Source of the DNA: Longimicrobiales bacterium
Lineage (GTDB): Bacteria > Gemmatimonadota > Gemmatimonadetes > Longimicrobiales > Gaopeijiaceae
Length of the DNA stretch: 64,000 bases
Direction: 5' to 3'
Assembly: GCA_951813395.1 (NCBI GenBank)
Contig: OX638356.1
Span: forward strand, 1,529,340-1,593,339
Position numbers and translations under genes: made by a program. The notes under the pieces were generated by a model. That model worked only from the letters and a program-made list of their open reading frames with translations. It made no database searches and had not been told where the DNA came from. Position 1 is the first letter of the stretch. Each line of letters opens with the position of its first letter. Of this stretch, positions 1 through 64,000 are shown one piece after another.

Positions 1-1196
1 CCGGCCACGTCTCGTACCGCGGCGGCCTCCAGCTCGGGGTTGCGGATGGCGATCGCCAGCGGCAGGTGCGCCCGCCCGATCCTGGCGAGCGACCTCACCA
101 GTGCCCTGGACACGGATCCGTCGATCACGTCGCAGAACAGCACGACCAGGGAACGTCGGCGGAAGGTGCGGCCCAGCGTGGCAAAGGCCAGGGGGTAGTT
201 CGGTTCGACCAGCCGCGTCTCGACCCCGGCCAGTACCCTGGCGAGCGCGGGAGGGTCCGCCCGGCGCGGCGGCGACACATGGCGGATGCGATCGTCGAAG
301 ACCACGACACCGACGCGATCGCCGAAGTTCTGAGCGCGGCTGGCCAGCATCATGCAGGCCCCCAGCGCGTAGTCCATGCGCTCGCGCACCGCGGACAGCC
401 GCTCGCGCATGTGCCGCCCTGCGTCGATCGCCAGCACGACGTTCTGGCTGCGTTCGGCCTCGTAGTTGCGAACGACGAACTTGCGCCGCTTCGCGGACGC
501 CTTCCAGTCGATGGTGCGCGGGTCGTCTCCTTCGGCATAGTCGCGCAGGCTTTCGAATTCGCGTCCCTCGCCCCACTGGCGGGTTCGTCTCGGTCCGGGA
601 GTGCGAAGCCGTCGCCGGATGGCATGGCCGCTTCGGGCGCGCAGCAGATCGCGTACCCCGGGCTGTACCTGGATCGTGTCCGACGCCTCGCATGTGGAAC
701 GCCGCCACGCGAGCCCCCAGGGCGACAGCGTCCGAAGGTGAATGCTCCCGAGCCGGAGAAACCCGCGCGTCCTCGGCGTGACCCGATACACGCGCCGCGC
801 CGCCGTCCGTGCCGGTATCTCGATTGCGACGCCGGTTTCCCATTCGTCGTTGTCGCCGGAGCCGGGCACGCGCCGAAGGCAGGGGTCGAGATCGTCCGTA
901 ACCCTTGCCTTCACGGTGCGGCGGTCCGGGTTGACCACGGTGAGCGTGACGTCCGTGACCGCGGCCAGGGCCGAAATGCGCGGGACCTCGCGCGTCGCCG
1001 TGGGTGCCCGGGTGCGGCGGCCATCGATGAAGGCGAGCAGGACGACGACGCCGTCCAGGACGAGCGCCGCCGACGTGCTCAGCAGGAACAGGAGCGACGT
1101 CAGCCCCAGGACGGTGAGCGTGCGTCCGCTGGGTATGAGCGTGAACGTCGGGTCGGACGAAGCCGGTGCGGGCCCGGAGTCGGCGTGCTCGCGCAT
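1..1196 (-). CDS. DUF58 domain protein (C-terminus beyond window)
   Basis: The protein begins with ATG at 1196 and stays open to base 1, giving at least 398 residues; the C-terminus lies outside the window. Two hydrophobic stretches around residues 26-55 form a membrane hairpin. The DUF58 core is recognisable by QWGEGREFESLRDYAEGD followed by DWKASAKR, and then by a von Willebrand-A-like fold with VLAIDAGRHM and VVVFDD. DUF58 proteins usually sit next to MoxR AAA+ ATPases, which are thought to act on them as chaperones. Here moxR ends 18 bases upstream and the in-frame codons back to its stop contain no other start, so this start is well supported. The molecular role of DUF58 proteins is unknown; a link to envelope or protein-complex maturation is inferred from families of this type. 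Confidence 0.9.
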   Translation of the reverse strand, partial: MREHADSGPAPASSDPTFTLIPSGRTLTVLGLTSLLFLLSTSAALVLDGVVVLLAFIDGRRTRAPTATREVPRISALAAVTDVTLTVVNPDRRTVKARVTDDLDPCLRRVPGSGDNDEWETGVAIEIPARTAARRVYRVTPRTRGFLRLGSIHLRTLSPWGLAWRRSTCEASDTIQVQPGVRDLLRARSGHAIRRRLRTPGPRRTRQWGEGREFESLRDYAEGDDPRTIDWKASAKRRKFVVRNYEAERSQNVVLAIDAGRHMRERLSAVRERMDYALGACMMLASRAQNFGDRVGVVVFDDRIRHVSPPRRADPPALARVLAGVETRLVEPNYPLAFATLGRTFRRRSLVVLFCDVIDGSVSRALVRSLARIGRAHLPLAIAIRNPELEAAAVRDVA

Positions 1197-1214
1197 CTGC
1201 CCGGCTTCGACGTC

Positions 1215-2156
1215 CTACCGGGGAGCCTGGAGCGTTGCGAGCAGCGACCGGAGCTCGTCATCGGCCGAGCGCCCCTCGACCTCGGCCTCGGCGGTCAACA
1301 CCACGCGGTGGCGAAGGACCGGAAACGACAGCGATTTCACGTCGTCGGGCGTCGCGAAGTCCCGCCCCTGAAGATAGGCCTCGGCCCGGGCGGCCTGAAA
1401 CAGGGCCACCCCGGCCCTCGGACTCGCCCCCAACAGGAACGCGGCGTCGTCCCGGGTCGCACGGACGATATCGGTCACGTAACGCCGCACACGCTCGTCC
1501 ATGTGGACGCCGTTGACGGCATCCCTCGTCTCCAGGAGTTCCGCGCGGGTCATGGGCTCCCGCATGGGATAGGTGTTCTCGTCGTCGGCCCTGAAGCCGC
1601 CCTCGTGACGGTCCAGGATGGCCCTCTCCGCAGTCTCGGGCGGATAGTCAACGACGATCTTCATGAGGAACCGGTCCACCTGCGCCTCCGGAAGGGGGTA
1701 GGTTCCCTCGTATTCGACCGGGTTCTGGGTGGCGAAGACCGTGAACGGGGCGGGGAGGGGCCTCGTATCGCCATCGACGGTCACCTGGCGCTCCTCCATG
1801 GCCTCCAGGAGCGCCGCCTGCGTCTTCGGCGGTGCCCGGTTGATCTCGTCGGCGAGGAGCAGATCGGCGAATACGGGGCCCGCCCTGTAGGTGAATCCGC
1901 CATCTCCCAGGACATTCACGCCAACCAGGTCGGTGGGCATCAGGTCGGGCGTGAACTGCACCCGCCCGAAGTCGAGACCGAGTCCCCTGGCCAGGGCGCG
2001 TACCGCCAGCGTCTTCGCGGTGCCCGGGACTCCCTCGACCAGTGCGTGACCGCGCGCGAGAAGGGTGATCATCAGCTGTCTGAGCACGGTGTGCTGGCCG
2101 AGCACGACCTGCTCGAGATCCTCCAGCAGGCGCAGCGCCGCTTCCGGCGTCGTCAT
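1215..2156 (-). CDS. MoxR-family AAA+ ATPase
   Basis: A 313-residue AAA+ ATPase of the MoxR family. Walker A is GVPGTAKT at residues 42-49, Walker B is LLLADEIN at about 99-106, and the sensor region reads [19 protein letters not shown]. The winged C-terminal part ([18 protein letters not shown]) is typical. MoxR proteins act as ATP-driven chaperones that help assemble or activate partner complexes, and their genes nearly always neighbour DUF58 and membrane proteins, as here. The ATG at 2156 overlaps the stop of the DUF4350 gene by four bases (ATGA), so translation is probably coupled. The length is normal for the family. Family assignment is firm; the client protein is unknown. Confidence 0.96.
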
Positions 2157-3397
2157 GTTGTCTTTCTCCGAGAAAGGTGTTCGTCGATTCCCGCGGCGAT
2201 GTTCGGCAGGTCGATCGGGTCCGCGTGGAGCGCCCGCCGTACCGGCGCCAGCGGCGCGTCCGCCCCGGGTCGCGAGTCGAGTGCGCCGAGGAGGGCGTCG
2301 GCCTCATCGACGTCGCGGGGGGGTGGACGGCGTACGCTGCGCGCCAGTCGTCCCAGCATCAGCAGGGCTGCGGTGCCGTCGGCGCCGGACTGCCGGTACA
2401 GGTCGCCGAGCGCGGAGACGTGTTCCAGGGGCGATCGGCGTTCACGGTCGGGGGGCGCAATGGCCGGCGTGGGACTGCCGAAACGCATTCCCCAAAACGC
2501 AAGAGCCAGGACACACACCGCGACCACGTGGCCCAGCGCGCGTCCCGCCGGGTTGCCAAGGAAGAAGTCCGCCAGCACCTGGGCGGAGCTGACGTCACTC
2601 CGGATCCCCTGGTGGTATTCGGCGAAGAACACGGTGTCCGACTCGGGCGTGTACCCCAGCACGGCGCGTATGGCGAGAATGGCCAGGGGATCGTTGGCCG
2701 CGTACTCGTTGGAAAGGGGCCGCGCATCGGAAACGATCACGGCTCGTCCGTCCCCGATTCGAAGCACCGCCGCGCCGATCCATTCCGTGCCGTCCTCGTC
2801 CACCGCCGTCAATAGCGTGTCGGTCACCGGCGGAGGCAGCGTTGCGGCAGTGTCCCCGTCGGAAGCCAGTCGAACCCCGTGAGCAGCCGGCCCGGGTGCC
2901 GGGAGGTCCGAGGCTAGCCGGTGGTCCGCCCAGCGGGTCTCGAGGTCCTCCGCCTCCCTCAACGCTTCGCCGAGAGGGAGGGTTCGGAATCGGATGCCGA
3001 GGGAGTCCATCAGGGGCCAGCGGACGGCGCCGCGATTCTGCGCGGCGGCGTACCGCGGCGCGTATAGCAGGGTGCCGCCGGCGCGGACGTGGTTCAGGAG
3101 CGCACGAACCTCGCGCGGGCTGGCGAACGAAACGGGCTGCAGCAGCACGACGGTCCCGCGCACGGGCTTGGCGTCGGCCAGCGGAGTCATGCGGGCGCGG
3201 GTTCGGCGGCCGAGACGTTCGATCGCGCGAGCGAGCGCCGCGACCCCGTCCGGAGTGGTTCTCAGCGAACTGCGCACCGCCTGGTTCGCCCGGCCCCCCT
3301 GTGGACGCATGAGATAACCCGCCGCAAGCGCGACCACGAGGATGAGGCAGACCCAGAACAGGGGCTGCGCCGCACTCCGCCTGACACCGTCAAACAT
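2153..3397 (-). CDS. DUF4350 domain membrane protein
   Basis: A 414-residue protein beginning [20 protein letters not shown]. An N-terminal membrane segment (about residues 12-30) is followed by an extracytoplasmic DUF4350-like region, with [19 protein letters not shown], then [10 protein letters not shown] and a segment near [13 protein letters not shown] second membrane segment ([20 protein letters not shown]) precedes a cytoplasmic tail. DUF4350 proteins are a regular member of MoxR/DUF58/DUF4129 clusters. The start at 3397 was chosen because the hydrophobic signal follows directly and the DUF4129 gene stops six bases upstream; a longer reading of the frame would run through that gene. The function is unknown. 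Confidence 0.88.
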
Positions 3398-3402
3398 GCC
3401 GC

Positions 3403-4107
3403 TCACCCGCGTGGGTGTTCCGCATTCGTGGGCTGCCGTTCGGTTTCGGCGGTCCGGGGAGCGGATGCAGGTGCGCAGCCTGCCTCGCGCGCGAGCCGCG
3501 CCAGATTGCCGTAGCCGGCCGGCGTGGGCCGGTGGGCACCGAACGAGAATCCCTGGAACGAGTCCAGAAATCTGCTTCCCGCGCGCGTCCCGCCTGCAGT
3601 CTCGGTGTCGTGCCCGGCGATTTCGTGCGCGTAATCTCCCGGCGTCTTGGAAGTGTCGAAGGACACGACCCCCTGCCGGTCGAGGGTCAGCAGGAACCCC
3701 TGGTAGAGTGCGGTCGCGGCGGGACGCAGATCCCCGCGTCCTGCGCGGGCGTCGGCGATCGACAGCCATTCGACCGCCGTCGTCGGCGCCACGGGCTCCG
3801 TTGCCGGCTGCTCCTCGTCGGCGGCACCGATCCATCTGGGTGCATGCCTGGCCGCGATCCTCCAGCCCATTACCAGTACCAGCAGGGCGGCCAGAGCCAC
3901 CAGAATCGTCCCGATTTCGTTCTGCTCGCCGACGTACCGCTGGAGCCAGGCCATGAACGCCATGAACTTCGACCAGAGCCATTGCGCCAGGACACGCCAC
4001 ATGTTCGGGTCCTCGAACGTGGCGAACTCGGGACCGGCGAGAATCTCGCGCAGAACCCCCGCCACCTCACCGGGCGCTGGCGGCTGGTCCGCCGGCAGCT
4101 GAATCAC
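3403..4107 (-). CDS. DUF4129 domain membrane protein
   Basis: A 234-residue protein. After a soluble N-terminal part (GEVAGVLREILAGPEF), a membrane segment at about residues 66-84 (IGTILVALAALLVLVMGWRI) precedes a cytoplasmic DUF4129 domain, with ADARAGRGDLRPAATALYQGFLLTL and TPGDYAHEI. DUF4129 is often found at the C-terminus of transglutaminase-like membrane proteins; here it stands alone without a transglutaminase core. The start overlaps the stop of the upstream membrane protein by four bases, and DUF4350 follows six bases downstream, so it belongs to the MoxR operon. Role unknown. Confidence 0.85.
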   Translation of the reverse strand: MIQLPADQPPAPGEVAGVLREILAGPEFATFEDPNMWRVLAQWLWSKFMAFMAWLQRYVGEQNEIGTILVALAALLVLVMGWRIAARHAPRWIGAADEEQPATEPVAPTTAVEWLSIADARAGRGDLRPAATALYQGFLLTLDRQGVVSFDTSKTPGDYAHEIAGHDTETAGGTRAGSRFLDSFQGFSFGAHRPTPAGYGNLARLAREAGCAPASAPRTAETERQPTNAEHPRG

Positions 4108-5003
4108 GAAGCTTCCATCTCTCCCGCGAGCGTCTCCAGGTCGAATGCCTCGCTTCGCACCCGGCGATCATGGAAGAGCACCATCATGCTTCCGATCATG
4201 TACGGGGTTGTAAGCGGTCCGATCACGAGGTCGGCCGTGTTGATCAGCCACTGCTCGGTGGCGCTGACGGTGTCCAGTGCCTCCGGCGAAGTGAACAGAT
4301 CCATCCCGACCAGGGCGGTGATGCCCAGTGACGGTGCCGACTGGATGATGAGGGCGACGACCATGATGCCGATCACCCGGAGCCAGCCCCCCTGGCAGAG
4401 CTTCAGCGAGCGTTCCAGTGCTGCGGTCGCTCCATGCCCCTCGAAGATCACGGCCGGGAGGATTCCGAAGGTTGCCGCGACCCAGAACAGCGTGAGCAAT
4501 GCGATCGTGAGGACCAGGAACAGGACCCCCGAAACACCGAGGAAGGTACTGCCCGAGCTGGCCAGCACGGTGGCGATCGCGCCGCCCACCAGGAACACGA
4601 CCACCAGGGCCGCGCCGTACATGAGCATCGCGAGAATGCCGGCGCCCGCCGCGCCGGGCAGGTGGCCGAGCGAATCCCGGTACGAATGACCCACGGACGC
4701 GGGCCGTTCATCGATACGCCTGGCCATGGCCGTGGCCACGGCCACCATCCCGACCCAGGCGATTGCAAGGCCTGCCAGCAACACGAGGAATACGCTGCCC
4801 ATCTGGCCGAGCGCCGCAACCGGATCCGCCGCCGGATCGGGAAGGCTCGTGGCGTCCACGCCCGTTGCGAGCCTCAGCACGTATCCCGGAACGGCGGCAA
4901 TGAGGGCGATCAGGTAGTACAGCCCGAAGTCGCGCCGGTAGATTTGCACGGCGCCGTCGACGATCTCGCCGAAGCCGAGCGGACGGAGGGGAAGCTGTGA
5001 CAT
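4104..5003 (-). CDS. Polytopic membrane protein, GPDPase membrane-domain-like
   Basis: A 299-residue integral membrane protein and the first gene of the minus-strand MoxR operon. Its N-terminus (LRPLGFGEIVDGAVQIYRRD) and the following hydrophobic blocks resemble the membrane domain found next to glycerophosphodiester phosphodiesterases (GPDPase_memb-type), but no catalytic phosphodiesterase domain is present. About six hydrophobic segments are visible, including YLIALIAAVPGYVLRL, VFLVLLAGLAIAWVGMVAVA and LFLVLTIALLTLFWVAATFG. A stand-alone protein of this type often heads MoxR-DUF58-DUF4129 clusters. The ATG at 5003 faces the divergent region 5004-5139, which carries an inverted repeat. Function unknown. 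Confidence 0.8.
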   Translation of the reverse strand: MSQLPLRPLGFGEIVDGAVQIYRRDFGLYYLIALIAAVPGYVLRLATGVDATSLPDPAADPVAALGQMGSVFLVLLAGLAIAWVGMVAVATAMARRIDERPASVGHSYRDSLGHLPGAAGAGILAMLMYGAALVVVFLVGGAIATVLASSGSTFLGVSGVLFLVLTIALLTLFWVAATFGILPAVIFEGHGATAALERSLKLCQGGWLRVIGIMVVALIIQSAPSLGITALVGMDLFTSPEALDTVSATEQWLINTADLVIGPLTTPYMIGSMMVLFHDRRVRSEAFDLETLAGEMEAS

Positions 5004-5014
5004 TGTCGGAAACT

Positions 5015-5077
5015 AGTGTCGTGTCCCGGAGGTTCGCGAGCTACCGAATAGCCGCGATGTTTCCGGGATGCGACACT
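5015..5077. promoter_or_regulatory. Imperfect inverted repeat between divergent genes
   Basis: AGTGTCGTGTCCCGG at 5015-5029 is matched in opposite orientation by CCGGGATGCGACACT at 5063-5077: 13 of 15 positions pair, with a 33-base spacer. The repeat fills the gap between the start of the minus-strand MoxR operon (5003) and the DUF1028 gene (5140), a natural place for an operator or divergent promoter. I see no clear -10/-35 pair. Confidence 0.45.
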
Positions 5078-5139
5078 GGCCCGTCGCATCTGCATGCCGC
5101 CAGATTGACGGCACCGGAAAACGAAGAGGAGATGAGAAC

Positions 5140-5937
5140 ATGAGGATTATCGCCGGAACTGTCGCCCTGGTCCTGGTGTCCGCCAGCGTGACGCTGCCGC
5201 CCGCTTCAGCACAGTCGGAGCCGCCCGGGCCGACGGCTGCGCTCTCCGCCCCGGCGGATCCGCACGTCGCGACGTTTTCCATCGTTGGTTTTGATCCCGA
5301 GACCGGCGAGGTCGGGGTGGCCGTCCAGTCGCGGGTCTTCTCGGTAGGCAACGGGGTCATCTGGGGAGAGGCGGGGGTTGGCGTTGTCGCTACGCAGGCG
5401 ATCGTCGATGTGAGCTACGGACCGCAGGGCCTGCAACTTCTCCGTGAAGGATACTCGCCTGCCGAAGCCGTCCGGGAGATTCTCTCGCGCGACCCCGACC
5501 CGGACCCGGAGCGGTGGACCAGGGAGGGACGGCAGTTCTCGATCATGAATGCCCGGGGCGAGGTGTCCACGCATACGGGCCCGCGTGCCAGCAATTGGGC
5601 CGGCCATCGCATCGGGCGCCATTGTTCGGCCCAGGGGAACATCCTGGCCGGACCGGCCGTCGTCGATGACATGGTCGAGGCGTTCGAGGCTACCGGTGGG
5701 CACCTGTCGCTGCGCCTGCAGGCCGCGCTCGAGGCCGGTCAGGCAGCCGGAGGCGACACGCGCGGGATGCAGTCGGCCGCCATGCTGGTGGTCGGCGAGG
5801 ATATGGGTGTGTGGCTCAACAACGACGTGGTCCTGCGTCTCCAGGTGGACGACCATCCCGAGCCGATTGTCGAACTCCGCCGCCTGGTGGAGATGGCGGC
5901 CGACCGGCGAGAGCGGCGACGGGCAGGCCGTGGATAA
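5140..5937 (+). CDS. Secreted DUF1028 protein (Ntn-hydrolase-like)
   Basis: A 265-residue protein starting at ATG 5140, preceded by a purine-rich ribosome-binding stretch (GAAGAGGAGA). The first 25 residues (MRIIAGTVALVLVSASVTLPPASAQ) form a signal peptide ending in an AxA-type site. The DUF1028 domain follows: HVATFSIVGFDPETGEVGVAVQSR, then QGLQLLREGYSPAEAV, and ASNWAGHRIGRHCSAQGNILAG. DUF1028 proteins have an N-terminal-nucleophile-hydrolase-like fold and are poorly characterised; in several bacteria they are secreted. It runs divergently from the MoxR operon and converges on endonuclease IV, whose stop lies 14 bases downstream. The substrate is unknown. Confidence 0.9.
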   Translation: MRIIAGTVALVLVSASVTLPPASAQSEPPGPTAALSAPADPHVATFSIVGFDPETGEVGVAVQSRVFSVGNGVIWGEAGVGVVATQAIVDVSYGPQGLQLLREGYSPAEAVREILSRDPDPDPERWTREGRQFSIMNARGEVSTHTGPRASNWAGHRIGRHCSAQGNILAGPAVVDDMVEAFEATGGHLSLRLQAALEAGQAAGGDTRGMQSAAMLVVGEDMGVWLNNDVVLRLQVDDHPEPIVELRRLVEMAADRRERRRAGRG

Positions 5938-5951
5938 CGCTGCCCGAATCG

Positions 5952-6809
5952 TCAACACGGTCGCAGTCCCCGCAGCACCGCCAGATTGCGGCGGTCGGCC
6001 GCGACGCCGTCGTCTCCCTTCGGGGTCTCCAGGATCTTGGGCACCCGGTGGAACCGGCGGGTGTTCATCAACCGGCGAAACGGGTCCAGGCCGATCGTGC
6101 CCTCGCCGATGCCGGCGTGCCGGTCCAGGCGGGAGCCGAACGGGGCTTTCGCATCGTTCAGGTGAAAGAGATCGATCCTGTGCGCGCCGAACGTGTCGTC
6201 CGCCCGCATCCAGACTCCGTCGAAGTCCGCGGCGAGGTCGAGTCCGCCGACCCACGCGTGACAGGTGTCGAAACAGACGCCCACGCGCTCGTTCATGGGC
6301 GCCGGAACGAGCCGCATGATGCGGTTCAGCTCCTCGAAGGTGCCTCCGACCGAGGTGCCGGTCCCGGCGGTGAGTTCCAGCAGCACGCGTGGTCCGGCGA
6401 CCGCCTCCAGTACCTCCGCGACCGCCGTCGCGTTGCGCTCGATCCCGCTGTCCGGATCTCCGTCCGTGGCATTGCCCGGATGCGTGACCACGGCGTCCAG
6501 ACCGAGGCGGGCCGCTCGCTCGAGTTCGCCCCGAAAGCAGTCGGCGGAGCGACGCCATAGCAGCGGATCGGGGCTCGCCAGGTTGATCAGGTAGGAGTCG
6601 TGCGAGACGGTGAACCAGGCGCCGTTGCGCGCGACCGCCGCGTGAAAGTCGTTGACGGTACCCGGGTCCCACTGCGGCTCCGCCCACCGGCTCGGTTGTT
6701 TGGTGAAGACCTGGAAGACGCCCGCGCCGATCTCGGCGGCCCGGCCGGGTGCGTGGTGGATGCCGCCGGCCGTGGAGACGTGCGCGCCGAGCTCGTCGTA
6801 CGTGGACAT
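5952..6809 (-). CDS. nfo: Endonuclease IV (AP endonuclease)
   Basis: A 285-residue protein, the same length as Escherichia coli Nfo. It cleaves DNA 5' to abasic sites in base-excision repair, using a trinuclear zinc centre. The metal-ligand motifs are in order: LGAHVSTAGG near the start, HDSYLINLASPD, VTHPGNA, LLELTAGTGTSVG, FDTCHAWVGGLD, HLNDAK, DRHAGIGEG and ILETPKGDD. The chosen start at 6809 puts LGAHVS at the usual distance. An in-frame ATG at 6857 would add 16 residues but falls beside a perfect palindrome, so it is less likely. The gene is convergent with the DUF1028 gene and divergent from the S46 peptidase. Confidence 0.95.
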   Translation of the reverse strand: MSTYDELGAHVSTAGGIHHAPGRAAEIGAGVFQVFTKQPSRWAEPQWDPGTVNDFHAAVARNGAWFTVSHDSYLINLASPDPLLWRRSADCFRGELERAARLGLDAVVTHPGNATDGDPDSGIERNATAVAEVLEAVAGPRVLLELTAGTGTSVGGTFEELNRIMRLVPAPMNERVGVCFDTCHAWVGGLDLAADFDGVWMRADDTFGAHRIDLFHLNDAKAPFGSRLDRHAGIGEGTIGLDPFRRLMNTRRFHRVPKILETPKGDDGVAADRRNLAVLRGLRPC

Positions 6810-6840
6810 GGTCTCCAACGTCCGCGACGCCGGAAGGGGT

Positions 6841-6855
6841 GGCAAGTCACTTGCC
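6841..6855. promoter_or_regulatory. Perfect 15-bp dyad, operator candidate
   Basis: GGCAAGT-C-ACTTGCC is an exact inverted repeat with 7-base arms around a single base. It lies in the divergent gap between nfo (start 6809) and the S46 peptidase (start about 6949), so a repressor bound here could control either gene. A TTGACC hexamer at 6873-6878 might be a -35 box for the peptidase, but I see no good -10 at the right distance. Confidence 0.45.
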
Positions 6856-6893
6856 ATTGGGTGCGACGCGGCTTGACCTTTCCAGAACCTGAC

Positions 6894-6921
6894 GTTGCCC
6901 GGACACCGCGGCCCGGGCAAC
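6894..6921. promoter_or_regulatory. 9-bp inverted repeat upstream of the S46 gene
   Basis: GTTGCCCGG at 6894-6902 pairs exactly with CCGGGCAAC at 6913-6921 across a 10-base loop. It would form a hairpin in the leader of the S46 peptidase mRNA if transcription starts upstream. There is no U-tract, so it is not a convincing terminator. Confidence 0.35.
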
Positions 6922-6948
6922 GCGCCCATGCCAACAGGACAGGTCTCA

Positions 6949-9246
6949 ATGGTTACCGGCTCGATTCCGTTCGCTTCGCCAACCCGAGGCGGAAGTCCCC
7001 GCTCGCACCGGATCTGGCCGCTCGCTCTGTTGCTGGCGGCCTGCGCCGGGGGGCCCCCGGTGGCAACCTCCGTGCCCGGGCCTCCAACCGACGTGGATCC
7101 GCCCCCGGCGGGCGGCGAGGCCGTGAATCTCGCCGGCGATCCGTCGTCCGTGAGCGAGGACGCACCGTCCCCGGCTGCCGCTCCTGCCATCTCCCCCTCC
7201 TTCGACACGGTCCGGGCGGGCGTTTTCGACAACGGCAAGATGTGGACGTTCGACGCGCCACCGACCGAGTACCTGGAGACGAACTACGGTTTTTCGCCGG
7301 ACGACGACTGGTACGCCCGCGCCCGTCTGGGTGCCCTCAGGATTCCCAACTGCTCGGCCTCGCTGGTTTCGCCCAACGGCCTCGTCATGACCAACCATCA
7401 CTGCGCCCGCGACTTCGTCACGCAGGTGTCCGAGGAAGGCGAAAACCTCCTCGATGACGGCTTCTTTGCGGCCTCGCCCGAAGAGGAGCGCGCGGTCACC
7501 GACTTCGAAGCCGACCAGCTCATCGAAATCGTGGACGTTTCGGTCGAGATCCGCGCGGCGGTGGACGCCGTCGACGATGCCGAGGCCCGGAGCGAGGTCC
7601 GCGACAGCCTGAGCGATGCGGTGGCGGATCGGATCGCCGATGAACGCGGTGGTGAGGAAGCCGGGATCGCGGTCGAGGTGGTTTCGCTCTACAACGGCGG
7701 CCTCTATTCCGCGTATGTCTTCAGACGATACAGCCAGGCCAGGCTCGTGATGGCGCCCGAACTGCAGCTCGGCTACTTCGGCGGCGATCCGGACAACTTC
7801 ACGTATCCGCGCTATTCGCTTGACTTCGCCTTCTTCCGACTCTACGGCGACGACGGGCAGCCGATCAGCACCGACGACCATTTCCGCTGGAGCGCTTCAG
7901 GGGCGGCTGCCGACGACCTCGTCTTCATCATCGGCAATCCGGGGAGCACATCGCGTCTGCAGACCATCGCCGAGCTGGAGTATCGGCGCGACGTGGAGAT
8001 GCCCGCGCTCCTGGCCTTCCTGGATTCGCGGATCGAGGCCATCCAGGGGTATGTCGAGGGGCACGAGGATGAACCGGGCATCGACGCGGTTCGCAACAGC
8101 GTCTTTGGACTGCTCAATTCGCAGAAGGCCTTCCGGGGGATGCTCGAGGGGTTGCGGGACCCGTATGTCATGGCCCGCAGGAGCGCCGCCGAACACAGCT
8201 TCCGCCAGTCGCTCGGGAGCGACTCCGTGTTGGCCGCGGCCTACCTGCCACTCTTCGCCCAAATGGCTGAACTGCAGGCGCAAAAGGCCACCATGGCGGC
8301 CGAGACCGGCGCTTTCGCCGTCTTCGGCAGCCCCGACTACGAGGCGTCGACGATTCTGAGGGCACTCGCGGCGTTCCAGTACCTGGTGGGACGGCAGAGC
8401 GGTGCAACCGAGGAAGAACTCGACGGCTATGTCGAGCAGCTTCGCGAAGTGCCGAACCGGCCGGCCAAGCTCGACGAAGCGCTTTTGCGTGCCCGCTACG
8501 ACGATCTGGTCGAGGCCTTTGGCCAGAACGATGCCGGCGTGCAGATGATTCTGCAGGGACGCAGTCCCGGAGAAGCGGCGGCGACTGTGCTTCTCACCTC
8601 GGCGATGGCCGACTCGGCAGCCGCGGAGGAAGCGTTGCTTGCGGGGACTCTCAACCCGGCGATGGAGCCGGCGTTCACCGCGCTGCAGGGAATGTTCGCA
8701 AGATTCGGCCCGTTTCAGGGGCTGATGTTCTCGGTCGCTCCGGAAGAAGAGGAGATCGCGGCCCGTCTCGGCCGCGCCCGCTTCGAAGTGGACGGCACGC
8801 GGGTGCCGCCGGACGCGACGTTTTCGCTCCGCCTGGCCGACGGCGTGGTCTCGGGGTATCCCTACAACGGGACGTTGGCCCCCGCCCACACCACCTTCTA
8901 CGGGCTGTACGACCGGCACCACTCGAATCCGGACGCCGACGAATGGGCACTACCCGAACGGTGGAGAAACCCGTCCGGTGACTTCGACCTTTCCACGCCG
9001 CTGAACTTCGTGAGCACGGCGGACATCATCGGCGGGAACTCGGGCTCGCCCGTGGTGAACCGCGACCTGGAGATCGTGGGTCTGGTCTTCGACGGGAACA
9101 TCCAGAGCCTGCCGGGAGACTACATCTACATGCCCGAGCTGAACCGGTCGGTCGCGGTGGACGCGCGGGGCATACTGGAGGCGCTGCGGGACATCTACGA
9201 CGCCGAGTGGATCGCCGACGAACTCACTACGGGCCGTCTGCCCTGA
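6949..9246 (+). CDS. S46-family dipeptidyl-peptidase lipoprotein
   Basis: About 765 residues from ATG 6949; in-frame ATGs at 6895 and 6928 are alternatives. The N-terminus carries a lipoprotein signal with lipobox LAAC (Cys32 from this start). Family S46 features are clear: NHHC around residues 149-152, and the nucleophile motif GNSGSPV with Ser698, followed by FDGN. S46 enzymes remove dipeptides from peptide N-termini in the periplasm. The residue 18 after the nucleophile is glycine; from what I recall, glycine is found in the DPP7 type (hydrophobic preference), whereas DPP11 has arginine there, so a DPP7-like preference is inferred. An SDR gene follows nine bases downstream. Confidence 0.93.
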   Translation: MVTGSIPFASPTRGGSPRSHRIWPLALLLAACAGGPPVATSVPGPPTDVDPPPAGGEAVNLAGDPSSVSEDAPSPAAAPAISPSFDTVRAGVFDNGKMWTFDAPPTEYLETNYGFSPDDDWYARARLGALRIPNCSASLVSPNGLVMTNHHCARDFVTQVSEEGENLLDDGFFAASPEEERAVTDFEADQLIEIVDVSVEIRAAVDAVDDAEARSEVRDSLSDAVADRIADERGGEEAGIAVEVVSLYNGGLYSAYVFRRYSQARLVMAPELQLGYFGGDPDNFTYPRYSLDFAFFRLYGDDGQPISTDDHFRWSASGAAADDLVFIIGNPGSTSRLQTIAELEYRRDVEMPALLAFLDSRIEAIQGYVEGHEDEPGIDAVRNSVFGLLNSQKAFRGMLEGLRDPYVMARRSAAEHSFRQSLGSDSVLAAAYLPLFAQMAELQAQKATMAAETGAFAVFGSPDYEASTILRALAAFQYLVGRQSGATEEELDGYVEQLREVPNRPAKLDEALLRARYDDLVEAFGQNDAGVQMILQGRSPGEAAATVLLTSAMADSAAAEEALLAGTLNPAMEPAFTALQGMFARFGPFQGLMFSVAPEEEEIAARLGRARFEVDGTRVPPDATFSLRLADGVVSGYPYNGTLAPAHTTFYGLYDRHHSNPDADEWALPERWRNPSGDFDLSTPLNFVSTADIIGGNSGSPVVNRDLEIVGLVFDGNIQSLPGDYIYMPELNRSVAVDARGILEALRDIYDAEWIADELTTGRLP

Positions 9247-9255
9247 GCCGCGGCG

Positions 9256-10017
9256 ATGGCGGGTGAACGGCCGGTAGCCCTGGTGACCGGTGCCTCGTCC
9301 GGGATCGGGCGAGGCCTGGCCGTGCGTCTGGCGCGTGACGGATACGCCGTCGGCCTGTTGGCCCGCCGTGCCGGTCGCCTGCGCGAGGTGGCCGCCGAGG
9401 TCGAGGAGCGCGGGGGGACCGCGTCCGTTCATCGCTGCGACGTGTCGGAGCGCGAACAGGTGCTGCACGCCGTCGAGAGCTGCAGCGCGGAGCTGGGTCC
9501 GGTGGACCTTCTGGTCGCCAACGCCGGGATCGGGTCGCACATGCCGGTCGAGGGGCTGAACGGTGACGAGACCGAGCTCGTCATGCGGATCAATTTCCTT
9601 GGGGCCGTACACGCGGTCGAAGCGCTGCTTCCGACGATGCTGTCCCGAGGCTCGGGGCATCTGGTGGCCGTGGCCAGTCTGGCGGGCTACTGCGGACTGC
9701 CCCGGCGGCCGGCCTACTGCGCATCCAAATCGGCGATGATGAGTTTCTTCGAAAGTCTCCGCCTGGATCTTCGCCACAGGGGGATTGCCGTGACCATTGT
9801 CAGCCCTGGTTTCGTCCGGACGGCGATGACCGGGGGCGAGGGCTCGGTGCGGCCGTTCATGGTGGAACTGGACCCCGCCGTAGACCGAATCGCCCGTGCG
9901 ATCGGGGCGCGCCGCCGGTCCCTGGCCTTCCCGTGGCCGATTGCGTTGCCGGCCACCCTGGCCAGATCGCTGCCCCCCGCCCTGTTTGACTTCGTGGCCC
10001 GCCGGATTCGCCACTAG
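9256..10017 (+). CDS. SDR-family NAD(P)-dependent oxidoreductase
   Basis: A 253-residue classical short-chain dehydrogenase/reductase. The nucleotide-binding motif TGASSGIG is at residues 11-18, NAG is in VDLLVANAGIG, and the active site has Ser in AVASLAGYCG and Tyr/Lys in YCASK. The tail ends in basic, hydrophobic segments (FPWPIALPATLARSLPPALFDFVARR) that may associate with the membrane, as in SDRs acting on lipids. The substrate cannot be read from sequence. The stop overlaps the GTG start of the phosphodiesterase gene by one base (TAGTG), so the two are co-translated. Confidence 0.93.
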   Translation: MAGERPVALVTGASSGIGRGLAVRLARDGYAVGLLARRAGRLREVAAEVEERGGTASVHRCDVSEREQVLHAVESCSAELGPVDLLVANAGIGSHMPVEGLNGDETELVMRINFLGAVHAVEALLPTMLSRGSGHLVAVASLAGYCGLPRRPAYCASKSAMMSFFESLRLDLRHRGIAVTIVSPGFVRTAMTGGEGSVRPFMVELDPAVDRIARAIGARRRSLAFPWPIALPATLARSLPPALFDFVARRIRH

Positions 10018-10865
10018 TGAGCCTGTCCCGCCCGCGTCCGGGTCACGCGTTCTTCGGTGGCGCCCCGTTGCTCATGGCGCACCGCGGTGGCGCGCGGCTG
10101 CGTCCCGAGAACACCCTGGCCGCGTTCCGCTGCGCACTGGATGACTGGGACGCCGATGTACTCGAAATGGATGTCCGTCTCACCGCCGATGGACGGGTCG
10201 TGGTCATTCATGACGAGACCGTCGGCCGCACCACGAACGGAAACGGGGCCGTTCACGAGATGACCTGGAGCGCGGTCCGTAAGCTGGATGCGGGCTTTCA
10301 CTTCCTCGACCTCGCCGGACAGCCCTCCCTCAGGGGGCACGGAGTTCGCGTCCCCCTGTTCGACGAGGTGCTGGAGGCCTTCCCCCGGACGAGGATCATC
10401 GTGGAGCCCAAGGCTGCGCGCGCGGCCGGACCCCTGGTGCGGGCGATCCGGTCGGCCAAAGCCGCGCACCGCGTCCTCATCGGAGCCGAATTCGAGGCTA
10501 CGCGGGTGGCGGCGCGGGGCTATCCGGGGCCGTGGGGTGCGTCGCGCAGGCAGGTCATGCCGTTCTGGCTGCTGCATCGGGTTCCGGTGGTCGGACGGTG
10601 GTATGTGCCGGCCGCGGACGCCTTTCAGGTCCCCGAACGATCCGGGCGGGTACGCGTACTTACGCCCGCGTTCGTCCGCGCAGCTCATGCCGCGAACATG
10701 CCCGTGCATGTCTGGACTGTCGACGAGCCGAACGACATGCGGAGGCTGCTGGATTGGGGCGTCGACGGCATCCAGACCGATCGCCCCGACCTTCTGGCCA
10801 GGGTGCTGTCCGAGGTCGCGGGGCGTCCGCCGGCTCCAGCGGCCGCCGCGACGCGTGAAGCATGA
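10017..10865 (+). CDS. Glycerophosphodiester phosphodiesterase family protein
   Basis: A 282-residue protein with a GTG start that shares a base with the SDR stop. The GDPD catalytic signature is complete: AHRGGARLRPENTLAAF, then VLEMDVRLTADGRVVVIHDETVGRTTNG, VEPKA, and the terminal VHVWTVDEPNDMRRLLDWGVDGIQTDRPD. These enzymes hydrolyse glycerophosphodiesters to glycerol-3-phosphate and an alcohol. No signal peptide is visible, so a cytoplasmic enzyme recycling lipid head groups is likely. Its stop overlaps the tilS start by four bases (ATGA). Confidence 0.94.
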   Translation: MSLSRPRPGHAFFGGAPLLMAHRGGARLRPENTLAAFRCALDDWDADVLEMDVRLTADGRVVVIHDETVGRTTNGNGAVHEMTWSAVRKLDAGFHFLDLAGQPSLRGHGVRVPLFDEVLEAFPRTRIIVEPKAARAAGPLVRAIRSAKAAHRVLIGAEFEATRVAARGYPGPWGASRRQVMPFWLLHRVPVVGRWYVPAADAFQVPERSGRVRVLTPAFVRAAHAANMPVHVWTVDEPNDMRRLLDWGVDGIQTDRPDLLARVLSEVAGRPPAPAAAATREA

Positions 10866-12442
10866 GTCGGACCCTTCGCGGCGACCGCCGGCCCGCGCTC
10901 GACGCCCGCTTCGGCGACCACCTGAGAGCCTCGGGATGGCTGGAGGGGGTCACGTCGGTCGTCGCGGGAGTGTCGGGCGGGATCGACTCGATGGTGCTCC
11001 TCTACCTGCTGCGGTTCGGCGGCATTGGCGGTTCGGTCTCCCTCCATGTCGCACACGTGGATCACCGAATGCGCCCGGACAGCGGCGAAGCCGCCAGATG
11101 GGTGGCGAAGATCTGCGCGGACTGGAACATCCGCTTCCACCTCCGCACCGCAGCGCGGCCAGTCGCCAGCGAAGCGGAGGGCAGGAGCCTGCGCTACGAG
11201 TTCTTCGAGGAGGTGAGACGCGGTCTGGACGGCGGCGCGGTGACAATGACCGCCCACACGGCCGACGACCAGGCGGAAACCGTGCTCTTCCGGATCGCGC
11301 GGGGGAGCGGTCCCCGCGGTCTGCGCGCGATCCACGCGGCCCGCTCACCGTCGGTGGTCCGTCCCCTGCTGCCGTTCTGGCGCCGCGACCTGATCGCCTT
11401 CGCCGCCGAGCACGGCGTCCCGTACCGCGACGATCCGTCCAACCTGGACACGCGCTGGGCCCGCAATCGCCTCCGTCACGCCGTTCTCCCGGTCCTGGAA
11501 GAGGCCGTTCCGGGGGCCGCCGCCGCGCTGGCCGCGCTGGCCGACACCAGCCGGCTCCAGTCCGTCGCGCTGGACGAGCTTCTTGACGAGCGCATCGCGG
11601 CGTTGTCCGCTACGCCGCGCGAGCACCTGCCCGGGCCGGCCACGCCACCGACCGCGCCCGGCACCGACCCACCCGAACGGAATGTCCGCCACGCCTTCGC
11701 ACTCGACCGCGAGGCCCTCCGCGCGCTGTCGGACCCAGTCCTCGTGCTCCTGCTCCGCAGAGCCGTGGCTCGGCTCGGCGGCGAGCCGTCGCGCGCGGCC
11801 ACCGCGGAACTGCTCCGTTTCGTGCGCGAATCCGGTAGCGGCCGCCACCTGAACCCAACCGGCGGGGTCACGGTCGAGCACCGCCTTGACGAACTGCGCA
11901 TTCGTCGGGCCGCCCGAGCGTCGGCCCCTCCGGCACCCCCCGACCCCCCGGCCGGTCCCGGCCCGGCGATCCCGTCGGCAACCCGGCAGAGCGGCGCTTC
12001 CGAGGCACCCACAATCCACATCGGATCGGAGTCCGGACAGGGGACGTACGCGCGAAACGGCTGGCGTGTCGAGGCCGGCTGGGGCGCGGCTCCGCGCCTC
12101 GACTATCCTCATGTGGCACACTTCGCGCCCGACAGCGTTAGCTTCCCTCTCTCCCTGCGTCCGTGGGCGCCGGGAGACCGCATCAGGATGTCCTACGGGA
12201 ACAAGAAGGTGAAGAAGGTTCTCCTGGAAGCGCGTATCCCCGCCGACCGTCGTGCCGGAGTTCCGGTCGTGGCGGACGCCGCCGGCGCCGTGCTGTGGAT
12301 TCCGGGCGTCGCGGAGCCGTACGCCGTCTGTCCCGAAGCGGCCCGGAAGACGCCGGTGTGCTGCGTGGAGGTGCGCATTGTCCGCGAAACCCCCAACCTT
12401 GGCGCTTCCCCAAACCCTGCCGACCGAGGAGGCCCTGTTTGA
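10862..12442 (+). CDS. tilS: tRNA(Ile)-lysidine synthetase
   Basis: A 526-residue enzyme that attaches lysine to the wobble cytidine of tRNA-Ile(CAU), allowing AUA to be read as isoleucine. The PP-loop is SGGIDS at residues 38-43. Further family motifs are HVDHRMR, TAHTADDQAETVLFR and RDDPSNLDTRWARNRLRH. The C-terminal substrate-binding domain shows LRPWAPGDRIRMSYGNKKVKKVLLE. A proline-rich linker (about residues 255-275 and 355-375) separates the parts. It is translationally coupled to its upstream neighbour (ATGA) and, through a TTGA overlap, to hpt downstream. The tilS-hpt-ftsH order is conserved in many bacteria. Confidence 0.97.
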   Translation: MSRTLRGDRRPALDARFGDHLRASGWLEGVTSVVAGVSGGIDSMVLLYLLRFGGIGGSVSLHVAHVDHRMRPDSGEAARWVAKICADWNIRFHLRTAARPVASEAEGRSLRYEFFEEVRRGLDGGAVTMTAHTADDQAETVLFRIARGSGPRGLRAIHAARSPSVVRPLLPFWRRDLIAFAAEHGVPYRDDPSNLDTRWARNRLRHAVLPVLEEAVPGAAAALAALADTSRLQSVALDELLDERIAALSATPREHLPGPATPPTAPGTDPPERNVRHAFALDREALRALSDPVLVLLLRRAVARLGGEPSRAATAELLRFVRESGSGRHLNPTGGVTVEHRLDELRIRRAARASAPPAPPDPPAGPGPAIPSATRQSGASEAPTIHIGSESGQGTYARNGWRVEAGWGAAPRLDYPHVAHFAPDSVSFPLSLRPWAPGDRIRMSYGNKKVKKVLLEARIPADRRAGVPVVADAAGAVLWIPGVAEPYAVCPEAARKTPVCCVEVRIVRETPNLGASPNPADRGGPV

Positions 12443-12984
12443 ACGCCACCGCCCGCGCCCAGCTGGGCACGCAGGAACTCAAACGCATCGTGTTCACGGA
12501 GGTCATGATCCGAAGACGAGTCCGGGACATGGGCCGGGACATCGGTGCGTGGTACGAGCCGGACGACGACATTCTCGTGCTTGGGCTGCTGAAGGGGTCT
12601 TTCGTGTTCGTGGCGGACCTGGTCCGTGAAATCCCGCGTCCGATTCAGGTGGACTTCATCCTGGCGTCGAGCTACGGCGAGGAACGAGTGAGCAGCGGCG
12701 ACGTAAGACTGGTGTACAACCCGCGAACCGACATGGCGGGGCGGCACGTCGTTCTTGTGGAGGACATCGTGGACAGCGGCAACACGATCAACCGGCTGGT
12801 ACCGCTGCTGCTGGACCGCAAACCCGCAAGCCTCGAGCTCTGCACGCTCCTCCACAAGCGTCTGTCCCACCCGAAGAAAGAGCCCCGCTGGGTCGGGTTC
12901 GATGCTCCCGAGGAGTTCCTGGTCGGCTACGGGTTGGATTTTGCGGAGAGTTTTAGGCACCTTCCCTATATCGGCTCGATCTGA
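12439..12984 (+). CDS. hpt: Hypoxanthine phosphoribosyltransferase
   Basis: A 181-residue purine-salvage enzyme that converts hypoxanthine or guanine plus PRPP to IMP or GMP. The PRPP-binding loop is VVLVEDIVDSGNTI. The flexible-loop region SSYGEERVSSGDVRLVYN and the C-terminal FDAPEEFLVGYGLDFAESFRHLPYIG are typical of bacterial Hpt. No ATG is available at the N-terminus. The TTG at 12439 lies seven bases after GAGGAGG and overlaps the tilS stop (TTGA), and gives the usual family length. ftsH follows after 43 bases. Confidence 0.95.
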   Translation: MNATARAQLGTQELKRIVFTEVMIRRRVRDMGRDIGAWYEPDDDILVLGLLKGSFVFVADLVREIPRPIQVDFILASSYGEERVSSGDVRLVYNPRTDMAGRHVVLVEDIVDSGNTINRLVPLLLDRKPASLELCTLLHKRLSHPKKEPRWVGFDAPEEFLVGYGLDFAESFRHLPYIGSI

Positions 12985-13027
12985 TCCTCTTTCGAGCCGC
13001 GGAAACAGGCGGCAGGCCCGACTAACG

Positions 13028-15019
13028 ATGTCCGAGAAAAGTCCTTCACCGAACGAACCGCCCCGGAAGCTCAAGCGGGTTTCGCGGACCGCGTCCTTCT
13101 GGGTGCTTCTCGCGCTCATGTCGATCCTCGCGTTCCAGTTCATGCGGGGAGGCGAGCAGACGGCGGGTGAGATCAGCCAATCTGAGTTTCAGCGTCAGCT
13201 GGCCAACAACAATGTCCTCGAGGTGACGTTCTTCGGCGAATCGGAGGTCCGCGGAGAGTTCAAGAACACGATCGTCCTCGACGAGGCCGATGTGGACGAG
13301 TTCGTGGTGCGGATCGTGCCTGGCGTCGCCGCGACGATGATGGAAGAGCTCGCGGCACAGGAGGTTGAGGTGCGGGCCCGGTCCCAGTCCCCGGGGTGGC
13401 TGCCGCTGATCGGCACCTTCCTTCCGTGGATGCTCATCATCGTCTTCTGGATCTGGATCCTCAGGGCGATGCAGAGCGGCGGAAACCGCGCGTTCCAGTT
13501 CGGACGCTCCCGTGCCCGGGTCATCAGTCCCGACACTCCCCAGGTCACCTTCGCGGACGTGGCCGGGGCCGACGAGGCCAAGGAAGAGCTCGAGGAGATC
13601 ATCGAGTTCCTGAAGGACCCACCCCGGTTTTCGCGCCTGGGCGGCCGCCTGCCCAAGGGCGTACTTCTGGTCGGCCCCCCTGGCACGGGGAAGACGCTTC
13701 TGGCGCGGGCGGTCGCCGGCGAAGCGGCCCGTCCCTTCTTCCAGATGTCGGGCTCCGACTTTGTCGAGATGTTCGTGGGCGTTGGCGCGTCCCGGGTACG
13801 CGATCTCTTCGAGCAGGGAAAGGCGCACGCGCCCTGCATCATCTTCGTCGACGAGATCGATGCCGTGGGCCGGCACCGCGGGGCCGGATTGGGGGGTGGC
13901 CACGACGAACGCGAGCAGACGCTGAACGCTCTGCTGGTGGAGATGGACGGCTTCGAAGCCAACGAGGGCGTGATCCTCCTGGCCGCCACAAACCGTCCGG
14001 ATGTTCTCGATCCGGCGCTGTTGCGCCCCGGACGGTTCGATCGGCAGGTGGTGGTGGACCTGCCGGACGTGAAGGGACGAGAGGGCATCCTCCGGGTCCA
14101 TGCGAAGAAGCTGCCCCTCGAGGAGGACGTGGAGCTGTCCGTGGTCGCGCGCGGGACGCCCGGGCTGAGCGGGGCCGACCTGTCGAACATCTGCAACGAG
14201 GCCGCCCTTTTCGCCGCCCGCCGCGGGGTCGAGGGCGTGGCCATGGAGGATTTCGAGCAGGCCAAGGACAAGGTCATGCTCGGAACCGAGAGGCGCAGCA
14301 TGGTGCTGACCGACGCCGAGAGGCGCCTGACCGCCTATCACGAGGCGGGGCACGTCGTGATCGGGGTCAAGATTCCCGGCCTCGATCCGGTCCACAAGGT
14401 CACGATCGTGCCGAGGGGCCGGGCTCTGGGGCTTACGGCCTCCCTGCCCGAAGAGGATCGGCACTCCTACACCCGGGATTGGATGAACGGTCAGCTGGCG
14501 ATGCTCTTCGGGGGTCGCGTGGCCGAAGAGCTGGCTTTCGGGCAGGAAAAAGTGACCACGGGCGCGGGCAACGACATCGAACGCGCCACGAGCATGGCCC
14601 GTCGCATGGTGACCCGGTTCGGCATGTCGGACCGGATCGGGTTGATGGCCGTTGGAGACTCGGATCAGGAGGTGTTCCTGGGCCGGGAACTCGTCCAGCG
14701 CCGCGAGGTCTCGGACCACACAGCCCAGCAGGTGGACCAGGAAGTGAAGCGGCTTCTGGACGCCGCCCACACGAGGGCCCGCGAAGTCATCGAGGCAAAC
14801 CGCGGACTCCTCGACGACCTTGCGGAGGCGTTGCTGGAGCGCGAGACCCTGGACGGCGAAGAGATCCAGCGCCTTGTGGACGGCAAGGAGCTGGCGCCGC
14901 TGGCCGACGAGTTCGATGCCGAACCGACTCAGCCCGAGTTGCCGGGCGCGGAAACGAAGTCGGTGACGAAGCCGAAGACGGGATTGGTGGGGCCGGAACC
15001 GCTGCCCTCGCCCAGCTAA
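13028..15019 (+). CDS. ftsH: ATP-dependent zinc metalloprotease FtsH
   Basis: A 663-residue membrane-anchored AAA+ protease that degrades misfolded and regulatory membrane proteins. Two membrane segments (residues about 23-39 and near [18 protein letters not shown]) bracket a periplasmic domain. The ATPase has Walker A GPPGTGKT at about 216-223, Walker [12 protein letters not shown] and second region of homology [21 protein letters not shown]. The zinc site is HEAGH at residues 438-442. The start at 13028 was chosen because the frame further upstream overlaps hpt. The last four bases overlap the cdaA gene tail-to-tail. Confidence 0.98.
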
Positions 15020-15825
15020 ACGGGGTCCAGGACGGTCGGACCGAGCGGGGCCGTCGCCGATCCGGGAAGCGACAGCTCCAGGATGTCGCGGAGCCGGTCT
15101 CCGTCGACACCCACATCGAGACGGCCCCGGAATGCGACGGAGATGCGGGAGTTCTCCTCGCTGATGACGATCACGATCGCGTCGGTTTCCTCGCTGAGTC
15201 CGATCGCGGCCCGGTGACGCGTCCCCACCGACTTGTCGGCGACCGGATTCTGCGTCAGTGGCAGGATGGCGGCGGCGGCCTGAATGGTCTCGCCGACGAT
15301 GATCACCGCTCCGTCGTGAAGCGGTGAGCTCGGCGCAAAGATCGTGCCGAGGAGTTCGGGCGAGACGACCGCGCCCACGCGTTTGCCCGTGCGCGCATAC
15401 TCGCGCAACCCCGTCTCTCGCTGCACGGCCAGAATCGCGCCCACACCCGAACGGGCCAGTTGTTCCGCGCTTTCCACCAGCCGATCCACAATGCGCTCCT
15501 TGCGGCTGGCGCCCAGCACGTGCACCAGACGGCTCTGGCCAAGCCGGGCCAGGGCGGCGCGCATTTCCGGCTGGAAGACCACCAGTGCCGCAATCGCACC
15601 ATACTGCAGCAGCGCTTCGATGAGCCGCCGAATCAGCGAGAAGTCCAGGAAGACGGCCAGGAGATAGAGCCCTGCCAGCAGCAGCACACCCAGGAGCATC
15701 TGCATCGCGCGGGTCTGGCGCAGAAGCAGGAGGAGCCGGTAGACGAGGAGGAAGACGATGAGGATTTCGACCAGGTCGTTCAACCCCGGCCGGAGAAACT
15801 GCAGCTGCTGAAAGAAGCCGTTCAT
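15016..15825 (-). CDS. cdaA: Membrane diadenylate cyclase CdaA
   Basis: A 269-residue enzyme making cyclic di-AMP from two ATP. Three N-terminal membrane segments (about residues 17-35, 41-60 and 70-86) precede the DAC domain, which carries DGA at 171-173 (SSPLHDGAVII) and RHR at 203-205 (GTRHRAAIG). The architecture matches CdaA/DacA, not DisA. The usual partner cdaR is not adjacent. The gene converges on ftsH with a four-base overlap and is divergent from the exbB operon, with a 192-base gap between them. Cyclic di-AMP usually controls potassium, osmotic and wall homeostasis. Confidence 0.96.
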   Translation of the reverse strand: MNGFFQQLQFLRPGLNDLVEILIVFLLVYRLLLLLRQTRAMQMLLGVLLLAGLYLLAVFLDFSLIRRLIEALLQYGAIAALVVFQPEMRAALARLGQSRLVHVLGASRKERIVDRLVESAEQLARSGVGAILAVQRETGLREYARTGKRVGAVVSPELLGTIFAPSSPLHDGAVIIVGETIQAAAAILPLTQNPVADKSVGTRHRAAIGLSEETDAIVIVISEENSRISVAFRGRLDVGVDGDRLRDILELSLPGSATAPLGPTVLDPV

Positions 15826-15934
15826 GACCCGTCAACGATAACAAATAGAGGAAGCGAATGTGGCCGGGTCCGCGCCCGGCGGGAGCGGTCCGCCATGCGT
15901 GGCCCCGCGTATGGGTTCGGCCGTCGGGATTTCG

Positions 15935-15963
15935 TTGACGTCGCGGGTCCGGCATCCTACATT
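15935..15963 (+). promoter_or_regulatory. Sigma-70-type promoter for the exbB-exbD-tonB operon
   Basis: TTGACG at 15935-15940 and TACATT at 15958-15963 are separated by exactly 17 bases, close to the sigma-70 consensus. Transcription would begin near 15970, about 48 bases before the TTG start of exbB. This is the best-formed promoter in the window; activity is inferred from sequence only. Confidence 0.6.
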
Positions 15964-16017
15964 CCCGCCGTTACCCTCCAATTCACTTGCGAACACTGCT
16001 GACCAGGGAGTCCGGCG

Positions 16018-16677
16018 TTGGGCGACAGCTACGGTCTACTCACACTTTTCGCGGACGGCGGCCTGATGATGTACCCGCTCGTCCTGTGCTCACTCATCGG
16101 TCTCGGCGTCATCATCGCGAAATTCTGGACCTTGATGGTGGCCCACCGGAAGACGGTTGCGGTGATCGAACAGGTTGAGGAGGCCGCCATGTCGGGACGC
16201 CTGGACGAAGCGGCCGAAGTCGCGGCGACCACTCCGGGTCCCGCGGCTGCCATTCTGTTGGCGGGGCTCCGCCGGATTCGGAACCTGACGCTCAACAGGG
16301 GCGAACTCGAGCAGGTGATCTCCACGACCGGCGCGATCGAGTTGAGCTTCCTCGAGCGGGGCCTGGTGATTCTGGCCACGATCGCCAACGTCGCGCCCCT
16401 GATGGGCTTTCTCGGCACGGTGGCCGGGATGATCGTGGCCTTCGAATCGATCGCTTCCGCCGGTGACGTCAACCCGGCGCTGGTCGCCGGGGGCATCAAG
16501 GTCGCGCTCCTGACCACGGCGGCCGGGCTCACTATCGCGATCCCCGTCAATATCGGCTACAATTACTTCGTCTCGCGGATCGATACTCTGATCGTTGACA
16601 TGGAACAGAGCACCCAGAAGATCCTCAACATCGCGTGGGATCTGGAAAAGGAAGGGAAGCTGCAGGTTCTTTCCTAG
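16018..16677 (+). CDS. exbB: ExbB/TolQ-type proton channel protein
   Basis: A 219-residue MotA/TolQ/ExbB-family protein, the motor subunit that uses the proton-motive force to energise TonB. Three membrane segments are visible: an N-terminal one (MMYPLVLCSLIGLGVIIAKFW) and two in the conserved C-terminal block, with IANVAPLMGFLGTVAGMIVAF and GGIKVALLTTAAGLTIAIPV. The start is TTG at 16018 with CAGGGAG eight to ten bases upstream; no ATG fits. It heads a run with two exbD genes and tonB. ExbB is preferred over TolQ because TonB, not TolA, follows. Confidence 0.93.
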   Translation: MGDSYGLLTLFADGGLMMYPLVLCSLIGLGVIIAKFWTLMVAHRKTVAVIEQVEEAAMSGRLDEAAEVAATTPGPAAAILLAGLRRIRNLTLNRGELEQVISTTGAIELSFLERGLVILATIANVAPLMGFLGTVAGMIVAFESIASAGDVNPALVAGGIKVALLTTAAGLTIAIPVNIGYNYFVSRIDTLIVDMEQSTQKILNIAWDLEKEGKLQVLS

Positions 16678-16784
16678 AGCGTTTGGCAGGCGCGGACGGC
16701 TTCGCGTGCGGACGCGGAACTCCGTGACCTGTTTGCGGTAGAACACAGACAGGGAACTTGGACAACCACGCGGGAGAACACCCC

Positions 16785-17207
16785 ATGGCGGTTATCGGCA
16801 ACAAGAAATCCAAGGTCTCCGACGAGATCCCATCCTCGTCGATGGCCGACATCGCGTTTCTCCTGCTCATCTTCTTCCTGGTCACGACCACCTTCCCGAA
16901 GGACAAGGGGCTCGCGATCCTCCTCCCCGAGAGCGAGTCGGAGGTCGAGGTCAGCCAGAAGAACATCCTTCACATCATCATCACGCCCACGGGTGCGGTG
17001 AATATCCGTCGGGGCGAGAGCCAGCAGGAGCAGACGGTTCGTCCCGACGATGTGGAGTCCATCTGGCGACAGGATGTAGCGCAGAACGAGAATCTCATCG
17101 CTGCGGTGAAAACGGATCCCAACACTCCGTACCGCTTCATGATCGATGTTCTCGACGCCCTGCAGAGTGCGGGCGCCGAGCGCATCTCCCTCCAGCTCCT
17201 GGAGTAG
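16785..17207 (+). CDS. exbD: ExbD/TolR biopolymer transport protein (copy 1)
   Basis: A 140-residue protein with one membrane segment (MADIAFLLLIFFLVTTTF) just after a short cytoplasmic tail, then a periplasmic ExbD/TolR domain. The aspartate in SSSMADIAFLLLIFF corresponds to the conserved proton-path residue of the family. ATG 16785 is preceded by GGGAG; an in-frame TTG at 16758 is a weaker alternative. It lies 107 bases after exbB and six bases before a second exbD-like gene. Two ExbD-type subunits are common in Bacteroidota-like TonB systems. Confidence 0.93.
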   Translation: MAVIGNKKSKVSDEIPSSSMADIAFLLLIFFLVTTTFPKDKGLAILLPESESEVEVSQKNILHIIITPTGAVNIRRGESQQEQTVRPDDVESIWRQDVAQNENLIAAVKTDPNTPYRFMIDVLDALQSAGAERISLQLLE

Positions 17208-17213
17208 AACGCA

Positions 17214-17660
17214 ATGGGCCTCAAAGGTGGTGGATTGGAGCGCAAGCAAAAGGCGTCGCAGGAGATACCATCGTCCTCGATGGCCGACATCGCGTTCCTG
17301 CTTCTGATCTTCTTCATGGTGTCGACGGTCTTCCAGAAGGACCGCAACCGGCCGATCGAGTGGGCGGCCGCCGAAGCCACGGAGAAGATCGACCAGAAGC
17401 AGAAGAACATTCTCAATATCTGGGTCGAATCCAACGGTGACATCTACGTCAACGATGTCTTCCGCGCGATGGACGAGGTCCGGGTTCTGGTGGCGCCGAT
17501 GTATCGGGACAACCGTGAACTGGTGATTTCGGTTCGGTCGGATCGCGGTGTCCCGTACCGGTTCATCGACCAGCTGCAGCAGGAGCTGGTCGCAGCGGGC
17601 ATAGTACGCGTCGTATTCGCGACCGAGCTTGAACAGAGCATGACGAGGGAGAGACGATGA
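17214..17660 (+). CDS. exbD: ExbD/TolR biopolymer transport protein (copy 2)
   Basis: A 148-residue ExbD-family protein whose membrane segment (SSSMADIAFLLLIFFMVSTVF) is almost identical to that of copy 1 while the periplasmic domain has diverged, with QKNILNIWVESNGDIYVND and RSDRGVPYRFIDQLQQEL. The conserved membrane aspartate is present. The stop overlaps the tonB start by four bases (ATGA), so ExbD and TonB are translated together. The two copies probably form a mixed ExbD dimer or serve the two TonB proteins encoded here (inference). Confidence 0.93.
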   Translation: MGLKGGGLERKQKASQEIPSSSMADIAFLLLIFFMVSTVFQKDRNRPIEWAAAEATEKIDQKQKNILNIWVESNGDIYVNDVFRAMDEVRVLVAPMYRDNRELVISVRSDRGVPYRFIDQLQQELVAAGIVRVVFATELEQSMTRERR

Positions 17661-18334
17661 GCGAGCAAGAAACCACAGGGACGACCGTTCAGGACAGCGC
17701 CAACGATGTATTCAAGAAGTCGTTTTCGTCCTGGTTCTGGGGTTCGATGACCACGGCGACGGTACTGCACTTTGCCGTGTTCGTTCTCTGGCCGGAGATG
17801 ACGCCGGAGGACGTCAGCCTGTCGATGGATGAACTCGCAGCCATCGAACTCCCCCCCGAGATCGAGATTCCTCCTCCGCCCGAGGCGATCGCCAGGCCCG
17901 CGACACCGGTGATCGCGACCGCGGAGATCGAGACCGACATCACGATCGCGCCGACGACCTTCGAGTCGGTCTCGGTCGAGGATCTGCCGCCGCCCCCCGA
18001 CGATGTGGAAACCGATATCTCCGCCGCGCCCGTTTTTACGCCGTATACCGTCGCGCCGGACTACACGAACGGCGCCGAGGTCATGCGCGCTCTGGAGCGC
18101 GAGTACCCGCCGCTGCTGCGTGACGCGGGAATCGGAGGCACCACCATCGTGTGGTTCTTCATCGACGAGCAGGGAACCGTGCGTAACCAGAGGGTCAACG
18201 AGACTTCGGGACACACCGCGCTGGACGATGCGGCGTTGCGTGTGGCGCCGGTGTTCAAGTTTACCCCGGCCCTCAACCGCGATAAGGCGGTGCCGGTCTG
18301 GGTGCAGCTGCCGATTACCTTCACAACCAAGTAG
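17657..18334 (+). CDS. tonB: TonB-family energy transducer (copy 1)
   Basis: A 225-residue TonB-like protein. One N-terminal membrane segment (around WFWGSMTTATVLHFAVFVLW) is followed by a proline-rich stretch (LPPEIEIPPPPEAIARPATP) that spans the periplasm, then a TonB C-terminal domain with ALEREYPPLLRDAGIGGT, VWFFIDEQGTV and ALNRDKAVPVWVQLPITF. It transmits proton-motive energy from ExbB/ExbD to outer-membrane receptors such as the SusC protein at 45989. A very similar copy is encoded at 19326-20006. A strong hairpin terminator follows. Confidence 0.94.
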   Translation: MSEQETTGTTVQDSANDVFKKSFSSWFWGSMTTATVLHFAVFVLWPEMTPEDVSLSMDELAAIELPPEIEIPPPPEAIARPATPVIATAEIETDITIAPTTFESVSVEDLPPPPDDVETDISAAPVFTPYTVAPDYTNGAEVMRALEREYPPLLRDAGIGGTTIVWFFIDEQGTVRNQRVNETSGHTALDDAALRVAPVFKFTPALNRDKAVPVWVQLPITFTTK

Positions 18335-18356
18335 CGCTACCGGCTGACCGGGAAGC

Positions 18357-18396
18357 GGGAACGCCCCGCCGGCCACTCGGCCGGCGGGGCGTTCCC
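18357..18396 (+). terminator. Strong hairpin terminator after tonB copy 1
   Basis: An exact 18-base-pair stem, GGGAACGCCCCGCCGGCC at 18357-18374, pairs with 18379-18396 around the loop ACTC and is followed by TTGT. It lies 22 bases past the tonB stop and should end the exbB-tonB transcript. Nearly the same stem follows tonB copy 2. Confidence 0.85.
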
Positions 18397-18473
18397 TTGT
18401 GGTCGACGCCCGGGCCGGACGGGAGCCCGCCCCGGGCGTCTCCCGCGGCATACATCTCCGGAGACGGAAGAAA

Positions 18474-19184
18474 ATGGTAAACAAGGATGTTTACTATCGC
18501 GGCATCCGGGCGCGGCTGCCTCGCGTGCTCGACCGGATCGCCGCCGCCGCGGAGCGCAGCGGCCGCGATCCCTCCGATGTGAAGATCGTCGCCGTCACCA
18601 AGGGGCACGCCGCCTGTGCCGTGGAGGCGGTCGCCGAGGCCGGGCTGCGGGACATCGGCGAGAACCGCGTGGACGAGCTTGGGCGCAAGCGCGCGGAACT
18701 GAACGATCTCGCGGTCGACTGGCACATGATCGGGCACGTGCAGCGCCGCAAGGCGGGCCCCGCCGCCCGCCTTGCGGCGCTGGTTCACAGCGTGGATTCG
18801 CTGCGCCTCGCCGGGAAGCTGTCGCGTCTGGGCGAGGCCGAAGGGCGGCGCGTGCCGGTGCTCGTCCAGCTGAACGTATCCGGCGAAGCCACCAAGGGGG
18901 GCTTCCCGGAGGCGAAAGCGCTGGACGGGGTGGGAAGGGTGGCCGTGCTGCCGGGATTGCGCGTCCTGGGCCTCATGACGATGGCGCCGTTTACCGCCGA
19001 CGAAGCGGTGCAGCGGTCCACATTCCGAAAGACGCGCGAGGTGTTGGAGGCCGCCGCCGGCACTGCGGGGGTGGAGGGGCGCGAACTCTCCATGGGGATG
19101 TCCAACGACTACGAGATCGCGGTGGAAGAGGGGAGCACGATCGTGAGGCTGGGCACGACGCTGCTGGGCGAGCGTCCCGGGTGA
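18474..19184 (+). CDS. YggS/PROSC-family PLP-binding protein
   Basis: A 236-residue single-domain PLP protein with an alanine-racemase-like barrel fold. The PLP lysine sits in IVAVTKGH. Other family motifs are IGENRVDEL, WHMIGHVQRRK, VLVQLNVSGEATKGGF, GLMTMAPFT, and LSMGMSNDYEIAVEEGSTIVRLGTTLLGER. These proteins keep free pyridoxal phosphate in balance and have no known catalytic activity. The ATG at 18474 gives the family length; the frame extends to 18399 but that part overlaps no conserved sequence. It lies between the two tonB genes, after the first terminator. Confidence 0.95.
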   Translation: MVNKDVYYRGIRARLPRVLDRIAAAAERSGRDPSDVKIVAVTKGHAACAVEAVAEAGLRDIGENRVDELGRKRAELNDLAVDWHMIGHVQRRKAGPAARLAALVHSVDSLRLAGKLSRLGEAEGRRVPVLVQLNVSGEATKGGFPEAKALDGVGRVAVLPGLRVLGLMTMAPFTADEAVQRSTFRKTREVLEAAAGTAGVEGRELSMGMSNDYEIAVEEGSTIVRLGTTLLGERPG

Positions 19185-19325
19185 GTCCGCCAGGCGATCC
19201 AGCGGCGCGGTAGCGACCCGCCTGGAGGGAACGATTCGCTCTCGCGAGCAGTAGAACCACCCAGGTGTCGGCAATCGCCGCTATCGCCAACCGGCCCGGA
19301 GGACAACACCAGGAGCGAGAGGACA

Positions 19326-20006
19326 ATGGACGAACAAATCACTCGACAGGAGGGGATCGCTACGGAGAGCGCGAACGGTCGCCTCAAGAATTCGTTCTCG
19401 TCGTGGTTCTGGAGCTCGATGATCGCTGCCACCCTCACCCACTTCGGCTTTTTTGCGCTGGTGAACTTCGCCGAGCCGGAGGATGTGAGCGCGACAGTGG
19501 CGCCGATCGAGACGGTCGTCCTGCCGCCGGACGTCGAGATTCCTGACGCGCCCGAGCCCATCGTCCGTCCGGCTACCCCGGTGATCGCTCCCACGGACAT
19601 CGAGACCGACATCACCATTGCCCCGACCACGTTCACGTCCATCTCGGTCGATGACCTGCCTCTGCCGCCCGAAGAGGTGGAGATGGATGTCTCCGCGGCC
19701 CCGGAGTTCTTCCCGTTTACGGTGAAGCCCGACTATACCAACGCCGCCGAGGTGAGGCGCGCGCTGGAACGCGAATACCCGCCGCTGCTGCGCGACGCCG
19801 GAATCGGCGGCACCGTTCAGGTGTGGTTTTTCATCGACGAAAACGGTGTAGTACAGAACCAGTTGGTGAACGCGACCTCCGGGCACAAGGCTCTCGACGA
19901 CGCCGCGCTGCGCGTGGCGCCGGTCTTCCGGTTCACGCCCGCGCTCAACCGTGACAAAGCGGTTCCCGTCTGGATATCGCTTCCGATTACCTTCAGAACC
20001 AACTAG
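19326..20006 (+). CDS. tonB: TonB-family energy transducer (copy 2)
   Basis: A 226-residue paralogue of the tonB gene at 17657. It shares KxSFSSWFW at the membrane segment, ETDITIAPTTF in the linker, and the stretch ALEREYPPLLRDAGIGGT through ALNRDKAVPVW in the C-terminal domain. The membrane segment and proline-rich region have drifted (PDVEIPDAPEPIVRPATP). There is no exbB or exbD beside it, so it must use the motor encoded at 16018-17660 or elsewhere. A second copy of the same terminator follows. The duplication is clear; separate receptor specificity is inference. Confidence 0.94.
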   Translation: MDEQITRQEGIATESANGRLKNSFSSWFWSSMIAATLTHFGFFALVNFAEPEDVSATVAPIETVVLPPDVEIPDAPEPIVRPATPVIAPTDIETDITIAPTTFTSISVDDLPLPPEEVEMDVSAAPEFFPFTVKPDYTNAAEVRRALEREYPPLLRDAGIGGTVQVWFFIDENGVVQNQLVNATSGHKALDDAALRVAPVFRFTPALNRDKAVPVWISLPITFRTN

Positions 20007-20027
20007 CGCGCTCGGTCGCCCACACGC

Positions 20028-20067
20028 GGGAACGCCCCGCCGGCCGAGCGGCTGGCGGGGCGTTCCC
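20028..20067 (+). terminator. Hairpin terminator after tonB copy 2
   Basis: The 5' arm GGGAACGCCCCGCCGGCC (20028-20045) is identical to that of the terminator at 18357. It pairs with 20050-20067 with one G-U wobble around the loop GAGC, then TTGT. It lies 21 bases past the tonB stop. Confidence 0.85.
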
Positions 20068-20136
20068 TTGTTTGGGCAACCGCCCGCTCGACATCATGGT
20101 GCGCCTGGGACCCCGCTGCAGGGAGAAACGACCGAG

Positions 20137-21084
20137 ATGAAGCAAAGTGAAATGACGCGCCTGCGCGAGGCGGTCCACGAGGTGCGTGCCCTGGGCGGAC
20201 CGGTGCCCCGGGTTGGGCTTGTCCTCGGGACTGGCCTGGGCGGTCTGGCCGACGCCATCGATGTTGAGGTGTCGGTCCCGTACCAGGACTTGCCCCACTT
20301 CCCCGTTTCGACGGTGGAGAGCCACCATGGCCGGTTGTTGCTCGGCAGGCTCGAGGGTGTCCCGGTTGTGGCCATGCAGGGCCGTTTTCATCGCTACGAA
20401 GGGTATTCGCTCCGGCAGATCGTGTTTCCGATCCGCGTAATGAAGCTGCTCGGCGCCGACACGCTGATCGTTTCGGCGGCGTGCGGGGGAATGAACCCGC
20501 TCTGGGGCCCGGGTGACCTGGTGCTGCTGGACGATCTCATCAACCTCATGGGGTCGAGCCCGCTTGTCGGGCCCAACCTGGATGAACTGGGACCGCGCTT
20601 CCCGGACATGTCGGTCCCCTTCGACCCGGGGCTGCAGGAGGTGGCGCAGAGGGTGGCCATGGCCGCCGCGGTGCCGCTGCGCCGCGGCGTGTACGTGGCC
20701 GTTGTGGGCCCGCAGTTGGAGACGCGCGCGGAATACCGCATGCTGCGCGCCATGGGCGCCGACGTGGTGGGCATGTCGACCGTGCCCGAAGTGATCGCCG
20801 CGCGGCACATGGGGATGCGCGTGCTGGCCGTCGCGATCATCACGGATCAGTGCCTCCCCGACGCGCTGGAAGAGGCCGACGTGCCAACGATCATCGCCAC
20901 TGCGCAGGCGGCCGAACCGAAACTGTCCGCACTGGTGCGGGGTGTTCTCGGTGTCGTGGAGTTGGAGGCCGGGAAAGGGGGCGCGGCGAGCGCCGGGAAC
21001 GATGCCGATCCCGTGCCCACCGCGGACCCGGCCGGCGCAGCGCCTGCTCCTGCCGCGGACCGTACCTGCGCGGCGCCCGCCTGA
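20137..21084 (+). CDS. Purine nucleoside phosphorylase
   Basis: A 315-residue trimeric-type (PNP/MTAP family) phosphorylase that splits purine nucleosides into base and ribose-1-phosphate. Signature blocks are GLVLGTGLGGLAD, SHHGRLLLG, MQGRFHRYEGYSLRQIVFPIRV, VSAACGGMNPLWGPGDLVLLDDLIN, GPQLETRAEYRMLRAMGADVVGMSTVPEVIAARHMGM and ITDQCLPD. The last 40 residues (Ala/Gly/Pro-rich) are an unusual low-complexity extension. ATG 20137 follows a purine-rich stretch; the frame upstream runs through the terminator. It complements hpt in purine salvage. ileS starts 15 bases downstream. Confidence 0.95.
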   Translation: MKQSEMTRLREAVHEVRALGGPVPRVGLVLGTGLGGLADAIDVEVSVPYQDLPHFPVSTVESHHGRLLLGRLEGVPVVAMQGRFHRYEGYSLRQIVFPIRVMKLLGADTLIVSAACGGMNPLWGPGDLVLLDDLINLMGSSPLVGPNLDELGPRFPDMSVPFDPGLQEVAQRVAMAAAVPLRRGVYVAVVGPQLETRAEYRMLRAMGADVVGMSTVPEVIAARHMGMRVLAVAIITDQCLPDALEEADVPTIIATAQAAEPKLSALVRGVLGVVELEAGKGGAASAGNDADPVPTADPAGAAPAPAADRTCAAPA

Positions 21085-21099
21085 GCCGCCGGAGTCCCG

Positions 21100-24000
21100 A
21101 TGCGCTACCCCGCCGTGCCCCGTTCGCGCGTATCGCTCGAGGAAGCCGTTCTCGACACCTGGCGCGACGAAGACACCTTCCAGCGCACCCTCGAAGGCAC
21201 CCGGGACGGGGAGCCGTTCGTGTTCTTCGAGGGGCCGCCCACGGCAAACGGCCGCCCGGGCCTGCACCATATCATCAGCCGCGCGATCAAGGACCTGGTG
21301 TGCCGCTACCAGACCATGCTGGGAAGGCACGTCACGCGCATCGCCGGATGGGACACGCACGGCCTGCCGGTCGAAATCGAGGCGCAGAAACAGCTCGGCA
21401 TCGAGGACAAGCGGGAGATCGAGGAGCGGGGGATCGCCTGGTTCAACGAGCGCTGCCGCGAATCGGTGTTCACCTACAAGGACGAATGGGAACGCTTCTC
21501 CGAGCGGATCGGATACTGGCTGGACTACTCGCGGCCGTATGTGACGTTCCACGCGGAATACGTGGAAACCGCGTGGTGGCTGCTCCAGCAGATAGCGAAC
21601 CGGGGGTTGCTGTACCGGGGCCACAAGGTGGTGCCATGGTGTCCCTCCGACCAGACCGTGCTGTCCTCACACGAACTCTCGCTCGGGTACCGCGACGTGA
21701 AGGATCCGTCGCTCTGGGTCACACTCGAACTTCTCGACGGATCCGGGCGCCACCTGCTCGTGTGGACCACGACGCCGTGGACGCTGGTGTCCAACGTGGC
21801 CCTGGCCGTGAATCCCGCGATCGAGTACGTCGAGGTCGCGCACGAAGGCAGGCGGCTGATTCTCGCGAGGAGCCGCGCGGAGGCGCTCTTCGGCGGGGAG
21901 CACGTCGGTGTGGCGGTGGACGTGGCCGAGCTGGTCGGCGCGCGCTATCGGCGCCCGTTCGAGCTCATCCCGGGCGATACGGTGAAGGGCAGGGCGTGGG
22001 AGATCGTTCCGGGTGACTTCGTGTCCGACGAGGAGGGATCGGGGATCGTGCACATGGCGCCGGCGTACGGTGCCGACGACTACCAGGCCGGCAAGGACTT
22101 CGGCCTGGCCGTCCTCGAGCCGGTGCAGCCCGACGGGACGTTCGCCGCGGACCTCCCGATCGTGGGGGGCGTGTTCTTCAAGGACGCGGACGAATTGCTC
22201 GTGGCGGATCTGAAGGCGCGCGGCCTGGTCTTCCGTTCGACGCGCGCGGCTCACTCGTACCCGCACTGCTGGCGCTGCGACACGCCCCTTGTGTACATGG
22301 CCAGACACAGCTGGTTCGCCCGCACTTCGTCGTTGCGCGACGACCTTCTCGCCAACAACGCACGCGTGTCGTGGCATCCGCCCGAGGTCGGGGAAGGGCG
22401 TTTCGGCGAGTGGCTCAAGGGCAATGTGGACTGGGCGCTGTCGCGGGACCGCTACTGGGGGACGCCGCTGCCCGTCTGGGTGTCGGAGGACGACCCCGAG
22501 CGGATCGAGTGGATCGGCAGCTTCGCGGAGTTGGCCGAGAAGGCCGGCGGGCTGCCGGAGGACTTCGATCCGCACAGGCCGTTCATCGACGAGATCACCT
22601 GGAACTGTCCCGAGACGGGGGCCACCATGCGCCGCGTGCCCGAGGTCGTCGACGTGTGGTTCGACTCGGGAGCCATGCCCTGGGCCCAGTGGCACTACCC
22701 CTTCGAGAACCGGGAGCTGTACGAGCGGCACTTCCCGGCGGACTTCATCTGCGAGGCGGTGGACCAGACGCGCGGCTGGTTCTATTCGCTGCACGCGATC
22801 TCGACGATGCTGGGCCTGGGCCCCGCCTTCCGCAACGTGATCGTCAACGACCTCATCCTGGACGCCGAGGGGCGGAAGATGTCGAAGTCCAGGGGGAACG
22901 TGGTCGATCCGTGGGACGCGGTGGCCGATCACGGGGCCGACGGGGTGCGCTGGTACATGATCACCGTGAGCAACCCCTGGCTGCCCACCCGCTTCGACCC
23001 GGAGGGCGTGAAGGAGTCGGCGGCGCGATTCTTCGACACGCTGCTCAACACCTACCGCTTCTTCGCGCTCTACGCGAACGTCGAGGACTGGGCTCCCGGG
23101 ACCGCGCCGGACACGGTCGCGCGCCCGCCGCTCGATCGCTGGCTGCTGACACGCCTGAATGGCCTGGTGGCCACCGTGCGTTCGGAGATCGACGGCTACA
23201 ACCCGACGCGTGCCTATCGCGCCGTCGCGGCGTTCGTGGACGGGGAGCTGTCGAATTGGTACGTGCGCCGGGCCCGTCCCCGGTTCTGGGGGAACACCGA
23301 CGCGGCGGACTCGTCTGCGGCCTTCGCGACCCTGCACGAGGCGCTTCGCACGGTGGCGCTCCTGATCGCTCCGGTCACACCGTTCGTGTCCGATTGGCTC
23401 CACCGGGGGCTGACCGGGCGATCGAGTCACACAGAGCGGTTTCCGGACGCCGACCCGGCCATGATCGACGAGGCGCTGGAGGCGCAAATGGCGGATGTCC
23501 GCAGCCTCAGCACGCTGGCCCGCTCGGCCCGGGAGCAGGTGAGAATCCGGGTGCGGCAGCCGTTGGGACGCCTCCTGGCGGTGGTGCCCGGGGACGCGCC
23601 CGCGGACGATGTCCTCGCGCTCCTGGTCGACGAGGTCAACGTCAAGAAGGTTGAATTCACGGATTCGGCCGAAGCGCTGGTGACGCTGGTCGCCCGGCCC
23701 GCGTTTCGCGCGGTGGGCCGTCGCTTCGGCCGGCTCACGCAGGAGGCCGCGCGGAAGATCCGGGAACTCGGCGCGGAAGAGCTGGGCGTGGTGCGCGCGG
23801 GCGGGACGGTGCGCATCGATGTGGACGGGGAGTCGCACCGGGTCGGTGGCGACGAGATGGAGATCCTGGAGGAGGCGCGCGGGGGGTGGATCGTGCGGGC
23901 GGAAGGACGCTACACGGTGGCGCTCGATCCCGTCCTGACCGACGAACTCCGCCGCGAAGGCCTGGCGCGCGAACTGGTCAACCGGGTGCAGCGGCTGCGG

Positions 24001-24219
24001 CGGGAGTCCGGGCTCGACATCACCGACCGGATTCGGCTGGGGGTCGAGGGCACGGGGGCCGTCTGCGAGGCCGTGCGCGCGCATGAGGCGGTGATCGCGC
24101 GGGAAACCCTGGCGGTGGTCGTTCGGGTCGGAAGGGGCATGGACGGCGACTTCGAATTCCGTAGCGAGGCGGTGCTGGACGGGGAGGCGGCCATACTCGG
24201 GCTTTCTCGCCAGTCGTGA
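21100..24219 (+). CDS. ileS: Isoleucyl-tRNA synthetase
   Basis: A 1039-residue class I synthetase. The HIGH-equivalent is PPTANGRPGLHH at residues 46-57 and the KMSKS motif is at 593-597 (GRKMSKSRGN). Also visible are GWDTHGLPVEIEAQK, the editing-domain segment VWTTTPWTLVSNVALAV, and VDVWFDSGAMPWAQWHYP. The length and C-terminal domain resemble the larger, eukaryote-like IleRS class that is often mupirocin-tolerant in bacteria; this subclass call is inference. Its stop overlaps the GTG start of the pseudouridine synthase gene (GTGA). Confidence 0.97.
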   Translation: MRYPAVPRSRVSLEEAVLDTWRDEDTFQRTLEGTRDGEPFVFFEGPPTANGRPGLHHIISRAIKDLVCRYQTMLGRHVTRIAGWDTHGLPVEIEAQKQLGIEDKREIEERGIAWFNERCRESVFTYKDEWERFSERIGYWLDYSRPYVTFHAEYVETAWWLLQQIANRGLLYRGHKVVPWCPSDQTVLSSHELSLGYRDVKDPSLWVTLELLDGSGRHLLVWTTTPWTLVSNVALAVNPAIEYVEVAHEGRRLILARSRAEALFGGEHVGVAVDVAELVGARYRRPFELIPGDTVKGRAWEIVPGDFVSDEEGSGIVHMAPAYGADDYQAGKDFGLAVLEPVQPDGTFAADLPIVGGVFFKDADELLVADLKARGLVFRSTRAAHSYPHCWRCDTPLVYMARHSWFARTSSLRDDLLANNARVSWHPPEVGEGRFGEWLKGNVDWALSRDRYWGTPLPVWVSEDDPERIEWIGSFAELAEKAGGLPEDFDPHRPFIDEITWNCPETGATMRRVPEVVDVWFDSGAMPWAQWHYPFENRELYERHFPADFICEAVDQTRGWFYSLHAISTMLGLGPAFRNVIVNDLILDAEGRKMSKSRGNVVDPWDAVADHGADGVRWYMITVSNPWLPTRFDPEGVKESAARFFDTLLNTYRFFALYANVEDWAPGTAPDTVARPPLDRWLLTRLNGLVATVRSEIDGYNPTRAYRAVAAFVDGELSNWYVRRARPRFWGNTDAADSSAAFATLHEALRTVALLIAPVTPFVSDWLHRGLTGRSSHTERFPDADPAMIDEALEAQMADVRSLSTLARSAREQVRIRVRQPLGRLLAVVPGDAPADDVLALLVDEVNVKKVEFTDSAEALVTLVARPAFRAVGRRFGRLTQEAARKIRELGAEELGVVRAGGTVRIDVDGESHRVGGDEMEILEEARGGWIVRAEGRYTVALDPVLTDELRREGLARELVNRVQRLRRESGLDITDRIRLGVEGTGAVCEAVRAHEAVIARETLAVVVRVGRGMDGDFEFRSEAVLDGEAAILGLSRQS

Positions 24220-25220
24220 ATCCGGAGACGGGCGCGGGTCATGCGGCCGCGGGTGCCGGGACCCGCCGATGGCGAACGGGCGTTGGGGCCAGCGGGCGCC
24301 TGGATCTCTACCTGGCCGCGAGGCTCGAATTGTCTCGCAGCCGAATCCAGGCCCTCCTGGAAGACGGACACGTACGGGTCGATGGCGCCCCGCCGAAGAA
24401 ATCCGACCGGATCGGCCCCGGACAGCTGGTGGAGGTCGAGGTGCCCCCCCCGGTGCCCCTCGGGACGGCGGCCCAGGACATCCCGCTGGAGATCATCTTT
24501 CAGGACGAGGACCTCGTCGTCGTGAGCAAGCAGCCGGGCCTGGTCGTGCACCCGGCGCCTGGACACCCCGACGGCACGCTCGTCAACGCGCTCCTCCACC
24601 ACATCGGGGACCTGTCGGGCATCGGGGGCAAGCTGAGGCCGGGCATCGTGCACCGTCTCGACATGGACACGTCCGGCTTGATGGTGGTCGCCAAGACCGA
24701 CCGCGCGCACCAGTCGCTTGCGGCCGCGCTCAAGGCGCGGGATGTAAGGCGCACGTACCTGGCCGCCATCTGGGGCACCCTCAAGGAATCTCCCACGATC
24801 GTCGACCGGCCGATCGGACGACATCCGAGGCACCGCGTGCGCATGGCGGTGGTTGCGGAGGGGCGGCCCGCGCGGACACGATTCCGGCATCTGGAGGCCT
24901 GGGCCGCGGCGAGCCTGTGCGAGGTCGCGCTCGGGACCGGGCGCACGCACCAGATCCGCGTACACGCCGCGTCGATCGGACATCCCGTCGTGGGAGATGC
25001 CCTCTACGGCGCCGGCCGGGAGCGCGGCGCGGCGGGACCGCAGCGCCCGTGGGCGATGGCCCTGGCCAGGCGCACGCCACGGCAGTTCCTGCATGCCTGC
25101 AGGCTGGAATTCCTCCACCCGGTTTCAGGTGAGCCCATGGTCTTCGAGTCCGACCTCCCGGACGATCTGGCGGCGGTCAGGGAGTGGGCCGTTGCCCGGC
25201 GGAAAGGGCCGCCGCCGTGA
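24216..25220 (+). CDS. RluA-family 23S rRNA pseudouridine synthase
   Basis: A 334-residue enzyme with an N-terminal S4 RNA-binding domain (RLDLYLAARLELSRSRIQALLEDGHVRVDG) and an RluA catalytic domain. The motif HRLDMDTSG places the catalytic aspartate at about residue 149. The terminal block GRTHQIRVHAASIGHPVVGDALYG is family-typical. The S4 domain makes an RluD-like enzyme modifying helix 69 of 23S rRNA the most likely match, but RluC is possible. GTG start at 24216, coupled to ileS; its stop overlaps the next gene (GTGA). Confidence 0.93.
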   Translation: MNPETGAGHAAAGAGTRRWRTGVGASGRLDLYLAARLELSRSRIQALLEDGHVRVDGAPPKKSDRIGPGQLVEVEVPPPVPLGTAAQDIPLEIIFQDEDLVVVSKQPGLVVHPAPGHPDGTLVNALLHHIGDLSGIGGKLRPGIVHRLDMDTSGLMVVAKTDRAHQSLAAALKARDVRRTYLAAIWGTLKESPTIVDRPIGRHPRHRVRMAVVAEGRPARTRFRHLEAWAAASLCEVALGTGRTHQIRVHAASIGHPVVGDALYGAGRERGAAGPQRPWAMALARRTPRQFLHACRLEFLHPVSGEPMVFESDLPDDLAAVREWAVARRKGPPP

Positions 25221-26266
25221 GGGTCGGGGCCGGGCTGGGGCTCATGGTGGCGCTGGCCGGAGGGGGAAGCGCGGATCACGCCGGTTCGGGGTGGACGCCG
25301 GCCGAAATACGGGGCGGCAGCGGGATCACCCACCGGACGGCGGATCAGGGAGACGACGCGTGGCGGGTCCTGGCCGGTTCGTCCCTCACGGCGCGCTACC
25401 GGGGAGCGGACTCGTTGAGGGCTTCCAGAGCGCTGGCGACGCTGGATGCGCTGGGACCGCTGCCGGGTCTGCGCGGGACGGGCATGCGCGTCCTGCTGAC
25501 GGTCGCCCCGACCCGCGAGGTGATGGACTCGCTTGTGGGCGGGAGGGTTCCGGAGTGGGCTGGCGCGGTAGCGATCCCCGAGCGAATGGAGATGATCATC
25601 CCGGGTGGCCGGTTCTGGCCGCGTTCTCCCCTGGACGAGGCGCGGATCCTGCGCCACGAGTGGGCGCACCTGGCACTCGCGCACGAGATGGGCAACCTGC
25701 GCATACCGCGCTGGTTCAACGAGGGATACGCGGAATGGGCGGCCGGCGCGTGGCTCGACGGCGGCGCGAGGAAGCTGGGCATGGCGCTGGTCTTCGGGGA
25801 TGGTCCGCCGCTGGACTCGATTGCGCTCGGATGGCCCCGCGAGCGCGTCCCCGCGGAACTGGCCTATCTTCTCTCGGCATCGGTGATCCAGTACCTGGTG
25901 GAATCCAGCGGGCGCCGGGGTCTCGAGAGCTTTCTTGCCGAATGGAAGCGTCGGCGGTCGTACGACGCGGCGCTCAGAGGCGTGTACGGCGCGACGCCCG
26001 CCCAACTTGAATCCGACTGGCGGAGGTGGGTGAAAAGACGGTACGGCTGGCTGATCGTACTGTCGGACTCCGCATTGTTCTGGGCGGTGCTTGCCGCGGC
26101 TCTCACGGCGATGTTTTTCGTCCGAAAGCGGTATCGGCGCGAACAGATGGCCCGGCTGAGGGCCGGAGAGCCGCCGGACGCGCCCGCGTTCTGGGTTGTG
26201 ACGGACGAGGGGACCGGAACCGGCCGCGGGGAATCGCCGGTTGACCCCGGAGGACCGTCTCGGTAG
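25217..26266 (+). CDS. Membrane-anchored gluzincin-like metallopeptidase
   Basis: A 349-residue protein with a zinc-peptidase signature: HEWAH at residues 147-151 and, about 18 residues later, NEGYAEW with Glu169 and Glu173 as candidate third ligands. This is the peptidase-MA-like gluzincin pattern. The GTG at 25217 overlaps the rluA-type stop (GTGA) and is followed by a hydrophobic signal (GAGLGLMVALAGG). A membrane segment near the C-terminus (SALFWAVLAAALTAMFFVRKRYRR) leaves a short basic tail inside, so the catalytic domain would be periplasmic. The substrate is unknown. Confidence 0.82.
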   Translation: MRVGAGLGLMVALAGGGSADHAGSGWTPAEIRGGSGITHRTADQGDDAWRVLAGSSLTARYRGADSLRASRALATLDALGPLPGLRGTGMRVLLTVAPTREVMDSLVGGRVPEWAGAVAIPERMEMIIPGGRFWPRSPLDEARILRHEWAHLALAHEMGNLRIPRWFNEGYAEWAAGAWLDGGARKLGMALVFGDGPPLDSIALGWPRERVPAELAYLLSASVIQYLVESSGRRGLESFLAEWKRRRSYDAALRGVYGATPAQLESDWRRWVKRRYGWLIVLSDSALFWAVLAAALTAMFFVRKRYRREQMARLRAGEPPDAPAFWVVTDEGTGTGRGESPVDPGGPSR

Positions 26267-26275
26267 CGTCCGAAC

Positions 26276-26470
26276 ATGGCACGACGAAGAAAGACGGCCG
26301 CGGCCGAAGCGTCCCTTCGGTTCTCCAAGGCGAACCTCTGGCTCGCGCTGGCGGGACTGGCCACGGTCGCCGTCGGCTACTATGTGCTGAGCCTGGGATC
26401 CATCACTCTGGCACCGGTCCTTCTGGTGGTCGGGTACGTCGTGCTCCTGCCTCTCGCGATCATTCGCTGA
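26276..26470 (+). CDS. Small two-span membrane protein (DUF3098-like)
   Basis: A 64-residue protein with a basic N-terminus, a short FSKANLWLALAGL start, and two hydrophobic segments (about residues 20-40 and 45-62, GSITLAPVLLVVGYVVLLPLAII). The pattern resembles the DUF3098 family, small proteins of unknown function in Bacteroidota and relatives. It sits nine bases after the peptidase gene and 19 bases before the M28 peptidase and is probably co-transcribed. Confidence 0.75.
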   Translation: MARRRKTAAAEASLRFSKANLWLALAGLATVAVGYYVLSLGSITLAPVLLVVGYVVLLPLAIIR

Positions 26471-26489
26471 GCTCCGAAGTGGGAGCATC

Positions 26490-28295
26490 GTGGCCGCCGT
26501 CGCCAATGCCCGCATGAGCTTCGCGATGTTTCGCCGTCTCGTCGCCGGAGCGGCGTTGCCGATCCTGGCGGTGTCCGTCGGCCCGCCACGGCTCGGTGCC
26601 CAGCAATCCGCGTGGCGCTGCCCCGATCCGGCTTCTGTTGTCGGCGACCTTCGCGGCCCCTTGGCGCACGTGCGCTACCTCGCCGACGACCAGCTCGAGG
26701 GTCGCGCCGTTGCCACGCGCGGCGAACGGTGTGCGGGGGACTACATCGCGGCGCAGTTTCGGGTCCTCGGACTTCGCCCCGCCGGAGACGGAGAAACGTG
26801 GTTTCAGGCCTGGATGGTGCGCACGGGCAGCGCTGCCGGAATCGGGAACGCCTTCGCGCTGACCGGCGCCGACAGTACCCCCTTCGCGCTCGGCGAGGAC
26901 TGGATCCCCTACGGCTTTTCCGCCTCCGCCCGTGTCCTGGCCCCGCTCGCGGGCGCTCCGGGGGAGACCGGCGAGCCGCGGGCCGATGCCGCGCACGAGC
27001 AGCTCGACGGCCGGGCCCTGGTGATCGAGGGCGCGGCGCCCCATCCCCACGCGGCTGCCCCCGACGCGCACAGGGTGGCCTCGAGCGCGGCGGCCATGGG
27101 CGCGGCCGCCCTGATCGTGCTTCTGGACGGCGCAGCGGAGCTCCCGTCCCTGGAGGCCGAACGGCGTGCCCCCCTCGCCATCCCGGTCGTTGCCGTGCGG
27201 GGTGACGCCGCCGACCGTGTCCGCGCGGCCACCGCTTCAGGCCTGTCGGCGAGCCTCGTCACGGCGATCGAGCCGGTCAGGGGCGAGGCGCGCAACGTCG
27301 CGGCCCTCCTCCCCGGATCGGACCCGCACGGCGGCCAGACCCTCGTCATCGGTGCACACTACGACCACCTGGGGTTCGGCGGCCCGGGCTCCCTGTCACC
27401 CGGCGCGAGCGGCGAGGTGCACAACGGCGCCGACGACAACGCGTCGGGGACCGCGGTGCTCATTGAAGCCGCGCGGGAACTTGTCACGGGTCCCCGATTG
27501 GCGCAGAACGTCCTGTTCATCGCCTTCACCGGCGAGGAACGCGGCCTGTGGGGTTCGGCCCACTACGTGGAGTCGCCGCTGCTCCCGCTGGACGGCACGG
27601 TAGCGATGCTGAACCTGGACATGGTGGGCCGGGTTGCGAATGACGCGCTCACCGTCTTCGGCACGGGCACGGCGGAGGAGTGGACGGGCGTCCTGGACCG
27701 CGCGAACGCCGCGACCGCATCCCCCCTCGCCCTGCGGTACAACAGCGACGGCTTCGGCGCCTCGGACCACAGTTCCTTCTATGCGCAGGCGATCCCCGTT
27801 CTCCACTTCTTTTCCAACACCCACCCCGAGTACCACCGGGTCGAGGACGACTGGGAGCTGGTCAACGCAGAGGGTATGGGACGGGTGACTGATCTGGTGG
27901 TTGCGGTGACTCGCGAAGTGATTCCGGCCGCGGGTCTGGCGTCGTTGACTCCCGTGGAGGGCGCCGGCAACCCGCAGGGCGTCGCGGGGCCCGCCGACGG
28001 CAGTCCGGCACGGAGTGGATTCCAGGTCCGACTGGGGACGATCCCCGACTATTCCCGTGAATCGGGAGGGATGCGGATCACCGGCGTTCGAGAGGGGAGC
28101 CCGGCCGCGCAGGCGGGCATCGAGGGCGGTGACATTATCGTGAAGTTCGGCGCTCACACCATTGAGGACGTGTACGGCTACATGTATGCGCTGGGCGAAC
28201 ACGAGCCGGGCGACGAGGTGGAAATCGTGGTTCTGCGCGACGGGGAGCGAATGGTCTTCACGGCAGTGCTGGCGGCGGGCTCCTCGGGCGAATAG
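26490..28295 (+). CDS. Secreted M28 aminopeptidase with C-terminal PDZ domain
   Basis: A 601-residue protein with a GTG start at 26490 preceded by GGGAG; ATG 26514 is an alternative and both give a signal peptide ending near RLGAQ. A protease-associated domain (about residues 100-260) is inserted before the M28 catalytic core. Zinc ligands appear in order: GAHYDHLG, GADDNASGTAVLIEAA, FTGEERGLWGS, LNLDMVGR and HFFSNTHPEYH. A PDZ domain (ITGVREGSPAAQAGIEGGDIIVKF) closes the protein. Such enzymes release N-terminal residues from peptides in the periplasm or outside the cell. Confidence 0.95.
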   Translation: MAAVANARMSFAMFRRLVAGAALPILAVSVGPPRLGAQQSAWRCPDPASVVGDLRGPLAHVRYLADDQLEGRAVATRGERCAGDYIAAQFRVLGLRPAGDGETWFQAWMVRTGSAAGIGNAFALTGADSTPFALGEDWIPYGFSASARVLAPLAGAPGETGEPRADAAHEQLDGRALVIEGAAPHPHAAAPDAHRVASSAAAMGAAALIVLLDGAAELPSLEAERRAPLAIPVVAVRGDAADRVRAATASGLSASLVTAIEPVRGEARNVAALLPGSDPHGGQTLVIGAHYDHLGFGGPGSLSPGASGEVHNGADDNASGTAVLIEAARELVTGPRLAQNVLFIAFTGEERGLWGSAHYVESPLLPLDGTVAMLNLDMVGRVANDALTVFGTGTAEEWTGVLDRANAATASPLALRYNSDGFGASDHSSFYAQAIPVLHFFSNTHPEYHRVEDDWELVNAEGMGRVTDLVVAVTREVIPAAGLASLTPVEGAGNPQGVAGPADGSPARSGFQVRLGTIPDYSRESGGMRITGVREGSPAAQAGIEGGDIIVKFGAHTIEDVYGYMYALGEHEPGDEVEIVVLRDGERMVFTAVLAAGSSGE

Positions 28296-28486
28296 CGCTG
28301 CTACCGGCCCTTCGCCGCGCCTGGCCGGCCCGGCGCCTCGCCGCTCTCCGTGCCCGGGCGGCTTTGTCCACGGACTGCTGGCGGGGCAAGCGGGCGAAAA
28401 CTCCTCGTTTTTGACCTTGCGGAACCGGCCCCCGTGCGGCAGTATCCAGATATAGATACTGCAACCGGGAGGTTATTCTCACTGGC
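28296..28486. other. Intergenic leader before the first DUF1592 gene
   Basis: No gene is seen here. The end of the stretch contains an AT-rich island with an exact inverted repeat at 28439-28462 and a GGGAGG ribosome-binding-like sequence at 28467-28472. A TTGACC hexamer at 28411-28416 lacks a matching -10 at 16-18 bases. Confidence 0.5.
28439..28462. promoter_or_regulatory. Exact 8-bp inverted repeat, operator candidate
   Basis: GCAGTATC (28439-28446) and GATACTGC (28455-28462) are perfect reverse complements separated by the AT-rich spacer CAGATATA. The element stands alone in an AT-rich patch just before GGGAGG and the first DUF1592-DUF1552-ankyrin module, where a repressor or an mRNA hairpin could block expression. 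Confidence 0.5.
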
Positions 28487-28558
28487 CTGACGAGACCTGT
28501 CCCCGTCCTGGTACTGGCGGTCGTACTGGGACTCAGCCTGCCCTCCGGGACCGACTCC

Positions 28559-30946
28559 GTGCACAAGGCGCCGGAGTTGCTCCGGCCGGGGCCGGCCGCT
28601 GTATTGTCCGCTTCCGCCGCTCCCGGTGCTCCCGCTGCGGACATCGTGCAGGACTACTGCGTCCGCTGTCATAACGAACGCCGGCTCATCGGCAACCTCA
28701 ATCTCGAGGCGTTCGATGCTGCGGATCCCGTCGCGAACCGCCCCGTTGCGGAAAAGATGATTCGCAAGCTGCGCGCGGGCATGATGCCGCCGCCGGGGGT
28801 CAGGCGGCCGCCCGAAGACGAGGTCGTGGCGTTCGTGACCGGCATGGAGGAGAGCATCGACGCAGCGGCCGCGCGGAACCCCAACCCGGGGGCCCGCACG
28901 TTCCAGCGCCTCAACCGCGCCGAGTACGAACGCGCCGTCCAGGACCTGCTGGGTCTGGAGATCGATGCGTCCGCGTACCTGCCCGGCGAGACGGTGAGCG
29001 CGGGCTTTGACAACATAGCCGACGTGCAGAACCTCTCCGCAACGCTGCTCGAGGCCTATCTCACCGCGGCGAGCGAGGTGAGCCGCCTCGCCCTGGGCGA
29101 CGCCAACGCGACCCCTGCCGAGGCGACCTACGAAGTGTCGCGATACGCCGAACAGCGCCAGCACGTTCCGGGCGCGCCCTTCGGCACGCGCGGCGGGATC
29201 TCGATCGTCCACAACTTCGTCGCCGACGGCGAGTACTATTTCCGACTGGCGTTTCAGCACGAGTCGACCGGCAATTTCTTCGGCCAGACCGCGCCCTTCG
29301 ACGAGGAGATCGAGGTATCGATCGATGGGGCCCGGGTTGCGCTGATTCCGCTGGACCGCTGGATGCACCGGCAGGATCCGCGCGGTGTCGAGGTCGTGAC
29401 CGATCCAGTCAGGGTTACGGCCGGACCGCACCGCGTGTCGGCCGCGTTCATCAAGGTCACGGAGGGGCCGGTCGAGGACCTGACCTCACCACACGAGTGG
29501 TCGCTGGCGGACAAGAAGATCGGGTACTCCTACGGGATCACCGGGGTTCCCCACCTTCGGGACCTGACCATCGGCGGGCCGTACAACGTGACGGGGGTCT
29601 CGCGCACCGCCGCCTGGCAGCGTGTCATGAGTTGCCTGCCCTCAACGCCCGCCGAGGAGCGAACCTGCGCCCGCGAAATCATCGACAGGCTGGGCACCCG
29701 CGCTTTCCGCCGGCCCGTGACGGAGGCCGAGGCTGACGGCCTCATGGGCCTCTTCGCCGAGGGCGTGGCCGAGGGCGGCTTCGACATCGGGGTCCGGACG
29801 GCGCTCCAGGGCATTCTGGCGAGCCCGGACTTCGTGTTCCGCTTCGAGGAGCCGGCTCCGGGCGGCGTCGATGCCAACGGGATGTATCGTCTTGGCGATG
29901 CCGCGCTGGCGTCGCGCCTGTCCTTCTTCCTGTGGGGACGCCTGCCCGACGAGGAGCTGATCGCGGCCGTGACGGCGGGCGATCTCTCGCGTCCGGAGGT
30001 ATTCGCACACCAGGTGGAGCGCATGCTGCGGGATCCTCGGGCCGAGGCGCTCGGGACCCGGTTCGCATCGCAGTGGCTTCGCCTCCAGGACCTGGACAAG
30101 GTCCACCCCGACGCATTGCGCTTCCCTGACTTCTACCAGCAGCTCGCCGAGGACATGCAGCGCGAGACCGAGATGTTCTTCAGCGCGCTGGTCCGCGAGG
30201 ACGGGACACTCGTCGATGTGCTCACGGCGGACTACTCCTACATGAACGAGCGGTTGGCGCGGCACTACGGAATCCCCGGCATCGCCGGCGAGCACTTCCG
30301 CCGCGTCGAATACCTGAATCCGCAGCGGCGCGGCGTTTTGGGCCACGGCAGCATCCTGACGCTCACTTCGCACGCCAACCGGACCTCGCCCGTGCTCCGG
30401 GGGAAGTGGGTGATGGAGGTGTTGCTGGGCACGCCGCCGCCGCCGCCGCCGCCCGACGTCCCCGAACTGGACGCGACCGCCGATGCGAGCGGCGGACGTT
30501 TCCTTACGGTGCGAGAGCGGCTCGAACAACACCGTGCGAACCCGACGTGCAACTCCTGCCACCGCTTCATCGACCCCATCGGGCTTGCGCTCGAGAACTT
30601 CGATGTCACCGGTGCGTGGCGGGTGCGGGACGCCGGCTCGCCGGTCGAGACACTCGGCGAACTGTATGATGGCACGCCGATCCACGGCCCGGACGATCTG
30701 CGTGCCGCACTGCTGCGGCGCCCGGAGTCCCTGGTCCGCACCTTTGCCGAGAACCTGATGGCCTACGCCCTCGGGCGCAGGATCGAGTACTACGACATGC
30801 CCGCGGTGCGGCGAGTGGCGCGCGCTGCGGCTGCGCAGGACTACCGTCTGTCGGCCTTCATCAAGGAAGTGGCGCAGAGCGATCCCTTCCGCATGGCGAA
30901 GTCCGCTGCCGTCGTCGAGGAGGCGATGGGCGGCGGCCGCAACTGA
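28559..30946 (+). CDS. DUF1592-family cytochrome-c-like protein (module A)
   Basis: A 795-residue protein of the planctomycete-type DUF1587-DUF1595-DUF1592-DUF1588-DUF1585 family. There is a c-type haem motif CVRCH at residues 34-38 and a second CNSCH at 664-668. Conserved blocks include RTFQRLNRAEYERAVQDLLGL (DUF1587), LASRLSFFLWGRLPDEEL (DUF1592), RRGVLGHGSILTLTSH (DUF1588) and IDPIGLALENFDVTGAWR plus FAENLMAYALGRRIEYYD (DUF1585). The GTG at 28559 is the first standard start, but the frame upstream encodes a signal-peptide-like run (PVPVLVLAVVLGLSLPSG), so translation may begin at CTG 28487 or ATT 28475. Function unknown; an exported haem protein is inferred. Confidence 0.9.
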   Translation: MHKAPELLRPGPAAVLSASAAPGAPAADIVQDYCVRCHNERRLIGNLNLEAFDAADPVANRPVAEKMIRKLRAGMMPPPGVRRPPEDEVVAFVTGMEESIDAAAARNPNPGARTFQRLNRAEYERAVQDLLGLEIDASAYLPGETVSAGFDNIADVQNLSATLLEAYLTAASEVSRLALGDANATPAEATYEVSRYAEQRQHVPGAPFGTRGGISIVHNFVADGEYYFRLAFQHESTGNFFGQTAPFDEEIEVSIDGARVALIPLDRWMHRQDPRGVEVVTDPVRVTAGPHRVSAAFIKVTEGPVEDLTSPHEWSLADKKIGYSYGITGVPHLRDLTIGGPYNVTGVSRTAAWQRVMSCLPSTPAEERTCAREIIDRLGTRAFRRPVTEAEADGLMGLFAEGVAEGGFDIGVRTALQGILASPDFVFRFEEPAPGGVDANGMYRLGDAALASRLSFFLWGRLPDEELIAAVTAGDLSRPEVFAHQVERMLRDPRAEALGTRFASQWLRLQDLDKVHPDALRFPDFYQQLAEDMQRETEMFFSALVREDGTLVDVLTADYSYMNERLARHYGIPGIAGEHFRRVEYLNPQRRGVLGHGSILTLTSHANRTSPVLRGKWVMEVLLGTPPPPPPPDVPELDATADASGGRFLTVRERLEQHRANPTCNSCHRFIDPIGLALENFDVTGAWRVRDAGSPVETLGELYDGTPIHGPDDLRAALLRRPESLVRTFAENLMAYALGRRIEYYDMPAVRRVARAAAAQDYRLSAFIKEVAQSDPFRMAKSAAVVEEAMGGGRN

Positions 30947-30960
30947 GGAGAGCGAACAGC

Positions 30961-32343
30961 ATGGAATACATCACGGGAGCAGCGATCCCCCGCCGTACCT
31001 TTCTGAGGGGTGTGGGGGCCACGATCTCGCTGCCGTTCCTCGACGCCATGATACCCGCAGGACGTGCGCTGGGAACCGCCGCGGACGGCCCGACGCGGCT
31101 CGTGGCGATCGAGATGGTCCACGGGGCGGCGGGGAGCAACGAATGGGGCCGCGCGCAGAACTACTGGTCTCCCGCGCAGACGGGCAGGGACTTCGACCTG
31201 ACCCCCAGCGCGCTGAGTCCGCTCGAGCCCTACCGCAAATACCTTACGATCGTCAGCGACACCGACATCGAGCCCGCCGAGGCAAAGAAGCCGAAGGAAA
31301 TCGGGGGCGATCACTTCCGCTCCAGCGCCACGTTCCTCACACAATCGCACCCGCGCCAGACCGAGGGCTCCGACATCTTCGTCGGCAAATCCCTCGACCA
31401 GATGTTCGCGCAGCGCTTCGGCCAGGACACGCCGATCCCGTCCATGCAGCTCTGTATCGAGAATGTGGACCAATCGGGCGGGTGCGCCTACGGCTACGCG
31501 TGCGTCTACACCGACACCATAAGCTGGGCGTCGCCCACCGATCCGCTTCCGATGGTGAGAGATCCACGGGTCGCCTTCGACCAACTCTTCGGGGTCGGAG
31601 GCAGTCCCGGGGAGCGGGCGGCGCGCCGCCGGACCAACAAGAGCATCCTCGACTTCATCACGGGCAGGGTGTCGCACCTCAAGCGTACGCTGGGGCCGGC
31701 GGATCTGGTTCGCCTCGACCGCTACCTGGATCATGTGCGCGAGCTGGAGCGCCGAATCCAGCGCGTGGAGGCGCAGAACACGAGCGGCGAGAGCCGGGAG
31801 TTGCCGGAAGCTCCGGCCGGTGTGCCCGACGACTTCGAGGAGCACGTCAAGTTGATGTTCGACCTGCAGGCGCTGGCCTTCGCGTCGGATGTGACACGGG
31901 TGTTCTCCTTCAAGATGGGACGCGATTCGTCCGCGCGGGTCTTCCCGGACAGCGGCGTCGACAGACCCTTCCATCCGGCATCGCACCACGGGGGCAACGA
32001 GGACAACATCACCGACTTTTCGAAGATCAACCGTTACCACATCGGCATGCTCCCGTACTTCCTGGAGCGGTTGGAGGACACGATGGAGGGGGATGCGCAC
32101 CTCCTCGACCGGACGATGATTGTCTACGGGTCCCCGATGGGAGACCCCAACATCCACAACCACAAACGCTGTCCGCTCTTCGTTGCCGGCGGGGCCAACG
32201 GGCAACTGGAAGGCAACCTCCACCTGCGCGCGGCTCCCGGCACGCCGATGGCCAACGTCATGCTGAGCCTGGCGCACAAGCTCGGGCTGGACGACACGAA
32301 GCGCTTCGGCAACAGTACGGGCGACTTTTCGCTGACGGTGTAG
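30961..32343 (+). CDS. DUF1552 protein with RR-type export signal (module A)
   Basis: A 460-residue DUF1552 protein. The N-terminus has a twin-arginine-type motif (PRRTFLRG) followed by a hydrophobic run (VGATISLPFLDAM). Conserved features include IEMVHGAAGSNEWG, IGGDHFRSSATFLTQSHP, CAYGYACVYTDTISW, SHHGG, INRYH and GSPMGDPNIHNHKRCPLF. Histidine-rich blocks of this kind suggest a metal site (inference). DUF1552 genes commonly follow DUF1592 genes; here the gap is 14 bases. The family is related to DUF1501 proteins, whose function is also unknown. Confidence 0.92.
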   Translation: MEYITGAAIPRRTFLRGVGATISLPFLDAMIPAGRALGTAADGPTRLVAIEMVHGAAGSNEWGRAQNYWSPAQTGRDFDLTPSALSPLEPYRKYLTIVSDTDIEPAEAKKPKEIGGDHFRSSATFLTQSHPRQTEGSDIFVGKSLDQMFAQRFGQDTPIPSMQLCIENVDQSGGCAYGYACVYTDTISWASPTDPLPMVRDPRVAFDQLFGVGGSPGERAARRRTNKSILDFITGRVSHLKRTLGPADLVRLDRYLDHVRELERRIQRVEAQNTSGESRELPEAPAGVPDDFEEHVKLMFDLQALAFASDVTRVFSFKMGRDSSARVFPDSGVDRPFHPASHHGGNEDNITDFSKINRYHIGMLPYFLERLEDTMEGDAHLLDRTMIVYGSPMGDPNIHNHKRCPLFVAGGANGQLEGNLHLRAAPGTPMANVMLSLAHKLGLDDTKRFGNSTGDFSLTV

Positions 32344-32347
32344 GCGC

Positions 32348-34168
32348 ATGACGATCCGCGTGAACGCCTGGCTTCCGTTGCTGCTTCTGGCAGCCCTGGC
32401 ACCGTGGGTGTCCGGCGGCGGTGCCCAGGACAACCGGTTCCGGGGCCAGCCAGCGCCGGCATTGAACACGCCGTCCGAATCGCCCGTCGCCGATGCGGCC
32501 ATGCGCGGCGATGCCGATGCCGTTCGGGACCTTCTGGCGGAAGGGGCCGATGTGAACGCCGCGCAGGGAGACGGGATGACCGCGCTCCACTGGTCGGCGC
32601 GCCAGGGGGATCCGTCGCTGGTCGGCACGCTGCTCGACGCCGGGGCCGACGTGCACTCGGGGACGCGCATCGGGCACTACACGGCGCTCCACATGGCGGG
32701 CGAGGTCGGTGCGGGCGAGGTCGTCGAGTTGCTGCTGGACGCGGGCGCCGACCCCATGGCGCGGGTCTCCGTGGCCGGGCATCCGACGGCGCTCCATTTT
32801 GCGGCCGCGTCGGGCAGTGCCCGAGCCGTGGAGGCGCTTCTGGGCGCGGGCGCCGACGTGAACGCCAGAGAGGAGTCCTGGGGGCAGACGCCACTGATGT
32901 TCGCCGCGTCGAAGGGGCGGACGGAAGCGGTGCGGTCACTCCTGGCGGCGGGGGCGGATGCGTCGATACACAGCCAGGTGATGGACGTCGTTGCCCGGGC
33001 GGTTGCGGACCGGATCGAGCGCGCCGAGCGCAACAGGCGCGTCGCCTCGGGTGAACCGTGGGGACCCGAGGTTGCCGAGGCGGTACGCCGCGATCAGGAG
33101 CAGGAATCTCGCCGGGAACGGGCCGAGGCGGCTTCGCTGGAAGAGTCCGAGACGCGCATGATCGAGGAGCCGGAACCGCTGTCCTACGGTGAGCTCGTCG
33201 GCGGACACGGCGGCCTCACCGCGCTTCTGCACGCTGCCCGGGAGGGCCACGCGGAGACCGCGTTCGCGCTCCTGGACGGCGGTGCCGACATCGATCGGAC
33301 AAGCGCCGGCGACGGAACCGGTCCCATGCTCATGGCGGCGATCAACGGACACTACGATCTGGCCATCCGCCTGCTGGAGCGCGGCGCGGATCCCAATCTT
33401 GCAAGCCACGCGGGGGCCACACCTCTGTTTGCCGCGCTCAACACGCACTGGGCGCCCAAATCGCGCTACCCGCAGCAGCACATCTACATGCAGCAGGACC
33501 ACACCTATCTGGAGGTGATGCGGAAGTTGCTGGACGCGGGCGCGGACCCGAACGCTCGGCTCGCCAAGCACCTCTGGTTCATGTCCTACAATTTCGACCT
33601 GCTCCAGATCGATGCGAAGGGTGCGACACCGTTCTGGCGCGCGGCCTACGCCCTCGACGTGGAAGCCATGAAGTTGCTCGTGGCCCACGGTGCCGATCCC
33701 TCGATTGCGACGGAAAAGGTTCCGTCGAGGCGCTACGGCCGCGGCGGAGACGATGCGCCCGATGCGTCCGGGTTGCCGCCCGTGCCCGTCGGCGGTCCCG
33801 CGGTTTACCCCATTCACGCGGCCGCGGGAGTCGGATACGGCCAGGGCTTCGCGGGCAACGCCCACCGTCATGTGCCCGACGCCTGGGTGCCGGCCGTCCG
33901 CTACCTGGTCGAGGAACTCGGGGCTGACGTGAACGCGCGCGATCACGAGGGATACAGCCCGCTCCACCATGCCGCCGCGCGTGGCGACAACGAGCTGATC
34001 CTGTACCTGGTGGAGCAGGGGGCGGACGTCACCTATGTCAGCAGGCGGGGGCAGACGACGGTGGATATGGCCAACGGCCCGGTGCAGCGGATCCAGCCGT
34101 TCCCGGAGACCATCGCTCTGCTGGAGAGTCTCGGCGCGGTGAACAACCACAACTGCGTTTCCTGTTGA
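32348..34168 (+). CDS. Secreted ankyrin-repeat protein (module A)
   Basis: A 606-residue protein with a signal peptide (VNAWLPLLLLAALAPWVSGGGAQ), about four N-terminal ankyrin repeats (GDGMTALHWSARQGDPSLVGTLLDAGADV and following), a charged coiled segment around residues 215-270, then more repeats and a conserved insert (GLPPVPVGGPAVYPIHAAAG). The last residues are NNHNCVSC, a motif shared with the module B protein. It begins four bases after the DUF1552 stop, so it is part of the same transcript. Ankyrin repeats bind proteins; the partner is unknown, with the neighbouring DUF1592 or DUF1552 proteins as obvious candidates. Confidence 0.93.
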   Translation: MTIRVNAWLPLLLLAALAPWVSGGGAQDNRFRGQPAPALNTPSESPVADAAMRGDADAVRDLLAEGADVNAAQGDGMTALHWSARQGDPSLVGTLLDAGADVHSGTRIGHYTALHMAGEVGAGEVVELLLDAGADPMARVSVAGHPTALHFAAASGSARAVEALLGAGADVNAREESWGQTPLMFAASKGRTEAVRSLLAAGADASIHSQVMDVVARAVADRIERAERNRRVASGEPWGPEVAEAVRRDQEQESRRERAEAASLEESETRMIEEPEPLSYGELVGGHGGLTALLHAAREGHAETAFALLDGGADIDRTSAGDGTGPMLMAAINGHYDLAIRLLERGADPNLASHAGATPLFAALNTHWAPKSRYPQQHIYMQQDHTYLEVMRKLLDAGADPNARLAKHLWFMSYNFDLLQIDAKGATPFWRAAYALDVEAMKLLVAHGADPSIATEKVPSRRYGRGGDDAPDASGLPPVPVGGPAVYPIHAAAGVGYGQGFAGNAHRHVPDAWVPAVRYLVEELGADVNARDHEGYSPLHHAAARGDNELILYLVEQGADVTYVSRRGQTTVDMANGPVQRIQPFPETIALLESLGAVNNHNCVSC

Positions 34169-34175
34169 AGCGGCC

Positions 34176-36716
34176 ATGCTGAAGCAAGCGGCCCCCGCAG
34201 CGGCCGGCATCTTGCTCGTCGGCCTCGGGATGTCGCTCGCGTCCGCGCCCGACCGCGGAGTCGCGGAATCCCCGGTTGCCTGGCGGCCGGCCCAACCTGC
34301 CTCCGAGACAGCCGGGCCGACCGACGGCGGACTCCGCGCCGACAACGAAGTCATCCGGCAGTACTGCGTCCGCTGTCACAACGACCGCCGCCTGCTGGGC
34401 AACATGTCGCTGGAGCCGTTCGACGCGACCGACGCGCCCGCCAACGGCGAACTCGCCGAAAAGATGATCCGCAAGCTGCGGGCAGGTCTGATGCCCCCGC
34501 CCGGGAATCGGCGCCCCGAAGAACCCGTTTTGATGGGCCTGATCGAATCGCTGGAGTCCCAGATGGACCGCGCGGCGGCGGACAACCCCAATCCCGGCCG
34601 GCGCACCTTCCAGCGCCTCAACCGGGCGGAATACGAGGCCTCGATCCGAGACCTTCTCGACCTGGAGATCGACGCGGGCACCTACCTTCCGCTCGACACC
34701 AAGAGTGCCAACTTCGACAACATCGCGGATGCGCAGCTCCTCTCCGCAACGCTGACGGACGGCTACCTGCGGGCGGCCGCCGAGATCAGCCGGCTGGCGA
34801 TCGGCGACCCCCACATCACCCCCAGCGAGTCGACCTATCGCGTCTCGCGGTGGGACTCGCAGAGCGAGCGGGTGGAAGGCGCACCGTACGGCACCCGGGG
34901 CGGGGTGTCGGCCCTGCACAACTTCCCCGCGGACGGCCACTACGCCTTCCGCGTGTCCTTCCACCACGAGACGACCGGCGCTCTCGTGGGCAACGGGCGC
35001 AATGCGCTCCACACCCGCGAGGGCGAGCCGGAACTCCTGGACATCTCGATCGACGGTGTGTCGGTCGCGGTCCTGGAAGTGAACCGGTGGATGCACACCT
35101 CGGATCCGGATGGCGTGAACATCCGTTCCGAGCGCGTTTTCGTGCGCGCGGGCCCGCGTCAGGTGTCCGCGGCGTTCATCCGGCGCTCCGAAGGCCCGCT
35201 CCAGGACCTCATCTCGCCGCACGACTGGTCGCTGGCGAGCACCAGCATCGCGGGGAGCTACGGCTTCACCGTGCTTCCGCACCTGCGGGACCTGGCGATC
35301 GGCGGCCCGTACGAGCCCGAGGGCGTGTCCGACACGCCGAGCCGCGCGGCGGTGTTCACGTGCCGGCCGGAGCCCGGGACCGAAGCGGGGGCGACCGAGG
35401 CCGCGGCGAGAGGCTGCGCGCGCGGGATCGTCGCCCGTCTGGGCACCCGCGCGTACCGGCGCCCATTGACCGAGGCGAACATGGCCGCGCTGATGCGGCT
35501 CTACGATGCCGGCGCGGCGCTCGAGGGCTTCGAGGGCGGGGTGCGCATGGCACTGGAGGGGATCCTCGCCAGCCCGCACTTCATCTTCCGCATCGAGGAG
35601 CCGACGGCGGCGCATGGGCAGGCCGGCGGGGCGGACGCGGGGCCGGCGGGAACCTACCGCATCGGCGACCACGATCTGGCCTCGCGGCTCTCCTTCTTCC
35701 TGTGGGGATCCGGGCCCGACGACGAACTGATGGCGGTGGCGCGCGAGGGCGGGCTGTCGGAACGGACCGTGCTGGAGCGCCAGGTCCGCCGCATGCTGCG
35801 CGACCCGCGTTCCACGGCGCTCTCGACGCGCTTCGCCGGACAGTGGCTGCGGCTGCAGGACCTGGAGAAGATCCAGCCCGACGTGCGCGTCAACCCCGAT
35901 TTCGACGAGCCCCTCAAGCGCGCGATGCTGAAGGAGACCGAGCTCTTCTTCGACAACCTGGTCCGCGAAGACGCCTCGGTCATGGACCTCTACAGCGCCG
36001 ACTACACGTTCGTGAACGCGCGGCTGGCCCGCCACTACGGCATTCCCGATGTGGCCGGCGACCGCTTCCGGCGCGTCCGCTACCTGAACGACGAGCGGCG
36101 GGGCCTGCTGGGCCACGGCAGCGTCCTCACGCTGACCTCGCACGCAGGCCGAACATCGCCCGTGCTCAGGGGCAAGTGGGTGATGGAAGTGTTCCTGGGG
36201 ACGCCGCCCCCACCTCCACCCCCCGACGTGCCCGAGCTGGAGGAGGAAGCGGTGGAGGACGGCCGTTTCCTGACGGTGCGGGAGCGGCTCGAGATGCACC
36301 GGGCCAACCCGACCTGCAACTCCTGCCACCGCATGATCGACCCCATCGGCCTGGCGCTCGAGAACTTCGACGTTACCGGCGCGTGGCGCATCAGGGATCA
36401 GGGCGTTGAGATCGACGCGGCCAGCGACTTCTACGACGGCACGCCCATCTCGACGCCCTCGGAGCTGCGCACGGCGCTGCTGAAGCGGCCCGAACCGCTG
36501 CTGCGCACGTTCACCGAGAACCTCATGGCATATGCGCTCGGACGCCGCCTGGAGTATTATGACATGCCGGCCGTGCGCCGGATCACCCGGGCGGCGGCCG
36601 AAGAGGACTACCGGGTATCCGCGTTCATCGTCGGGGTGGCGACCAGCGACGCCTTCCTCCTGAAGGCCGCGCCCACGGTCGTCGACGACGAAGCGCCGAA
36701 CGGAAACGGAGGCTGA
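34176..36716 (+). CDS. DUF1592-family cytochrome-c-like protein (module B)
   Basis: An 846-residue paralogue of the module A protein with a normal ATG and signal peptide (AAAGILLVGLGMSLASA). Haem motifs are CVRCH at residues 64-68 and CNSCH at 714-718. Domain order is the same, with FQRLNRAEYEASIRDLLDLEID, DLASRLSFFLWGSGPDDEL, RRGLLGHGSVLTLTSHAGRTSPVLRGKWVMEVFLG and NLMAYALGRRLEYYDMPAVRRI. It starts seven bases after the module A ankyrin gene, so modules A and B may form one transcript. Likely exported; function unknown. Confidence 0.92.
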   Translation: MLKQAAPAAAGILLVGLGMSLASAPDRGVAESPVAWRPAQPASETAGPTDGGLRADNEVIRQYCVRCHNDRRLLGNMSLEPFDATDAPANGELAEKMIRKLRAGLMPPPGNRRPEEPVLMGLIESLESQMDRAAADNPNPGRRTFQRLNRAEYEASIRDLLDLEIDAGTYLPLDTKSANFDNIADAQLLSATLTDGYLRAAAEISRLAIGDPHITPSESTYRVSRWDSQSERVEGAPYGTRGGVSALHNFPADGHYAFRVSFHHETTGALVGNGRNALHTREGEPELLDISIDGVSVAVLEVNRWMHTSDPDGVNIRSERVFVRAGPRQVSAAFIRRSEGPLQDLISPHDWSLASTSIAGSYGFTVLPHLRDLAIGGPYEPEGVSDTPSRAAVFTCRPEPGTEAGATEAAARGCARGIVARLGTRAYRRPLTEANMAALMRLYDAGAALEGFEGGVRMALEGILASPHFIFRIEEPTAAHGQAGGADAGPAGTYRIGDHDLASRLSFFLWGSGPDDELMAVAREGGLSERTVLERQVRRMLRDPRSTALSTRFAGQWLRLQDLEKIQPDVRVNPDFDEPLKRAMLKETELFFDNLVREDASVMDLYSADYTFVNARLARHYGIPDVAGDRFRRVRYLNDERRGLLGHGSVLTLTSHAGRTSPVLRGKWVMEVFLGTPPPPPPPDVPELEEEAVEDGRFLTVRERLEMHRANPTCNSCHRMIDPIGLALENFDVTGAWRIRDQGVEIDAASDFYDGTPISTPSELRTALLKRPEPLLRTFTENLMAYALGRRLEYYDMPAVRRITRAAAEEDYRVSAFIVGVATSDAFLLKAAPTVVDDEAPNGNGG

Positions 36717-36721
36717 CCAGG

Positions 36722-38116
36722 ATGCATCTGATCACCGGACGTCACCTCCCGCGCCGCACCTTCCTGCGCGGCCTGGGCGCAAGTGTCGCGCTGCCGTTCC
36801 TGGACGCGATGGTCCCGGCCCGGGAGCGGTGGGCGGTCACGCAGGCGCGCACCGCGCTGGACCGCACCCGTCTCGTCGCGATCGAGATGGTGCACGGCGC
36901 AGCCGGAAGCAACGCGTGGGGGGCGACACAGCACCTCTGGTCGCCGCCGGAGACCGGCCGCGGCTTCGATTTCGGGCCCAGCGTGCTGAGTGCGCTGGAG
37001 CCCTACCGGGACTACCTCACGATCATCAGCGACACCGACGTGGAGGGCGCCGAAGCCACCAAGCCCAAGGAGATCGGGGGCGACCACTTCCGCTCCAGCG
37101 CGACCTTCCTCACCCAGTCCCACCCCAAGCAGACCGAGAGCTCGGACGTCTGGGTGGGCACGTCGCTTGACCAGCTGTACGCCCAGCGCTTCGGCCAGGA
37201 CACCCCCATCCCCTCCATGCAGCTGTGCATCGAGAATGTGGACCAGGCGGGCGGGTGCGCGTACGGATACGCGTGCGTCTACACCGACACCATCTCCTGG
37301 GCGGCGCCCGATCAGCCGCTCCCGATGGTCCGCGATCCACGGGTCGCCTTCGACCAGCTCTTCGGCGCCGGCGGGACTCCCGAGGCGCGCGCGGCCAGGC
37401 GCAGGGCCAGTGCCAGCATCCTCGACTTCATCGTTGGCGAGGTGAACGCGCTGAAACGCGAACTGGATCCGGTCGACGGCCGCCGGGTCGACCGCTACCT
37501 CAGCGACATCCGCGAGATCGAGCGGCGGATCGCCCGGGTCGTGGCCCGCAACGAAAGCGGCGAGGAGCGCGAACTGCCCGGTGCGCCCGCAGGGGTGCCC
37601 GACTCCTTCGACGAGCACGCGAAGCTGATGTTCGACCTGCAGGCGCTCGCCTTCCAGGCGGATGTCACCGGCGTCTTCTCCTTCAAGATGGGCCGCGACG
37701 CGTCCAGCCGGGTCTACCCGGAGAGCGGTGTGGACAAGGGCTTCCACCCGTCGTCACATCACGGCGGCAGGCCCGACAACGTGCTCGAGTTCGCGGAGAT
37801 CAACCGGTACCACGTCGGGCTTGTCCCGTACTTCCTGGACCGCCTCGCGAGCATTCAGGAGGGCGACGGCAGCCTCCTGGACAAGACCATGGTCGTCTAC
37901 GGCTCGCCGATGGGCGATTCCAACGTGCACAACCACAAGCGCTGCCCCCTCTTCGTGGTCGGCGGCGCGAACGGCCGTCTCGACGGCAACCTGCACTTGC
38001 GCGCGGCCCCGGGAACCCCGATGGCCAACGTGATGCTCAGTCTCATGCACAAGCTGGGCATGGACGACGCGGCGAGCTTCGGCAACAGCACGGGCGCCTT
38101 CCCGCTGTCGGTGTGA
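36722..38116 (+). CDS. DUF1552 protein with RR-type export signal (module B)
   Basis: A 464-residue DUF1552 protein very similar to the module A copy: both carry GGDHFRSSATFLTQSHP, QDTPIPSMQLCIENVDQ, GGCAYGYACVYTDTISWA, PLPMVRDPRVAFDQLFG and HNHKRCPLFVxGGANG. The export signal is PRRTFLRGLGASVALPFLDAM. It lies five bases after the DUF1592 stop. The high similarity of the A and B copies points to a fairly recent tandem duplication of the whole module. Confidence 0.92.
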   Translation: MHLITGRHLPRRTFLRGLGASVALPFLDAMVPARERWAVTQARTALDRTRLVAIEMVHGAAGSNAWGATQHLWSPPETGRGFDFGPSVLSALEPYRDYLTIISDTDVEGAEATKPKEIGGDHFRSSATFLTQSHPKQTESSDVWVGTSLDQLYAQRFGQDTPIPSMQLCIENVDQAGGCAYGYACVYTDTISWAAPDQPLPMVRDPRVAFDQLFGAGGTPEARAARRRASASILDFIVGEVNALKRELDPVDGRRVDRYLSDIREIERRIARVVARNESGEERELPGAPAGVPDSFDEHAKLMFDLQALAFQADVTGVFSFKMGRDASSRVYPESGVDKGFHPSSHHGGRPDNVLEFAEINRYHVGLVPYFLDRLASIQEGDGSLLDKTMVVYGSPMGDSNVHNHKRCPLFVVGGANGRLDGNLHLRAAPGTPMANVMLSLMHKLGMDDAASFGNSTGAFPLSV

Positions 38117-38126
38117 GGAGGACGGC

Positions 38127-40070
38127 ATGAGCATCGGTGCGGCGCGGTTTCCTGGTTGGACGAAGCCCGGCGCAGCCCGCCCGGCAGCGTCCGCCGCGCT
38201 TGCCTGCGGGCAACCGGCCCCGGCGGCGCGTGCGAAAAGGCTCGCGCCTCTCCTTCTGGGAGCCCTGATCGCCTGGCATCCCGCCCCGCCCGGCGGCATC
38301 CTCCCGTCCGCCGCTTCGGCCCAGATGCCCGCGGGGTCCGCCCCGCGCGCCACGCCCGACTCTCCCTTGGCCGACGCGGCCATGCGGAACGACGCGGAAG
38401 CCGTGCGGGCCCTGCTGGCGAGCGGTGCCGACGTGAACATCCCCCGGGGTGACGGCATGACCGGCCTACACTGGGCGGCGCTGCACGGCAACGCCGAGAT
38501 CGCCGGGCTGCTCATCGGAGCGGGAGCGGATCCCGGAGCGGCTACCCGGCTGGGCGCTCATACGCCGCTGCACGTCGCCGCCAAGGAGGGTCACGGCGAG
38601 ATCGTCGCGATCCTGGCCGCTGCGGGCGCCGACGTGGCGGCGGTGACCGAAACCGGGGCCACGCCGCTCCACTTCGCCGCGGCTGCGGGGGACATGCGCG
38701 CCTTGACGGCGCTGCTCGACCACGGCGCCGCGGTCGATCCCATGGAGCCCGAGTGGGGACAGACCCCCCTGATGTTCGCCTCGGCCATGGGGCGCGCGAA
38801 GGCGGTGACGGCGCTGCTCGAAGCCGGGGCCGACCCGACGATCACCGCGCACGTCATGGACCTGGTCGAGCGCGATATCCTGGACCGCGCCTCCGAGCGG
38901 CGGCGGCGGACCGAGATCGCCGCGATGCGCGGGGGCACGGACGCCCAGAGCTATCCGGTCGAATCGGGTGTCGCCGGGCGCTCGTCGCAGACCTCGGCCG
39001 CCCCGGTCACCTCGCGGGAGGAGCAGGCCAGGGAAGCCGCCCAGGAGGCGCTCGAGGCGCGCCGCCAGACCGGCGAGCCCATTCCGCTGAACTACGCGGA
39101 TCTGGTCGGCAAGCACGGCGGCCTGTCGGCGATCCACCTCGCGGCGCGGGAAGGCCACGCGGCGACGGTCATGGCGCTGCTGGACGGGGGCGTCGACATC
39201 GACCTTCCCAGCGCGGCCGACGGCACCACGCCGATGCTCATGGCGGCGATCAACGGCTACTTCGATCTGGTGGCCGAACTCCTGGCGCTGGGGGCCGACC
39301 CCAATCTGGCCAGCGACGCGGGGGCGACACCTCTCTACGCCGTCCTCAACGTGCACTGGGCGCCCAAGGCCCGGCACCCTCAACCGCTGGAGCACGAGCA
39401 GCAGGAGATCGGCTACCTGGAACTGATGCGCGCCCTCCTCGAAGCGGGTGCGGACGTGAACGCCCGCCTCGAGCGCACGCTCTGGTTCACCACCTACAAC
39501 CGGGACCTGCTCGGCGTGGACCGTACGGGAGCGACGGCGTTCTGGCGGGCGGTCCACGCGACCGACGTACCTGCAATGAAGCTCCTCCTTGAGTACGGCG
39601 CGGACCCCGACCTGCCCACGATCAAGGTTCCGCAACGCAGTTTCGGGCCGCGGGACGACACCGATCACTCCGGACTGCCGCCCGTTCCCATCGGCGGCCC
39701 CGCGGTCTACCCCGTCCACGCAGCGGCGGGGGTCGGCTACGGTCAGGGCTTCGCCGGCAACTCCCACCGCCACGCCCCGGACGGCTGGATGCCCACGATG
39801 CGGTTTCTGGTCGAGGAACTCGGCGCCGACGTGAACGCCCGCGACCTGAACGCGTACACGCCGCTGCACCACGCCGCCGCCCGCGGCGACAACGAGATGA
39901 TCCTGTATCTCGTGGACAGAGGCGCCGACGTCACCGCCGTGGCGCGCAACGGACGGACCACGGTGGACATGGCCAACGGTCCCGTGCAGCGGATCCAGCC
40001 GTTCGTGGAGACGGTGGCGCTGCTGGAGCGCCTGGGGGCGAAGAACAACCACCGCTGCGTGAGCTGCTAG
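38127..40070 (+). CDS. Secreted ankyrin-repeat protein (module B)
   Basis: A 647-residue paralogue of the module A ankyrin protein. A long N-terminal segment contains a hydrophobic signal (APLLLGALIAWHPAPPGGILPSAASAQ) rather late, after about 35 residues, so an internal start is possible. Ankyrin repeats resume with DAAMRNDAEAVRALLASGADVN. The middle coiled stretch (EEQAREAAQEALEARRQTGEPI) and the insert LPPVPIGGPAVYPVHAAAGVGYGQGFAGN match module A. The protein ends in NNHRCVSC. It is ten bases downstream of the DUF1552 gene. Binding partner unknown. Confidence 0.92.
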   Translation: MSIGAARFPGWTKPGAARPAASAALACGQPAPAARAKRLAPLLLGALIAWHPAPPGGILPSAASAQMPAGSAPRATPDSPLADAAMRNDAEAVRALLASGADVNIPRGDGMTGLHWAALHGNAEIAGLLIGAGADPGAATRLGAHTPLHVAAKEGHGEIVAILAAAGADVAAVTETGATPLHFAAAAGDMRALTALLDHGAAVDPMEPEWGQTPLMFASAMGRAKAVTALLEAGADPTITAHVMDLVERDILDRASERRRRTEIAAMRGGTDAQSYPVESGVAGRSSQTSAAPVTSREEQAREAAQEALEARRQTGEPIPLNYADLVGKHGGLSAIHLAAREGHAATVMALLDGGVDIDLPSAADGTTPMLMAAINGYFDLVAELLALGADPNLASDAGATPLYAVLNVHWAPKARHPQPLEHEQQEIGYLELMRALLEAGADVNARLERTLWFTTYNRDLLGVDRTGATAFWRAVHATDVPAMKLLLEYGADPDLPTIKVPQRSFGPRDDTDHSGLPPVPIGGPAVYPVHAAAGVGYGQGFAGNSHRHAPDGWMPTMRFLVEELGADVNARDLNAYTPLHHAAARGDNEMILYLVDRGADVTAVARNGRTTVDMANGPVQRIQPFVETVALLERLGAKNNHRCVSC

Positions 40071-40114
40071 CCGCCCACAGAGGAAAGCGCCCGTTTGCCC
40101 CCCCAGGAGGACCT

Positions 40115-42274
40115 GTGTTGATCCGGCAACGCCCGCGCGCCCGTTTGTTGCCTGCTGCCAGCGCTCTGGCCCTGCCGCTTGCCGCCGGCTGCGGACTGCC
40201 GGACCTGGTGGTGGCGGATCCCTGCGCCAGACCGGCCAACGAGATTGTGGCGGAGAACTGTCTCGCCGGGCATCCGGCGACAGAGTGGGACATCAACGGG
40301 TACGGCGATCCGAGCATCCAGGGCTTCGGTACCGAGATCGCGATCGCCCGGGGGGAATCGATCGACTTCAAGGTCGACACGGACTCGGACGACTACCGGA
40401 TCGACATCTACCGCATGGGCTACTACGGCGGGATGGGGGCGCGGCGCGTGGACTCGATCGAGCCTTCGGCCGCGCTTCCACAGATTCAGCCGGAGTGTCT
40501 GCGGGGGGCGATCCCGGTGCTGACCGAAGGGGGCGGGCTCGACACGTGGCCGGCGCCGCTGGTGGACTGCGGCAACTGGGCGGTTTCGGCTTCGTGGCGG
40601 GCGCCGGAGGATGCGACTTCGGGGATCTACTTCGCGCGGCTGGTGCGCGAGGATCCGGTTGACGGGTGGATGAAGAACGACCAGTTCGAGCCCACGCCGC
40701 TGCCGCCGACCGGGCGCGATTCGCTGTGGGAGGCGGATGGCTTCCGCGCGGTCATGCGGAATGCGCTGCGTGAGCCTCGGGCGAGCCACGTCTACTTCGT
40801 CGTGCGGGACGACGACGGCGAGTCGGACCTCCTTTTCCAGACGTCGGACCTGACGTGGCAGGCGTACAATCGATACGGAGGCCACAGCGTGTACGGGCGG
40901 CTCCACCCCGAGGGGCTGCGGCTGCATGGTGGCGAGCCGCGCGCGCCCAAGGTCAGCTACAACAGGCCCTTCGAGACGCGACACTACAGGGCGGTGAACA
41001 TGCCCTTCAACTCGGAGTATCCGATGGTGCGCTGGCTGGAGCGGAACGGCTACGACGTCAGCTATTCGTCGGGGATCGACACCGACAGGCGCGGCGAGGA
41101 ACTGCTGGAGCACAAGGTCTTCCTGTCGGTCGGGCACGACGAGTACTGGACGGGCCGACAGCGTCGGAACGTGGAGGCCGCGCGCGCGGCCGGCGTGCAC
41201 CTGGCCTTCTTCAGCTCGAACGAGGTCTACTGGAAGGTGCGCTGGGAGGCGAGCATCGACGGCTCGGGCCAGCCCTACCGGACGCTCGTGACCTACAAGG
41301 ACTCGCAGGATCACCGGCGGCTCGACCCGGTGGAGTGGACGGGCGAGTTCCGGGATCACCGTGCGATCAACGCCGAGGGGCCGTGGCCGGAGAACGCGTT
41401 GACCGGGACGCTGTTTACGGTGAACGCGTGGCGGAACGACCCGATCGTGGTGGACGCGGAATTCGCGGGGCTGCGCTTCTGGCGGAACACTCGAGTGGCC
41501 GGGTTGCAGCCGGGCGAGCGCTACATCTCGATCAAGGGGATCCTGGGGCACGAATGGGACTCGGACATCGACAACGGGTTCCGGCCGCCGGGGCTGTTTC
41601 GGGTGGCGGCGAGCACCTTCGACAACGTGCTGTACTGCGTGCATCCGGGCCGGGGCTGCGAAGCGGGCTCCGCCACGCATCATGCGGTGCTCTACCGGCA
41701 CGAAAGCGGGGCGCTGGTGTTCGGCGCGGGGACGCTGCAGTGGTCCTGGGGGCTCGACGCGCATCACGACAGCGAGACGGGGGTTCCGCCGGAGCGGCAG
41801 AATACGGTTGATACGCGGGTGGGGGTCGATCCGCACGGTCCCGATCGGGTGCTGCAGCAGGCGACGGTGAACCTGTTTGCGGACATGGGGGTTCAGCCGG
41901 CGACGCTGGAGGCGGGGCTGGTGGCGGCGACGGCTTCGACGGACGAGGTGGCGCCGACATCGTCGGCAAGCAAGCTCTCGGTAGAGGTCATTCGCGGCGA
42001 GGTGACTACGATCCTCACCGGGACGGCTTCGGACAGCGGGGGCGGTGTGGTGGCTGCTGTGGAAGTGTCAGTGGACGGAGGGGTTACCTGGCATCCGGCC
42101 GTGGGCCGCACGGACTGGAGCTACACCTGGCAGCCGGAATCGCGAGACGTCGAGATATCGATGCTCAGCCGCGCAGTGGACGACAGCGGGAATCTAGAGG
42201 TGCCCGAGGATTGGTCGACTGTGCGGCTCAAGGACGTGCTGGACAGGGCCACTGGGAGCGACTCCTCCTCATGA
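40115..42274 (+). CDS. Dimethylformamidase beta-subunit-like lipoprotein
   Basis: A 719-residue protein similar to the large-subunit C-terminal domain of N,N-dimethylformamidase. Recognisable blocks are SIDFKVDTDSDDYRIDIYRMGYYGG, DLTWQAYNRYGGHSVYG, SVGHDEYWTGRQRRNVEAARAAGVHLAFF and SSNEVYWKVRWE. A C-terminal immunoglobulin-like domain (VEVSVDGGVTWHPAVGR) follows. The signal ends in a lipobox-like LAAGC. A GTG at 40115 and a TTG at 40118 both follow AGGAGG closely. Whether it is an amidase is not known; many relatives are uncharacterised. The stop overlaps the next gene by four bases. Confidence 0.85.
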   Translation: MLIRQRPRARLLPAASALALPLAAGCGLPDLVVADPCARPANEIVAENCLAGHPATEWDINGYGDPSIQGFGTEIAIARGESIDFKVDTDSDDYRIDIYRMGYYGGMGARRVDSIEPSAALPQIQPECLRGAIPVLTEGGGLDTWPAPLVDCGNWAVSASWRAPEDATSGIYFARLVREDPVDGWMKNDQFEPTPLPPTGRDSLWEADGFRAVMRNALREPRASHVYFVVRDDDGESDLLFQTSDLTWQAYNRYGGHSVYGRLHPEGLRLHGGEPRAPKVSYNRPFETRHYRAVNMPFNSEYPMVRWLERNGYDVSYSSGIDTDRRGEELLEHKVFLSVGHDEYWTGRQRRNVEAARAAGVHLAFFSSNEVYWKVRWEASIDGSGQPYRTLVTYKDSQDHRRLDPVEWTGEFRDHRAINAEGPWPENALTGTLFTVNAWRNDPIVVDAEFAGLRFWRNTRVAGLQPGERYISIKGILGHEWDSDIDNGFRPPGLFRVAASTFDNVLYCVHPGRGCEAGSATHHAVLYRHESGALVFGAGTLQWSWGLDAHHDSETGVPPERQNTVDTRVGVDPHGPDRVLQQATVNLFADMGVQPATLEAGLVAATASTDEVAPTSSASKLSVEVIRGEVTTILTGTASDSGGGVVAAVEVSVDGGVTWHPAVGRTDWSYTWQPESRDVEISMLSRAVDDSGNLEVPEDWSTVRLKDVLDRATGSDSSS

Positions 42275-43488
42275 GGGCTCGCGTCGCCGAGGCACCGGTG
42301 CGATCGCGGTGGGCGTGGAGCGCGAGTGGAGCCGGTCGTCTCTTGATTGCGCTCGGTGGGTTGATCGCGGCAGTGGCGTGTGTCGGCGAGCCGGGCACTG
42401 GCTCGCGCGAAACGGCGGCGGAGGAAGTCGCGTTTGAGATCGAGGCCGAGGCCCTGCTGAGCGTCGGAGTCCTGAGCGGTGATACGCCGCAGGAGCTTGA
42501 CCGCGTGATTTCGCCGTTCGTCCTGCCCGACGGGCGATTGGTCGTGCCGCTTGCCGGGAGTCGCGAACTACGCGTCTTCTCCGCTCAAGGGGACTTTCTG
42601 GAGCGATTGGGGCGCCGCGGCGAGGGTCCCGGCGAGTTCAGGTCCCTGTCGGCCGCTTGGCCGCGGGGGGATACGATCGAGGCATTGGACGGTGCACTGC
42701 GACGAGTCACGCGTTTCCTGCCCGACGGTAGTGTGGCGGTAATTCCGATCATGAGCGGTTTCCTGCGCGACCTCTCTTCAGCCGCTGGTCCATTGGGGCG
42801 GGGATGGGCGTTGGGTGGTGTCGCGAGTGGTGGTCGAGGCGCGCGCGATGTGCTCGCGTATCATCACGTGGACCGGGACGGGAGTCACCTTGGCGAGCTT
42901 GCCTCGAGCGGCGGCATCATCCGCTACGCCGCGGGCAACTACGGGGGCCCCGAGCCCATGTCTCCCCGGTCGGTCTTCGCGTCGGACGGAACCCGTCTCT
43001 ACGTGGGAGACACCCTGAATCCCCTGGTCCGCGGCGTTCTTGCTCCAGGGGTCGTGGACGTGGAAATCACGTGGGAACCCACGGAATCCGGGTCGGCCGA
43101 CTCCGCCTTCGACCAGGTAGTTGAAGAGGCGGTATCCCGAGCCGGGCCGGAGCTGGCGGAGGAGACCCGGCAAAGACTCCGGGCGGCACCCGTTCCCACA
43201 CAACTGTCAGTCTTCTGGGACTTCCTCCTGGACCCGCAGGGCTACATCTGGATTCAGCCCTATCAGCCACTGGCCCACTCCTTCGCCCTGGGCGCGCGAT
43301 ATCTCGGGGGCGTCGGCAGTGGTGGCACCTGGTGGGTCGTGACTCGGGATGGGCGATTGGCTGGTTCCGTGGGTGTTCCCGAGGGTCTCGAGGTCACGCA
43401 GATCACAACGACCGCCGTGGTCGGGATCCGTCGTGACGGGCTCGGAGTCGAGACGGTGCATGTCCACAGGGTCAGTCGGGGCAGTTGA
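42271..43488 (+). CDS. Beta-propeller lipoprotein, 6-bladed type
   Basis: A 405-residue protein starting at ATG 42271, coupled to the preceding gene (ATGA). The signal ends in the lipobox AVAC (LLIALGGLIAAVACVGEP). The mature part looks like a 6-bladed beta-propeller: repeated blade motifs are FVLPDGRLVVPLAGSRELRVF, SAQGDFLERLGRRGEGPGEF and SVFASDGTRLYVGDTLNP. This family is frequent in Gemmatimonadota-like and Bacteroidota genomes and has no known activity. It probably forms a unit with the upstream dimethylformamidase-like protein. Confidence 0.82.
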   Translation: MRARVAEAPVRSRWAWSASGAGRLLIALGGLIAAVACVGEPGTGSRETAAEEVAFEIEAEALLSVGVLSGDTPQELDRVISPFVLPDGRLVVPLAGSRELRVFSAQGDFLERLGRRGEGPGEFRSLSAAWPRGDTIEALDGALRRVTRFLPDGSVAVIPIMSGFLRDLSSAAGPLGRGWALGGVASGGRGARDVLAYHHVDRDGSHLGELASSGGIIRYAAGNYGGPEPMSPRSVFASDGTRLYVGDTLNPLVRGVLAPGVVDVEITWEPTESGSADSAFDQVVEEAVSRAGPELAEETRQRLRAAPVPTQLSVFWDFLLDPQGYIWIQPYQPLAHSFALGARYLGGVGSGGTWWVVTRDGRLAGSVGVPEGLEVTQITTTAVVGIRRDGLGVETVHVHRVSRGS

Positions 43489-43517
43489 GCCAATGATTCC
43501 GCAGGCCTGTTCACGTA

Positions 43518-43535
43518 TGTAATGTCAACATTACA
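43518..43535. promoter_or_regulatory. 18-bp palindrome, strong operator candidate
   Basis: TGTAATGT-CA-ACATTACA has exact 8-base arms around a 2-base centre and sits in an AT-rich pocket in the middle of G+C-rich DNA, 105-88 bases before the ATG of the alpha/beta hydrolase gene. This is the typical size and symmetry of a dimeric repressor site. The regulator is not identified. Confidence 0.6.
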
Positions 43536-43622
43536 AGAAGTCATGTTTAGTTTCCATTGTTGCTTTCTGAAGCTTCCCGGCGCTCGGGGCGGCTTTGGTC
43601 AACGGACTGCCCGGAGGCCGTG

Positions 43623-45683
43623 ATGCGATCCATCTACACCGTGTTTGTTGCGCTGATTGCCGTCTCGCCCGGGCTCGACGCGCAAGTCGTGCGCGTGGAC
43701 GTCGCCGAGCGCGTGCCCTTCGCGGGTGGGCATTCGTTTGCCGACACGGGGCCGTACGAGAGGGTCGTCGGGAAGCTCTACATCGAGGTCGACCCAAGCG
43801 ATCCGGCCAACACGCGTGTGAGCGACCTCAAGCTGGCGCCGACGAACGATCGCGGACGCGTGGAAGTCTGGACCGACTTCTTCCTGCTCAAGCCCGCCGA
43901 CCCCGCCCGCGGCAACGGGCGGCTGCTCTACGACGTGGCAAACCGCGGCAACAAGGTCGCGCTGGGATCCTTCAACGGAGGGGGCGGCAACGACCCGACC
44001 ACGATGGAACACGCCGGCGACGGGTTCCTGATGGAAGAGGGCTACTCGATCCTGTGGAGCGGGTGGAGCGGGGACGTGGAGTCCGGCAACGACCGGGTCC
44101 AGATCGGGGTGCCGGTGGCGCGCAACGCGGATGGCAGTTCGATCGTCGGGCGCATCTACGCCGAGTTGGAGTCGACCGTCTACGGCCTTTACGTGGCCAA
44201 CGTGCTGGAGCCGGGAAGCGACGCGGCGATGCGGAGGTACTACAGCCTGCCCTTCGATTGGGGAAGTTCGCGGCCCTATCCGTCCGTTACGACGGAGAAT
44301 GGCAGTGCGACCCTGGTGAAGCGGCCGCGGCGGGGTGCGGAAGGGGTGGAGATTCCGCGGGAACAGTGGAGCTTCGGGCGTCTGGAGAACGGTGCGGTAG
44401 TGCCCGATCCGAACCGGGTTCAACTGGACGAGGGGTTCGAGCCGGGGTGGCTCTACGACCTCGTCTACGAAGGGAAGGACCCCAGGGTCACGGGGCTGGG
44501 ACTCGCGGCCACACGTGATGTCATTTCGTTCTTCCGCTACGGGTCGGACGAGGAGGGGCCCCGTACCAACCCGCTCGCCGGGGCGGTCGAGTACGCGTAC
44601 GGGTACGGGGGATCGCAGTCCGGGCGCTTCCTTCATCACTTCGTGTACGAGGGCTTCAACGCGGACCTGGAGGGGCGCTTCGTATTCGATGCCATCATGC
44701 CCCATGTCGCGGGTGCGGGGAAGGGGATCTTCAACCATCGCTTTGGCCAGACCACACGCCACGGAAGTCATCACGAGGAAACACTCTATCCGTCGGACTT
44801 TTTCCCCTTCAATTCCGTCCACCAGGTGGATCCGGTCACCGGCGCCAGCGGATCGATGCTCGACCGGGTGCGGGCGAGCGGGCATGTGCCCAGGGTCTTC
44901 TTCACACAGACGTCGACAGAGTACTGGTCGCGGGCCGCGTCGCTCCTGCATACCGATGTCGAGGGCAGGGTTGACGCCGAGCTCGACCCATCCGTGCGCA
45001 TCTACATGATCGCGGGGACTGCGCATAATTCAATGACCGGCGGTGTCTATCAGAGTCCGGTCAACCGAGCCACGACACGGCCTGTGATGAGGGCGCTGCT
45101 CGTGGCTCTTGATCGGTGGGTTGCCGAGGCGGCCGACCCGCCTGAGAGCAGATACCCCCGTATCGACGACGGCACGCTGGTGGACCTGGCGACCTTCCGG
45201 GCGGGATGGCCCGACATTGCGGGAGCCGCGGCGCCGGAAGACTACTACCAGCCCTTCCGCCTCGATCCCGGTCCGCGCTGGCTTACCGAGGGTGTTGCCG
45301 ATCAGGTGCCGCCCGTGGCCGGGCCTGCATTCCAGACCCTCGTGCCCATGGTCGACGCGGACGGAAACGAAGTCGCCGGGATCCGGCTTCCGCATGTGGC
45401 GGTGCCACTCGCAACGTACACCGGTTGGAACCTGCGCGACGCCTCGTGGGGTGCCGGCGGAATGCTCACCCGATGGATGGGGTCGTACCTGGCCTTCCCC
45501 CGGACCGAGGCGGAGAGAGCCCGCCTGCGGGACCCGCGCAGGTCGGTGCGGGAGCGCTATCCCACTCACGACGCATACGTCGCCGAGGTCGAGCGCGCGT
45601 GTCGGGAGCTGGTCGCGGGGGGGTATCTGCTGGAGCGGGACGCTGCGGAGCTCGTGCGGGAGGCAGCTGAACGGTCCTGGTGA
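43623..45683 (+). CDS. Secreted alpha/beta hydrolase (Abhydrolase_10 type)
   Basis: A 686-residue protein with a signal peptide (MRSIYTVFVALIAVSPGLDAQ). The mature part belongs to the alpha/beta-hydrolase-domain family known from large bacterial secreted proteins: FLLKPADPARGNGRLLYDVANRG, ILWSGWSGDV, then the nucleophile elbow GYGGSQSGRFLHHFVYEG with its central serine. A histidine in MIAGTAHNSMTGG may complete the active site. The ATG at 43623 was preferred over a frame extension to 43557 because it starts directly with the signal. An 18-bp palindrome upstream suggests regulation. Substrate unknown; an ester or amide is likely. Confidence 0.85.
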   Translation: MRSIYTVFVALIAVSPGLDAQVVRVDVAERVPFAGGHSFADTGPYERVVGKLYIEVDPSDPANTRVSDLKLAPTNDRGRVEVWTDFFLLKPADPARGNGRLLYDVANRGNKVALGSFNGGGGNDPTTMEHAGDGFLMEEGYSILWSGWSGDVESGNDRVQIGVPVARNADGSSIVGRIYAELESTVYGLYVANVLEPGSDAAMRRYYSLPFDWGSSRPYPSVTTENGSATLVKRPRRGAEGVEIPREQWSFGRLENGAVVPDPNRVQLDEGFEPGWLYDLVYEGKDPRVTGLGLAATRDVISFFRYGSDEEGPRTNPLAGAVEYAYGYGGSQSGRFLHHFVYEGFNADLEGRFVFDAIMPHVAGAGKGIFNHRFGQTTRHGSHHEETLYPSDFFPFNSVHQVDPVTGASGSMLDRVRASGHVPRVFFTQTSTEYWSRAASLLHTDVEGRVDAELDPSVRIYMIAGTAHNSMTGGVYQSPVNRATTRPVMRALLVALDRWVAEAADPPESRYPRIDDGTLVDLATFRAGWPDIAGAAAPEDYYQPFRLDPGPRWLTEGVADQVPPVAGPAFQTLVPMVDADGNEVAGIRLPHVAVPLATYTGWNLRDASWGAGGMLTRWMGSYLAFPRTEAERARLRDPRRSVRERYPTHDAYVAEVERACRELVAGGYLLERDAAELVREAAERSW

Positions 45684-45988
45684 ACCGCGGGGTTGGGCAC
45701 CCTGCGCTCCGACGGCTGAAATCGAGGACTCTTACCGGTAGCAGTGGTTCGCCGGCGCCGGTGGTGCACCCCGATCGCTGACCCCGCCGCGCTCGCCCGT
45801 TTTCTTCCTTTTCCGCGGCGCCTTGAGTCGCCTCAATCGCTCAAAACCTTGCGTGAACACGAATTGTGTCCCATATCGGAATACAAGATAAAATACAATC
45901 GCGTTCAGGCCTTCTGTTCGCGTGGACGGAAGATGTACTCGCGTGCGCGATCGCGTGCGCACGACTTTGTCGTATCCGGGAGTAGAAA
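45684..45988. other. 305-bp AT-enriched control region before the SusC gene
   Basis: No gene is seen. The right half is AT-rich, unlike its surroundings. TTGTGT at 45864-45869 and TAAAAT at 45889-45894 are 19 bases apart and could be a promoter for the susC-susD operon (weak). Further down, GCGTGCGC occurs twice at 45941-45960 around GATC; the centre GCGATCGC is a palindrome. Confidence 0.45.
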
Positions 45989-48976
45989 ATGTGGCTTGAA
46001 AGTCTAAACAACCCGTCGACACTGTCCCCCCGACGTGAGACTCGGGGATGGCTGATCCGGGGGCTGTTCGCTCCCTTCCCAGCGGCATGCATGATGGTGC
46101 TGCTTGGTGTGGGCGAGCTCCAGGCCCAGCAGGGCAACATCTCGGGCCTGGTCGTTGAGGAGGGCAGCGGCAACACCCTCCAGGGAGCTCAGGTGACCAT
46201 CTCGGACCTGCAACGGGGCGGTCTGGCGAGAGCCGGGGGCCGCTTTCTGCTGGAGGACATCCCGGTAGGCACATACACGGTGACGGCGCAGTACATCGGC
46301 TACGCCACTGCCAGCCAGGAAATCCAGGTGATCGCGAACGAGACGACACTGCTGGAGTTCATCCTCCGCCCGCAGGCATTCGCCCTGGACGAAATCGTGG
46401 TGACGGGCACGGCAGGCGTCACGGAGCGCCGTCAGATCGGTCACTCCATCGGCAGGGTGGAAGCGGGGGAACTCGTCGAGATCGCGCCCATCACCACGTT
46501 GAACCAGCTCTTGCAGGGCCGCATAGCAGGCGCATCCATCCTACAGCGTTCGGGCAACATCGGCAGTGGGACCACGATGGCGCTGCGCGGCATCTCCAGC
46601 GTGGAGATGAACTCGACCCCGCTCTTCTACATCGACGGGGTTCGCGTGTCGAGAGACGGCGCGCGGCTTAACGACCTGAGTCCGGCGGACATCGAGAGCG
46701 TGGAGGTGGTGAAGGGTCCTGCCGCGTCGACCCTCTACGGCAGTGAGGCGAGCAACGGCGTGGTCCAGATCATCACCAAGAAGGGTCAGTCGGGCCAGGC
46801 CCAGTTCAACGCCCAGGTGCGCTTCGGCTCGCAGTTCTGGAACGATGCGTCAGAGTGGATTCCGACCAACGGCGCGCGCGATCCGGCCACGGGCAACGTG
46901 ATCCTGCACCACCCGCTTCTGGCCGAGGAAGCCGCTGGCCGCAGCGTGATCTTCAACGGCATGACCCAGACGTACAATCTGGACGTGACGGGTGGGGCCG
47001 GCGACTTCGGCTACTACGCGTCGCTCTCCTACCAGGACGACGAGGGGATCGTACCGAACAACTGGATCGAACAGATCGCCGGCCGCGTGAACGTAAGCGC
47101 CCAGGCAAGGGACGACCTGCGGATCAACGCGGGTCTCAGCTACACGAAAGCCAACATCGGCCGTGCGCCCGAGGGATTCACCGGCACGCTCGGCTACTTC
47201 GGCCAGGTGATCTTCGCCAGTCCACTGACGCTGAACACGGTGCGCCGCGGTTTCCTGCAGTCGGTGCCCGAGGAAACGTGGAAGGTGCGCCACCGCGACG
47301 ACATCCACCACACGACGTGGAACATCAACGTGAATCACGACCCGTTCGACTGGTTCTCGCATCGCCTGACCAGCGGCATCGACCTGGTCTACGAGCAGAA
47401 CGGACGGCTCTTCCCGCGTCAGGAGGACCCGGGAAACCACATGTGGGGTCGACGCCTGGCACAGGGCTGGCGCGATGTGGATGACGGCACGGAACTCCAG
47501 ACGACCCTGGACTACGCTGCGACGGCGACGCTGGACGTTACCTCGGACATCCGAACCGCGACCTCGGCGGGCATTCAGTACTACACTCGCGAAACGCACA
47601 CCACGAGCGCCGAGGGTCAGAACTTCCCGGCACCGGCGCTGACGACCGTGACCACGGCGTCTGAGCGGTTCGCGGGTGAGATCTTCAGCGAGAACAAGAG
47701 CTGGGGCGCCTACATTCAGGAGCGGGTCGAGTGGCGGGATCAGATCTTCATCACCGGCGCCATCCGCGGGGACGACAACAGCGCGTTCGGCGTGGAGATC
47801 GACCCGGTCATCTATCCGAAGTTGAGCGGTTCGTGGGTACTCAGCGACGCCGACTTCTTCGACATGAACTGGGTGGACCAGCTCCAGATCCGAGCGGCCT
47901 GGGGCCAGGCGGGCCGTCAGCCCGGCTCCTTCGACGCGATCCGGACATATGCTCCGGCGATCGCGCGCAACGACCAGCCGGGCGTCATGCCGTCGAACCC
48001 GGGCAACCCGAACCTGAAGCCCGAGCGCAGTTCGGAAGTCGAGGTCGGATTCGACGCCGAACTCTTCAACGGCCGCTGGTCGCTGGAGTTCACCGGCTAC
48101 CAGCAAACCACGACGGACGCGCTCCTCGAGAGGGACGTGGCGCCGTCGACCGGCTTCTCGGGCCAGCAGTGGGTCAACATCGGCCAGGTGGACAATCAGG
48201 GCTTCGACTTCTCCACGACCGTCGTGGCGCTCCTGAGGTCCGGGTTGAGTTGGGACATCACTATGCACCTGAGCCACACCACGAACGAGATCGTCGACAT
48301 GGGGGATATCGACTTCATCAGCCGCGGCCGGGGCAATGCCCACGCCGAAGGCTACCCTGTCGGTGGCATGTGGGCCCACAACGTGGTTTCGGCGGACTGG
48401 GATCCGGTCACCCAACGCGCGGTGAACATCCTCTGTGCCACGGAGAACGGTGGTGGCCCGATGCCCTGCAACCAGGCCGGCGAAGTCTACCTGGGCTCTC
48501 CCGGCCCGGACTGGAATGCCTCGTTGAGTACGTCGCTTCAGATCGGCCAGAACCTGACGCTTACCGCCCTGGCGGAAGGCTTCTTCCAGATGCGTGTCAT
48601 GAGCATCCAGCAGTGGGCCCGCGACGAGGTCTTCCGGAACAGTCCCGAGGCCGCCATGCTCGCGGACAACGTCCTCCTGGCCGCAGCGATCCAGACATCC
48701 AACGGCTATGGCTACTGGATCAATCGGAACGACTATATCCGGCTCCGTGAGGTCTCGGCGCATTACGCGATGCCCAGTGAGTGGGCTTCCATGATCGGGG
48801 CGTCGCGCGCGAGCCTCGGCATCCTGGCACGGAACCCGGGGTTCCTGTACGTGCACGAGGAGGTGGCCGACACCGATCCCGAAAGCCGCGGCAGCAGCGA
48901 CTTCTACTACCACCAGCGCCAGAACATCTTCCCCCAGCTCACCCGGATCGAGGGATCGGTCCGTGTGACCTTCTGA
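45989..48976 (+). CDS. SusC/RagA-family TonB-linked outer-membrane protein
   Basis: A 995-residue TonB-dependent transporter. The signal region (about residues 22-48) ends in GELQAQ and is followed by a carboxypeptidase-regulatory-like domain (ISGLVVEEGSGNTLQGAQVTI). The plug carries EIVVTGTAG, TTLNQLLQGRIAGASI and DIESVEVVKGPAASTLYGSEASNGVVQIITKKG. The beta-barrel follows, ending in ...IEGSVRVTF with terminal Phe. It should import a ligand with the SusD-like lipoprotein encoded next, using energy from TonB (17657, 19326). The ligand cannot be read; nearby peptidases and hydrolases suggest peptides or esters. Confidence 0.95.
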   Translation: MWLESLNNPSTLSPRRETRGWLIRGLFAPFPAACMMVLLGVGELQAQQGNISGLVVEEGSGNTLQGAQVTISDLQRGGLARAGGRFLLEDIPVGTYTVTAQYIGYATASQEIQVIANETTLLEFILRPQAFALDEIVVTGTAGVTERRQIGHSIGRVEAGELVEIAPITTLNQLLQGRIAGASILQRSGNIGSGTTMALRGISSVEMNSTPLFYIDGVRVSRDGARLNDLSPADIESVEVVKGPAASTLYGSEASNGVVQIITKKGQSGQAQFNAQVRFGSQFWNDASEWIPTNGARDPATGNVILHHPLLAEEAAGRSVIFNGMTQTYNLDVTGGAGDFGYYASLSYQDDEGIVPNNWIEQIAGRVNVSAQARDDLRINAGLSYTKANIGRAPEGFTGTLGYFGQVIFASPLTLNTVRRGFLQSVPEETWKVRHRDDIHHTTWNINVNHDPFDWFSHRLTSGIDLVYEQNGRLFPRQEDPGNHMWGRRLAQGWRDVDDGTELQTTLDYAATATLDVTSDIRTATSAGIQYYTRETHTTSAEGQNFPAPALTTVTTASERFAGEIFSENKSWGAYIQERVEWRDQIFITGAIRGDDNSAFGVEIDPVIYPKLSGSWVLSDADFFDMNWVDQLQIRAAWGQAGRQPGSFDAIRTYAPAIARNDQPGVMPSNPGNPNLKPERSSEVEVGFDAELFNGRWSLEFTGYQQTTTDALLERDVAPSTGFSGQQWVNIGQVDNQGFDFSTTVVALLRSGLSWDITMHLSHTTNEIVDMGDIDFISRGRGNAHAEGYPVGGMWAHNVVSADWDPVTQRAVNILCATENGGGPMPCNQAGEVYLGSPGPDWNASLSTSLQIGQNLTLTALAEGFFQMRVMSIQQWARDEVFRNSPEAAMLADNVLLAAAIQTSNGYGYWINRNDYIRLREVSAHYAMPSEWASMIGASRASLGILARNPGFLYVHEEVADTDPESRGSSDFYYHQRQNIFPQLTRIEGSVRVTF

Positions 48977-49055
48977 CGAATGAGAGGGAGCCATGCACAG
49001 CCCGTTTCATCCATCAACGGAGTGTTCATCCACCAACGAACCAAGGGAAAGAGCC

Positions 49056-50252
49056 ATGAATAGAGAAATGCTCACAACCCTGGCACTGAGCCTGATGCTG
49101 GGGGCGTGCGACCTGGCAGTGGAGCTGCCCGGCGACATTACGGCGGAAGAACTCGAGCAACCTGAAGATCTTCCGCTGCTGGTCACAAGCGCCGACGGCG
49201 TGTTCGAGTGTGCCTACCAGCAGTACGTGCTGCTGTCGGCGCAGCTCACAGACGAATTCAACAGCGGTGGCTCCGACGGCAGCTACTACATCTACGATCA
49301 GCGCGAAATCACCCCTGCCACATCCGGCTACTCGAGCAACGGCTGTCCCGGAGGCCAGCTTTCGGGCCTCTATACTCCGCTCTCGCAGGCTCGGTGGTTC
49401 GCGGACTCGAACCTGTCGCGTGCCCAGGAGGCGGGATCGCAGGACCTGGTCACGCGCTCGGCGGTGGTGGCCGGCTATGCATACACGCTGTTCGCCGAGG
49501 GATTCTGCTCGGCGGCCTTCGATGGTGGCCCCGAGGTAATGCCACCTCAGATCCTGGATCTGGCGGAGAGCAGGTTCTCGACGGCGATTTCCGGCGCGTC
49601 GGGTGAGTTGCAGACCCTGGCGTACCTGGGGCGAGCCCGGGCGAGACTGAACCTGGGCAACATGGCCGGTGCCATCTCCGATGCGCAGCAGGTGCCCGAC
49701 GGATTCGCCTACTACGCGACCCGCTCGTCATCGGACAACACCAGGCGGAACCACCTGTACGGCAGCAACTGGATCGACCGGAACATCGAGGTCGACGTAC
49801 CCTTCTGGAACCTTGAGTGGCAGGGCGTACCGGACCCCCGCGTGGAACTGGTCCACACCGGCAACTTCGGGCGAAACGGGCTCACCCCCGAGGTGCTCCA
49901 GACCAAGTACGGCGACTACGATGCGGACATTCCCGTCGCGCGCTACGCCGAGGCGCTCCTGATTATCGCCGAGGCGGCGGGCGGTCAGACGGCAGTCGAC
50001 AACATCAACGAGCTGCACGCGCGCGCCGGACTGCCCCCCTTTGCGAGCGACGACGCCAGCGAGATCATGGATCAAGTCTACGAGGAGCGCAGGAGGGAGT
50101 TGTTCCTGGAGGGCCATCGCATGAACGACATGCTGCGCCTGAACATCCCGTTCCCCTCGGGAGCCGACCGCTTCAACGACCGGCGTTACGGGAACACGAC
50201 GTGCTTCCCGCTGCCCGACATCGAAAGGGAGAACAACGAAAACATTCCGTAG
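49056..50252 (+). CDS. SusD/RagB-family nutrient-binding lipoprotein
   Basis: A 398-residue surface lipoprotein starting at ATG 49056; the lipobox is LGAC (MLGACDLAVELPGD). TPR-like helices are followed by the family C-terminal pattern: DADIPVARYAEALLIIAEAAGG, AVDNINELHARAGLPPF and DQVYEERRRELFLEGHRMNDMLR. It is short for SusD (usually 450-650 residues), with a reduced lid region; no frameshift is visible. It lies 79 bases after the SusC gene and pairs with it to capture the ligand. Confidence 0.92.
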   Translation: MNREMLTTLALSLMLGACDLAVELPGDITAEELEQPEDLPLLVTSADGVFECAYQQYVLLSAQLTDEFNSGGSDGSYYIYDQREITPATSGYSSNGCPGGQLSGLYTPLSQARWFADSNLSRAQEAGSQDLVTRSAVVAGYAYTLFAEGFCSAAFDGGPEVMPPQILDLAESRFSTAISGASGELQTLAYLGRARARLNLGNMAGAISDAQQVPDGFAYYATRSSSDNTRRNHLYGSNWIDRNIEVDVPFWNLEWQGVPDPRVELVHTGNFGRNGLTPEVLQTKYGDYDADIPVARYAEALLIIAEAAGGQTAVDNINELHARAGLPPFASDDASEIMDQVYEERRRELFLEGHRMNDMLRLNIPFPSGADRFNDRRYGNTTCFPLPDIERENNENIP

Positions 50253-50286
50253 CAGTCCGTGGGCAGGGCCCGCGGGTCGCGCACCG

Positions 50287-51840
50287 GTGCTTCTGTTCCT
50301 TGCCTGGCTGGCGGGTGCGCTCACCGCCTGTGACCCGGGCCGCCAAGCGCCGCAACAGCCGGCGACCATCGGCAGGATCGCGCCCGAGACGCTGGAGACG
50401 GCAAACCTGGAGGGCTGGGCCGACGATACCTTCGGCCGCCTCCTGGAGGAGCACCGGATCTCCGCGCTCGCCATCTCGGTGACTCACGGCGACGAGATAG
50501 TCTTCAAGAAAGGCTATGGCTACCACGACTACGCCACCATGCGGCCCGTGGATCCCGACGTATCGCAGTTCCGCATCGGATCGCTGACCAAAACCTTTTT
50601 CGGGACCGCCATTGCGCAGCTTTTGGAGCGCGGTGAGATCGCGTCCTTGGATGACCCCGTTAACGACTACCTCACCCGGATCCAGGTGGAGAACCCCTTC
50701 GGGGACGACGAAATCACCATTCGGGACATGGTCACTCACCAGGGCGGCTTGGCTTCCCGGGGGTCCCGGTCCGTTTTCACTTCCGTGGGGGAAGAGCGTC
50801 CCCAACCGCCCCTCTCCGCGCCGGCGCTGGAGGCCAACCTGCCATTGGTGCTCCGAGAGCCGGGCACATTCTCGGAATACTGCAACGCCTGCAGCGCAGT
50901 CATGGGCTTCATGGTTGAGGACATCACCAGCCAGACGCTGGAGGAGTACCTGCAGGAGAACGTCTACGAGCCGCTGGGCATGACGCACACCACTCTGGTG
51001 AACTCGCTCAGGGCGCCCAGCCCCGACGTGGTCACCCAGTACGCCTTTTCGTCCGGCGAGCCGCCGGTGGCGCTCAGGTACCCCTCTCTCACTCCCTTCA
51101 TCTCGTATGCCGGAGATGTGAACTCATCGGCAGGCGACATGGCGCGCTTCATTCGGGCTCACGCCCTGCAAGGCAAGGGGAGTACGCCCGCCCTGATGAA
51201 GCCCGAGAGCTACGAGCTCATGCACCGCTGGGATCGGGGGAATCATCCGGACGCCAGCGGTTTCGGGATCCAGTTCTTCCGCTACGACTACAACGGCGAG
51301 CCGGTAATCGAGCACTACGGGAGCATCCGCTACCGATCCCTGGAAATCATCATGCTCGACGAACAGGTAGGGGTGTTTGTGACCATGGCCGGCGGGGGCG
51401 CACCCGATCCCGACGAGGTCGTTGGGACGAACCCCTTACCGGAGCCCACTGTCGGTCCAGTCCTGGCGCAGGCGTCGCACAGCGGCGTCCGGGCCCTGAT
51501 ACTGGAGCACTTTCTCGGCCGGCTGCCCGTTGACGGCGACCTGGAGGTCGACGTGGGCCAGTATACTGGCCTCTACCACCGCATCCCCACCGCCCAGGCC
51601 GACACACCTGGAGGAGAGGGCCGCCTCGTGGAGGACAGCGGCGACGGAGGCTTGGTTATCGACGGCCTCGGGCCCTACCGTCCTTCGGGACCCGACGCCT
51701 TCACCCTGGACGGCCAGCTCCCCGTGGAGGCGGGTTTCAGGGACGCCAACCGCTTTTTCTTTGCACGGCAGAGCGACGGTTCCATGCGGATGTTTGCCCA
51801 TATCAACGCGGGCGGCTTCGTGAGGGCAGCGCGGGAGTAG
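50287..51840 (+). CDS. Beta-lactamase-family serine hydrolase lipoprotein
   Basis: A 517-residue protein with a lipoprotein signal (MLLFLAWLAGALTAC, Cys15). The catalytic domain belongs to the class-C beta-lactamase/penicillin-binding family: SLTK at residues 99-102, and Tyr198 in EYCNA, where YSN or YAN is usual. The remainder fits family members of esterase or D-aminopeptidase type, with PLGMTHTTLVN. The C-terminal region (about residues 410-517) holds a small lipocalin-like domain. It follows the SusD gene by 34 bases and may act on the ligand imported by SusCD. GTG start at 50287; no better start is in frame. Confidence 0.87.
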   Translation: MLLFLAWLAGALTACDPGRQAPQQPATIGRIAPETLETANLEGWADDTFGRLLEEHRISALAISVTHGDEIVFKKGYGYHDYATMRPVDPDVSQFRIGSLTKTFFGTAIAQLLERGEIASLDDPVNDYLTRIQVENPFGDDEITIRDMVTHQGGLASRGSRSVFTSVGEERPQPPLSAPALEANLPLVLREPGTFSEYCNACSAVMGFMVEDITSQTLEEYLQENVYEPLGMTHTTLVNSLRAPSPDVVTQYAFSSGEPPVALRYPSLTPFISYAGDVNSSAGDMARFIRAHALQGKGSTPALMKPESYELMHRWDRGNHPDASGFGIQFFRYDYNGEPVIEHYGSIRYRSLEIIMLDEQVGVFVTMAGGGAPDPDEVVGTNPLPEPTVGPVLAQASHSGVRALILEHFLGRLPVDGDLEVDVGQYTGLYHRIPTAQADTPGGEGRLVEDSGDGGLVIDGLGPYRPSGPDAFTLDGQLPVEAGFRDANRFFFARQSDGSMRMFAHINAGGFVRAARE

Positions 51841-51871
51841 GGAGGACCACGAGCTCAGGGGACATTCGGGG

Positions 51872-53290
51872 TCAGCCCTCGGGTCTGCACCCCGGGTGCA
51901 CCTGCTGGAGACACTGCCGCACCGCGGTCCGGACCTGGCTCATCGAGATGTCGGGCTGACCTGCCCGCTCAGCGACGAGGAGGGCAATGTCGTCCAGCGT
52001 CCGGCGGCCGTCGATGGACGATACCACCATCCGGATCGTCGAGGCCTCGGACCAGAACAGCCCCTGGCCGTCGAAGGTCGGGATGGGCAAATGTCGGAAG
52101 ACAAGCCACGCCGGAGGGCCGCCACGAGACTCCGATTCTTCCTGCGGCGCGTCGAGCTTGGTGGCACAGAAGGCCAGCACCCACTCCATCTTGCCCCGGC
52201 CGTTGAGCTTGGAGACGAGGTAGGGCACGGCCTCGCTCTTCCAGGGTCCGACACGAAACCCGGCTCGCTCGGCCAGATCGAACAGCTCCTCCCTGGTGAA
52301 GCGTCGCGAAATGGGCACGTCCAGATCGTATTTGAGCGGTCCCAGGTTCACCCAGCGCCCGCCAGGCTTCAGTATCAGATGGAGGGTGCTGATCAGGTCA
52401 CGGACGTCCTCCGGTCCCTGATCGATGAACCACGGCGTAAGCACCGTGTCAAAGAGCCCGGGATCGAGGGGTGGGTCTACGGCATCCGCGACGAGGAAGT
52501 GAAATCGGGCATCGTCGACGGGGCCCTGTGGCGCCACCAGTAACCACTCCCTTGCGGACTGCCCCAGGTCGCCCATCTCCAGGTTGGCCTCCCGGATGCT
52601 CAGGGACTGCCCATGGGTCACGGCGTGGGCTGCCGAGAAGAGGACAGGATCCAGGTCCAACACCATGAACTCCGCGTCCGGGTGGCGGTGATGGAGATCG
52701 TACGCGAGCCGACATGCCCCGGCACCCATCACAAGCGTCCGTCCTGGGTGTCCGTCCCCCAGGACCTCCTCCACCGTCGACAGAGCATGCTCGTTCTCAC
52801 CCTGCGCTTCCGCCGGCCAGCCCCAGTCCCGGTAGAGGTAGGGCAGGTAGTCAAGAGTTGCCGGTAGCTGCTCGGATTGCAGGGAACCCTCGGGTCGGAT
52901 CGCCTCCGGGAGCAGTGGCTCGAGGATCGTACGGACATCGGCCAGCTGACCGGCGATCCCTTCGATTGTGGTCTGGCAGCGCTCGCGGGTGAGGGGCAGC
53001 AGGTCGGCAGCCTGGAGCTGCTCCCGTACATCCAATACGGTCCTTTCGACCTGTTCCGCCAGCCTGTCCATCTGACCCTTGCAAGACGCGAGGTAGGCCA
53101 AAGGCTCCGGAAGGATTATGGGAATGGTGCCCAGCCGCGGGTAGAACTGCCCGCACTTCCGGCATCTGAGGGTTTGCGCGCCCAGATCGATGCCCGTGGA
53201 GCACCGGGGGCAGCGGACGGCATCCGGCAGGCTGCGCGAGTCGCCCTGCAAGCCGGCTCTCGCATGCTTCTGCACAGGCTCTCTGGACAT
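51872..53290 (-). CDS. Carnosine N-methyltransferase-like enzyme with zinc knuckle
   Basis: A 472-residue protein. The N-terminus has a Trm112-like zinc knuckle, CPRC at 27-30 and CRKC at 43-46. A helical section precedes a SAM-dependent methyltransferase domain: VMGAGACRLAYDL at about 187-199, LDLDPVLFSAA, then TPWFIDQGPEDVRDLI and LKPGGRWVNLGPLKYD at 307-322, a hallmark of the carnosine-N-methyltransferase (N2227) family. The last 80 residues (SSIDGRRTLDDIALLVAERAG) resemble a PqqD-like winged helix, which would be unusual here; this is a tentative call. ATG at 53290 has GGAGGGAG upstream. Substrate unknown. Confidence 0.82.
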   Translation of the reverse strand: MSREPVQKHARAGLQGDSRSLPDAVRCPRCSTGIDLGAQTLRCRKCGQFYPRLGTIPIILPEPLAYLASCKGQMDRLAEQVERTVLDVREQLQAADLLPLTRERCQTTIEGIAGQLADVRTILEPLLPEAIRPEGSLQSEQLPATLDYLPYLYRDWGWPAEAQGENEHALSTVEEVLGDGHPGRTLVMGAGACRLAYDLHHRHPDAEFMVLDLDPVLFSAAHAVTHGQSLSIREANLEMGDLGQSAREWLLVAPQGPVDDARFHFLVADAVDPPLDPGLFDTVLTPWFIDQGPEDVRDLISTLHLILKPGGRWVNLGPLKYDLDVPISRRFTREELFDLAERAGFRVGPWKSEAVPYLVSKLNGRGKMEWVLAFCATKLDAPQEESESRGGPPAWLVFRHLPIPTFDGQGLFWSEASTIRMVVSSIDGRRTLDDIALLVAERAGQPDISMSQVRTAVRQCLQQVHPGCRPEG

Positions 53291-53501
53291 GGAAGCGTGA
53301 CTCCCTCCTGGTGCGACAAAGCGCTTGCGAGGCTGAGAACGGTAGCGTTCCGACGGCCGGGACGCTCCCGGGAAACGGAGGTCTCCCGAACGGGGGTGTC
53401 AACCTCCAGGGTGACTTGTGCCTGTGGGACCGGCAGTCTACTGTTCGTGTGTAACACGGTTGTATACAATTTCGGATTTATGGTGCGAGATGGGGGGCAG
53501 A
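53291..53501. other. Divergent control region with two small palindromes
   Basis: No gene is seen between the methyltransferase (minus) and the third DUF1592 gene (plus). Near the right end are CGTGT-GTA-ACACG (53446-53458) and TTGTATACAA, a 10-base palindrome at 53460-53469 that also resembles a -10 box. They are adjacent in an AT-rich island and may be operator or promoter elements. Confidence 0.4.
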
Positions 53502-56240
53502 ATGGCGCTGAATAGGCCGCAGAAAAGAGGCCTGTCGTTGTCGCGCCGGTCCTGTTTGGCTATGGGCCGCAGCCTACTCCCTGGAGAGTGGACGGTGGGG
53601 TTGGCGGCTGCCGGGCTGGTTCTCCTCTCGTGTTCGACACTCGAGTCACCCTCGACGACCGCCGAAATGGGGCCAGCGCGAGAGGCCGGCATCCAGATTG
53701 CGCAGGCCCGGGACGCGCACGCCGGTCCCATCGCCACAGGAGCCGAAGCGCAGGCGATGGTCGAACAGTACTGTGTGCGTTGTCACAACGATGTTCGCCG
53801 TACGGCGCTCCTTGAACTGGACCAGTACGACGCCACGAACCCGGCCACCCACCCCGAGATCTGGGAGAAGGTGGCCACCAAGTTGCGTGCGGGGGCCATG
53901 CCGCCGGGAGGTGTGCGTCGTCCCGATGAAGAGACCTACGACGCGGTGGCCGGCTGGCTCGAATCGGAGTTGGACGCCGCTTGGGCGAAAAACCCGAACG
54001 TCGGTCGCATCAACGCGGTGCACCGGCTCAACCGTACCGAGTACAACAACGCCGTGAACGACCTGCTTGGGCTGGACGTTGATGTCATTGACGCGTTGCC
54101 CGGCGACGAGACGATGGGCGGCGGATTCGACAATGTGGCCGATGCCCTGAGCATCTCGCCGCTCCACATGGAGCGTTACCTGTCGGTCGCCCGGACGGTC
54201 ACCCGACTGGCGGTCGGACTGCCGCCGGCGGGGGCGGGTTCGTCTCGCTACGTTGCGGACGACGCGAGACGCCAGAACGTCCGGATGAGTGACGATTTGC
54301 CCCTGGGCTCCCGTGGAGGCATGGCCATCCGCCATATCTTCCCGGTGGACGGCGAGTACCGGATCCGGGTACGTCTTCAGAAGAACTATGCGGGCTACGC
54401 TCGCGGGCTCGGATGGGAGCAGGAACTCGACGTCCGGATCGACGGAGAATTGGTGGACAGGCTCGTCTTCGGCGGCGAGGGCCGGCAACATCGGCCGGTG
54501 GCCAACAGCTACGCGGGAGCCGGCGGGGGCCCCGGCTGGCCGGGATCTCCCGAGTGGGAGAACTACGCCAAATTCGGTGCCGAAGCCCCTCTGGTGACGA
54601 CCGTGCAAGTCGAGGCTGGAAGCCGGGTCGTCGGCCTCTCGTTCACCAAGGATCTCGCCTACGGGGAGGAGTACCTGCTTCCGCAGGCCCCAGTCCAGAC
54701 GAGGAGCCAGATCGACTACTTCAACAACGAGTACTTCGGCATGTCGGGCGTGATCGGGATGGAGATCGACGGCCCATTCGGCGAGACCGACGTCGCCGAT
54801 AACACGCGGAGCAGGGAGGAGATCTTTGTCTGCGAGCCGCAGTCCGTCTCCGGCGAGGAAGGCTGCGCCACGGAGATCCTGACGCGAATGGCACGGCGCG
54901 CCTACCGCCGGCCTGTCACCCATGACGATATGGAGATCCTGCTCCGCTTCTTCCGCATGGGTCGGGATGAGGGAGGGAGCTTCGACCACGGTATCCAGTT
55001 GGCACTGGAGCGGCTCCTCATCGACCCGGACTTCCTCCTGCGTGTCTATCGCGAGCCGCGCGTGCGCGCACCGGATCAGGCGCCGGAGTTTGCCGAGGGC
55101 GCCCCCTATGCGCTGAGCGATCTGGAGATAGCGTCACGGCTGTCTTTCTTCCTCTGGAGCACCGTCCCCGACGAGGCCCTGCTCAGGCAAGCCGAGCAAG
55201 GTCGGCTTGCCGATCCCACGGTGCGGAGCGAGCAAGCCCGGCGAATGCTGGAAGGCTCCCGGGCCCGCGAGACTCTCGTGGAGGACTTCGCCAGCCAGTG
55301 GCTGAAGCTCCGCGAACTGGACGACCGGCTTCTCCAGGACGACATCTACATCGAGTACGGCCACAACCTCCGCGAGGCCATGGAAGAGGAGACCAAGCTC
55401 TTCTTCGAGTACGGCATTCGTGAGGACAGGAGCGTGGTCGAACTCCTCGACGCCGACTATACCTTTGTCAACGAGCGACTTGCCGACCACTACAACCTCC
55501 CCGGCGTGGCCGGGAGCCACTTCCGCCGGGTCCAGCTTCCCGACCTCGAGAAAAGGGGCGGTCTGCTGGGGCACGCCAGCATCCTCACGGTGACGTCCTA
55601 TCCGGAGCGGACCACGCCGGTGCTTCGGGGCAAATGGATCCTCGAGACAATCCTGGGTCGGCATGTGCCGCCGCCCCCGCCCGACCTCGACACGAGCCTT
55701 GAGATCCCTGAGGACCAGGGGACGGTGCGGAAACCCACGATCCGGGAGCGGCTCGCAAAGCATCGCACGGAGCCGACCTGCGCCAGCTGCCACCGGACGA
55801 TCGATCCGCTGGGTTTCTCCCTTGAGGCCTATGACGCCGCGGGGGGTCTTCGGCTGATCGACGAACTCGGAAATCCCGTGGACGACACCGGCCTGTGGCC
55901 CGAGACCGAACAGGAGATCCAGGGATTGGCGGGTCTCCGGAATCTGATATTGGAGAACAAGGAGCAGTTCGTTCGAACCGTGACGACAAAGCTCATGCAA
56001 TACGCCCTCGGGCGCGATGTCGAGTACTATGATCAACCGACAATCCGGAAGATCATTCGCGATGCAGAGGCAGACAATTACGCCTGGTCGTCGATCATTC
56101 TGGGGATTGTGGAGAGCCCACAGTTCCTCATGCGGATGCGTGCGGTAGCGACCCCGACAGCGGAGCAGTCAGCGTTCTCGCGCATGGAGGCTGGACGCAT
56201 GGAGCCTGGAGAGGACAACAATGGACTTTATCACTGGTAG
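53502..56240 (+). CDS. DUF1592-family cytochrome-c-like lipoprotein (module C)
   Basis: A 912-residue protein from ATG 53502; ATG 53490 and 53562 are alternatives. A lipobox-like LLSC (Cys44) ends the signal. Haem motifs are CVRCH at 91-95 and CASCH at 760-764. Domain blocks follow the family: HRLNRTEYNNAVNDLLGLDVD, EIASRLSFFLWSTVPDEAL, RGGLLGHASILTVTSYPERTTPVLRGKW, LMQYALGRDVEYYDQPT. It has a longer middle section than modules A and B, including a glycine-rich stretch (YAGAGGGPGWPGSP). It is the first gene of a tightly packed operon, with DUF1552 overlapping by 20 bases. Confidence 0.92.
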   Translation: MALNRPQKRGLSLSRRSCLAMGRSLLPGEWTVGLAAAGLVLLSCSTLESPSTTAEMGPAREAGIQIAQARDAHAGPIATGAEAQAMVEQYCVRCHNDVRRTALLELDQYDATNPATHPEIWEKVATKLRAGAMPPGGVRRPDEETYDAVAGWLESELDAAWAKNPNVGRINAVHRLNRTEYNNAVNDLLGLDVDVIDALPGDETMGGGFDNVADALSISPLHMERYLSVARTVTRLAVGLPPAGAGSSRYVADDARRQNVRMSDDLPLGSRGGMAIRHIFPVDGEYRIRVRLQKNYAGYARGLGWEQELDVRIDGELVDRLVFGGEGRQHRPVANSYAGAGGGPGWPGSPEWENYAKFGAEAPLVTTVQVEAGSRVVGLSFTKDLAYGEEYLLPQAPVQTRSQIDYFNNEYFGMSGVIGMEIDGPFGETDVADNTRSREEIFVCEPQSVSGEEGCATEILTRMARRAYRRPVTHDDMEILLRFFRMGRDEGGSFDHGIQLALERLLIDPDFLLRVYREPRVRAPDQAPEFAEGAPYALSDLEIASRLSFFLWSTVPDEALLRQAEQGRLADPTVRSEQARRMLEGSRARETLVEDFASQWLKLRELDDRLLQDDIYIEYGHNLREAMEEETKLFFEYGIREDRSVVELLDADYTFVNERLADHYNLPGVAGSHFRRVQLPDLEKRGGLLGHASILTVTSYPERTTPVLRGKWILETILGRHVPPPPPDLDTSLEIPEDQGTVRKPTIRERLAKHRTEPTCASCHRTIDPLGFSLEAYDAAGGLRLIDELGNPVDDTGLWPETEQEIQGLAGLRNLILENKEQFVRTVTTKLMQYALGRDVEYYDQPTIRKIIRDAEADNYAWSSIILGIVESPQFLMRMRAVATPTAEQSAFSRMEAGRMEPGEDNNGLYHW

Positions 56241-57579
56241 GCACATCTCGCGGCGCACTGTCCTTCGGGGCGCTGGCGCGGCGCTGATGCTGCCATTCCT
56301 GGAAGCGATGACGCCAGCCCGTTTGACTGCGGGCAGCGGCCCCAGGCGCAAGTCTCCTCACAGATTCCTGGCGTACTACACGCCGAACGGTCAGGCCATG
56401 CCGCACTGGACGCCGACTGGCGAGGGCCGTGACTTCGCGCTCTCCGACATCCTGGGTCCGCTGGAGCCGTTCAGGGAGAGGATCATCATCCCGTCGGGGC
56501 TGAGCGCGTCGTGGAACTTCAACCACGCCGGTGGGCCCACCAGCTTTCTCACCGGCATGGTGGGGAGGTCGCTGGGCGACGCAGAGGCGGTGGACAACAC
56601 CGACATCATCGCGGCGGAGTCGATCGATCAGATGCTGGCGCGTGCGTGGGGGACGGAGACGCAGCTGGGCTCGCTGGAGCTTTCCCTGGACGGTCCGCCG
56701 AACGCCGGCACCTGTGCCATCCTGAACTGCGCCTACACGCATACCATCTCCTGGCGGAGCCCCACGCAGCCTCTCCCGATGGAAAACCATCCGCGAACGG
56801 TCTTCGAGCGGCTCTTCGGGGACACGGGGACGACTGAGCGTGAACCGCGGGAGCGGCGCCTGCAACAACAGAAGAGCCTGCTGGACTCCGTGACCGACAA
56901 GCTGCGGGCGCTGAGGCGCGAGCTGGGCCCGCAGGACCAGCGCAACGTGGAGCAGTACACCGAAGCGGTGCGAGACGTGGAACGGCGGATCCAGGTGGCC
57001 GAGCAGCAACTGGACGTCGATCTGCCGAACATGGAGCAGCCGCAGGGGATTCCGGAGACTCTGGAGGATCATCTGGAGCTGCTGCTGGACATGCAGATCC
57101 TGGCCTATCAGGCGGACATCACAAGGGTGTCGACGATGATGATCGGGCGCGAAGTGAACGCACGGCCGTATCCGCAAATCGGTGTTCCGGAAGCGTGGCA
57201 TCCGCTGTCGCACCACGGCAACCGTCCAGACATCGTCAAGTATGTGTCGAAGATCAATCGGTATCATGTGGAGCTCTTCACCCGTCACCTCACGAAGCTG
57301 AGTCAGACTCCCGACGGCGACGGTTCGCTGCTGGATTCGATCACCGGGCTGTACGGGTCGGGGATCTCCAACAGCCAGCGCCACGCAGGCGACAATATTC
57401 CGCTGGTCATCGTGGGTGGTGGCAACGGCAAACTGAACGGTGGGCAGCACATCCGGTACGAGGGCGGACCGACGCACGCGAACCTGTTGGCGACCCTCAT
57501 GGACAAGATGGACATGCCGATGGACAAGATCGGCGGCAGCACAGGCCGGCTACCGATCGACACCCTCGGCGAGCTCTGA
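56221..57579 (+). CDS. DUF1552 protein with RR-type export signal (module C)
   Basis: A 452-residue DUF1552 protein with the signal SRRTVLRGAGAALMLPFLEAM. It is clearly diverged from the A and B copies: CAILNCAYTHTISWRSPTQPLPM replaces the A/B version, the GGDHFRSSATFLTQSHP block becomes NHAGGPTSFLTGM, and the HNHKRCPLF region reads QRHAGDNIPLVIVGGGNG. The histidine SHHGN block is retained. It overlaps the DUF1592 stop by 20 bases, so the two are translationally coupled. Function unknown. Confidence 0.92.
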   Translation: MDFITGRHISRRTVLRGAGAALMLPFLEAMTPARLTAGSGPRRKSPHRFLAYYTPNGQAMPHWTPTGEGRDFALSDILGPLEPFRERIIIPSGLSASWNFNHAGGPTSFLTGMVGRSLGDAEAVDNTDIIAAESIDQMLARAWGTETQLGSLELSLDGPPNAGTCAILNCAYTHTISWRSPTQPLPMENHPRTVFERLFGDTGTTEREPRERRLQQQKSLLDSVTDKLRALRRELGPQDQRNVEQYTEAVRDVERRIQVAEQQLDVDLPNMEQPQGIPETLEDHLELLLDMQILAYQADITRVSTMMIGREVNARPYPQIGVPEAWHPLSHHGNRPDIVKYVSKINRYHVELFTRHLTKLSQTPDGDGSLLDSITGLYGSGISNSQRHAGDNIPLVIVGGGNGKLNGGQHIRYEGGPTHANLLATLMDKMDMPMDKIGGSTGRLPIDTLGEL

Positions 57580-57596
57580 TACACTGCGCCCGCACG

Positions 57597-57854
57597 ATGC
57601 CCATCTTCGAGTTTCGTTGCCAGCAGTGTGATGAGCAGTTCGAGTCCCTCGTGCTGCACTCGTCCGCCCCGGCCCGATGTCCTGCCTGTGACAGCAACCA
57701 CCTGGAGAAGCTCATCTCCCTTCCCGTAGTGAGTTCCGACCACACCAGAAAGCGCGCACGACAGAGCGCCCGGGCGCACGCGAGTGGCATCCGTCACGAG
57801 AAGCAGCACGAGGATCACAAGGAACTTCACGGGCATCTGGCGGAAGACCATTGA
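57597..57854 (+). CDS. FmdB-family zinc-ribbon protein
   Basis: An 85-residue protein. The N-terminus MPIFEFRCQQCDEQFE and then CPACDSN give two CxxC pairs, the FmdB/putative regulatory zinc-ribbon pattern. The second half is basic and histidine-rich (HTRKRARQSARAH, HEKQHEDHKELHGH). It has no export signal, so a small cytoplasmic protein sits inside an operon whose other products look exported. The stop overlaps the TTG start of the next gene (TTGA). Role unknown. Confidence 0.85.
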   Translation: MPIFEFRCQQCDEQFESLVLHSSAPARCPACDSNHLEKLISLPVVSSDHTRKRARQSARAHASGIRHEKQHEDHKELHGHLAEDH

Positions 57855-58801
57855 AGACGTCGACGTGGTTTGCGCCAGGCATCCTTGGCATCGCGGCGGG
57901 GCTGGCATGCCAGGCTGCCCCGGCCGGCGACCACGCGGACGAGCCGACCGTGAGCTACGAGCTTGTGGAGGACTGGGCCGGCACCCCCGAGGACGTGGGC
58001 ACCGTTTCGGCGGTCGATGTCGATGCCGAGGGCAACGTCTATGCATTCCGCCGGGATGCCAACGACGTGTGGCGGCTCGATGCCGAGGGCAACGTGCTGG
58101 ACGAGTGGGACCAGGATTTCGCCCAATGGGCCCATGGGATCCGTGTGGGGCCGGACGAGGCCATCTGGACCGTCGACGGACAGGGCCACCAGGTCAAGAA
58201 GTGGAGCCACGACGGTCGCGAACTCCTCATGACCCTGGGCGAGTACGGGGTAGCTGGAGTGACGCCCACCACCTTCGATCGACCCACGGACGTGGCCTTC
58301 GGTCCCGACGGGGAGTTCTTCGTCTCCGACGGCTACGGGAACAACCGTGTGGTCAAGTACGACCGGAATGGCGAGTTCGTCGCGGCGTGGGGTGAACCCG
58401 GCACCGAGCCGGGACAGTTCGACCTTCCCCACACAATCGTCGTCGACTCCCGTAGCCGCGTGCTTGTCGGGGACCGCGAGAACGCCCGCATCCAGATCTT
58501 CGACCTGGACGGGAACCTCCTCGAGGTGTGGGACCATCTGGGCTCACCGTACGGCCTCTCCATCGACGACAACGACCAGCTCTACGTGGCCGACCTGGTC
58601 AACGCCAGAATCTGGATCGCCCGGGCCAGCGACGGCGAGCTGCTGGGAACCATCGAGGACACGAAGGCCATCCACTGGATCGCGGTGGACGGGCAGGGCG
58701 ACGTCTACGCCGCGACGCCGGCACCGGCCACGGGCCAATTCTGGGACGATCCCTCCGAGATCTGGTATCTGAGGAAGTACCGGAAGGTGGCGGGCAATTG
58801 A
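57851..58801 (+). CDS. NHL-repeat beta-propeller lipoprotein (module C)
   Basis: A 316-residue protein with a TTG start at 57851 that overlaps the zinc-ribbon stop. The signal ends in lipobox GLAC (Cys20). NHL-type blades are repeated: TFDRPTDVAFGPDGEFFVSDGYGNNRVVKYDRNGEFV, FDLPHTIVVDSRSRVLVGDRENARIQIFDLDG, and SPYGLSIDDNDQLYVADLVNARIW. The family includes peptidylglycine alpha-amidating-lyase-like propellers, but no activity can be assigned. The next gene starts at its stop (TTGA). Confidence 0.85.
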   Translation: MKTSTWFAPGILGIAAGLACQAAPAGDHADEPTVSYELVEDWAGTPEDVGTVSAVDVDAEGNVYAFRRDANDVWRLDAEGNVLDEWDQDFAQWAHGIRVGPDEAIWTVDGQGHQVKKWSHDGRELLMTLGEYGVAGVTPTTFDRPTDVAFGPDGEFFVSDGYGNNRVVKYDRNGEFVAAWGEPGTEPGQFDLPHTIVVDSRSRVLVGDRENARIQIFDLDGNLLEVWDHLGSPYGLSIDDNDQLYVADLVNARIWIARASDGELLGTIEDTKAIHWIAVDGQGDVYAATPAPATGQFWDDPSEIWYLRKYRKVAGN

Positions 58802-59454
58802 GCAGGCGACCCCATCCGATGTTGATGGCCATGGCCGCGGCGGGTGTCCTGACCGCGTCGGCTGGCGCCCAGGAGGAAGCTCACGCCCACATTCTGAGGG
58901 TAGTGAATCCCGAGGCCACGGCGGTGGAGGAGCTGGGCTTCCTCAGACAGGCTGTAGGCGAAGCGGGCACCGCGGCAGAGTACGCATCTTTTGCCGCCGG
59001 TGGCCAGGAGCGACCCGGTGACCTCTGGGCAATGAAGACCCACGCGCGGAACATCCTCCACGCTCTGGATCCCACGCGGGTGGAGAACGGCCCGGGCCTG
59101 GGGTTTGGGCTATTCGAGGCTGCCCGGAAAACCATCGAGCACCTCGAGATGGCGGCCGATGCTTCCGACGCAACGGACAACGTCCGGACCCACGCGAGGC
59201 ACGTGGTGAATTGTGTTCACAACACCCTTGAGCGTGCCCACAGGATGCTGGGGATCGTCGAGCAAATCCTGGCCACGGAGTCGGCCGAGGAAGCGGACCA
59301 ACTTTCCGATCGGCTCAACACACTGGGCTTCCAGCTTAGAAACGGTGTAGACGCCAACGGCGACGGGAGGGTCACGTGGCACGAGGGAGAGTGTGGCCTG
59401 TACATTGCCCAGGAACACATGCAGCTGCTGATGAGGGGAGAAGGAATCGGATGA
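58798..59454 (+). CDS. Secreted helical protein of unknown function (module C)
   Basis: A 218-residue protein with a TTG start at 58798 overlapping the upstream stop, and a signal peptide (LMAMAAAGVLTASAGAQ). The mature part is mainly helical with many conserved-looking histidines (KTHARNILHALD, NVRTHARHVVNCVHNTLERAH) and an EF-hand-like loop DANGDGRVTWHEGE near the C-terminus that may bind calcium. I do not recognise the family. The regular histidines could also coordinate metal or haem (inference). It is coupled to the ankyrin gene by an ATGA overlap. Confidence 0.75.
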   Translation: MSRRPHPMLMAMAAAGVLTASAGAQEEAHAHILRVVNPEATAVEELGFLRQAVGEAGTAAEYASFAAGGQERPGDLWAMKTHARNILHALDPTRVENGPGLGFGLFEAARKTIEHLEMAADASDATDNVRTHARHVVNCVHNTLERAHRMLGIVEQILATESAEEADQLSDRLNTLGFQLRNGVDANGDGRVTWHEGECGLYIAQEHMQLLMRGEGIG

Positions 59455-60977
59455 AGGCGATCTGGAGGGCGATGCTGCCCGGTGTGCTCGTAGCCTTTCT
59501 CGCGGCGGCGGTAGCTGATCCGCCTCCGATCGTGGACGCCGCCAGGAATGGCGATGAGGCGGCGTTGCGCTCTCTGGTGGAGCAGGGGGCGAACGTGAAC
59601 GCCACGGCTGGCGATGGCTCGACGGCGCTCCTGTGGGCGAGCCACCGGGACCTGCCGGAAAGCGTGGATCTACTGGTCCGAGCTGGGGCCCAGGTAAACC
59701 GGGCGAACGACCTCGGTGCCACGCCTCTGTGGGCGGCGAGCGAAAACGGCAGTGTGGCGGTGGTGGAACTGCTGCTGGACGCGGATGCGGATCCGAACCT
59801 CGCACTACGCCACGGCGAGACGCCCCTCATGGCCGCCGCACGATCTGGCGGTGCGCGGGCGGCGGAGCTGCTTCTGGAGCATGGAGCGGATCCAAACGCG
59901 ACCGGTCCACGGGGCCAGACCGCGCTCATGTGGGCGGTGCTCGACCTCTCGTCGGACGTGGTGAAGGTGCTGGTCGACCACGGGGCGGACGTGCATGCCC
60001 GGACGGCGGCAACAATGGAGTTGAAGGCGCACGAACCCCACACCCACATCCAGAACCAGGGTTGGTTCGAGCACGGTGGCAACACCGCCCTGATGTTCGC
60101 TGCCAGGGTCGGCGACGCGGAATCGGCAAGGCATCTCGTGGCCGCCGGCGCCGACGTAAACGACAAGTCGGCTTTCGGCGTCAGCGCGCTGGCCATGACG
60201 GCCTACTCCAACTTCCGCACTTTGGTGGCCGAGCCGGCCTACTCTTCGGGTGGCCCGTATACGATGGGTGCGAGGGAGGGCTTCCGTCCCGGCCAGTTCG
60301 GCGAAGTCGTGGAGTTCCTCCTGGAGGCTGGTGCGGACCCGAACGGGGGATCCGACAAGTTCACGGCACTCCACGCAGCGATTCTGCGCCATGACCAGCG
60401 CTCGGTGGACCTGCTTCTGCAGCACGGCGCCGACGTCACTATCCCGCTCGCAACCTTCACGCCGCACCAGCGCGGCTCAAACCAGGCTTTCTACTTTCAC
60501 AACGGCTGGATCGGCGCCCGTCCGGTGTGGCTCGCCGCCCGCTTCGGGACGGCTGGAATCCTGCGCAGTCTGCTCGAACACGGCGCCGACCCGCGTTTCG
60601 TGCACCGCAGCGAGTACTTCAACGGTGTCGACGGCGCCCTGACTTCGGGAATCTTCGCAGCACGACAGCTGGAGCTCACTACGACGCTCATGGCAGCCCT
60701 CGGCATGAGCAATGCCGGAAGGCCGTGGGTCTATCAGCACGTATGCACGCCGGAGCACGAGCAGGCGACGCTCGATAAGGTGCGGTTGCTTGTGGACGCA
60801 GGCGCCGACCTCGCCATGGAGACCGCCGACGGCTTCACGGCGCTCGACCAGGCCAGGGCGTTGCAGTACGAGTCGGTCGTCGAAGTTCTGCTCGCTGCCG
60901 GGGCGCCCGGAGGAGTAGGTCTGGACGAGGCGGAGTACGACTTCCTGAACCGGCGGACGCAGGGAGGCTGCGGGTAG
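59451..60977 (+). CDS. Secreted ankyrin-repeat protein (module C)
   Basis: A 508-residue protein with a signal peptide (MLPGVLVAFLAAAVA) and about eight ankyrin repeats beginning IVDAARNGDEAALRSLVEQGANVNA. It shares the family layout of modules A and B but has its own insert (TPHQRGSNQAFYFHNGWIGARPVWLAARFG) and ends RRTQGGCG in place of the NNHxCVSC tail. The start at 59451 overlaps the stop of the preceding gene (ATGA). It is the last gene of module C, 36 bases before the convergent ggt gene. Binding partner unknown. Confidence 0.92.
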   Translation: MKAIWRAMLPGVLVAFLAAAVADPPPIVDAARNGDEAALRSLVEQGANVNATAGDGSTALLWASHRDLPESVDLLVRAGAQVNRANDLGATPLWAASENGSVAVVELLLDADADPNLALRHGETPLMAAARSGGARAAELLLEHGADPNATGPRGQTALMWAVLDLSSDVVKVLVDHGADVHARTAATMELKAHEPHTHIQNQGWFEHGGNTALMFAARVGDAESARHLVAAGADVNDKSAFGVSALAMTAYSNFRTLVAEPAYSSGGPYTMGAREGFRPGQFGEVVEFLLEAGADPNGGSDKFTALHAAILRHDQRSVDLLLQHGADVTIPLATFTPHQRGSNQAFYFHNGWIGARPVWLAARFGTAGILRSLLEHGADPRFVHRSEYFNGVDGALTSGIFAARQLELTTTLMAALGMSNAGRPWVYQHVCTPEHEQATLDKVRLLVDAGADLAMETADGFTALDQARALQYESVVEVLLAAGAPGGVGLDEAEYDFLNRRTQGGCG

Positions 60978-61013
60978 GCAGCCGGGACCAGGCCTGACAG
61001 GCGCCCTCGAGCC

Positions 61014-62693
61014 TCAGTGCCCCGCCGCCATCCCGTCCATTCGCGGCTCTGACGCAGCAGCCCAACCGCGCTCGAGCCGCATGATCGCCTGTCCACCGCC
61101 GAAAAACACGCCGACAGGGTCCGCCAGCACGTGCCCCATCGCCTCCAGCGCCCGTCGCACCTCGAGGGGGACCACGTGCTCGATCGCCACGCGATTCCCG
61201 GCAAGGTGGTTGAAGCGCGGCGCATCGAGAGCATGCTGCAGATCCATCCCGAAGTCGACGAGGTTGATCAGCACCTGGACGTGCCCCTGGGGCTGCATCG
61301 CGCCGCCCATGACCCCGTAGCTGAGCCACGGCTCCTCACGCCCATCCGCCGTAGTCTTCGTGACGAACGCCGGGATGATCGTGTGGAAGGGACGGCGACC
61401 CGGCGCCACCGCATTCGCGCGCCCCGCGTCGAGCGAAAACCCCACGCCCCGATTCTGCAGCGCAAACCCGGTGCCCGGCACCACCACGCCCGACCCGAAC
61501 GCGCTCGCGATGCTGTTGATGAACGACACCATATTGCCGTGGCGGTCGGCGACAGTGAAGTAGGTCGTCTCGCTTGCCGTGATCGCCGTGCCCGGATCGG
61601 CCCGCTCGATCGCACGCTCGGGATCGAGCAGCGCTCGCCGCGAATCGATGAACGCGTCGCTCAGCAGATCGTCCGGCGAAACCCTCATGTTGGACGGATC
61701 GCCGACAAAATGCTCCAGGTCGGCATACGCGAGCTTCTTGGCCTCGATGAGGTGGTGCAGGTACGCGACAGAGTTGTGTCCCATGGCCTTCAGATCGAAC
61801 GGCTCCAGGAGTCTCAGGATTTCAAGGGCGGCGATCCCCTGGCCGTTGGGCGGCAGTTCATGGAGGCGGTAGCCTCGGTACGGGACGGAGATAGGCTCCA
61901 CCCAGTCCACGCTGTGCGACCGCAGGTCATCAATGGTGAGAAACCCGTCCAGCTCCGAGACGCGCTGGACGATCGCTTCTCCCAGCTCCCCGCGGTACAG
62001 CACGTCCGGCCCGCCCTCGGCGACGAGGCGGAGCGTGCGCGCAAAGTCGGGATTGCTGAACCACTCGCCCGGGCGCGGGGCCCTCTCGCCGTCGATCAGG
62101 AAGGTCGCTTTCGCCCCCTCGTCCCGGCTGAGCATCTCCTGCGCGCCTTCCCAGAAATCGACGATCACAGGGCTCGCCGGGAATCCCCCCTCCGCCATCT
62201 TGATCGCCGGTGCGAGCGCGTCGGCGAGCGTGATCGTGCCGTAGGTGTCGAGCAGCGTCTGCCATCCGGCGAGGGCGCCGGGCACGGTGATGGTCTCGGC
62301 CCCGGAGCGCGGCATGCTTTCGTGGCCACGGCCCAACAGCTCCTCCCGGGTCATCAGCGTGCCGGCGCGGCCGCTCCCGTTGAGCCCGACCATGCGCTGC
62401 TCGTCGGCCAGCCAAAGAATCGCGAACATGTCACCGCCGATCCCCGTCATCATGGGCTCGACCACGTTCAGCATGGCCGCGGTGGTCACGGCGGCATCGA
62501 TCGCATTGCCGCCGCGCTGGAGCACGGCCAGCCCGGCGCCCGTGGCCAGTGGCTGGCTGCTGGCGACGACCCCATTCGGCGCATAGACCGTGGAGCGGCC
62601 CGCCATCGTGCCGGACCGGTCCTGCTGAGCATGCACGAACTGAATCGGGTTCACGGCGAGAAGCGTGGCGGCGAGGGCGGGGAGGATGCGCAT
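61014..62693 (-). CDS. ggt: Gamma-glutamyltranspeptidase
   Basis: A 559-residue enzyme with a signal peptide (MRILPALAATLLAVNPIQFVHAQ). It hydrolyses or transfers the gamma-glutamyl group of glutathione and related peptides in the periplasm. The proenzyme is expected to cleave itself before the nucleophile Thr376 in SETTYFTVADRHGN. Other motifs are MTGIGGDMFAI, PPNGQG, GVVVPGTGFALQNRGVGF and GVMGGAMQPQGHVQ. The start at 62693 was preferred to a longer frame to 62768 because it opens with the signal and has AAGGAG eight bases upstream. It is divergent from an ankyrin gene. Confidence 0.95.
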   Translation of the reverse strand: MRILPALAATLLAVNPIQFVHAQQDRSGTMAGRSTVYAPNGVVASSQPLATGAGLAVLQRGGNAIDAAVTTAAMLNVVEPMMTGIGGDMFAILWLADEQRMVGLNGSGRAGTLMTREELLGRGHESMPRSGAETITVPGALAGWQTLLDTYGTITLADALAPAIKMAEGGFPASPVIVDFWEGAQEMLSRDEGAKATFLIDGERAPRPGEWFSNPDFARTLRLVAEGGPDVLYRGELGEAIVQRVSELDGFLTIDDLRSHSVDWVEPISVPYRGYRLHELPPNGQGIAALEILRLLEPFDLKAMGHNSVAYLHHLIEAKKLAYADLEHFVGDPSNMRVSPDDLLSDAFIDSRRALLDPERAIERADPGTAITASETTYFTVADRHGNMVSFINSIASAFGSGVVVPGTGFALQNRGVGFSLDAGRANAVAPGRRPFHTIIPAFVTKTTADGREEPWLSYGVMGGAMQPQGHVQVLINLVDFGMDLQHALDAPRFNHLAGNRVAIEHVVPLEVRRALEAMGHVLADPVGVFFGGGQAIMRLERGWAAASEPRMDGMAAGH

Positions 62694-62864
62694 GGACGGC
62701 ACTCCTTGCGGGATTGAATGGCGACGCGCAGGCTGGTCATCCGGTTCGATCCGGAGACCCGCGCCCATCTGCCACCGTCAGAGACCACACGGTCCAACGT
62801 AGGGTGCGGTGGAGCGGGTTGGAAAGCAGCGATTACCCCCGGAGGCCCTGGCCGAGAGAGCTCG

Positions 62865-63680
62865 ATGACGCTTTGTGAATTGTTGGACTTCCACTACGGC
62901 GCGGACGGCGACGAGGTGTTGCGCCAGAGACTCGACGAGGGGGCCGACCCCAACCTGAGGCTTGGGCAAAACGCGGAGACTCCGCTGCACGTCGCCACGC
63001 GCCGGCGGCGCGCCACGGCGGTGGACATCCTTCTTGCCCACGGCGCCGACATCGATGCGCAAACGGCCGGCGGCAAGACCGCGTACGCCCACGCCGTTCG
63101 GCGAGGATTCGACGAGGTCGCGGCCCTGCTCGAGAAGCGCGGGGCCAGCACCGACCTGAACGAAGCCGACCGATTCGCGGTGGCCATCGTGAACGGACAT
63201 CTCGATGACGCGCGGACGATCCTCAAGGCTCACCCCGGCGTCGCACGAACGGCCAATCCCGAGGAAGACCGGCTGCTGGCGGATGTCGCCGGCCGCAACG
63301 ACCCACGGCCCGTGGAGCTGCTGATCGAAGCGGGCGCGGACCTGACTGCAAGGGGCCTCGACTCCGGAACTGCGCTGCATCAAGCCGCATGGTTCGGCCA
63401 ACCCGGCAACGCCCGCCTGCTGATCGATGCCCGCGCACCGCTCGACGTCTTTGAAGACGTTCATCAGTCCTCACCCATCCACTGGGCCGTCCACGGCTCC
63501 CGGTTTTCCGGCGGGGCGGAGGAGCGCCAGGATGCCTATGTGGAGCTGGTCGAGATGCTTCTTGCAGCCGGTTCCAGCCTGCACTACCCGGGTGATCCGG
63601 ATGGCGACGCGTACCGGGAACGCCTCCTGGAAGATGCCAGCCCGCAAGTCCGCGAGGTGTTGCAGCGAGCGATCAGCTGA
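62865..63680 (+). CDS. Cytoplasmic ankyrin-repeat protein
   Basis: A 271-residue protein with no signal peptide. Five or six ankyrin repeats are visible, such as ETPLHVATRRRRATAVDILLAHGADIDAQTAGGKTAYAHAVRRG and GTALHQAAWFGQPGNARLLIDARAP, and the conserved SSPIHWAVHGSRFSGG. The ATG at 62865 is preceded by GAGAGAG; a frame extension to 62718 is unlikely. It is divergent from ggt across 171 bases. It lacks the C-terminal cysteine motif of the secreted ankyrin proteins. Confidence 0.88.
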   Translation: MTLCELLDFHYGADGDEVLRQRLDEGADPNLRLGQNAETPLHVATRRRRATAVDILLAHGADIDAQTAGGKTAYAHAVRRGFDEVAALLEKRGASTDLNEADRFAVAIVNGHLDDARTILKAHPGVARTANPEEDRLLADVAGRNDPRPVELLIEAGADLTARGLDSGTALHQAAWFGQPGNARLLIDARAPLDVFEDVHQSSPIHWAVHGSRFSGGAEERQDAYVELVEMLLAAGSSLHYPGDPDGDAYRERLLEDASPQVREVLQRAIS

Positions 63681-63786
63681 ACCGGAACTCGGGTAGCGGC
63701 GTGCGGGCCCGACAGCGGCGCGGGTGTCACTGACATGGTGTCGCGCATATCATGTCCATCTGGGCCACTCATTCCTGGACGCGATC

Positions 63787-64000
63787 ATGAATCTGCGAAT
63801 CCGATCCCGTGTTTCCCTCGCCGCATGCATCCCCGGGATCGCCGTTCTGGCTGCAATCCTTGCGGGATGTGAGCCGCAGCAACAAGCCGCCACCGGGGAC
63901 GCCGACATCCCCGTCACGGAAAGCGTCCACGCCGACCGCCCCTTCGAACTCCGCCTCATCGACGCCACGCGCGACTACGTGCTGCACGCCATGCGCGCGC
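63787..64000 (+). CDS. Lipoprotein N-terminus (cut by window end)
   Basis: The reading frame starts at ATG 63787 and stays open to the end of the window, giving the first 71 residues. A lipoprotein signal is clear: basic MNLRIRSR, hydrophobic core, and the lipobox LAGC (GIAVLAAILAGCEP). The mature part begins EPQQQAATGDADIPVTE and is too short for family assignment. It starts 106 bases after the ankyrin gene. Confidence 0.75.
   Translation, partial: MNLRIRSRVSLAACIPGIAVLAAILAGCEPQQQAATGDADIPVTESVHADRPFELRLIDATRDYVLHAMRA

Follow-up and report, generated by a model that had tools for sequence, protein, structure and literature searches.

The window, a stretch of 64,000 nucleotides from a Longimicrobiales bacterium, encodes the same three types of protein three times: a DUF1592 protein, a DUF1552 protein and an exported ankyrin protein. 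Does the ankyrin gene belong with the other two, and what might three such proteins do together? DUF1592 and DUF1552 are large families in Planctomycetes, Verrucomicrobia, Acidobacteria and Gemmatimonadota, and we know of no function for either of them.

Gene content of the three modules

Pfam searches confirmed all nine genes of the three modules described in the first-pass annotation, the coordinates of which were correct to within the choice of start codon (Table 1). In every module the DUF1592 protein had the domain order PSD3-PSD5-PSD4-PSCyt3-PSD2 above the Pfam cut-offs and carried two CxxCH haem motifs, the DUF1552 protein matched HXXSHH (PF07586) and the third gene encoded a multi-repeat ankyrin. 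Modules 1 and 2 are arranged head to tail and tightly packed at 28.5–40.1 kb, and module 3 lies at 53.5–61.0 kb, where the genes for an NHL β-propeller protein and a 211-aa protein separate the DUF1552 gene from the ankyrin gene. The products of modules 1 and 2 shared 60–75 % identity, those of module 3 only 38–41 %.

Table 1. Positions of the module genes and neighbouring genes in the window
Feature	Position	Strand	Evidence and remarks
Module 1 DUF1592, two-haem protein	28475..30946	+	Pfam; two CxxCH; signal peptide upstream of first GTG (28559)
Module 1 DUF1552 (HXXSHH)	30961..32343	+	Pfam, structure model, fold searches; Tat-type RR signal; predicted alkaline-phosphatase-superfamily fold
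Module 1 exported ankyrin, class A	32348..34168	+	Pfam; terminal NNHNCVSC-stop
Module 2 DUF1592, two-haem protein	34176..36716	+	Pfam, model; residues 213–382 modelled as CBM-like β-sandwich
Module 2 DUF1552	36722..38116	+	Pfam
Module 2 exported ankyrin, class A	38127..40070	+	Pfam; terminal NNHRCVSC-stop
Module 3 DUF1592, two-haem, class B	53490..56240	+	Pfam; probable lipoprotein signal (LLSC)
Module 3 DUF1552, class B	56221..57579	+	Pfam; 39 % identical to module 1 DUF1552
NHL β-propeller protein, inserted in module 3	57851..58801	+	
211-aa exported protein without a known family, module 3 insertion	58819..59454	+	
Module 3 exported ankyrin, class B, without terminal CxxC	59451..60977	+	Pfam
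Fourth ankyrin gene, without an evident signal peptide	62718..63680	+	Same place in sister species

The signal peptide of the module 1 DUF1592 protein is coded in an open frame that runs from about 28475, after the sequence GGGAGG. Since no ATG, GTG or TTG precedes the signal-peptide codons (none was found upstream of 28559 in the interval 28420–28560), the start appears to be a non-standard codon or an altered base. The module 3 DUF1592 gene probably starts near 53490 and its product looks like a lipoprotein, with LLSC as the lipobox. The 211-aa gene has a counterpart in a sister species (L115:3204–3896). The fourth ankyrin, apparently cytoplasmic, adjoins module 3 in several sister species too, and its tie to the module is uncertain.

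Linkage of the ankyrin gene to DUF1592–DUF1552 pairs

The source genome (4.09 Mb, one contig) contains seven DUF1592 (DUF1588/1592), seven DUF1552 and eight ankyrin genes. An ankyrin gene was adjacent to all seven DUF1592–DUF1552 pairs, four of which are far outside the window (L008–L011), and the gene that follows module 3 (62718–63680) was the sole ankyrin gene beyond these seven. Chance linkage is excluded, because every pair adjoins an ankyrin gene although the genome has just eight of them.

Close relatives of DUF1552 were found at 79 loci, labelled as Gemmatimonadota, Acidobacteria, Gammaproteobacteria and others, some of the MAG labels being doubtful. The named genomes supplied 102 close DUF1552 genes, of which 98 had an ankyrin gene downstream on the same strand and 98 had DUF1592 upstream; three of the four without a downstream ankyrin gene lay at contig ends and the fourth (L037) had a second module next to it. 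As these 102 genes had been picked by similarity to the query, wider tests were run.

Scores of the DUF1552 proteins against a class-A profile split into three separate groups. Class A (139 genes) formed one clade (100/99) with the order cytochrome–DUF1552–ankyrin and an ankyrin carrying a terminal CxxC; at two loci labelled as gammaproteobacterial (L025, L026) the DUF1592 gene was last, not first. Class B (41 genes, including module 3) had its ankyrin downstream, upstream or divergently oriented, and none of these ankyrins had the CxxC. Class C (six genes) had no ankyrin, and the plasmid pairs of Sphingobium and Planctomyces were also ankyrin-free.

Over all loci fetched, an ankyrin gene accompanied 136/139 class-A DUF1552 genes, the remaining three being at contig ends, and 32/41 class-B genes, a sample that is not unbiased, several loci without a nearby ankyrin in the Vicinamibacterales genome G301 having been fetched on purpose. 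With 98 of 99 class-A DUF1552 genes away from contig ends adjoining one, the ankyrin is a genuine third member of the class-A module. The first-pass annotation had described it as a fixed third member; this held for nearly all of class A, but not universally, since class-C pairs lack it.

In 298 Gemmatimonadota genomes, DUF1552 was present in 112, the C-terminal domain of the class-A ankyrin in 111 and both in 110 (Fisher P about 1e-78). The copy numbers of the two correlated at 0.93 and were equal in 62 of the 83 genomes with complete counts. A comparison with chance expectation, which the first-pass annotation had named as a possible refutation of a shared system, was made in G301 (Vicinamibacterales, Acidobacteriota), a single chromosome with about 40 DUF1552, 39 DUF1592 and about 38 ankyrin genes: an ankyrin gene was found within 9 kb of 33 of the 39 DUF1592 genes, compared with 4.0 expected and a maximum of 10 in 5000 circular shifts. 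Triads occupy about 3 % of this Vicinamibacterales chromosome, so that what they do probably matters for the way of life of these soil and marine bacteria. The distances of the three protein families correlated at 0.82–0.84, exceeding every within-genome shuffle. A complete class-B triad was also present on a sequenced plasmid of the soil strain Novosphingobium sp. KACC 22771 (L201:7383–12605). The triad thus recurs in Gemmatimonadota and at least two other phyla, and about thirty times in one genome.

A crude test found a hydrophobic export segment in 122/127 class-A and 27/27 class-B ankyrins. It is established that the three proteins are exported, linked, co-inherited and matched in copy number, and that the three genes form one system acting outside the cytoplasm is strongly supported; their repeated joint encoding across phyla makes one shared function there almost certain.

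The three copies had been attributed to a local triplication. The DUF1552 tree and the synteny of sister species ruled this out: the tandem copies are not sisters, module 1 grouping with a gene from a different genus in the family and module 2 with its sister-species orthologues, and module 3 falls across the deep split between classes A and B. Sister species (L111–L115) have the tandem pair and module 3 in synteny, together with the fourth ankyrin gene. The three modules are ancient, separately conserved paralogues, two of class A and one of class B, and the block in the window is old.

A gene resembling HpcH/HpaI aldolases (sub-threshold Pfam match), the product of which is apparently exported, was frequent beside Gemmatimonadota triads (25 loci, e.g. 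L122:5036–6088). NHL β-propeller genes were found beside triads at 17 of the loci compared (e.g. L011:13281–14435 and 57851–58801 in the window), and possibly encode an optional accessory protein.

Predicted structures and conserved motifs

Two CxxCH motifs were present in 118/122 class-A and 38/38 class-B DUF1592 proteins. In the aligned proteins both motifs and M106, within an MPP motif, were invariant, and this methionine probably serves the first haem as an axial ligand. The DUF1592 model (pLDDT 87, pTM 0.88) was mostly helical with an inserted β-sandwich, residues 213–382, that resembled CBM36/35/6 (CBM36 match Z 9.0 over 105 residues, rmsd 2.7). The CBM-like match is moderate, and a Z of 9 does not imply sugar binding. 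Outside this domain the model had no clear match in the PDB, the long helical part having been searched only within the larger model.

The DUF1552 model (pLDDT 79, pTM 0.85) adopted the fold of the alkaline phosphatase/sulfatase superfamily (best Foldseek E 4e-5), and its comparison with choline sulfatase by VIA gave Z 16.3 over 256 aligned residues (rmsd 3.8). Searches by sequence found no solved structural relative for DUF1552 or DUF1592. The predicted fold, with Z about 16, likens DUF1552 to the S1 sulfatases and NPP phosphodiesterases of this superfamily, from which it differs in its identity of about 10 %, in the absence of the sulfatase formylglycine signature CxPxR (0/186 DUF1552 proteins) and in a conserved site of its own, HxxSHH, which was found in 139/139 class-A and 38/41 class-B proteins. 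Catalysis by DUF1552 is uncertain because the formylglycine signature is absent.

The C-terminal third of the ankyrin was highly conserved. In the close-relative set, 86 of 89 complete ankyrins ended in a CxxC, either as the last four residues or a few positions earlier, with LGAxNNHxCVSC as the surrounding sequence, and 64/125 aligned class-A ankyrins had no other cysteines. One subclade of three ankyrins had CLHTHFLDTGDxC instead, and therefore kept two cysteines at a new spacing with histidines between them. The CxxC is not generally needed for haem attachment, because class-B ankyrins lack it and are nevertheless paired with DUF1592 proteins that retain both haem motifs.

Related systems and possible functions

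Verrucomicrobia have PSCyt genes with an unnamed neighbour, which are abundant in PVC bacteria and for which a possible carbohydrate role has been considered; an ankyrin is not mentioned in the main text of that paper (PMC5615132). The PSCyt3/DUF1592 genes of Verrucomicrobia and Planctomycetes resemble those described here in having the same Pfam domains in a two-haem protein, many copies per genome and no known function, and a plasmid of Planctomyces sp. SH-PL62 carries the same adjacent DUF1592–DUF1552 pair, annotated as such. Unlike the modules in the window, the pairs inspected in Planctomyces, Sphingobium and class C have no ankyrin partner.

Another likeness is to the AnkB-type systems, AnkB-KatB of Pseudomonas, AnkB-CatB of Xanthomonas and Cj1386-KatA of Campylobacter, where the haem enzyme depends on the ankyrin for its full activity or for haem loading (PMC10294975). 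There, as here, an ankyrin protein (periplasmic in Pseudomonas) is tied to a haem protein, the gene for the exported ankyrin lying beside that for the haem protein in the modules; the partner in those systems is a catalase, whereas here it is the two-haem c-type DUF1592 protein. To our knowledge no AnkB-type system includes a third gene like DUF1552.

The DUF1592–DUF1552 pair is already known. Within the open literature, to which the search was confined, we found no account of the triad, its ankyrin member, the CxxC tail or the classes; two papers mentioned DUF1552, and none covered both DUF1552 and DUF1592. With a third protein that co-occurs nearly perfectly, the cysteine pair, the predicted folds and the plasmid triad, what was a gap in annotation becomes a system of three components that can be tested.

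The best overall explanation, which we put forward tentatively, is an exported three-part redox/hydrolase system, with the ankyrin serving the haem protein as its dedicated partner. The two-haem c-type DUF1592 protein would take or pass electrons and bind a substrate that may be a glycan or a glycoconjugate; DUF1552, exported folded via Tat, would act on the same substrate by hydrolysis or transfer through its own HxxSHH site, or might alternatively be a metal-bound subunit. The ankyrin would scaffold the complex or aid its assembly, as periplasmic AnkB does for catalase, and the tail cysteines of class A could serve in redox or disulphide chemistry or in handing over metal or haem. The physical complex, the substrate, catalysis and the role of the cysteines are what we infer here. 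The redox or hydrolytic role guessed at in the first-pass annotation fits the predicted structures, and the modelled phosphatase fold and CBM-like domain suggest that the substrate is a glycan or glycoconjugate. A dedicated haem-protein partner is the most economical role for the ankyrin because there are periplasmic ankyrins that promote the activity of an adjacent catalase (PMC10294975). The core activity may not need the ankyrin, since class-C pairs lack one.

It is possible, if rather unlikely, that the ankyrin is instead a maturation chaperone outside the working enzyme, the CxxC of which keeps the CxxCH of the apo-cytochrome reduced or hands over haem, in the manner of a module-specific CcmH or of the haem-trafficking ankyrin Cj1386. 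The matched copy number, the joint inheritance with each DUF1592 paralogue, the catalase precedents and the tail CxxC as the sole cysteines of 64/125 aligned class-A ankyrins would all suit such a chaperone. Class-B ankyrins are without the CxxC, yet two CxxCH motifs occur in each of the 38 DUF1592 proteins paired with them; moreover, class C combines haem motifs with no ankyrin, and one subclade has replaced the CxxC with CLHTHFLDTGDxC.

A mainly hydrolytic system, in which DUF1552 is the enzyme and attacks surface or environmental polymers as a phosphatase, phosphodiesterase or sulfatase, DUF1592 and the ankyrin hold substrate and enzyme together and the haems are structural or sensing, seems unlikely. 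The fold of DUF1552, the CBM-like domain of DUF1592 and the location of Verrucomicrobia PSCyt genes, with CBM domains, near sulfatases (PMC5615132) speak for it; the formylglycine signature is absent, however, module 3 does not conserve the Glu that follows the first strand, at what is probably the first metal-ligand position, and the Sphingobium pairs adjoin cytochrome b561 and dehydrogenase genes.

That the ankyrin is a linked passenger, captured once beside the pair and kept by co-transcription with no joint function, is very improbable: genes packed this tightly are inherited together, and that alone is enough for correlated trees, but the several arrangements (downstream, upstream and divergent) in several phyla, the co-occurrence in 110/112 genomes over a divergent phylum and the strongly conserved ankyrin tail argue otherwise.

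The exported three-part system can be extended to a widespread exported redox machine, in which the two-haem protein would bind the substrate, the enzyme would have the phosphatase fold and the ankyrin would be a scaffold, its CxxC tail a mobile arm for redox reactions or for handing over metal or haem. Expanded to about 30 copies in Vicinamibacteria, it would attack many different substrates, as the expanded SusCD systems do in Bacteroidetes; we regard this extension as doubtful.

The genomic surroundings did not confirm a carbohydrate role, because SusC/SusD and PQQ dehydrogenase genes were not clearly enriched. Of the 18 SusD genes in the source genome one lies within 10 kb of module 3, the only module with such a neighbour, and a Sus-type polysaccharide utilization locus was rejected, there being no clear SusC/SusD enrichment beside the modules. 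Linkage to PQQ dehydrogenases was likewise rejected in G301 (10/39 DUF1592 genes compared with 7.4 expected, P 0.2), a genome with at least 75 PQQ-type dehydrogenase genes, unlinked to the triads. Among the PADLOC models of anti-phage defence systems, the ankyrin repeats alone matched ankyrin-containing models, and DUF1592 and DUF1552 had no match. NCBIfam ankyrin matches to Legionella effectors and MzaA were discounted, being far below the cut-off and limited to the repeats, and matches in phage records were to other ankyrins only.

Ankyrin-free DUF1592–DUF1552 pairs were found in Sphingobium herbicidovorans pMSHV (L202:10373–15356) and in Sphingobium sp. TomTYG65 (L204:10343–15338), the latter annotated as hypothetical proteins. 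Their farther neighbours resemble genes of steroid or aromatic catabolism, and a link to steroid degradation, weighed from the neighbouring genes, was not established. A TonB receptor gene and an AraC regulator gene lie upstream of the pairs, and cytochrome b561 and SDR genes follow them, with a cytochrome c gene in addition on pMSHV; these cytochrome genes are consistent with electron transfer.

Follow-up and report, generated by a model that had tools for sequence, protein, structure and literature searches.

Two ankyrin proteins, A and B, encoded in the window (the whole stretch of 64,000 nucleotides analysed here) end in a pair of cysteines, and this pair is the only part of their tail that is fixed among relatives in Gemmatimonadota and Acidobacteriota. 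We put at about even probability that the two residues would form a disulfide-closed C-terminal hook, most likely as part of the contact between the ankyrin and its DUF1552/DUF1592 partners. Only two Cys are under selection and they are bound to one gene subfamily, which makes them a precise handle on the function of these cytochrome-like families, and the tail is an easy annotation marker for the DUF1592 - DUF1552 - ankyrin unit. Its occurrence in two phyla speaks for a conserved disulfide, or a clasp used in binding, and against a leftover from a recent gene copy.

Tail sequences and gene units in the window

The endings reported in an earlier note on this DNA were confirmed: A and B finish with NNHNCVSC and NNHRCVSC directly before the stop, and a third protein, C, with RRTQGGCG. 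The C-terminus of A reads LGAVNNHNCVSC and that of B LGAKNNHRCVSC, while the last residues of C before its stop are NRRTQGGCG. A and B are each the third gene of their own unit, in the order DUF1592 - DUF1552 - ankyrin (Table 1), and both have several ankyrin stretches above the Pfam cut-off. After its start, A has no Cys other than the two of the tail, and in B the tail pair provides the only Cys of the ankyrin fold. The source genome contains seven DUF1552 genes (PF07586 search) and six units of this order. Five of the six unit ankyrins carry HxCxxC at or near their end (NNHNCVSC, NNHRCVSC, NNHKCLSC, NNHQCRSCGGSD and SNSHRCLIC); the sixth carries ...LECLHTHFLDTGDFCTGAG...

Table 1. Coordinates in the window of the two tails, of the genes of triads A and B, and of protein C.
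Feature	Position	Strand	Basis
Tail of ankyrin A, NNHNCVSC and stop	34142..34168	+	Sequence; conservation among relatives
Tail of ankyrin B, NNHRCVSC and stop	40044..40070	+	Sequence; conservation among relatives
Ankyrin A, 606 aa, Sec-type N-terminus	32348..34168	+	Pfam ankyrin; predicted model
Ankyrin B, 647 aa	38127..40070	+	Pfam ankyrin; Cys positions
DUF1552 (PF07586), partner of A, RRTFLRG Tat-like N-terminus	30961..32343	+	Pfam, E 6.4e-84
DUF1552, partner of B	36722..38116	+	PF07586 search
DUF1592-type protein, two CxxCH motifs, triad A gene 1	28559..30946	+	Pfam; Cys positions
DUF1592-type protein, two CxxCH motifs, triad B gene 1	34176..36716	+	Pfam; Cys positions
Ankyrin protein C, other family, tail Cys -2, internal Cys -77	59376..60977	+	Sequence; relatives

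The Cys pair is fixed among relatives

We surveyed relatives within two phyla, Gemmatimonadota and Acidobacteriota, using a C-terminal profile of 130 residues. It matched 111 of 298 genomes of Gemmatimonadota and, at 1e-10, 47 of 396 genomes of Acidobacteriota, where the weaker matches were more distant ankyrins. From these phyla we retained as relatives 155 distinct complete C-terminal domains with a profile score of at least 80 bits. All 155 have two Cys beyond their final ankyrin helix, a count to be read knowing that the 14 rows from which the profile was built were all Cys-tailed, so that it favours Cys-tailed matches. The spacing falls into three classes: C-x2-C (type I, 138 tails), C-x4-C (6 tails, for example NSHNCRSSDCV), and C-x11-C (11 tails, for example CLHTHFLDTGDFC and CANTFVREAGHYC). 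The second Cys is the very last residue in 124 of the 138 type I tails; it is followed by one residue in 11 of them and by 4, 7, and 10 residues in one each. CVSC is the exact end of 46 out of 46 complete relatives in 31 loci, once an unrelated weak match (L022 5908-9480) is left out. One partial copy, L198, lies in a short frame and has the first Cys only; the coverage filter kept it out of the 155.

All 44 representatives (<75% identity) have the first Cys, which ranks first of the 130 columns for conservation; the second comes 10th when columns are counted at fixed positions, an effect of the shifting spacing. The earlier note had proposed to check whether the last ten residues are conserved above background, and the answer is divided: the two Cys stand out, but the decade as a whole lies barely above the preceding 120 columns (mean relative entropy of 2.73 versus 2.59 bits). 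Without the Cys, the last eight columns average 2.20 bits, which makes NNHx and VS ordinary. A tail His, giving HxCxxC, is found in 107 of the 138 type I tails and is thus not fixed, and the residues separating the two Cys vary widely across the family. Hence NNHxCVSC does not hold as a fixed motif, since the Cys pair alone is constant, at a spacing of 2, 4, or 11. Nor can the rest of the C-terminal part be described as drifting, as had been claimed, because the 120 residues before the tail are almost as conserved as the tail itself.

The same note had pointed out that unrelated tails outside this locus would reduce the similarity to a consequence of recent duplication. A and B do lie in tandem within one locus, as expected if the shared tail were a mere trace of a recent duplication of the module. 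Yet this is almost certainly not the explanation: the tail is found in two phyla and in paralogues distant from the locus, the CVSC ending recurs across loci in every one of the 46 relatives, and codons within the tail have changed silently. The last Cys codon is TGC in 87 and TGT in 37 of 124 tails, the tail Ser uses five codons, and three stop codons are in use; this silent variation and the differing stop codons also led us to reject a constraint acting at the DNA level. Identity to A is 79-88% in A-orthologues, 58-64% in B-type proteins of Gemmatimonadota, and 50% in the acidobacterial protein, which indicates that the split between A and B predates these species and that the two are old paralogues. 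The attribution of the preserved tail to selection stands, with relatives elsewhere sharing it.

The tail accompanies one DUF1552 subfamily

The genomic partners of these ankyrins are very constant. A DUF1552 gene lies directly upstream, on the same strand, of all 86 type I ankyrins with more than 3.2 kb of upstream DNA (A and B included), and 85 of these 86 stretches also contain a same-strand DUF1592 match. DUF1552 is also upstream of the C-x4-C (3/3) and C-x11-C (1/1) ankyrins, and further loci of these two spacings agree, leaving out one with too little upstream DNA (L200). Among 121 genomes, 45 were DUF1552-positive and all 45 matched the ankyrin profile; the copy numbers of the two genes are equal in 31 of the 45 (Pearson r 0.97), and Cys-tail ankyrins reach 13 copies per genome. 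When DUF1552 loci were sampled blind to the tail, a CxxC-tailed ankyrin came next in 19 out of 20 loci of Gemmatimonadota (L220 has none). The corresponding sample of Acidobacteriota, without four loci lying on cut contigs, gave a Cys-tailed ankyrin in none of 16 usable loci: four have a same-strand ankyrin that lacks Cys, one has an ankyrin on the opposite strand, and 11 have no ankyrin. Most of these acidobacterial DUF1552 belong to another subfamily, as judged by profile score. A Cys-less ankyrin follows DUF1552 in nine cases, and these cases together with the acidobacterial sample indicate that the tail is dispensable for some DUF1552 partners.

We grouped 157 distinct DUF1552 sequences by their ankyrin, 132 from Cys-tail units and 25 others, and found 21 diagnostic columns that separate the two groups. 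Position 337 is Phe, Trp, or Ile in 132/132 sequences of Cys-tail units and the motif His in 21/25 of the others. Position 404 is Cys in 119/132 versus 1/25, and this Cys is missing in all six type II triads. A Cys at position 165 occurs in 107/118 type I, 6/6 type II, 4/8 type III, and 0/1 type IV triads; elsewhere, it is found in 0/9 DUF1552 with a Cys-less ankyrin and in 2/15 without an ankyrin. The tail trait requires two changes on the DUF1552 tree. The Cys tail has, in effect, about one origin on this tree, so the changes in DUF1552 serve as context and have no value as proof; they and the change in the tail are indistinguishable from a single shared ancestral event. Co-evolution of C165 and C404 with the tail looks striking in the raw counts but found no support as a series of independent events: independent pairs agree, on average, in 1.0 of 8 cases (C165) and 0.8 of 6 cases (C404).

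Export signs, cysteine economy, and predicted structures

The earlier note had called the ankyrin proteins secreted, and export is indeed probable: of the 96 type I proteins whose upstream frame is long enough, 92 have a hydrophobic segment at the N-terminus, compared with 6 of 240 control windows taken internally. Sec export of the tail-bearing ankyrins is thus strongly suggested by their N-termini. Lipoprotein membership was rejected because an N-terminus resembling a lipobox, with its Cys, was found by a simple pattern in only 1 of the 96. Cysteines are rare in the ankyrin body (0.10% in 139 full-length distinct type I proteins); in the ankyrin fold, 96 of these proteins carry none besides the tail pair, seven carry one, 35 carry two, and one carries four, and the pairs inside the body include C-x2-C (14) and C-x4-C (20). 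Cysteines that come in pairs, with few others and with signs of export, give the typical picture of disulfide pairs in exported proteins, although the odd number of Cys in 7/139 type I proteins counts against a disulfide.

The predicted model of ankyrin A (21 sequences) is an ankyrin solenoid with a mean pLDDT of 82, and among solved structures it comes nearest to ankyrins, designed ones included (Z about 29). It has no secondary structure past the helix at 548-556, and its final block of eight residues has a pLDDT of 60; an unstructured tail of low confidence is expected for a free end. The DUF1552 model (16 sequences) aligned best with sulfatases, ENPP, and related proteins (Z 13.8, rmsd 4.4, 263 residues), which suggests that this partner may have the fold of the alkaline-phosphatase superfamily, even if the identity is ~10% and the pLDDT of the model 67. 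The earlier note had also suggested that the tail could dock on the haem partner; the closest genomic link of the Cys-tail ankyrins is with DUF1552, whose model is unlike a haem protein. Sequence searches of DUF1552 and DUF1592 against solved structures gave no match. With NCBIfam, the ankyrins scored far under the cut-off and neither DUF1552 nor DUF1592 was matched. A plasmid search returned a single match, a Priestia ankyrin covering 56% of the query.

Comparison with known systems

The nearest functional parallel we found is Cj1386 of Campylobacter jejuni, an ankyrin protein that traffics haem to the catalase KatA (review PMC11442138), and thus, like A and B, an ankyrin protein tied to a partner possibly carrying haem. 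However, that review lists Cj1386 as cytoplasmic and has haem bound by Tyr57, whereas A and B look exported, are associated with DUF1552 and DUF1592, and have the tail Cys pair. The catalase gene that marks systems of the Cj1386 type is not a direct neighbour of A or B, a place taken by DUF1552 and DUF1592. In Pseudomonas, AnkB is a periplasmic ankyrin encoded beside the catalase KatB; the likeness lies in envelope ankyrin repeats next to a haem enzyme, and the difference in that A and B have no catalase as direct neighbour. The PSCyt/PSD neighbourhoods (planctomycete-specific cytochrome) also have a DUF1592-type protein adjoining a gene family of unknown function; the section describing them gives the functions of PSCyt genes as unknown and, in a difference from the units described here, names no ankyrin partner (PMC5615132). 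We found no description of a Cys-pair tail in the open-access literature on DUF1552, DUF1592, PSCyt, and periplasmic CXXC ankyrins, and no open-access paper that joins any two of DUF1552, DUF1592, and ankyrin. The ankyrin repeat is not mentioned in open-access work linking PSCyt and DUF1501, and the open-access literature gave nothing on Palauibacter with ankyrin or on Gemmatimonadota with ankyrin repeat and cytochrome.

Possible roles of the tail

The Cys pair belongs to a triad protein that is apparently exported, and sits just past its final ankyrin helix. In an oxidising periplasm, it would most likely close a small disulfide loop, with 2, 4, or 11 residues between the Cys, and the closed loop would turn a flexible C-terminus into a rigid hook that would most likely help the ankyrin scaffold to grip its DUF1552/DUF1592 partners. 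Such a local disulfide hook is compatible with all of the following: both Cys are kept, their spacing is free, the fold is poor in Cys, the protein is probably exported, the end is free, and the partner is constant. A constant hook beside constant neighbours would have partner docking as its natural use. One point against it is that a C-x2-C disulfide is tight, and the pair may instead be in a thiol form or hold a metal. The earlier note had listed a disulfide, a metal, or an anchoring signal; we favour the disulfide, retain the metal as a possible reading, and found nothing for anchoring. To our knowledge, there is no bacterial periplasmic system for prenyl-type CaaX anchoring, and this variant was dropped on that ground. 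We also rejected haem attachment by a CxxCH in the tail because A and B lack a His after the second Cys, where 124 of 138 type I tails end.

Binding of a metal by the pair, alone or with the DUF1552 partner, would make the ankyrin a protein that delivers or completes a metal site. This accommodates most of the facts needing joint explanation, including the HxCxxC of many type I tails, the resemblance of the DUF1552 model to metal-dependent enzymes like alkaline phosphatase, and the altered position 337 and the Cys at 404 in the DUF1552 of Cys-tail triads. We nevertheless hold it to be somewhat unlikely, given that the His is not fixed, that the spacing shifts to 4 and 11, that C404 is missing in the type II triads, and that the changes in DUF1552 stem from a single event in one clade and do not count as independent tests. 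A more specific proposal, in which the tail thiols, as mobile soft ligands, would reach into the DUF1552 metal site (where 337 changed from His to Phe, Trp, or Ile and Cys404 lies beside the second His motif), seems highly improbable; if true, a scaffold protein would complete the active centre of the neighbouring protein.

CxxC is the classic redox spacing, and the tail might instead be a dedicated redox-active helper that keeps the CxxCH motifs of DUF1592 reduced for haem attachment. The DUF1592-type match found almost always on the same strand and the two CxxCH motifs in the DUF1592 protein of each triad would fit such a role. A redox CxxC keeps its spacing, however, and the fixed C-x2-C of thioredoxin-like or CcmH-like proteins is seen in A and B but not in the family, where the spacing is 4 or 11 in 17/155 tails; the residues inside the pair are also highly variable. 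The sequences thus make an oxidoreductase role of the tail, and with it that of a helper for DUF1592, unlikely. The pair could also be a structural cap alone, tying down the ankyrin stack at its C-terminal end. Its location immediately past the last helix would suit this, as would protein C, which has a separate couple of Cys at -77 and -2. Still, the tail is modelled with low confidence and without secondary structure, and a pair within four residues is unable to staple distant parts of the stack, which leaves this reading fairly unlikely.

Protein C

The earlier note had named protein C along with A and B, but it belongs to a different family, with one Cys in the tail and one internal. Its relatives are few: a search at 1e-60 found them in 9 of 150 genomes, one of which is that of protein C itself. 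The window copy and its three closest relatives have the tail Cys (-2) as well as the internal one (-77), and the five distant ones have neither. This pattern suggests a separate disulfide, again with Cys occurring in pairs.

Expansion of the ankyrin/DUF1552 unit and variation in its cysteines

The unit is strongly expanded in four of the genomes searched (G045, G077, G085, and G098), each of which encodes 11 to 12 copies of both the ankyrin and the DUF1552 genes. Two cysteines beyond the tail pair were found in 35 of the 139 full-length distinct relatives with a C-x2-C tail. The body of the ankyrin can carry an optional second C-x2-C pair, as in loci L024, L027, L028, and L029; in some other ankyrins this optional pair is C-x4-C instead.

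Features of the ankyrin and DUF1552 proteins
Feature	Location	Context
CSGCLGNYADLVG	L024, L027, L028, L029	optional second C-x2-C pair, in loop preceding second half of ankyrin stack
Third DUF1552 gene	window 56221-57579	
Ankyrin C gene	window 59376-60977	

Other ankyrin families

The third DUF1552 lacks Cys165 and Cys404, which are present in the two partners of ankyrins A and B, and is separated by ~1.8 kb from ankyrin C, a member of another ankyrin family. When match positions were compared, a DUF1552 match adjoined the ankyrin C relatives of G115, G084, G052, and G117.

A Cys-less family (L180, L181, L183-L185, and L187-L189), most of whose members have a GADTxLGIPGTVQERLRDV-type tail, has no DUF1552 upstream on the same strand. 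In Acidobacteriota, the ankyrins of L149, L182, and L186 end in an EIPCPxxC (C-x3-C) element; they lack an upstream DUF1552 and are followed, downstream on the same strand, by a DUF1592-like match.
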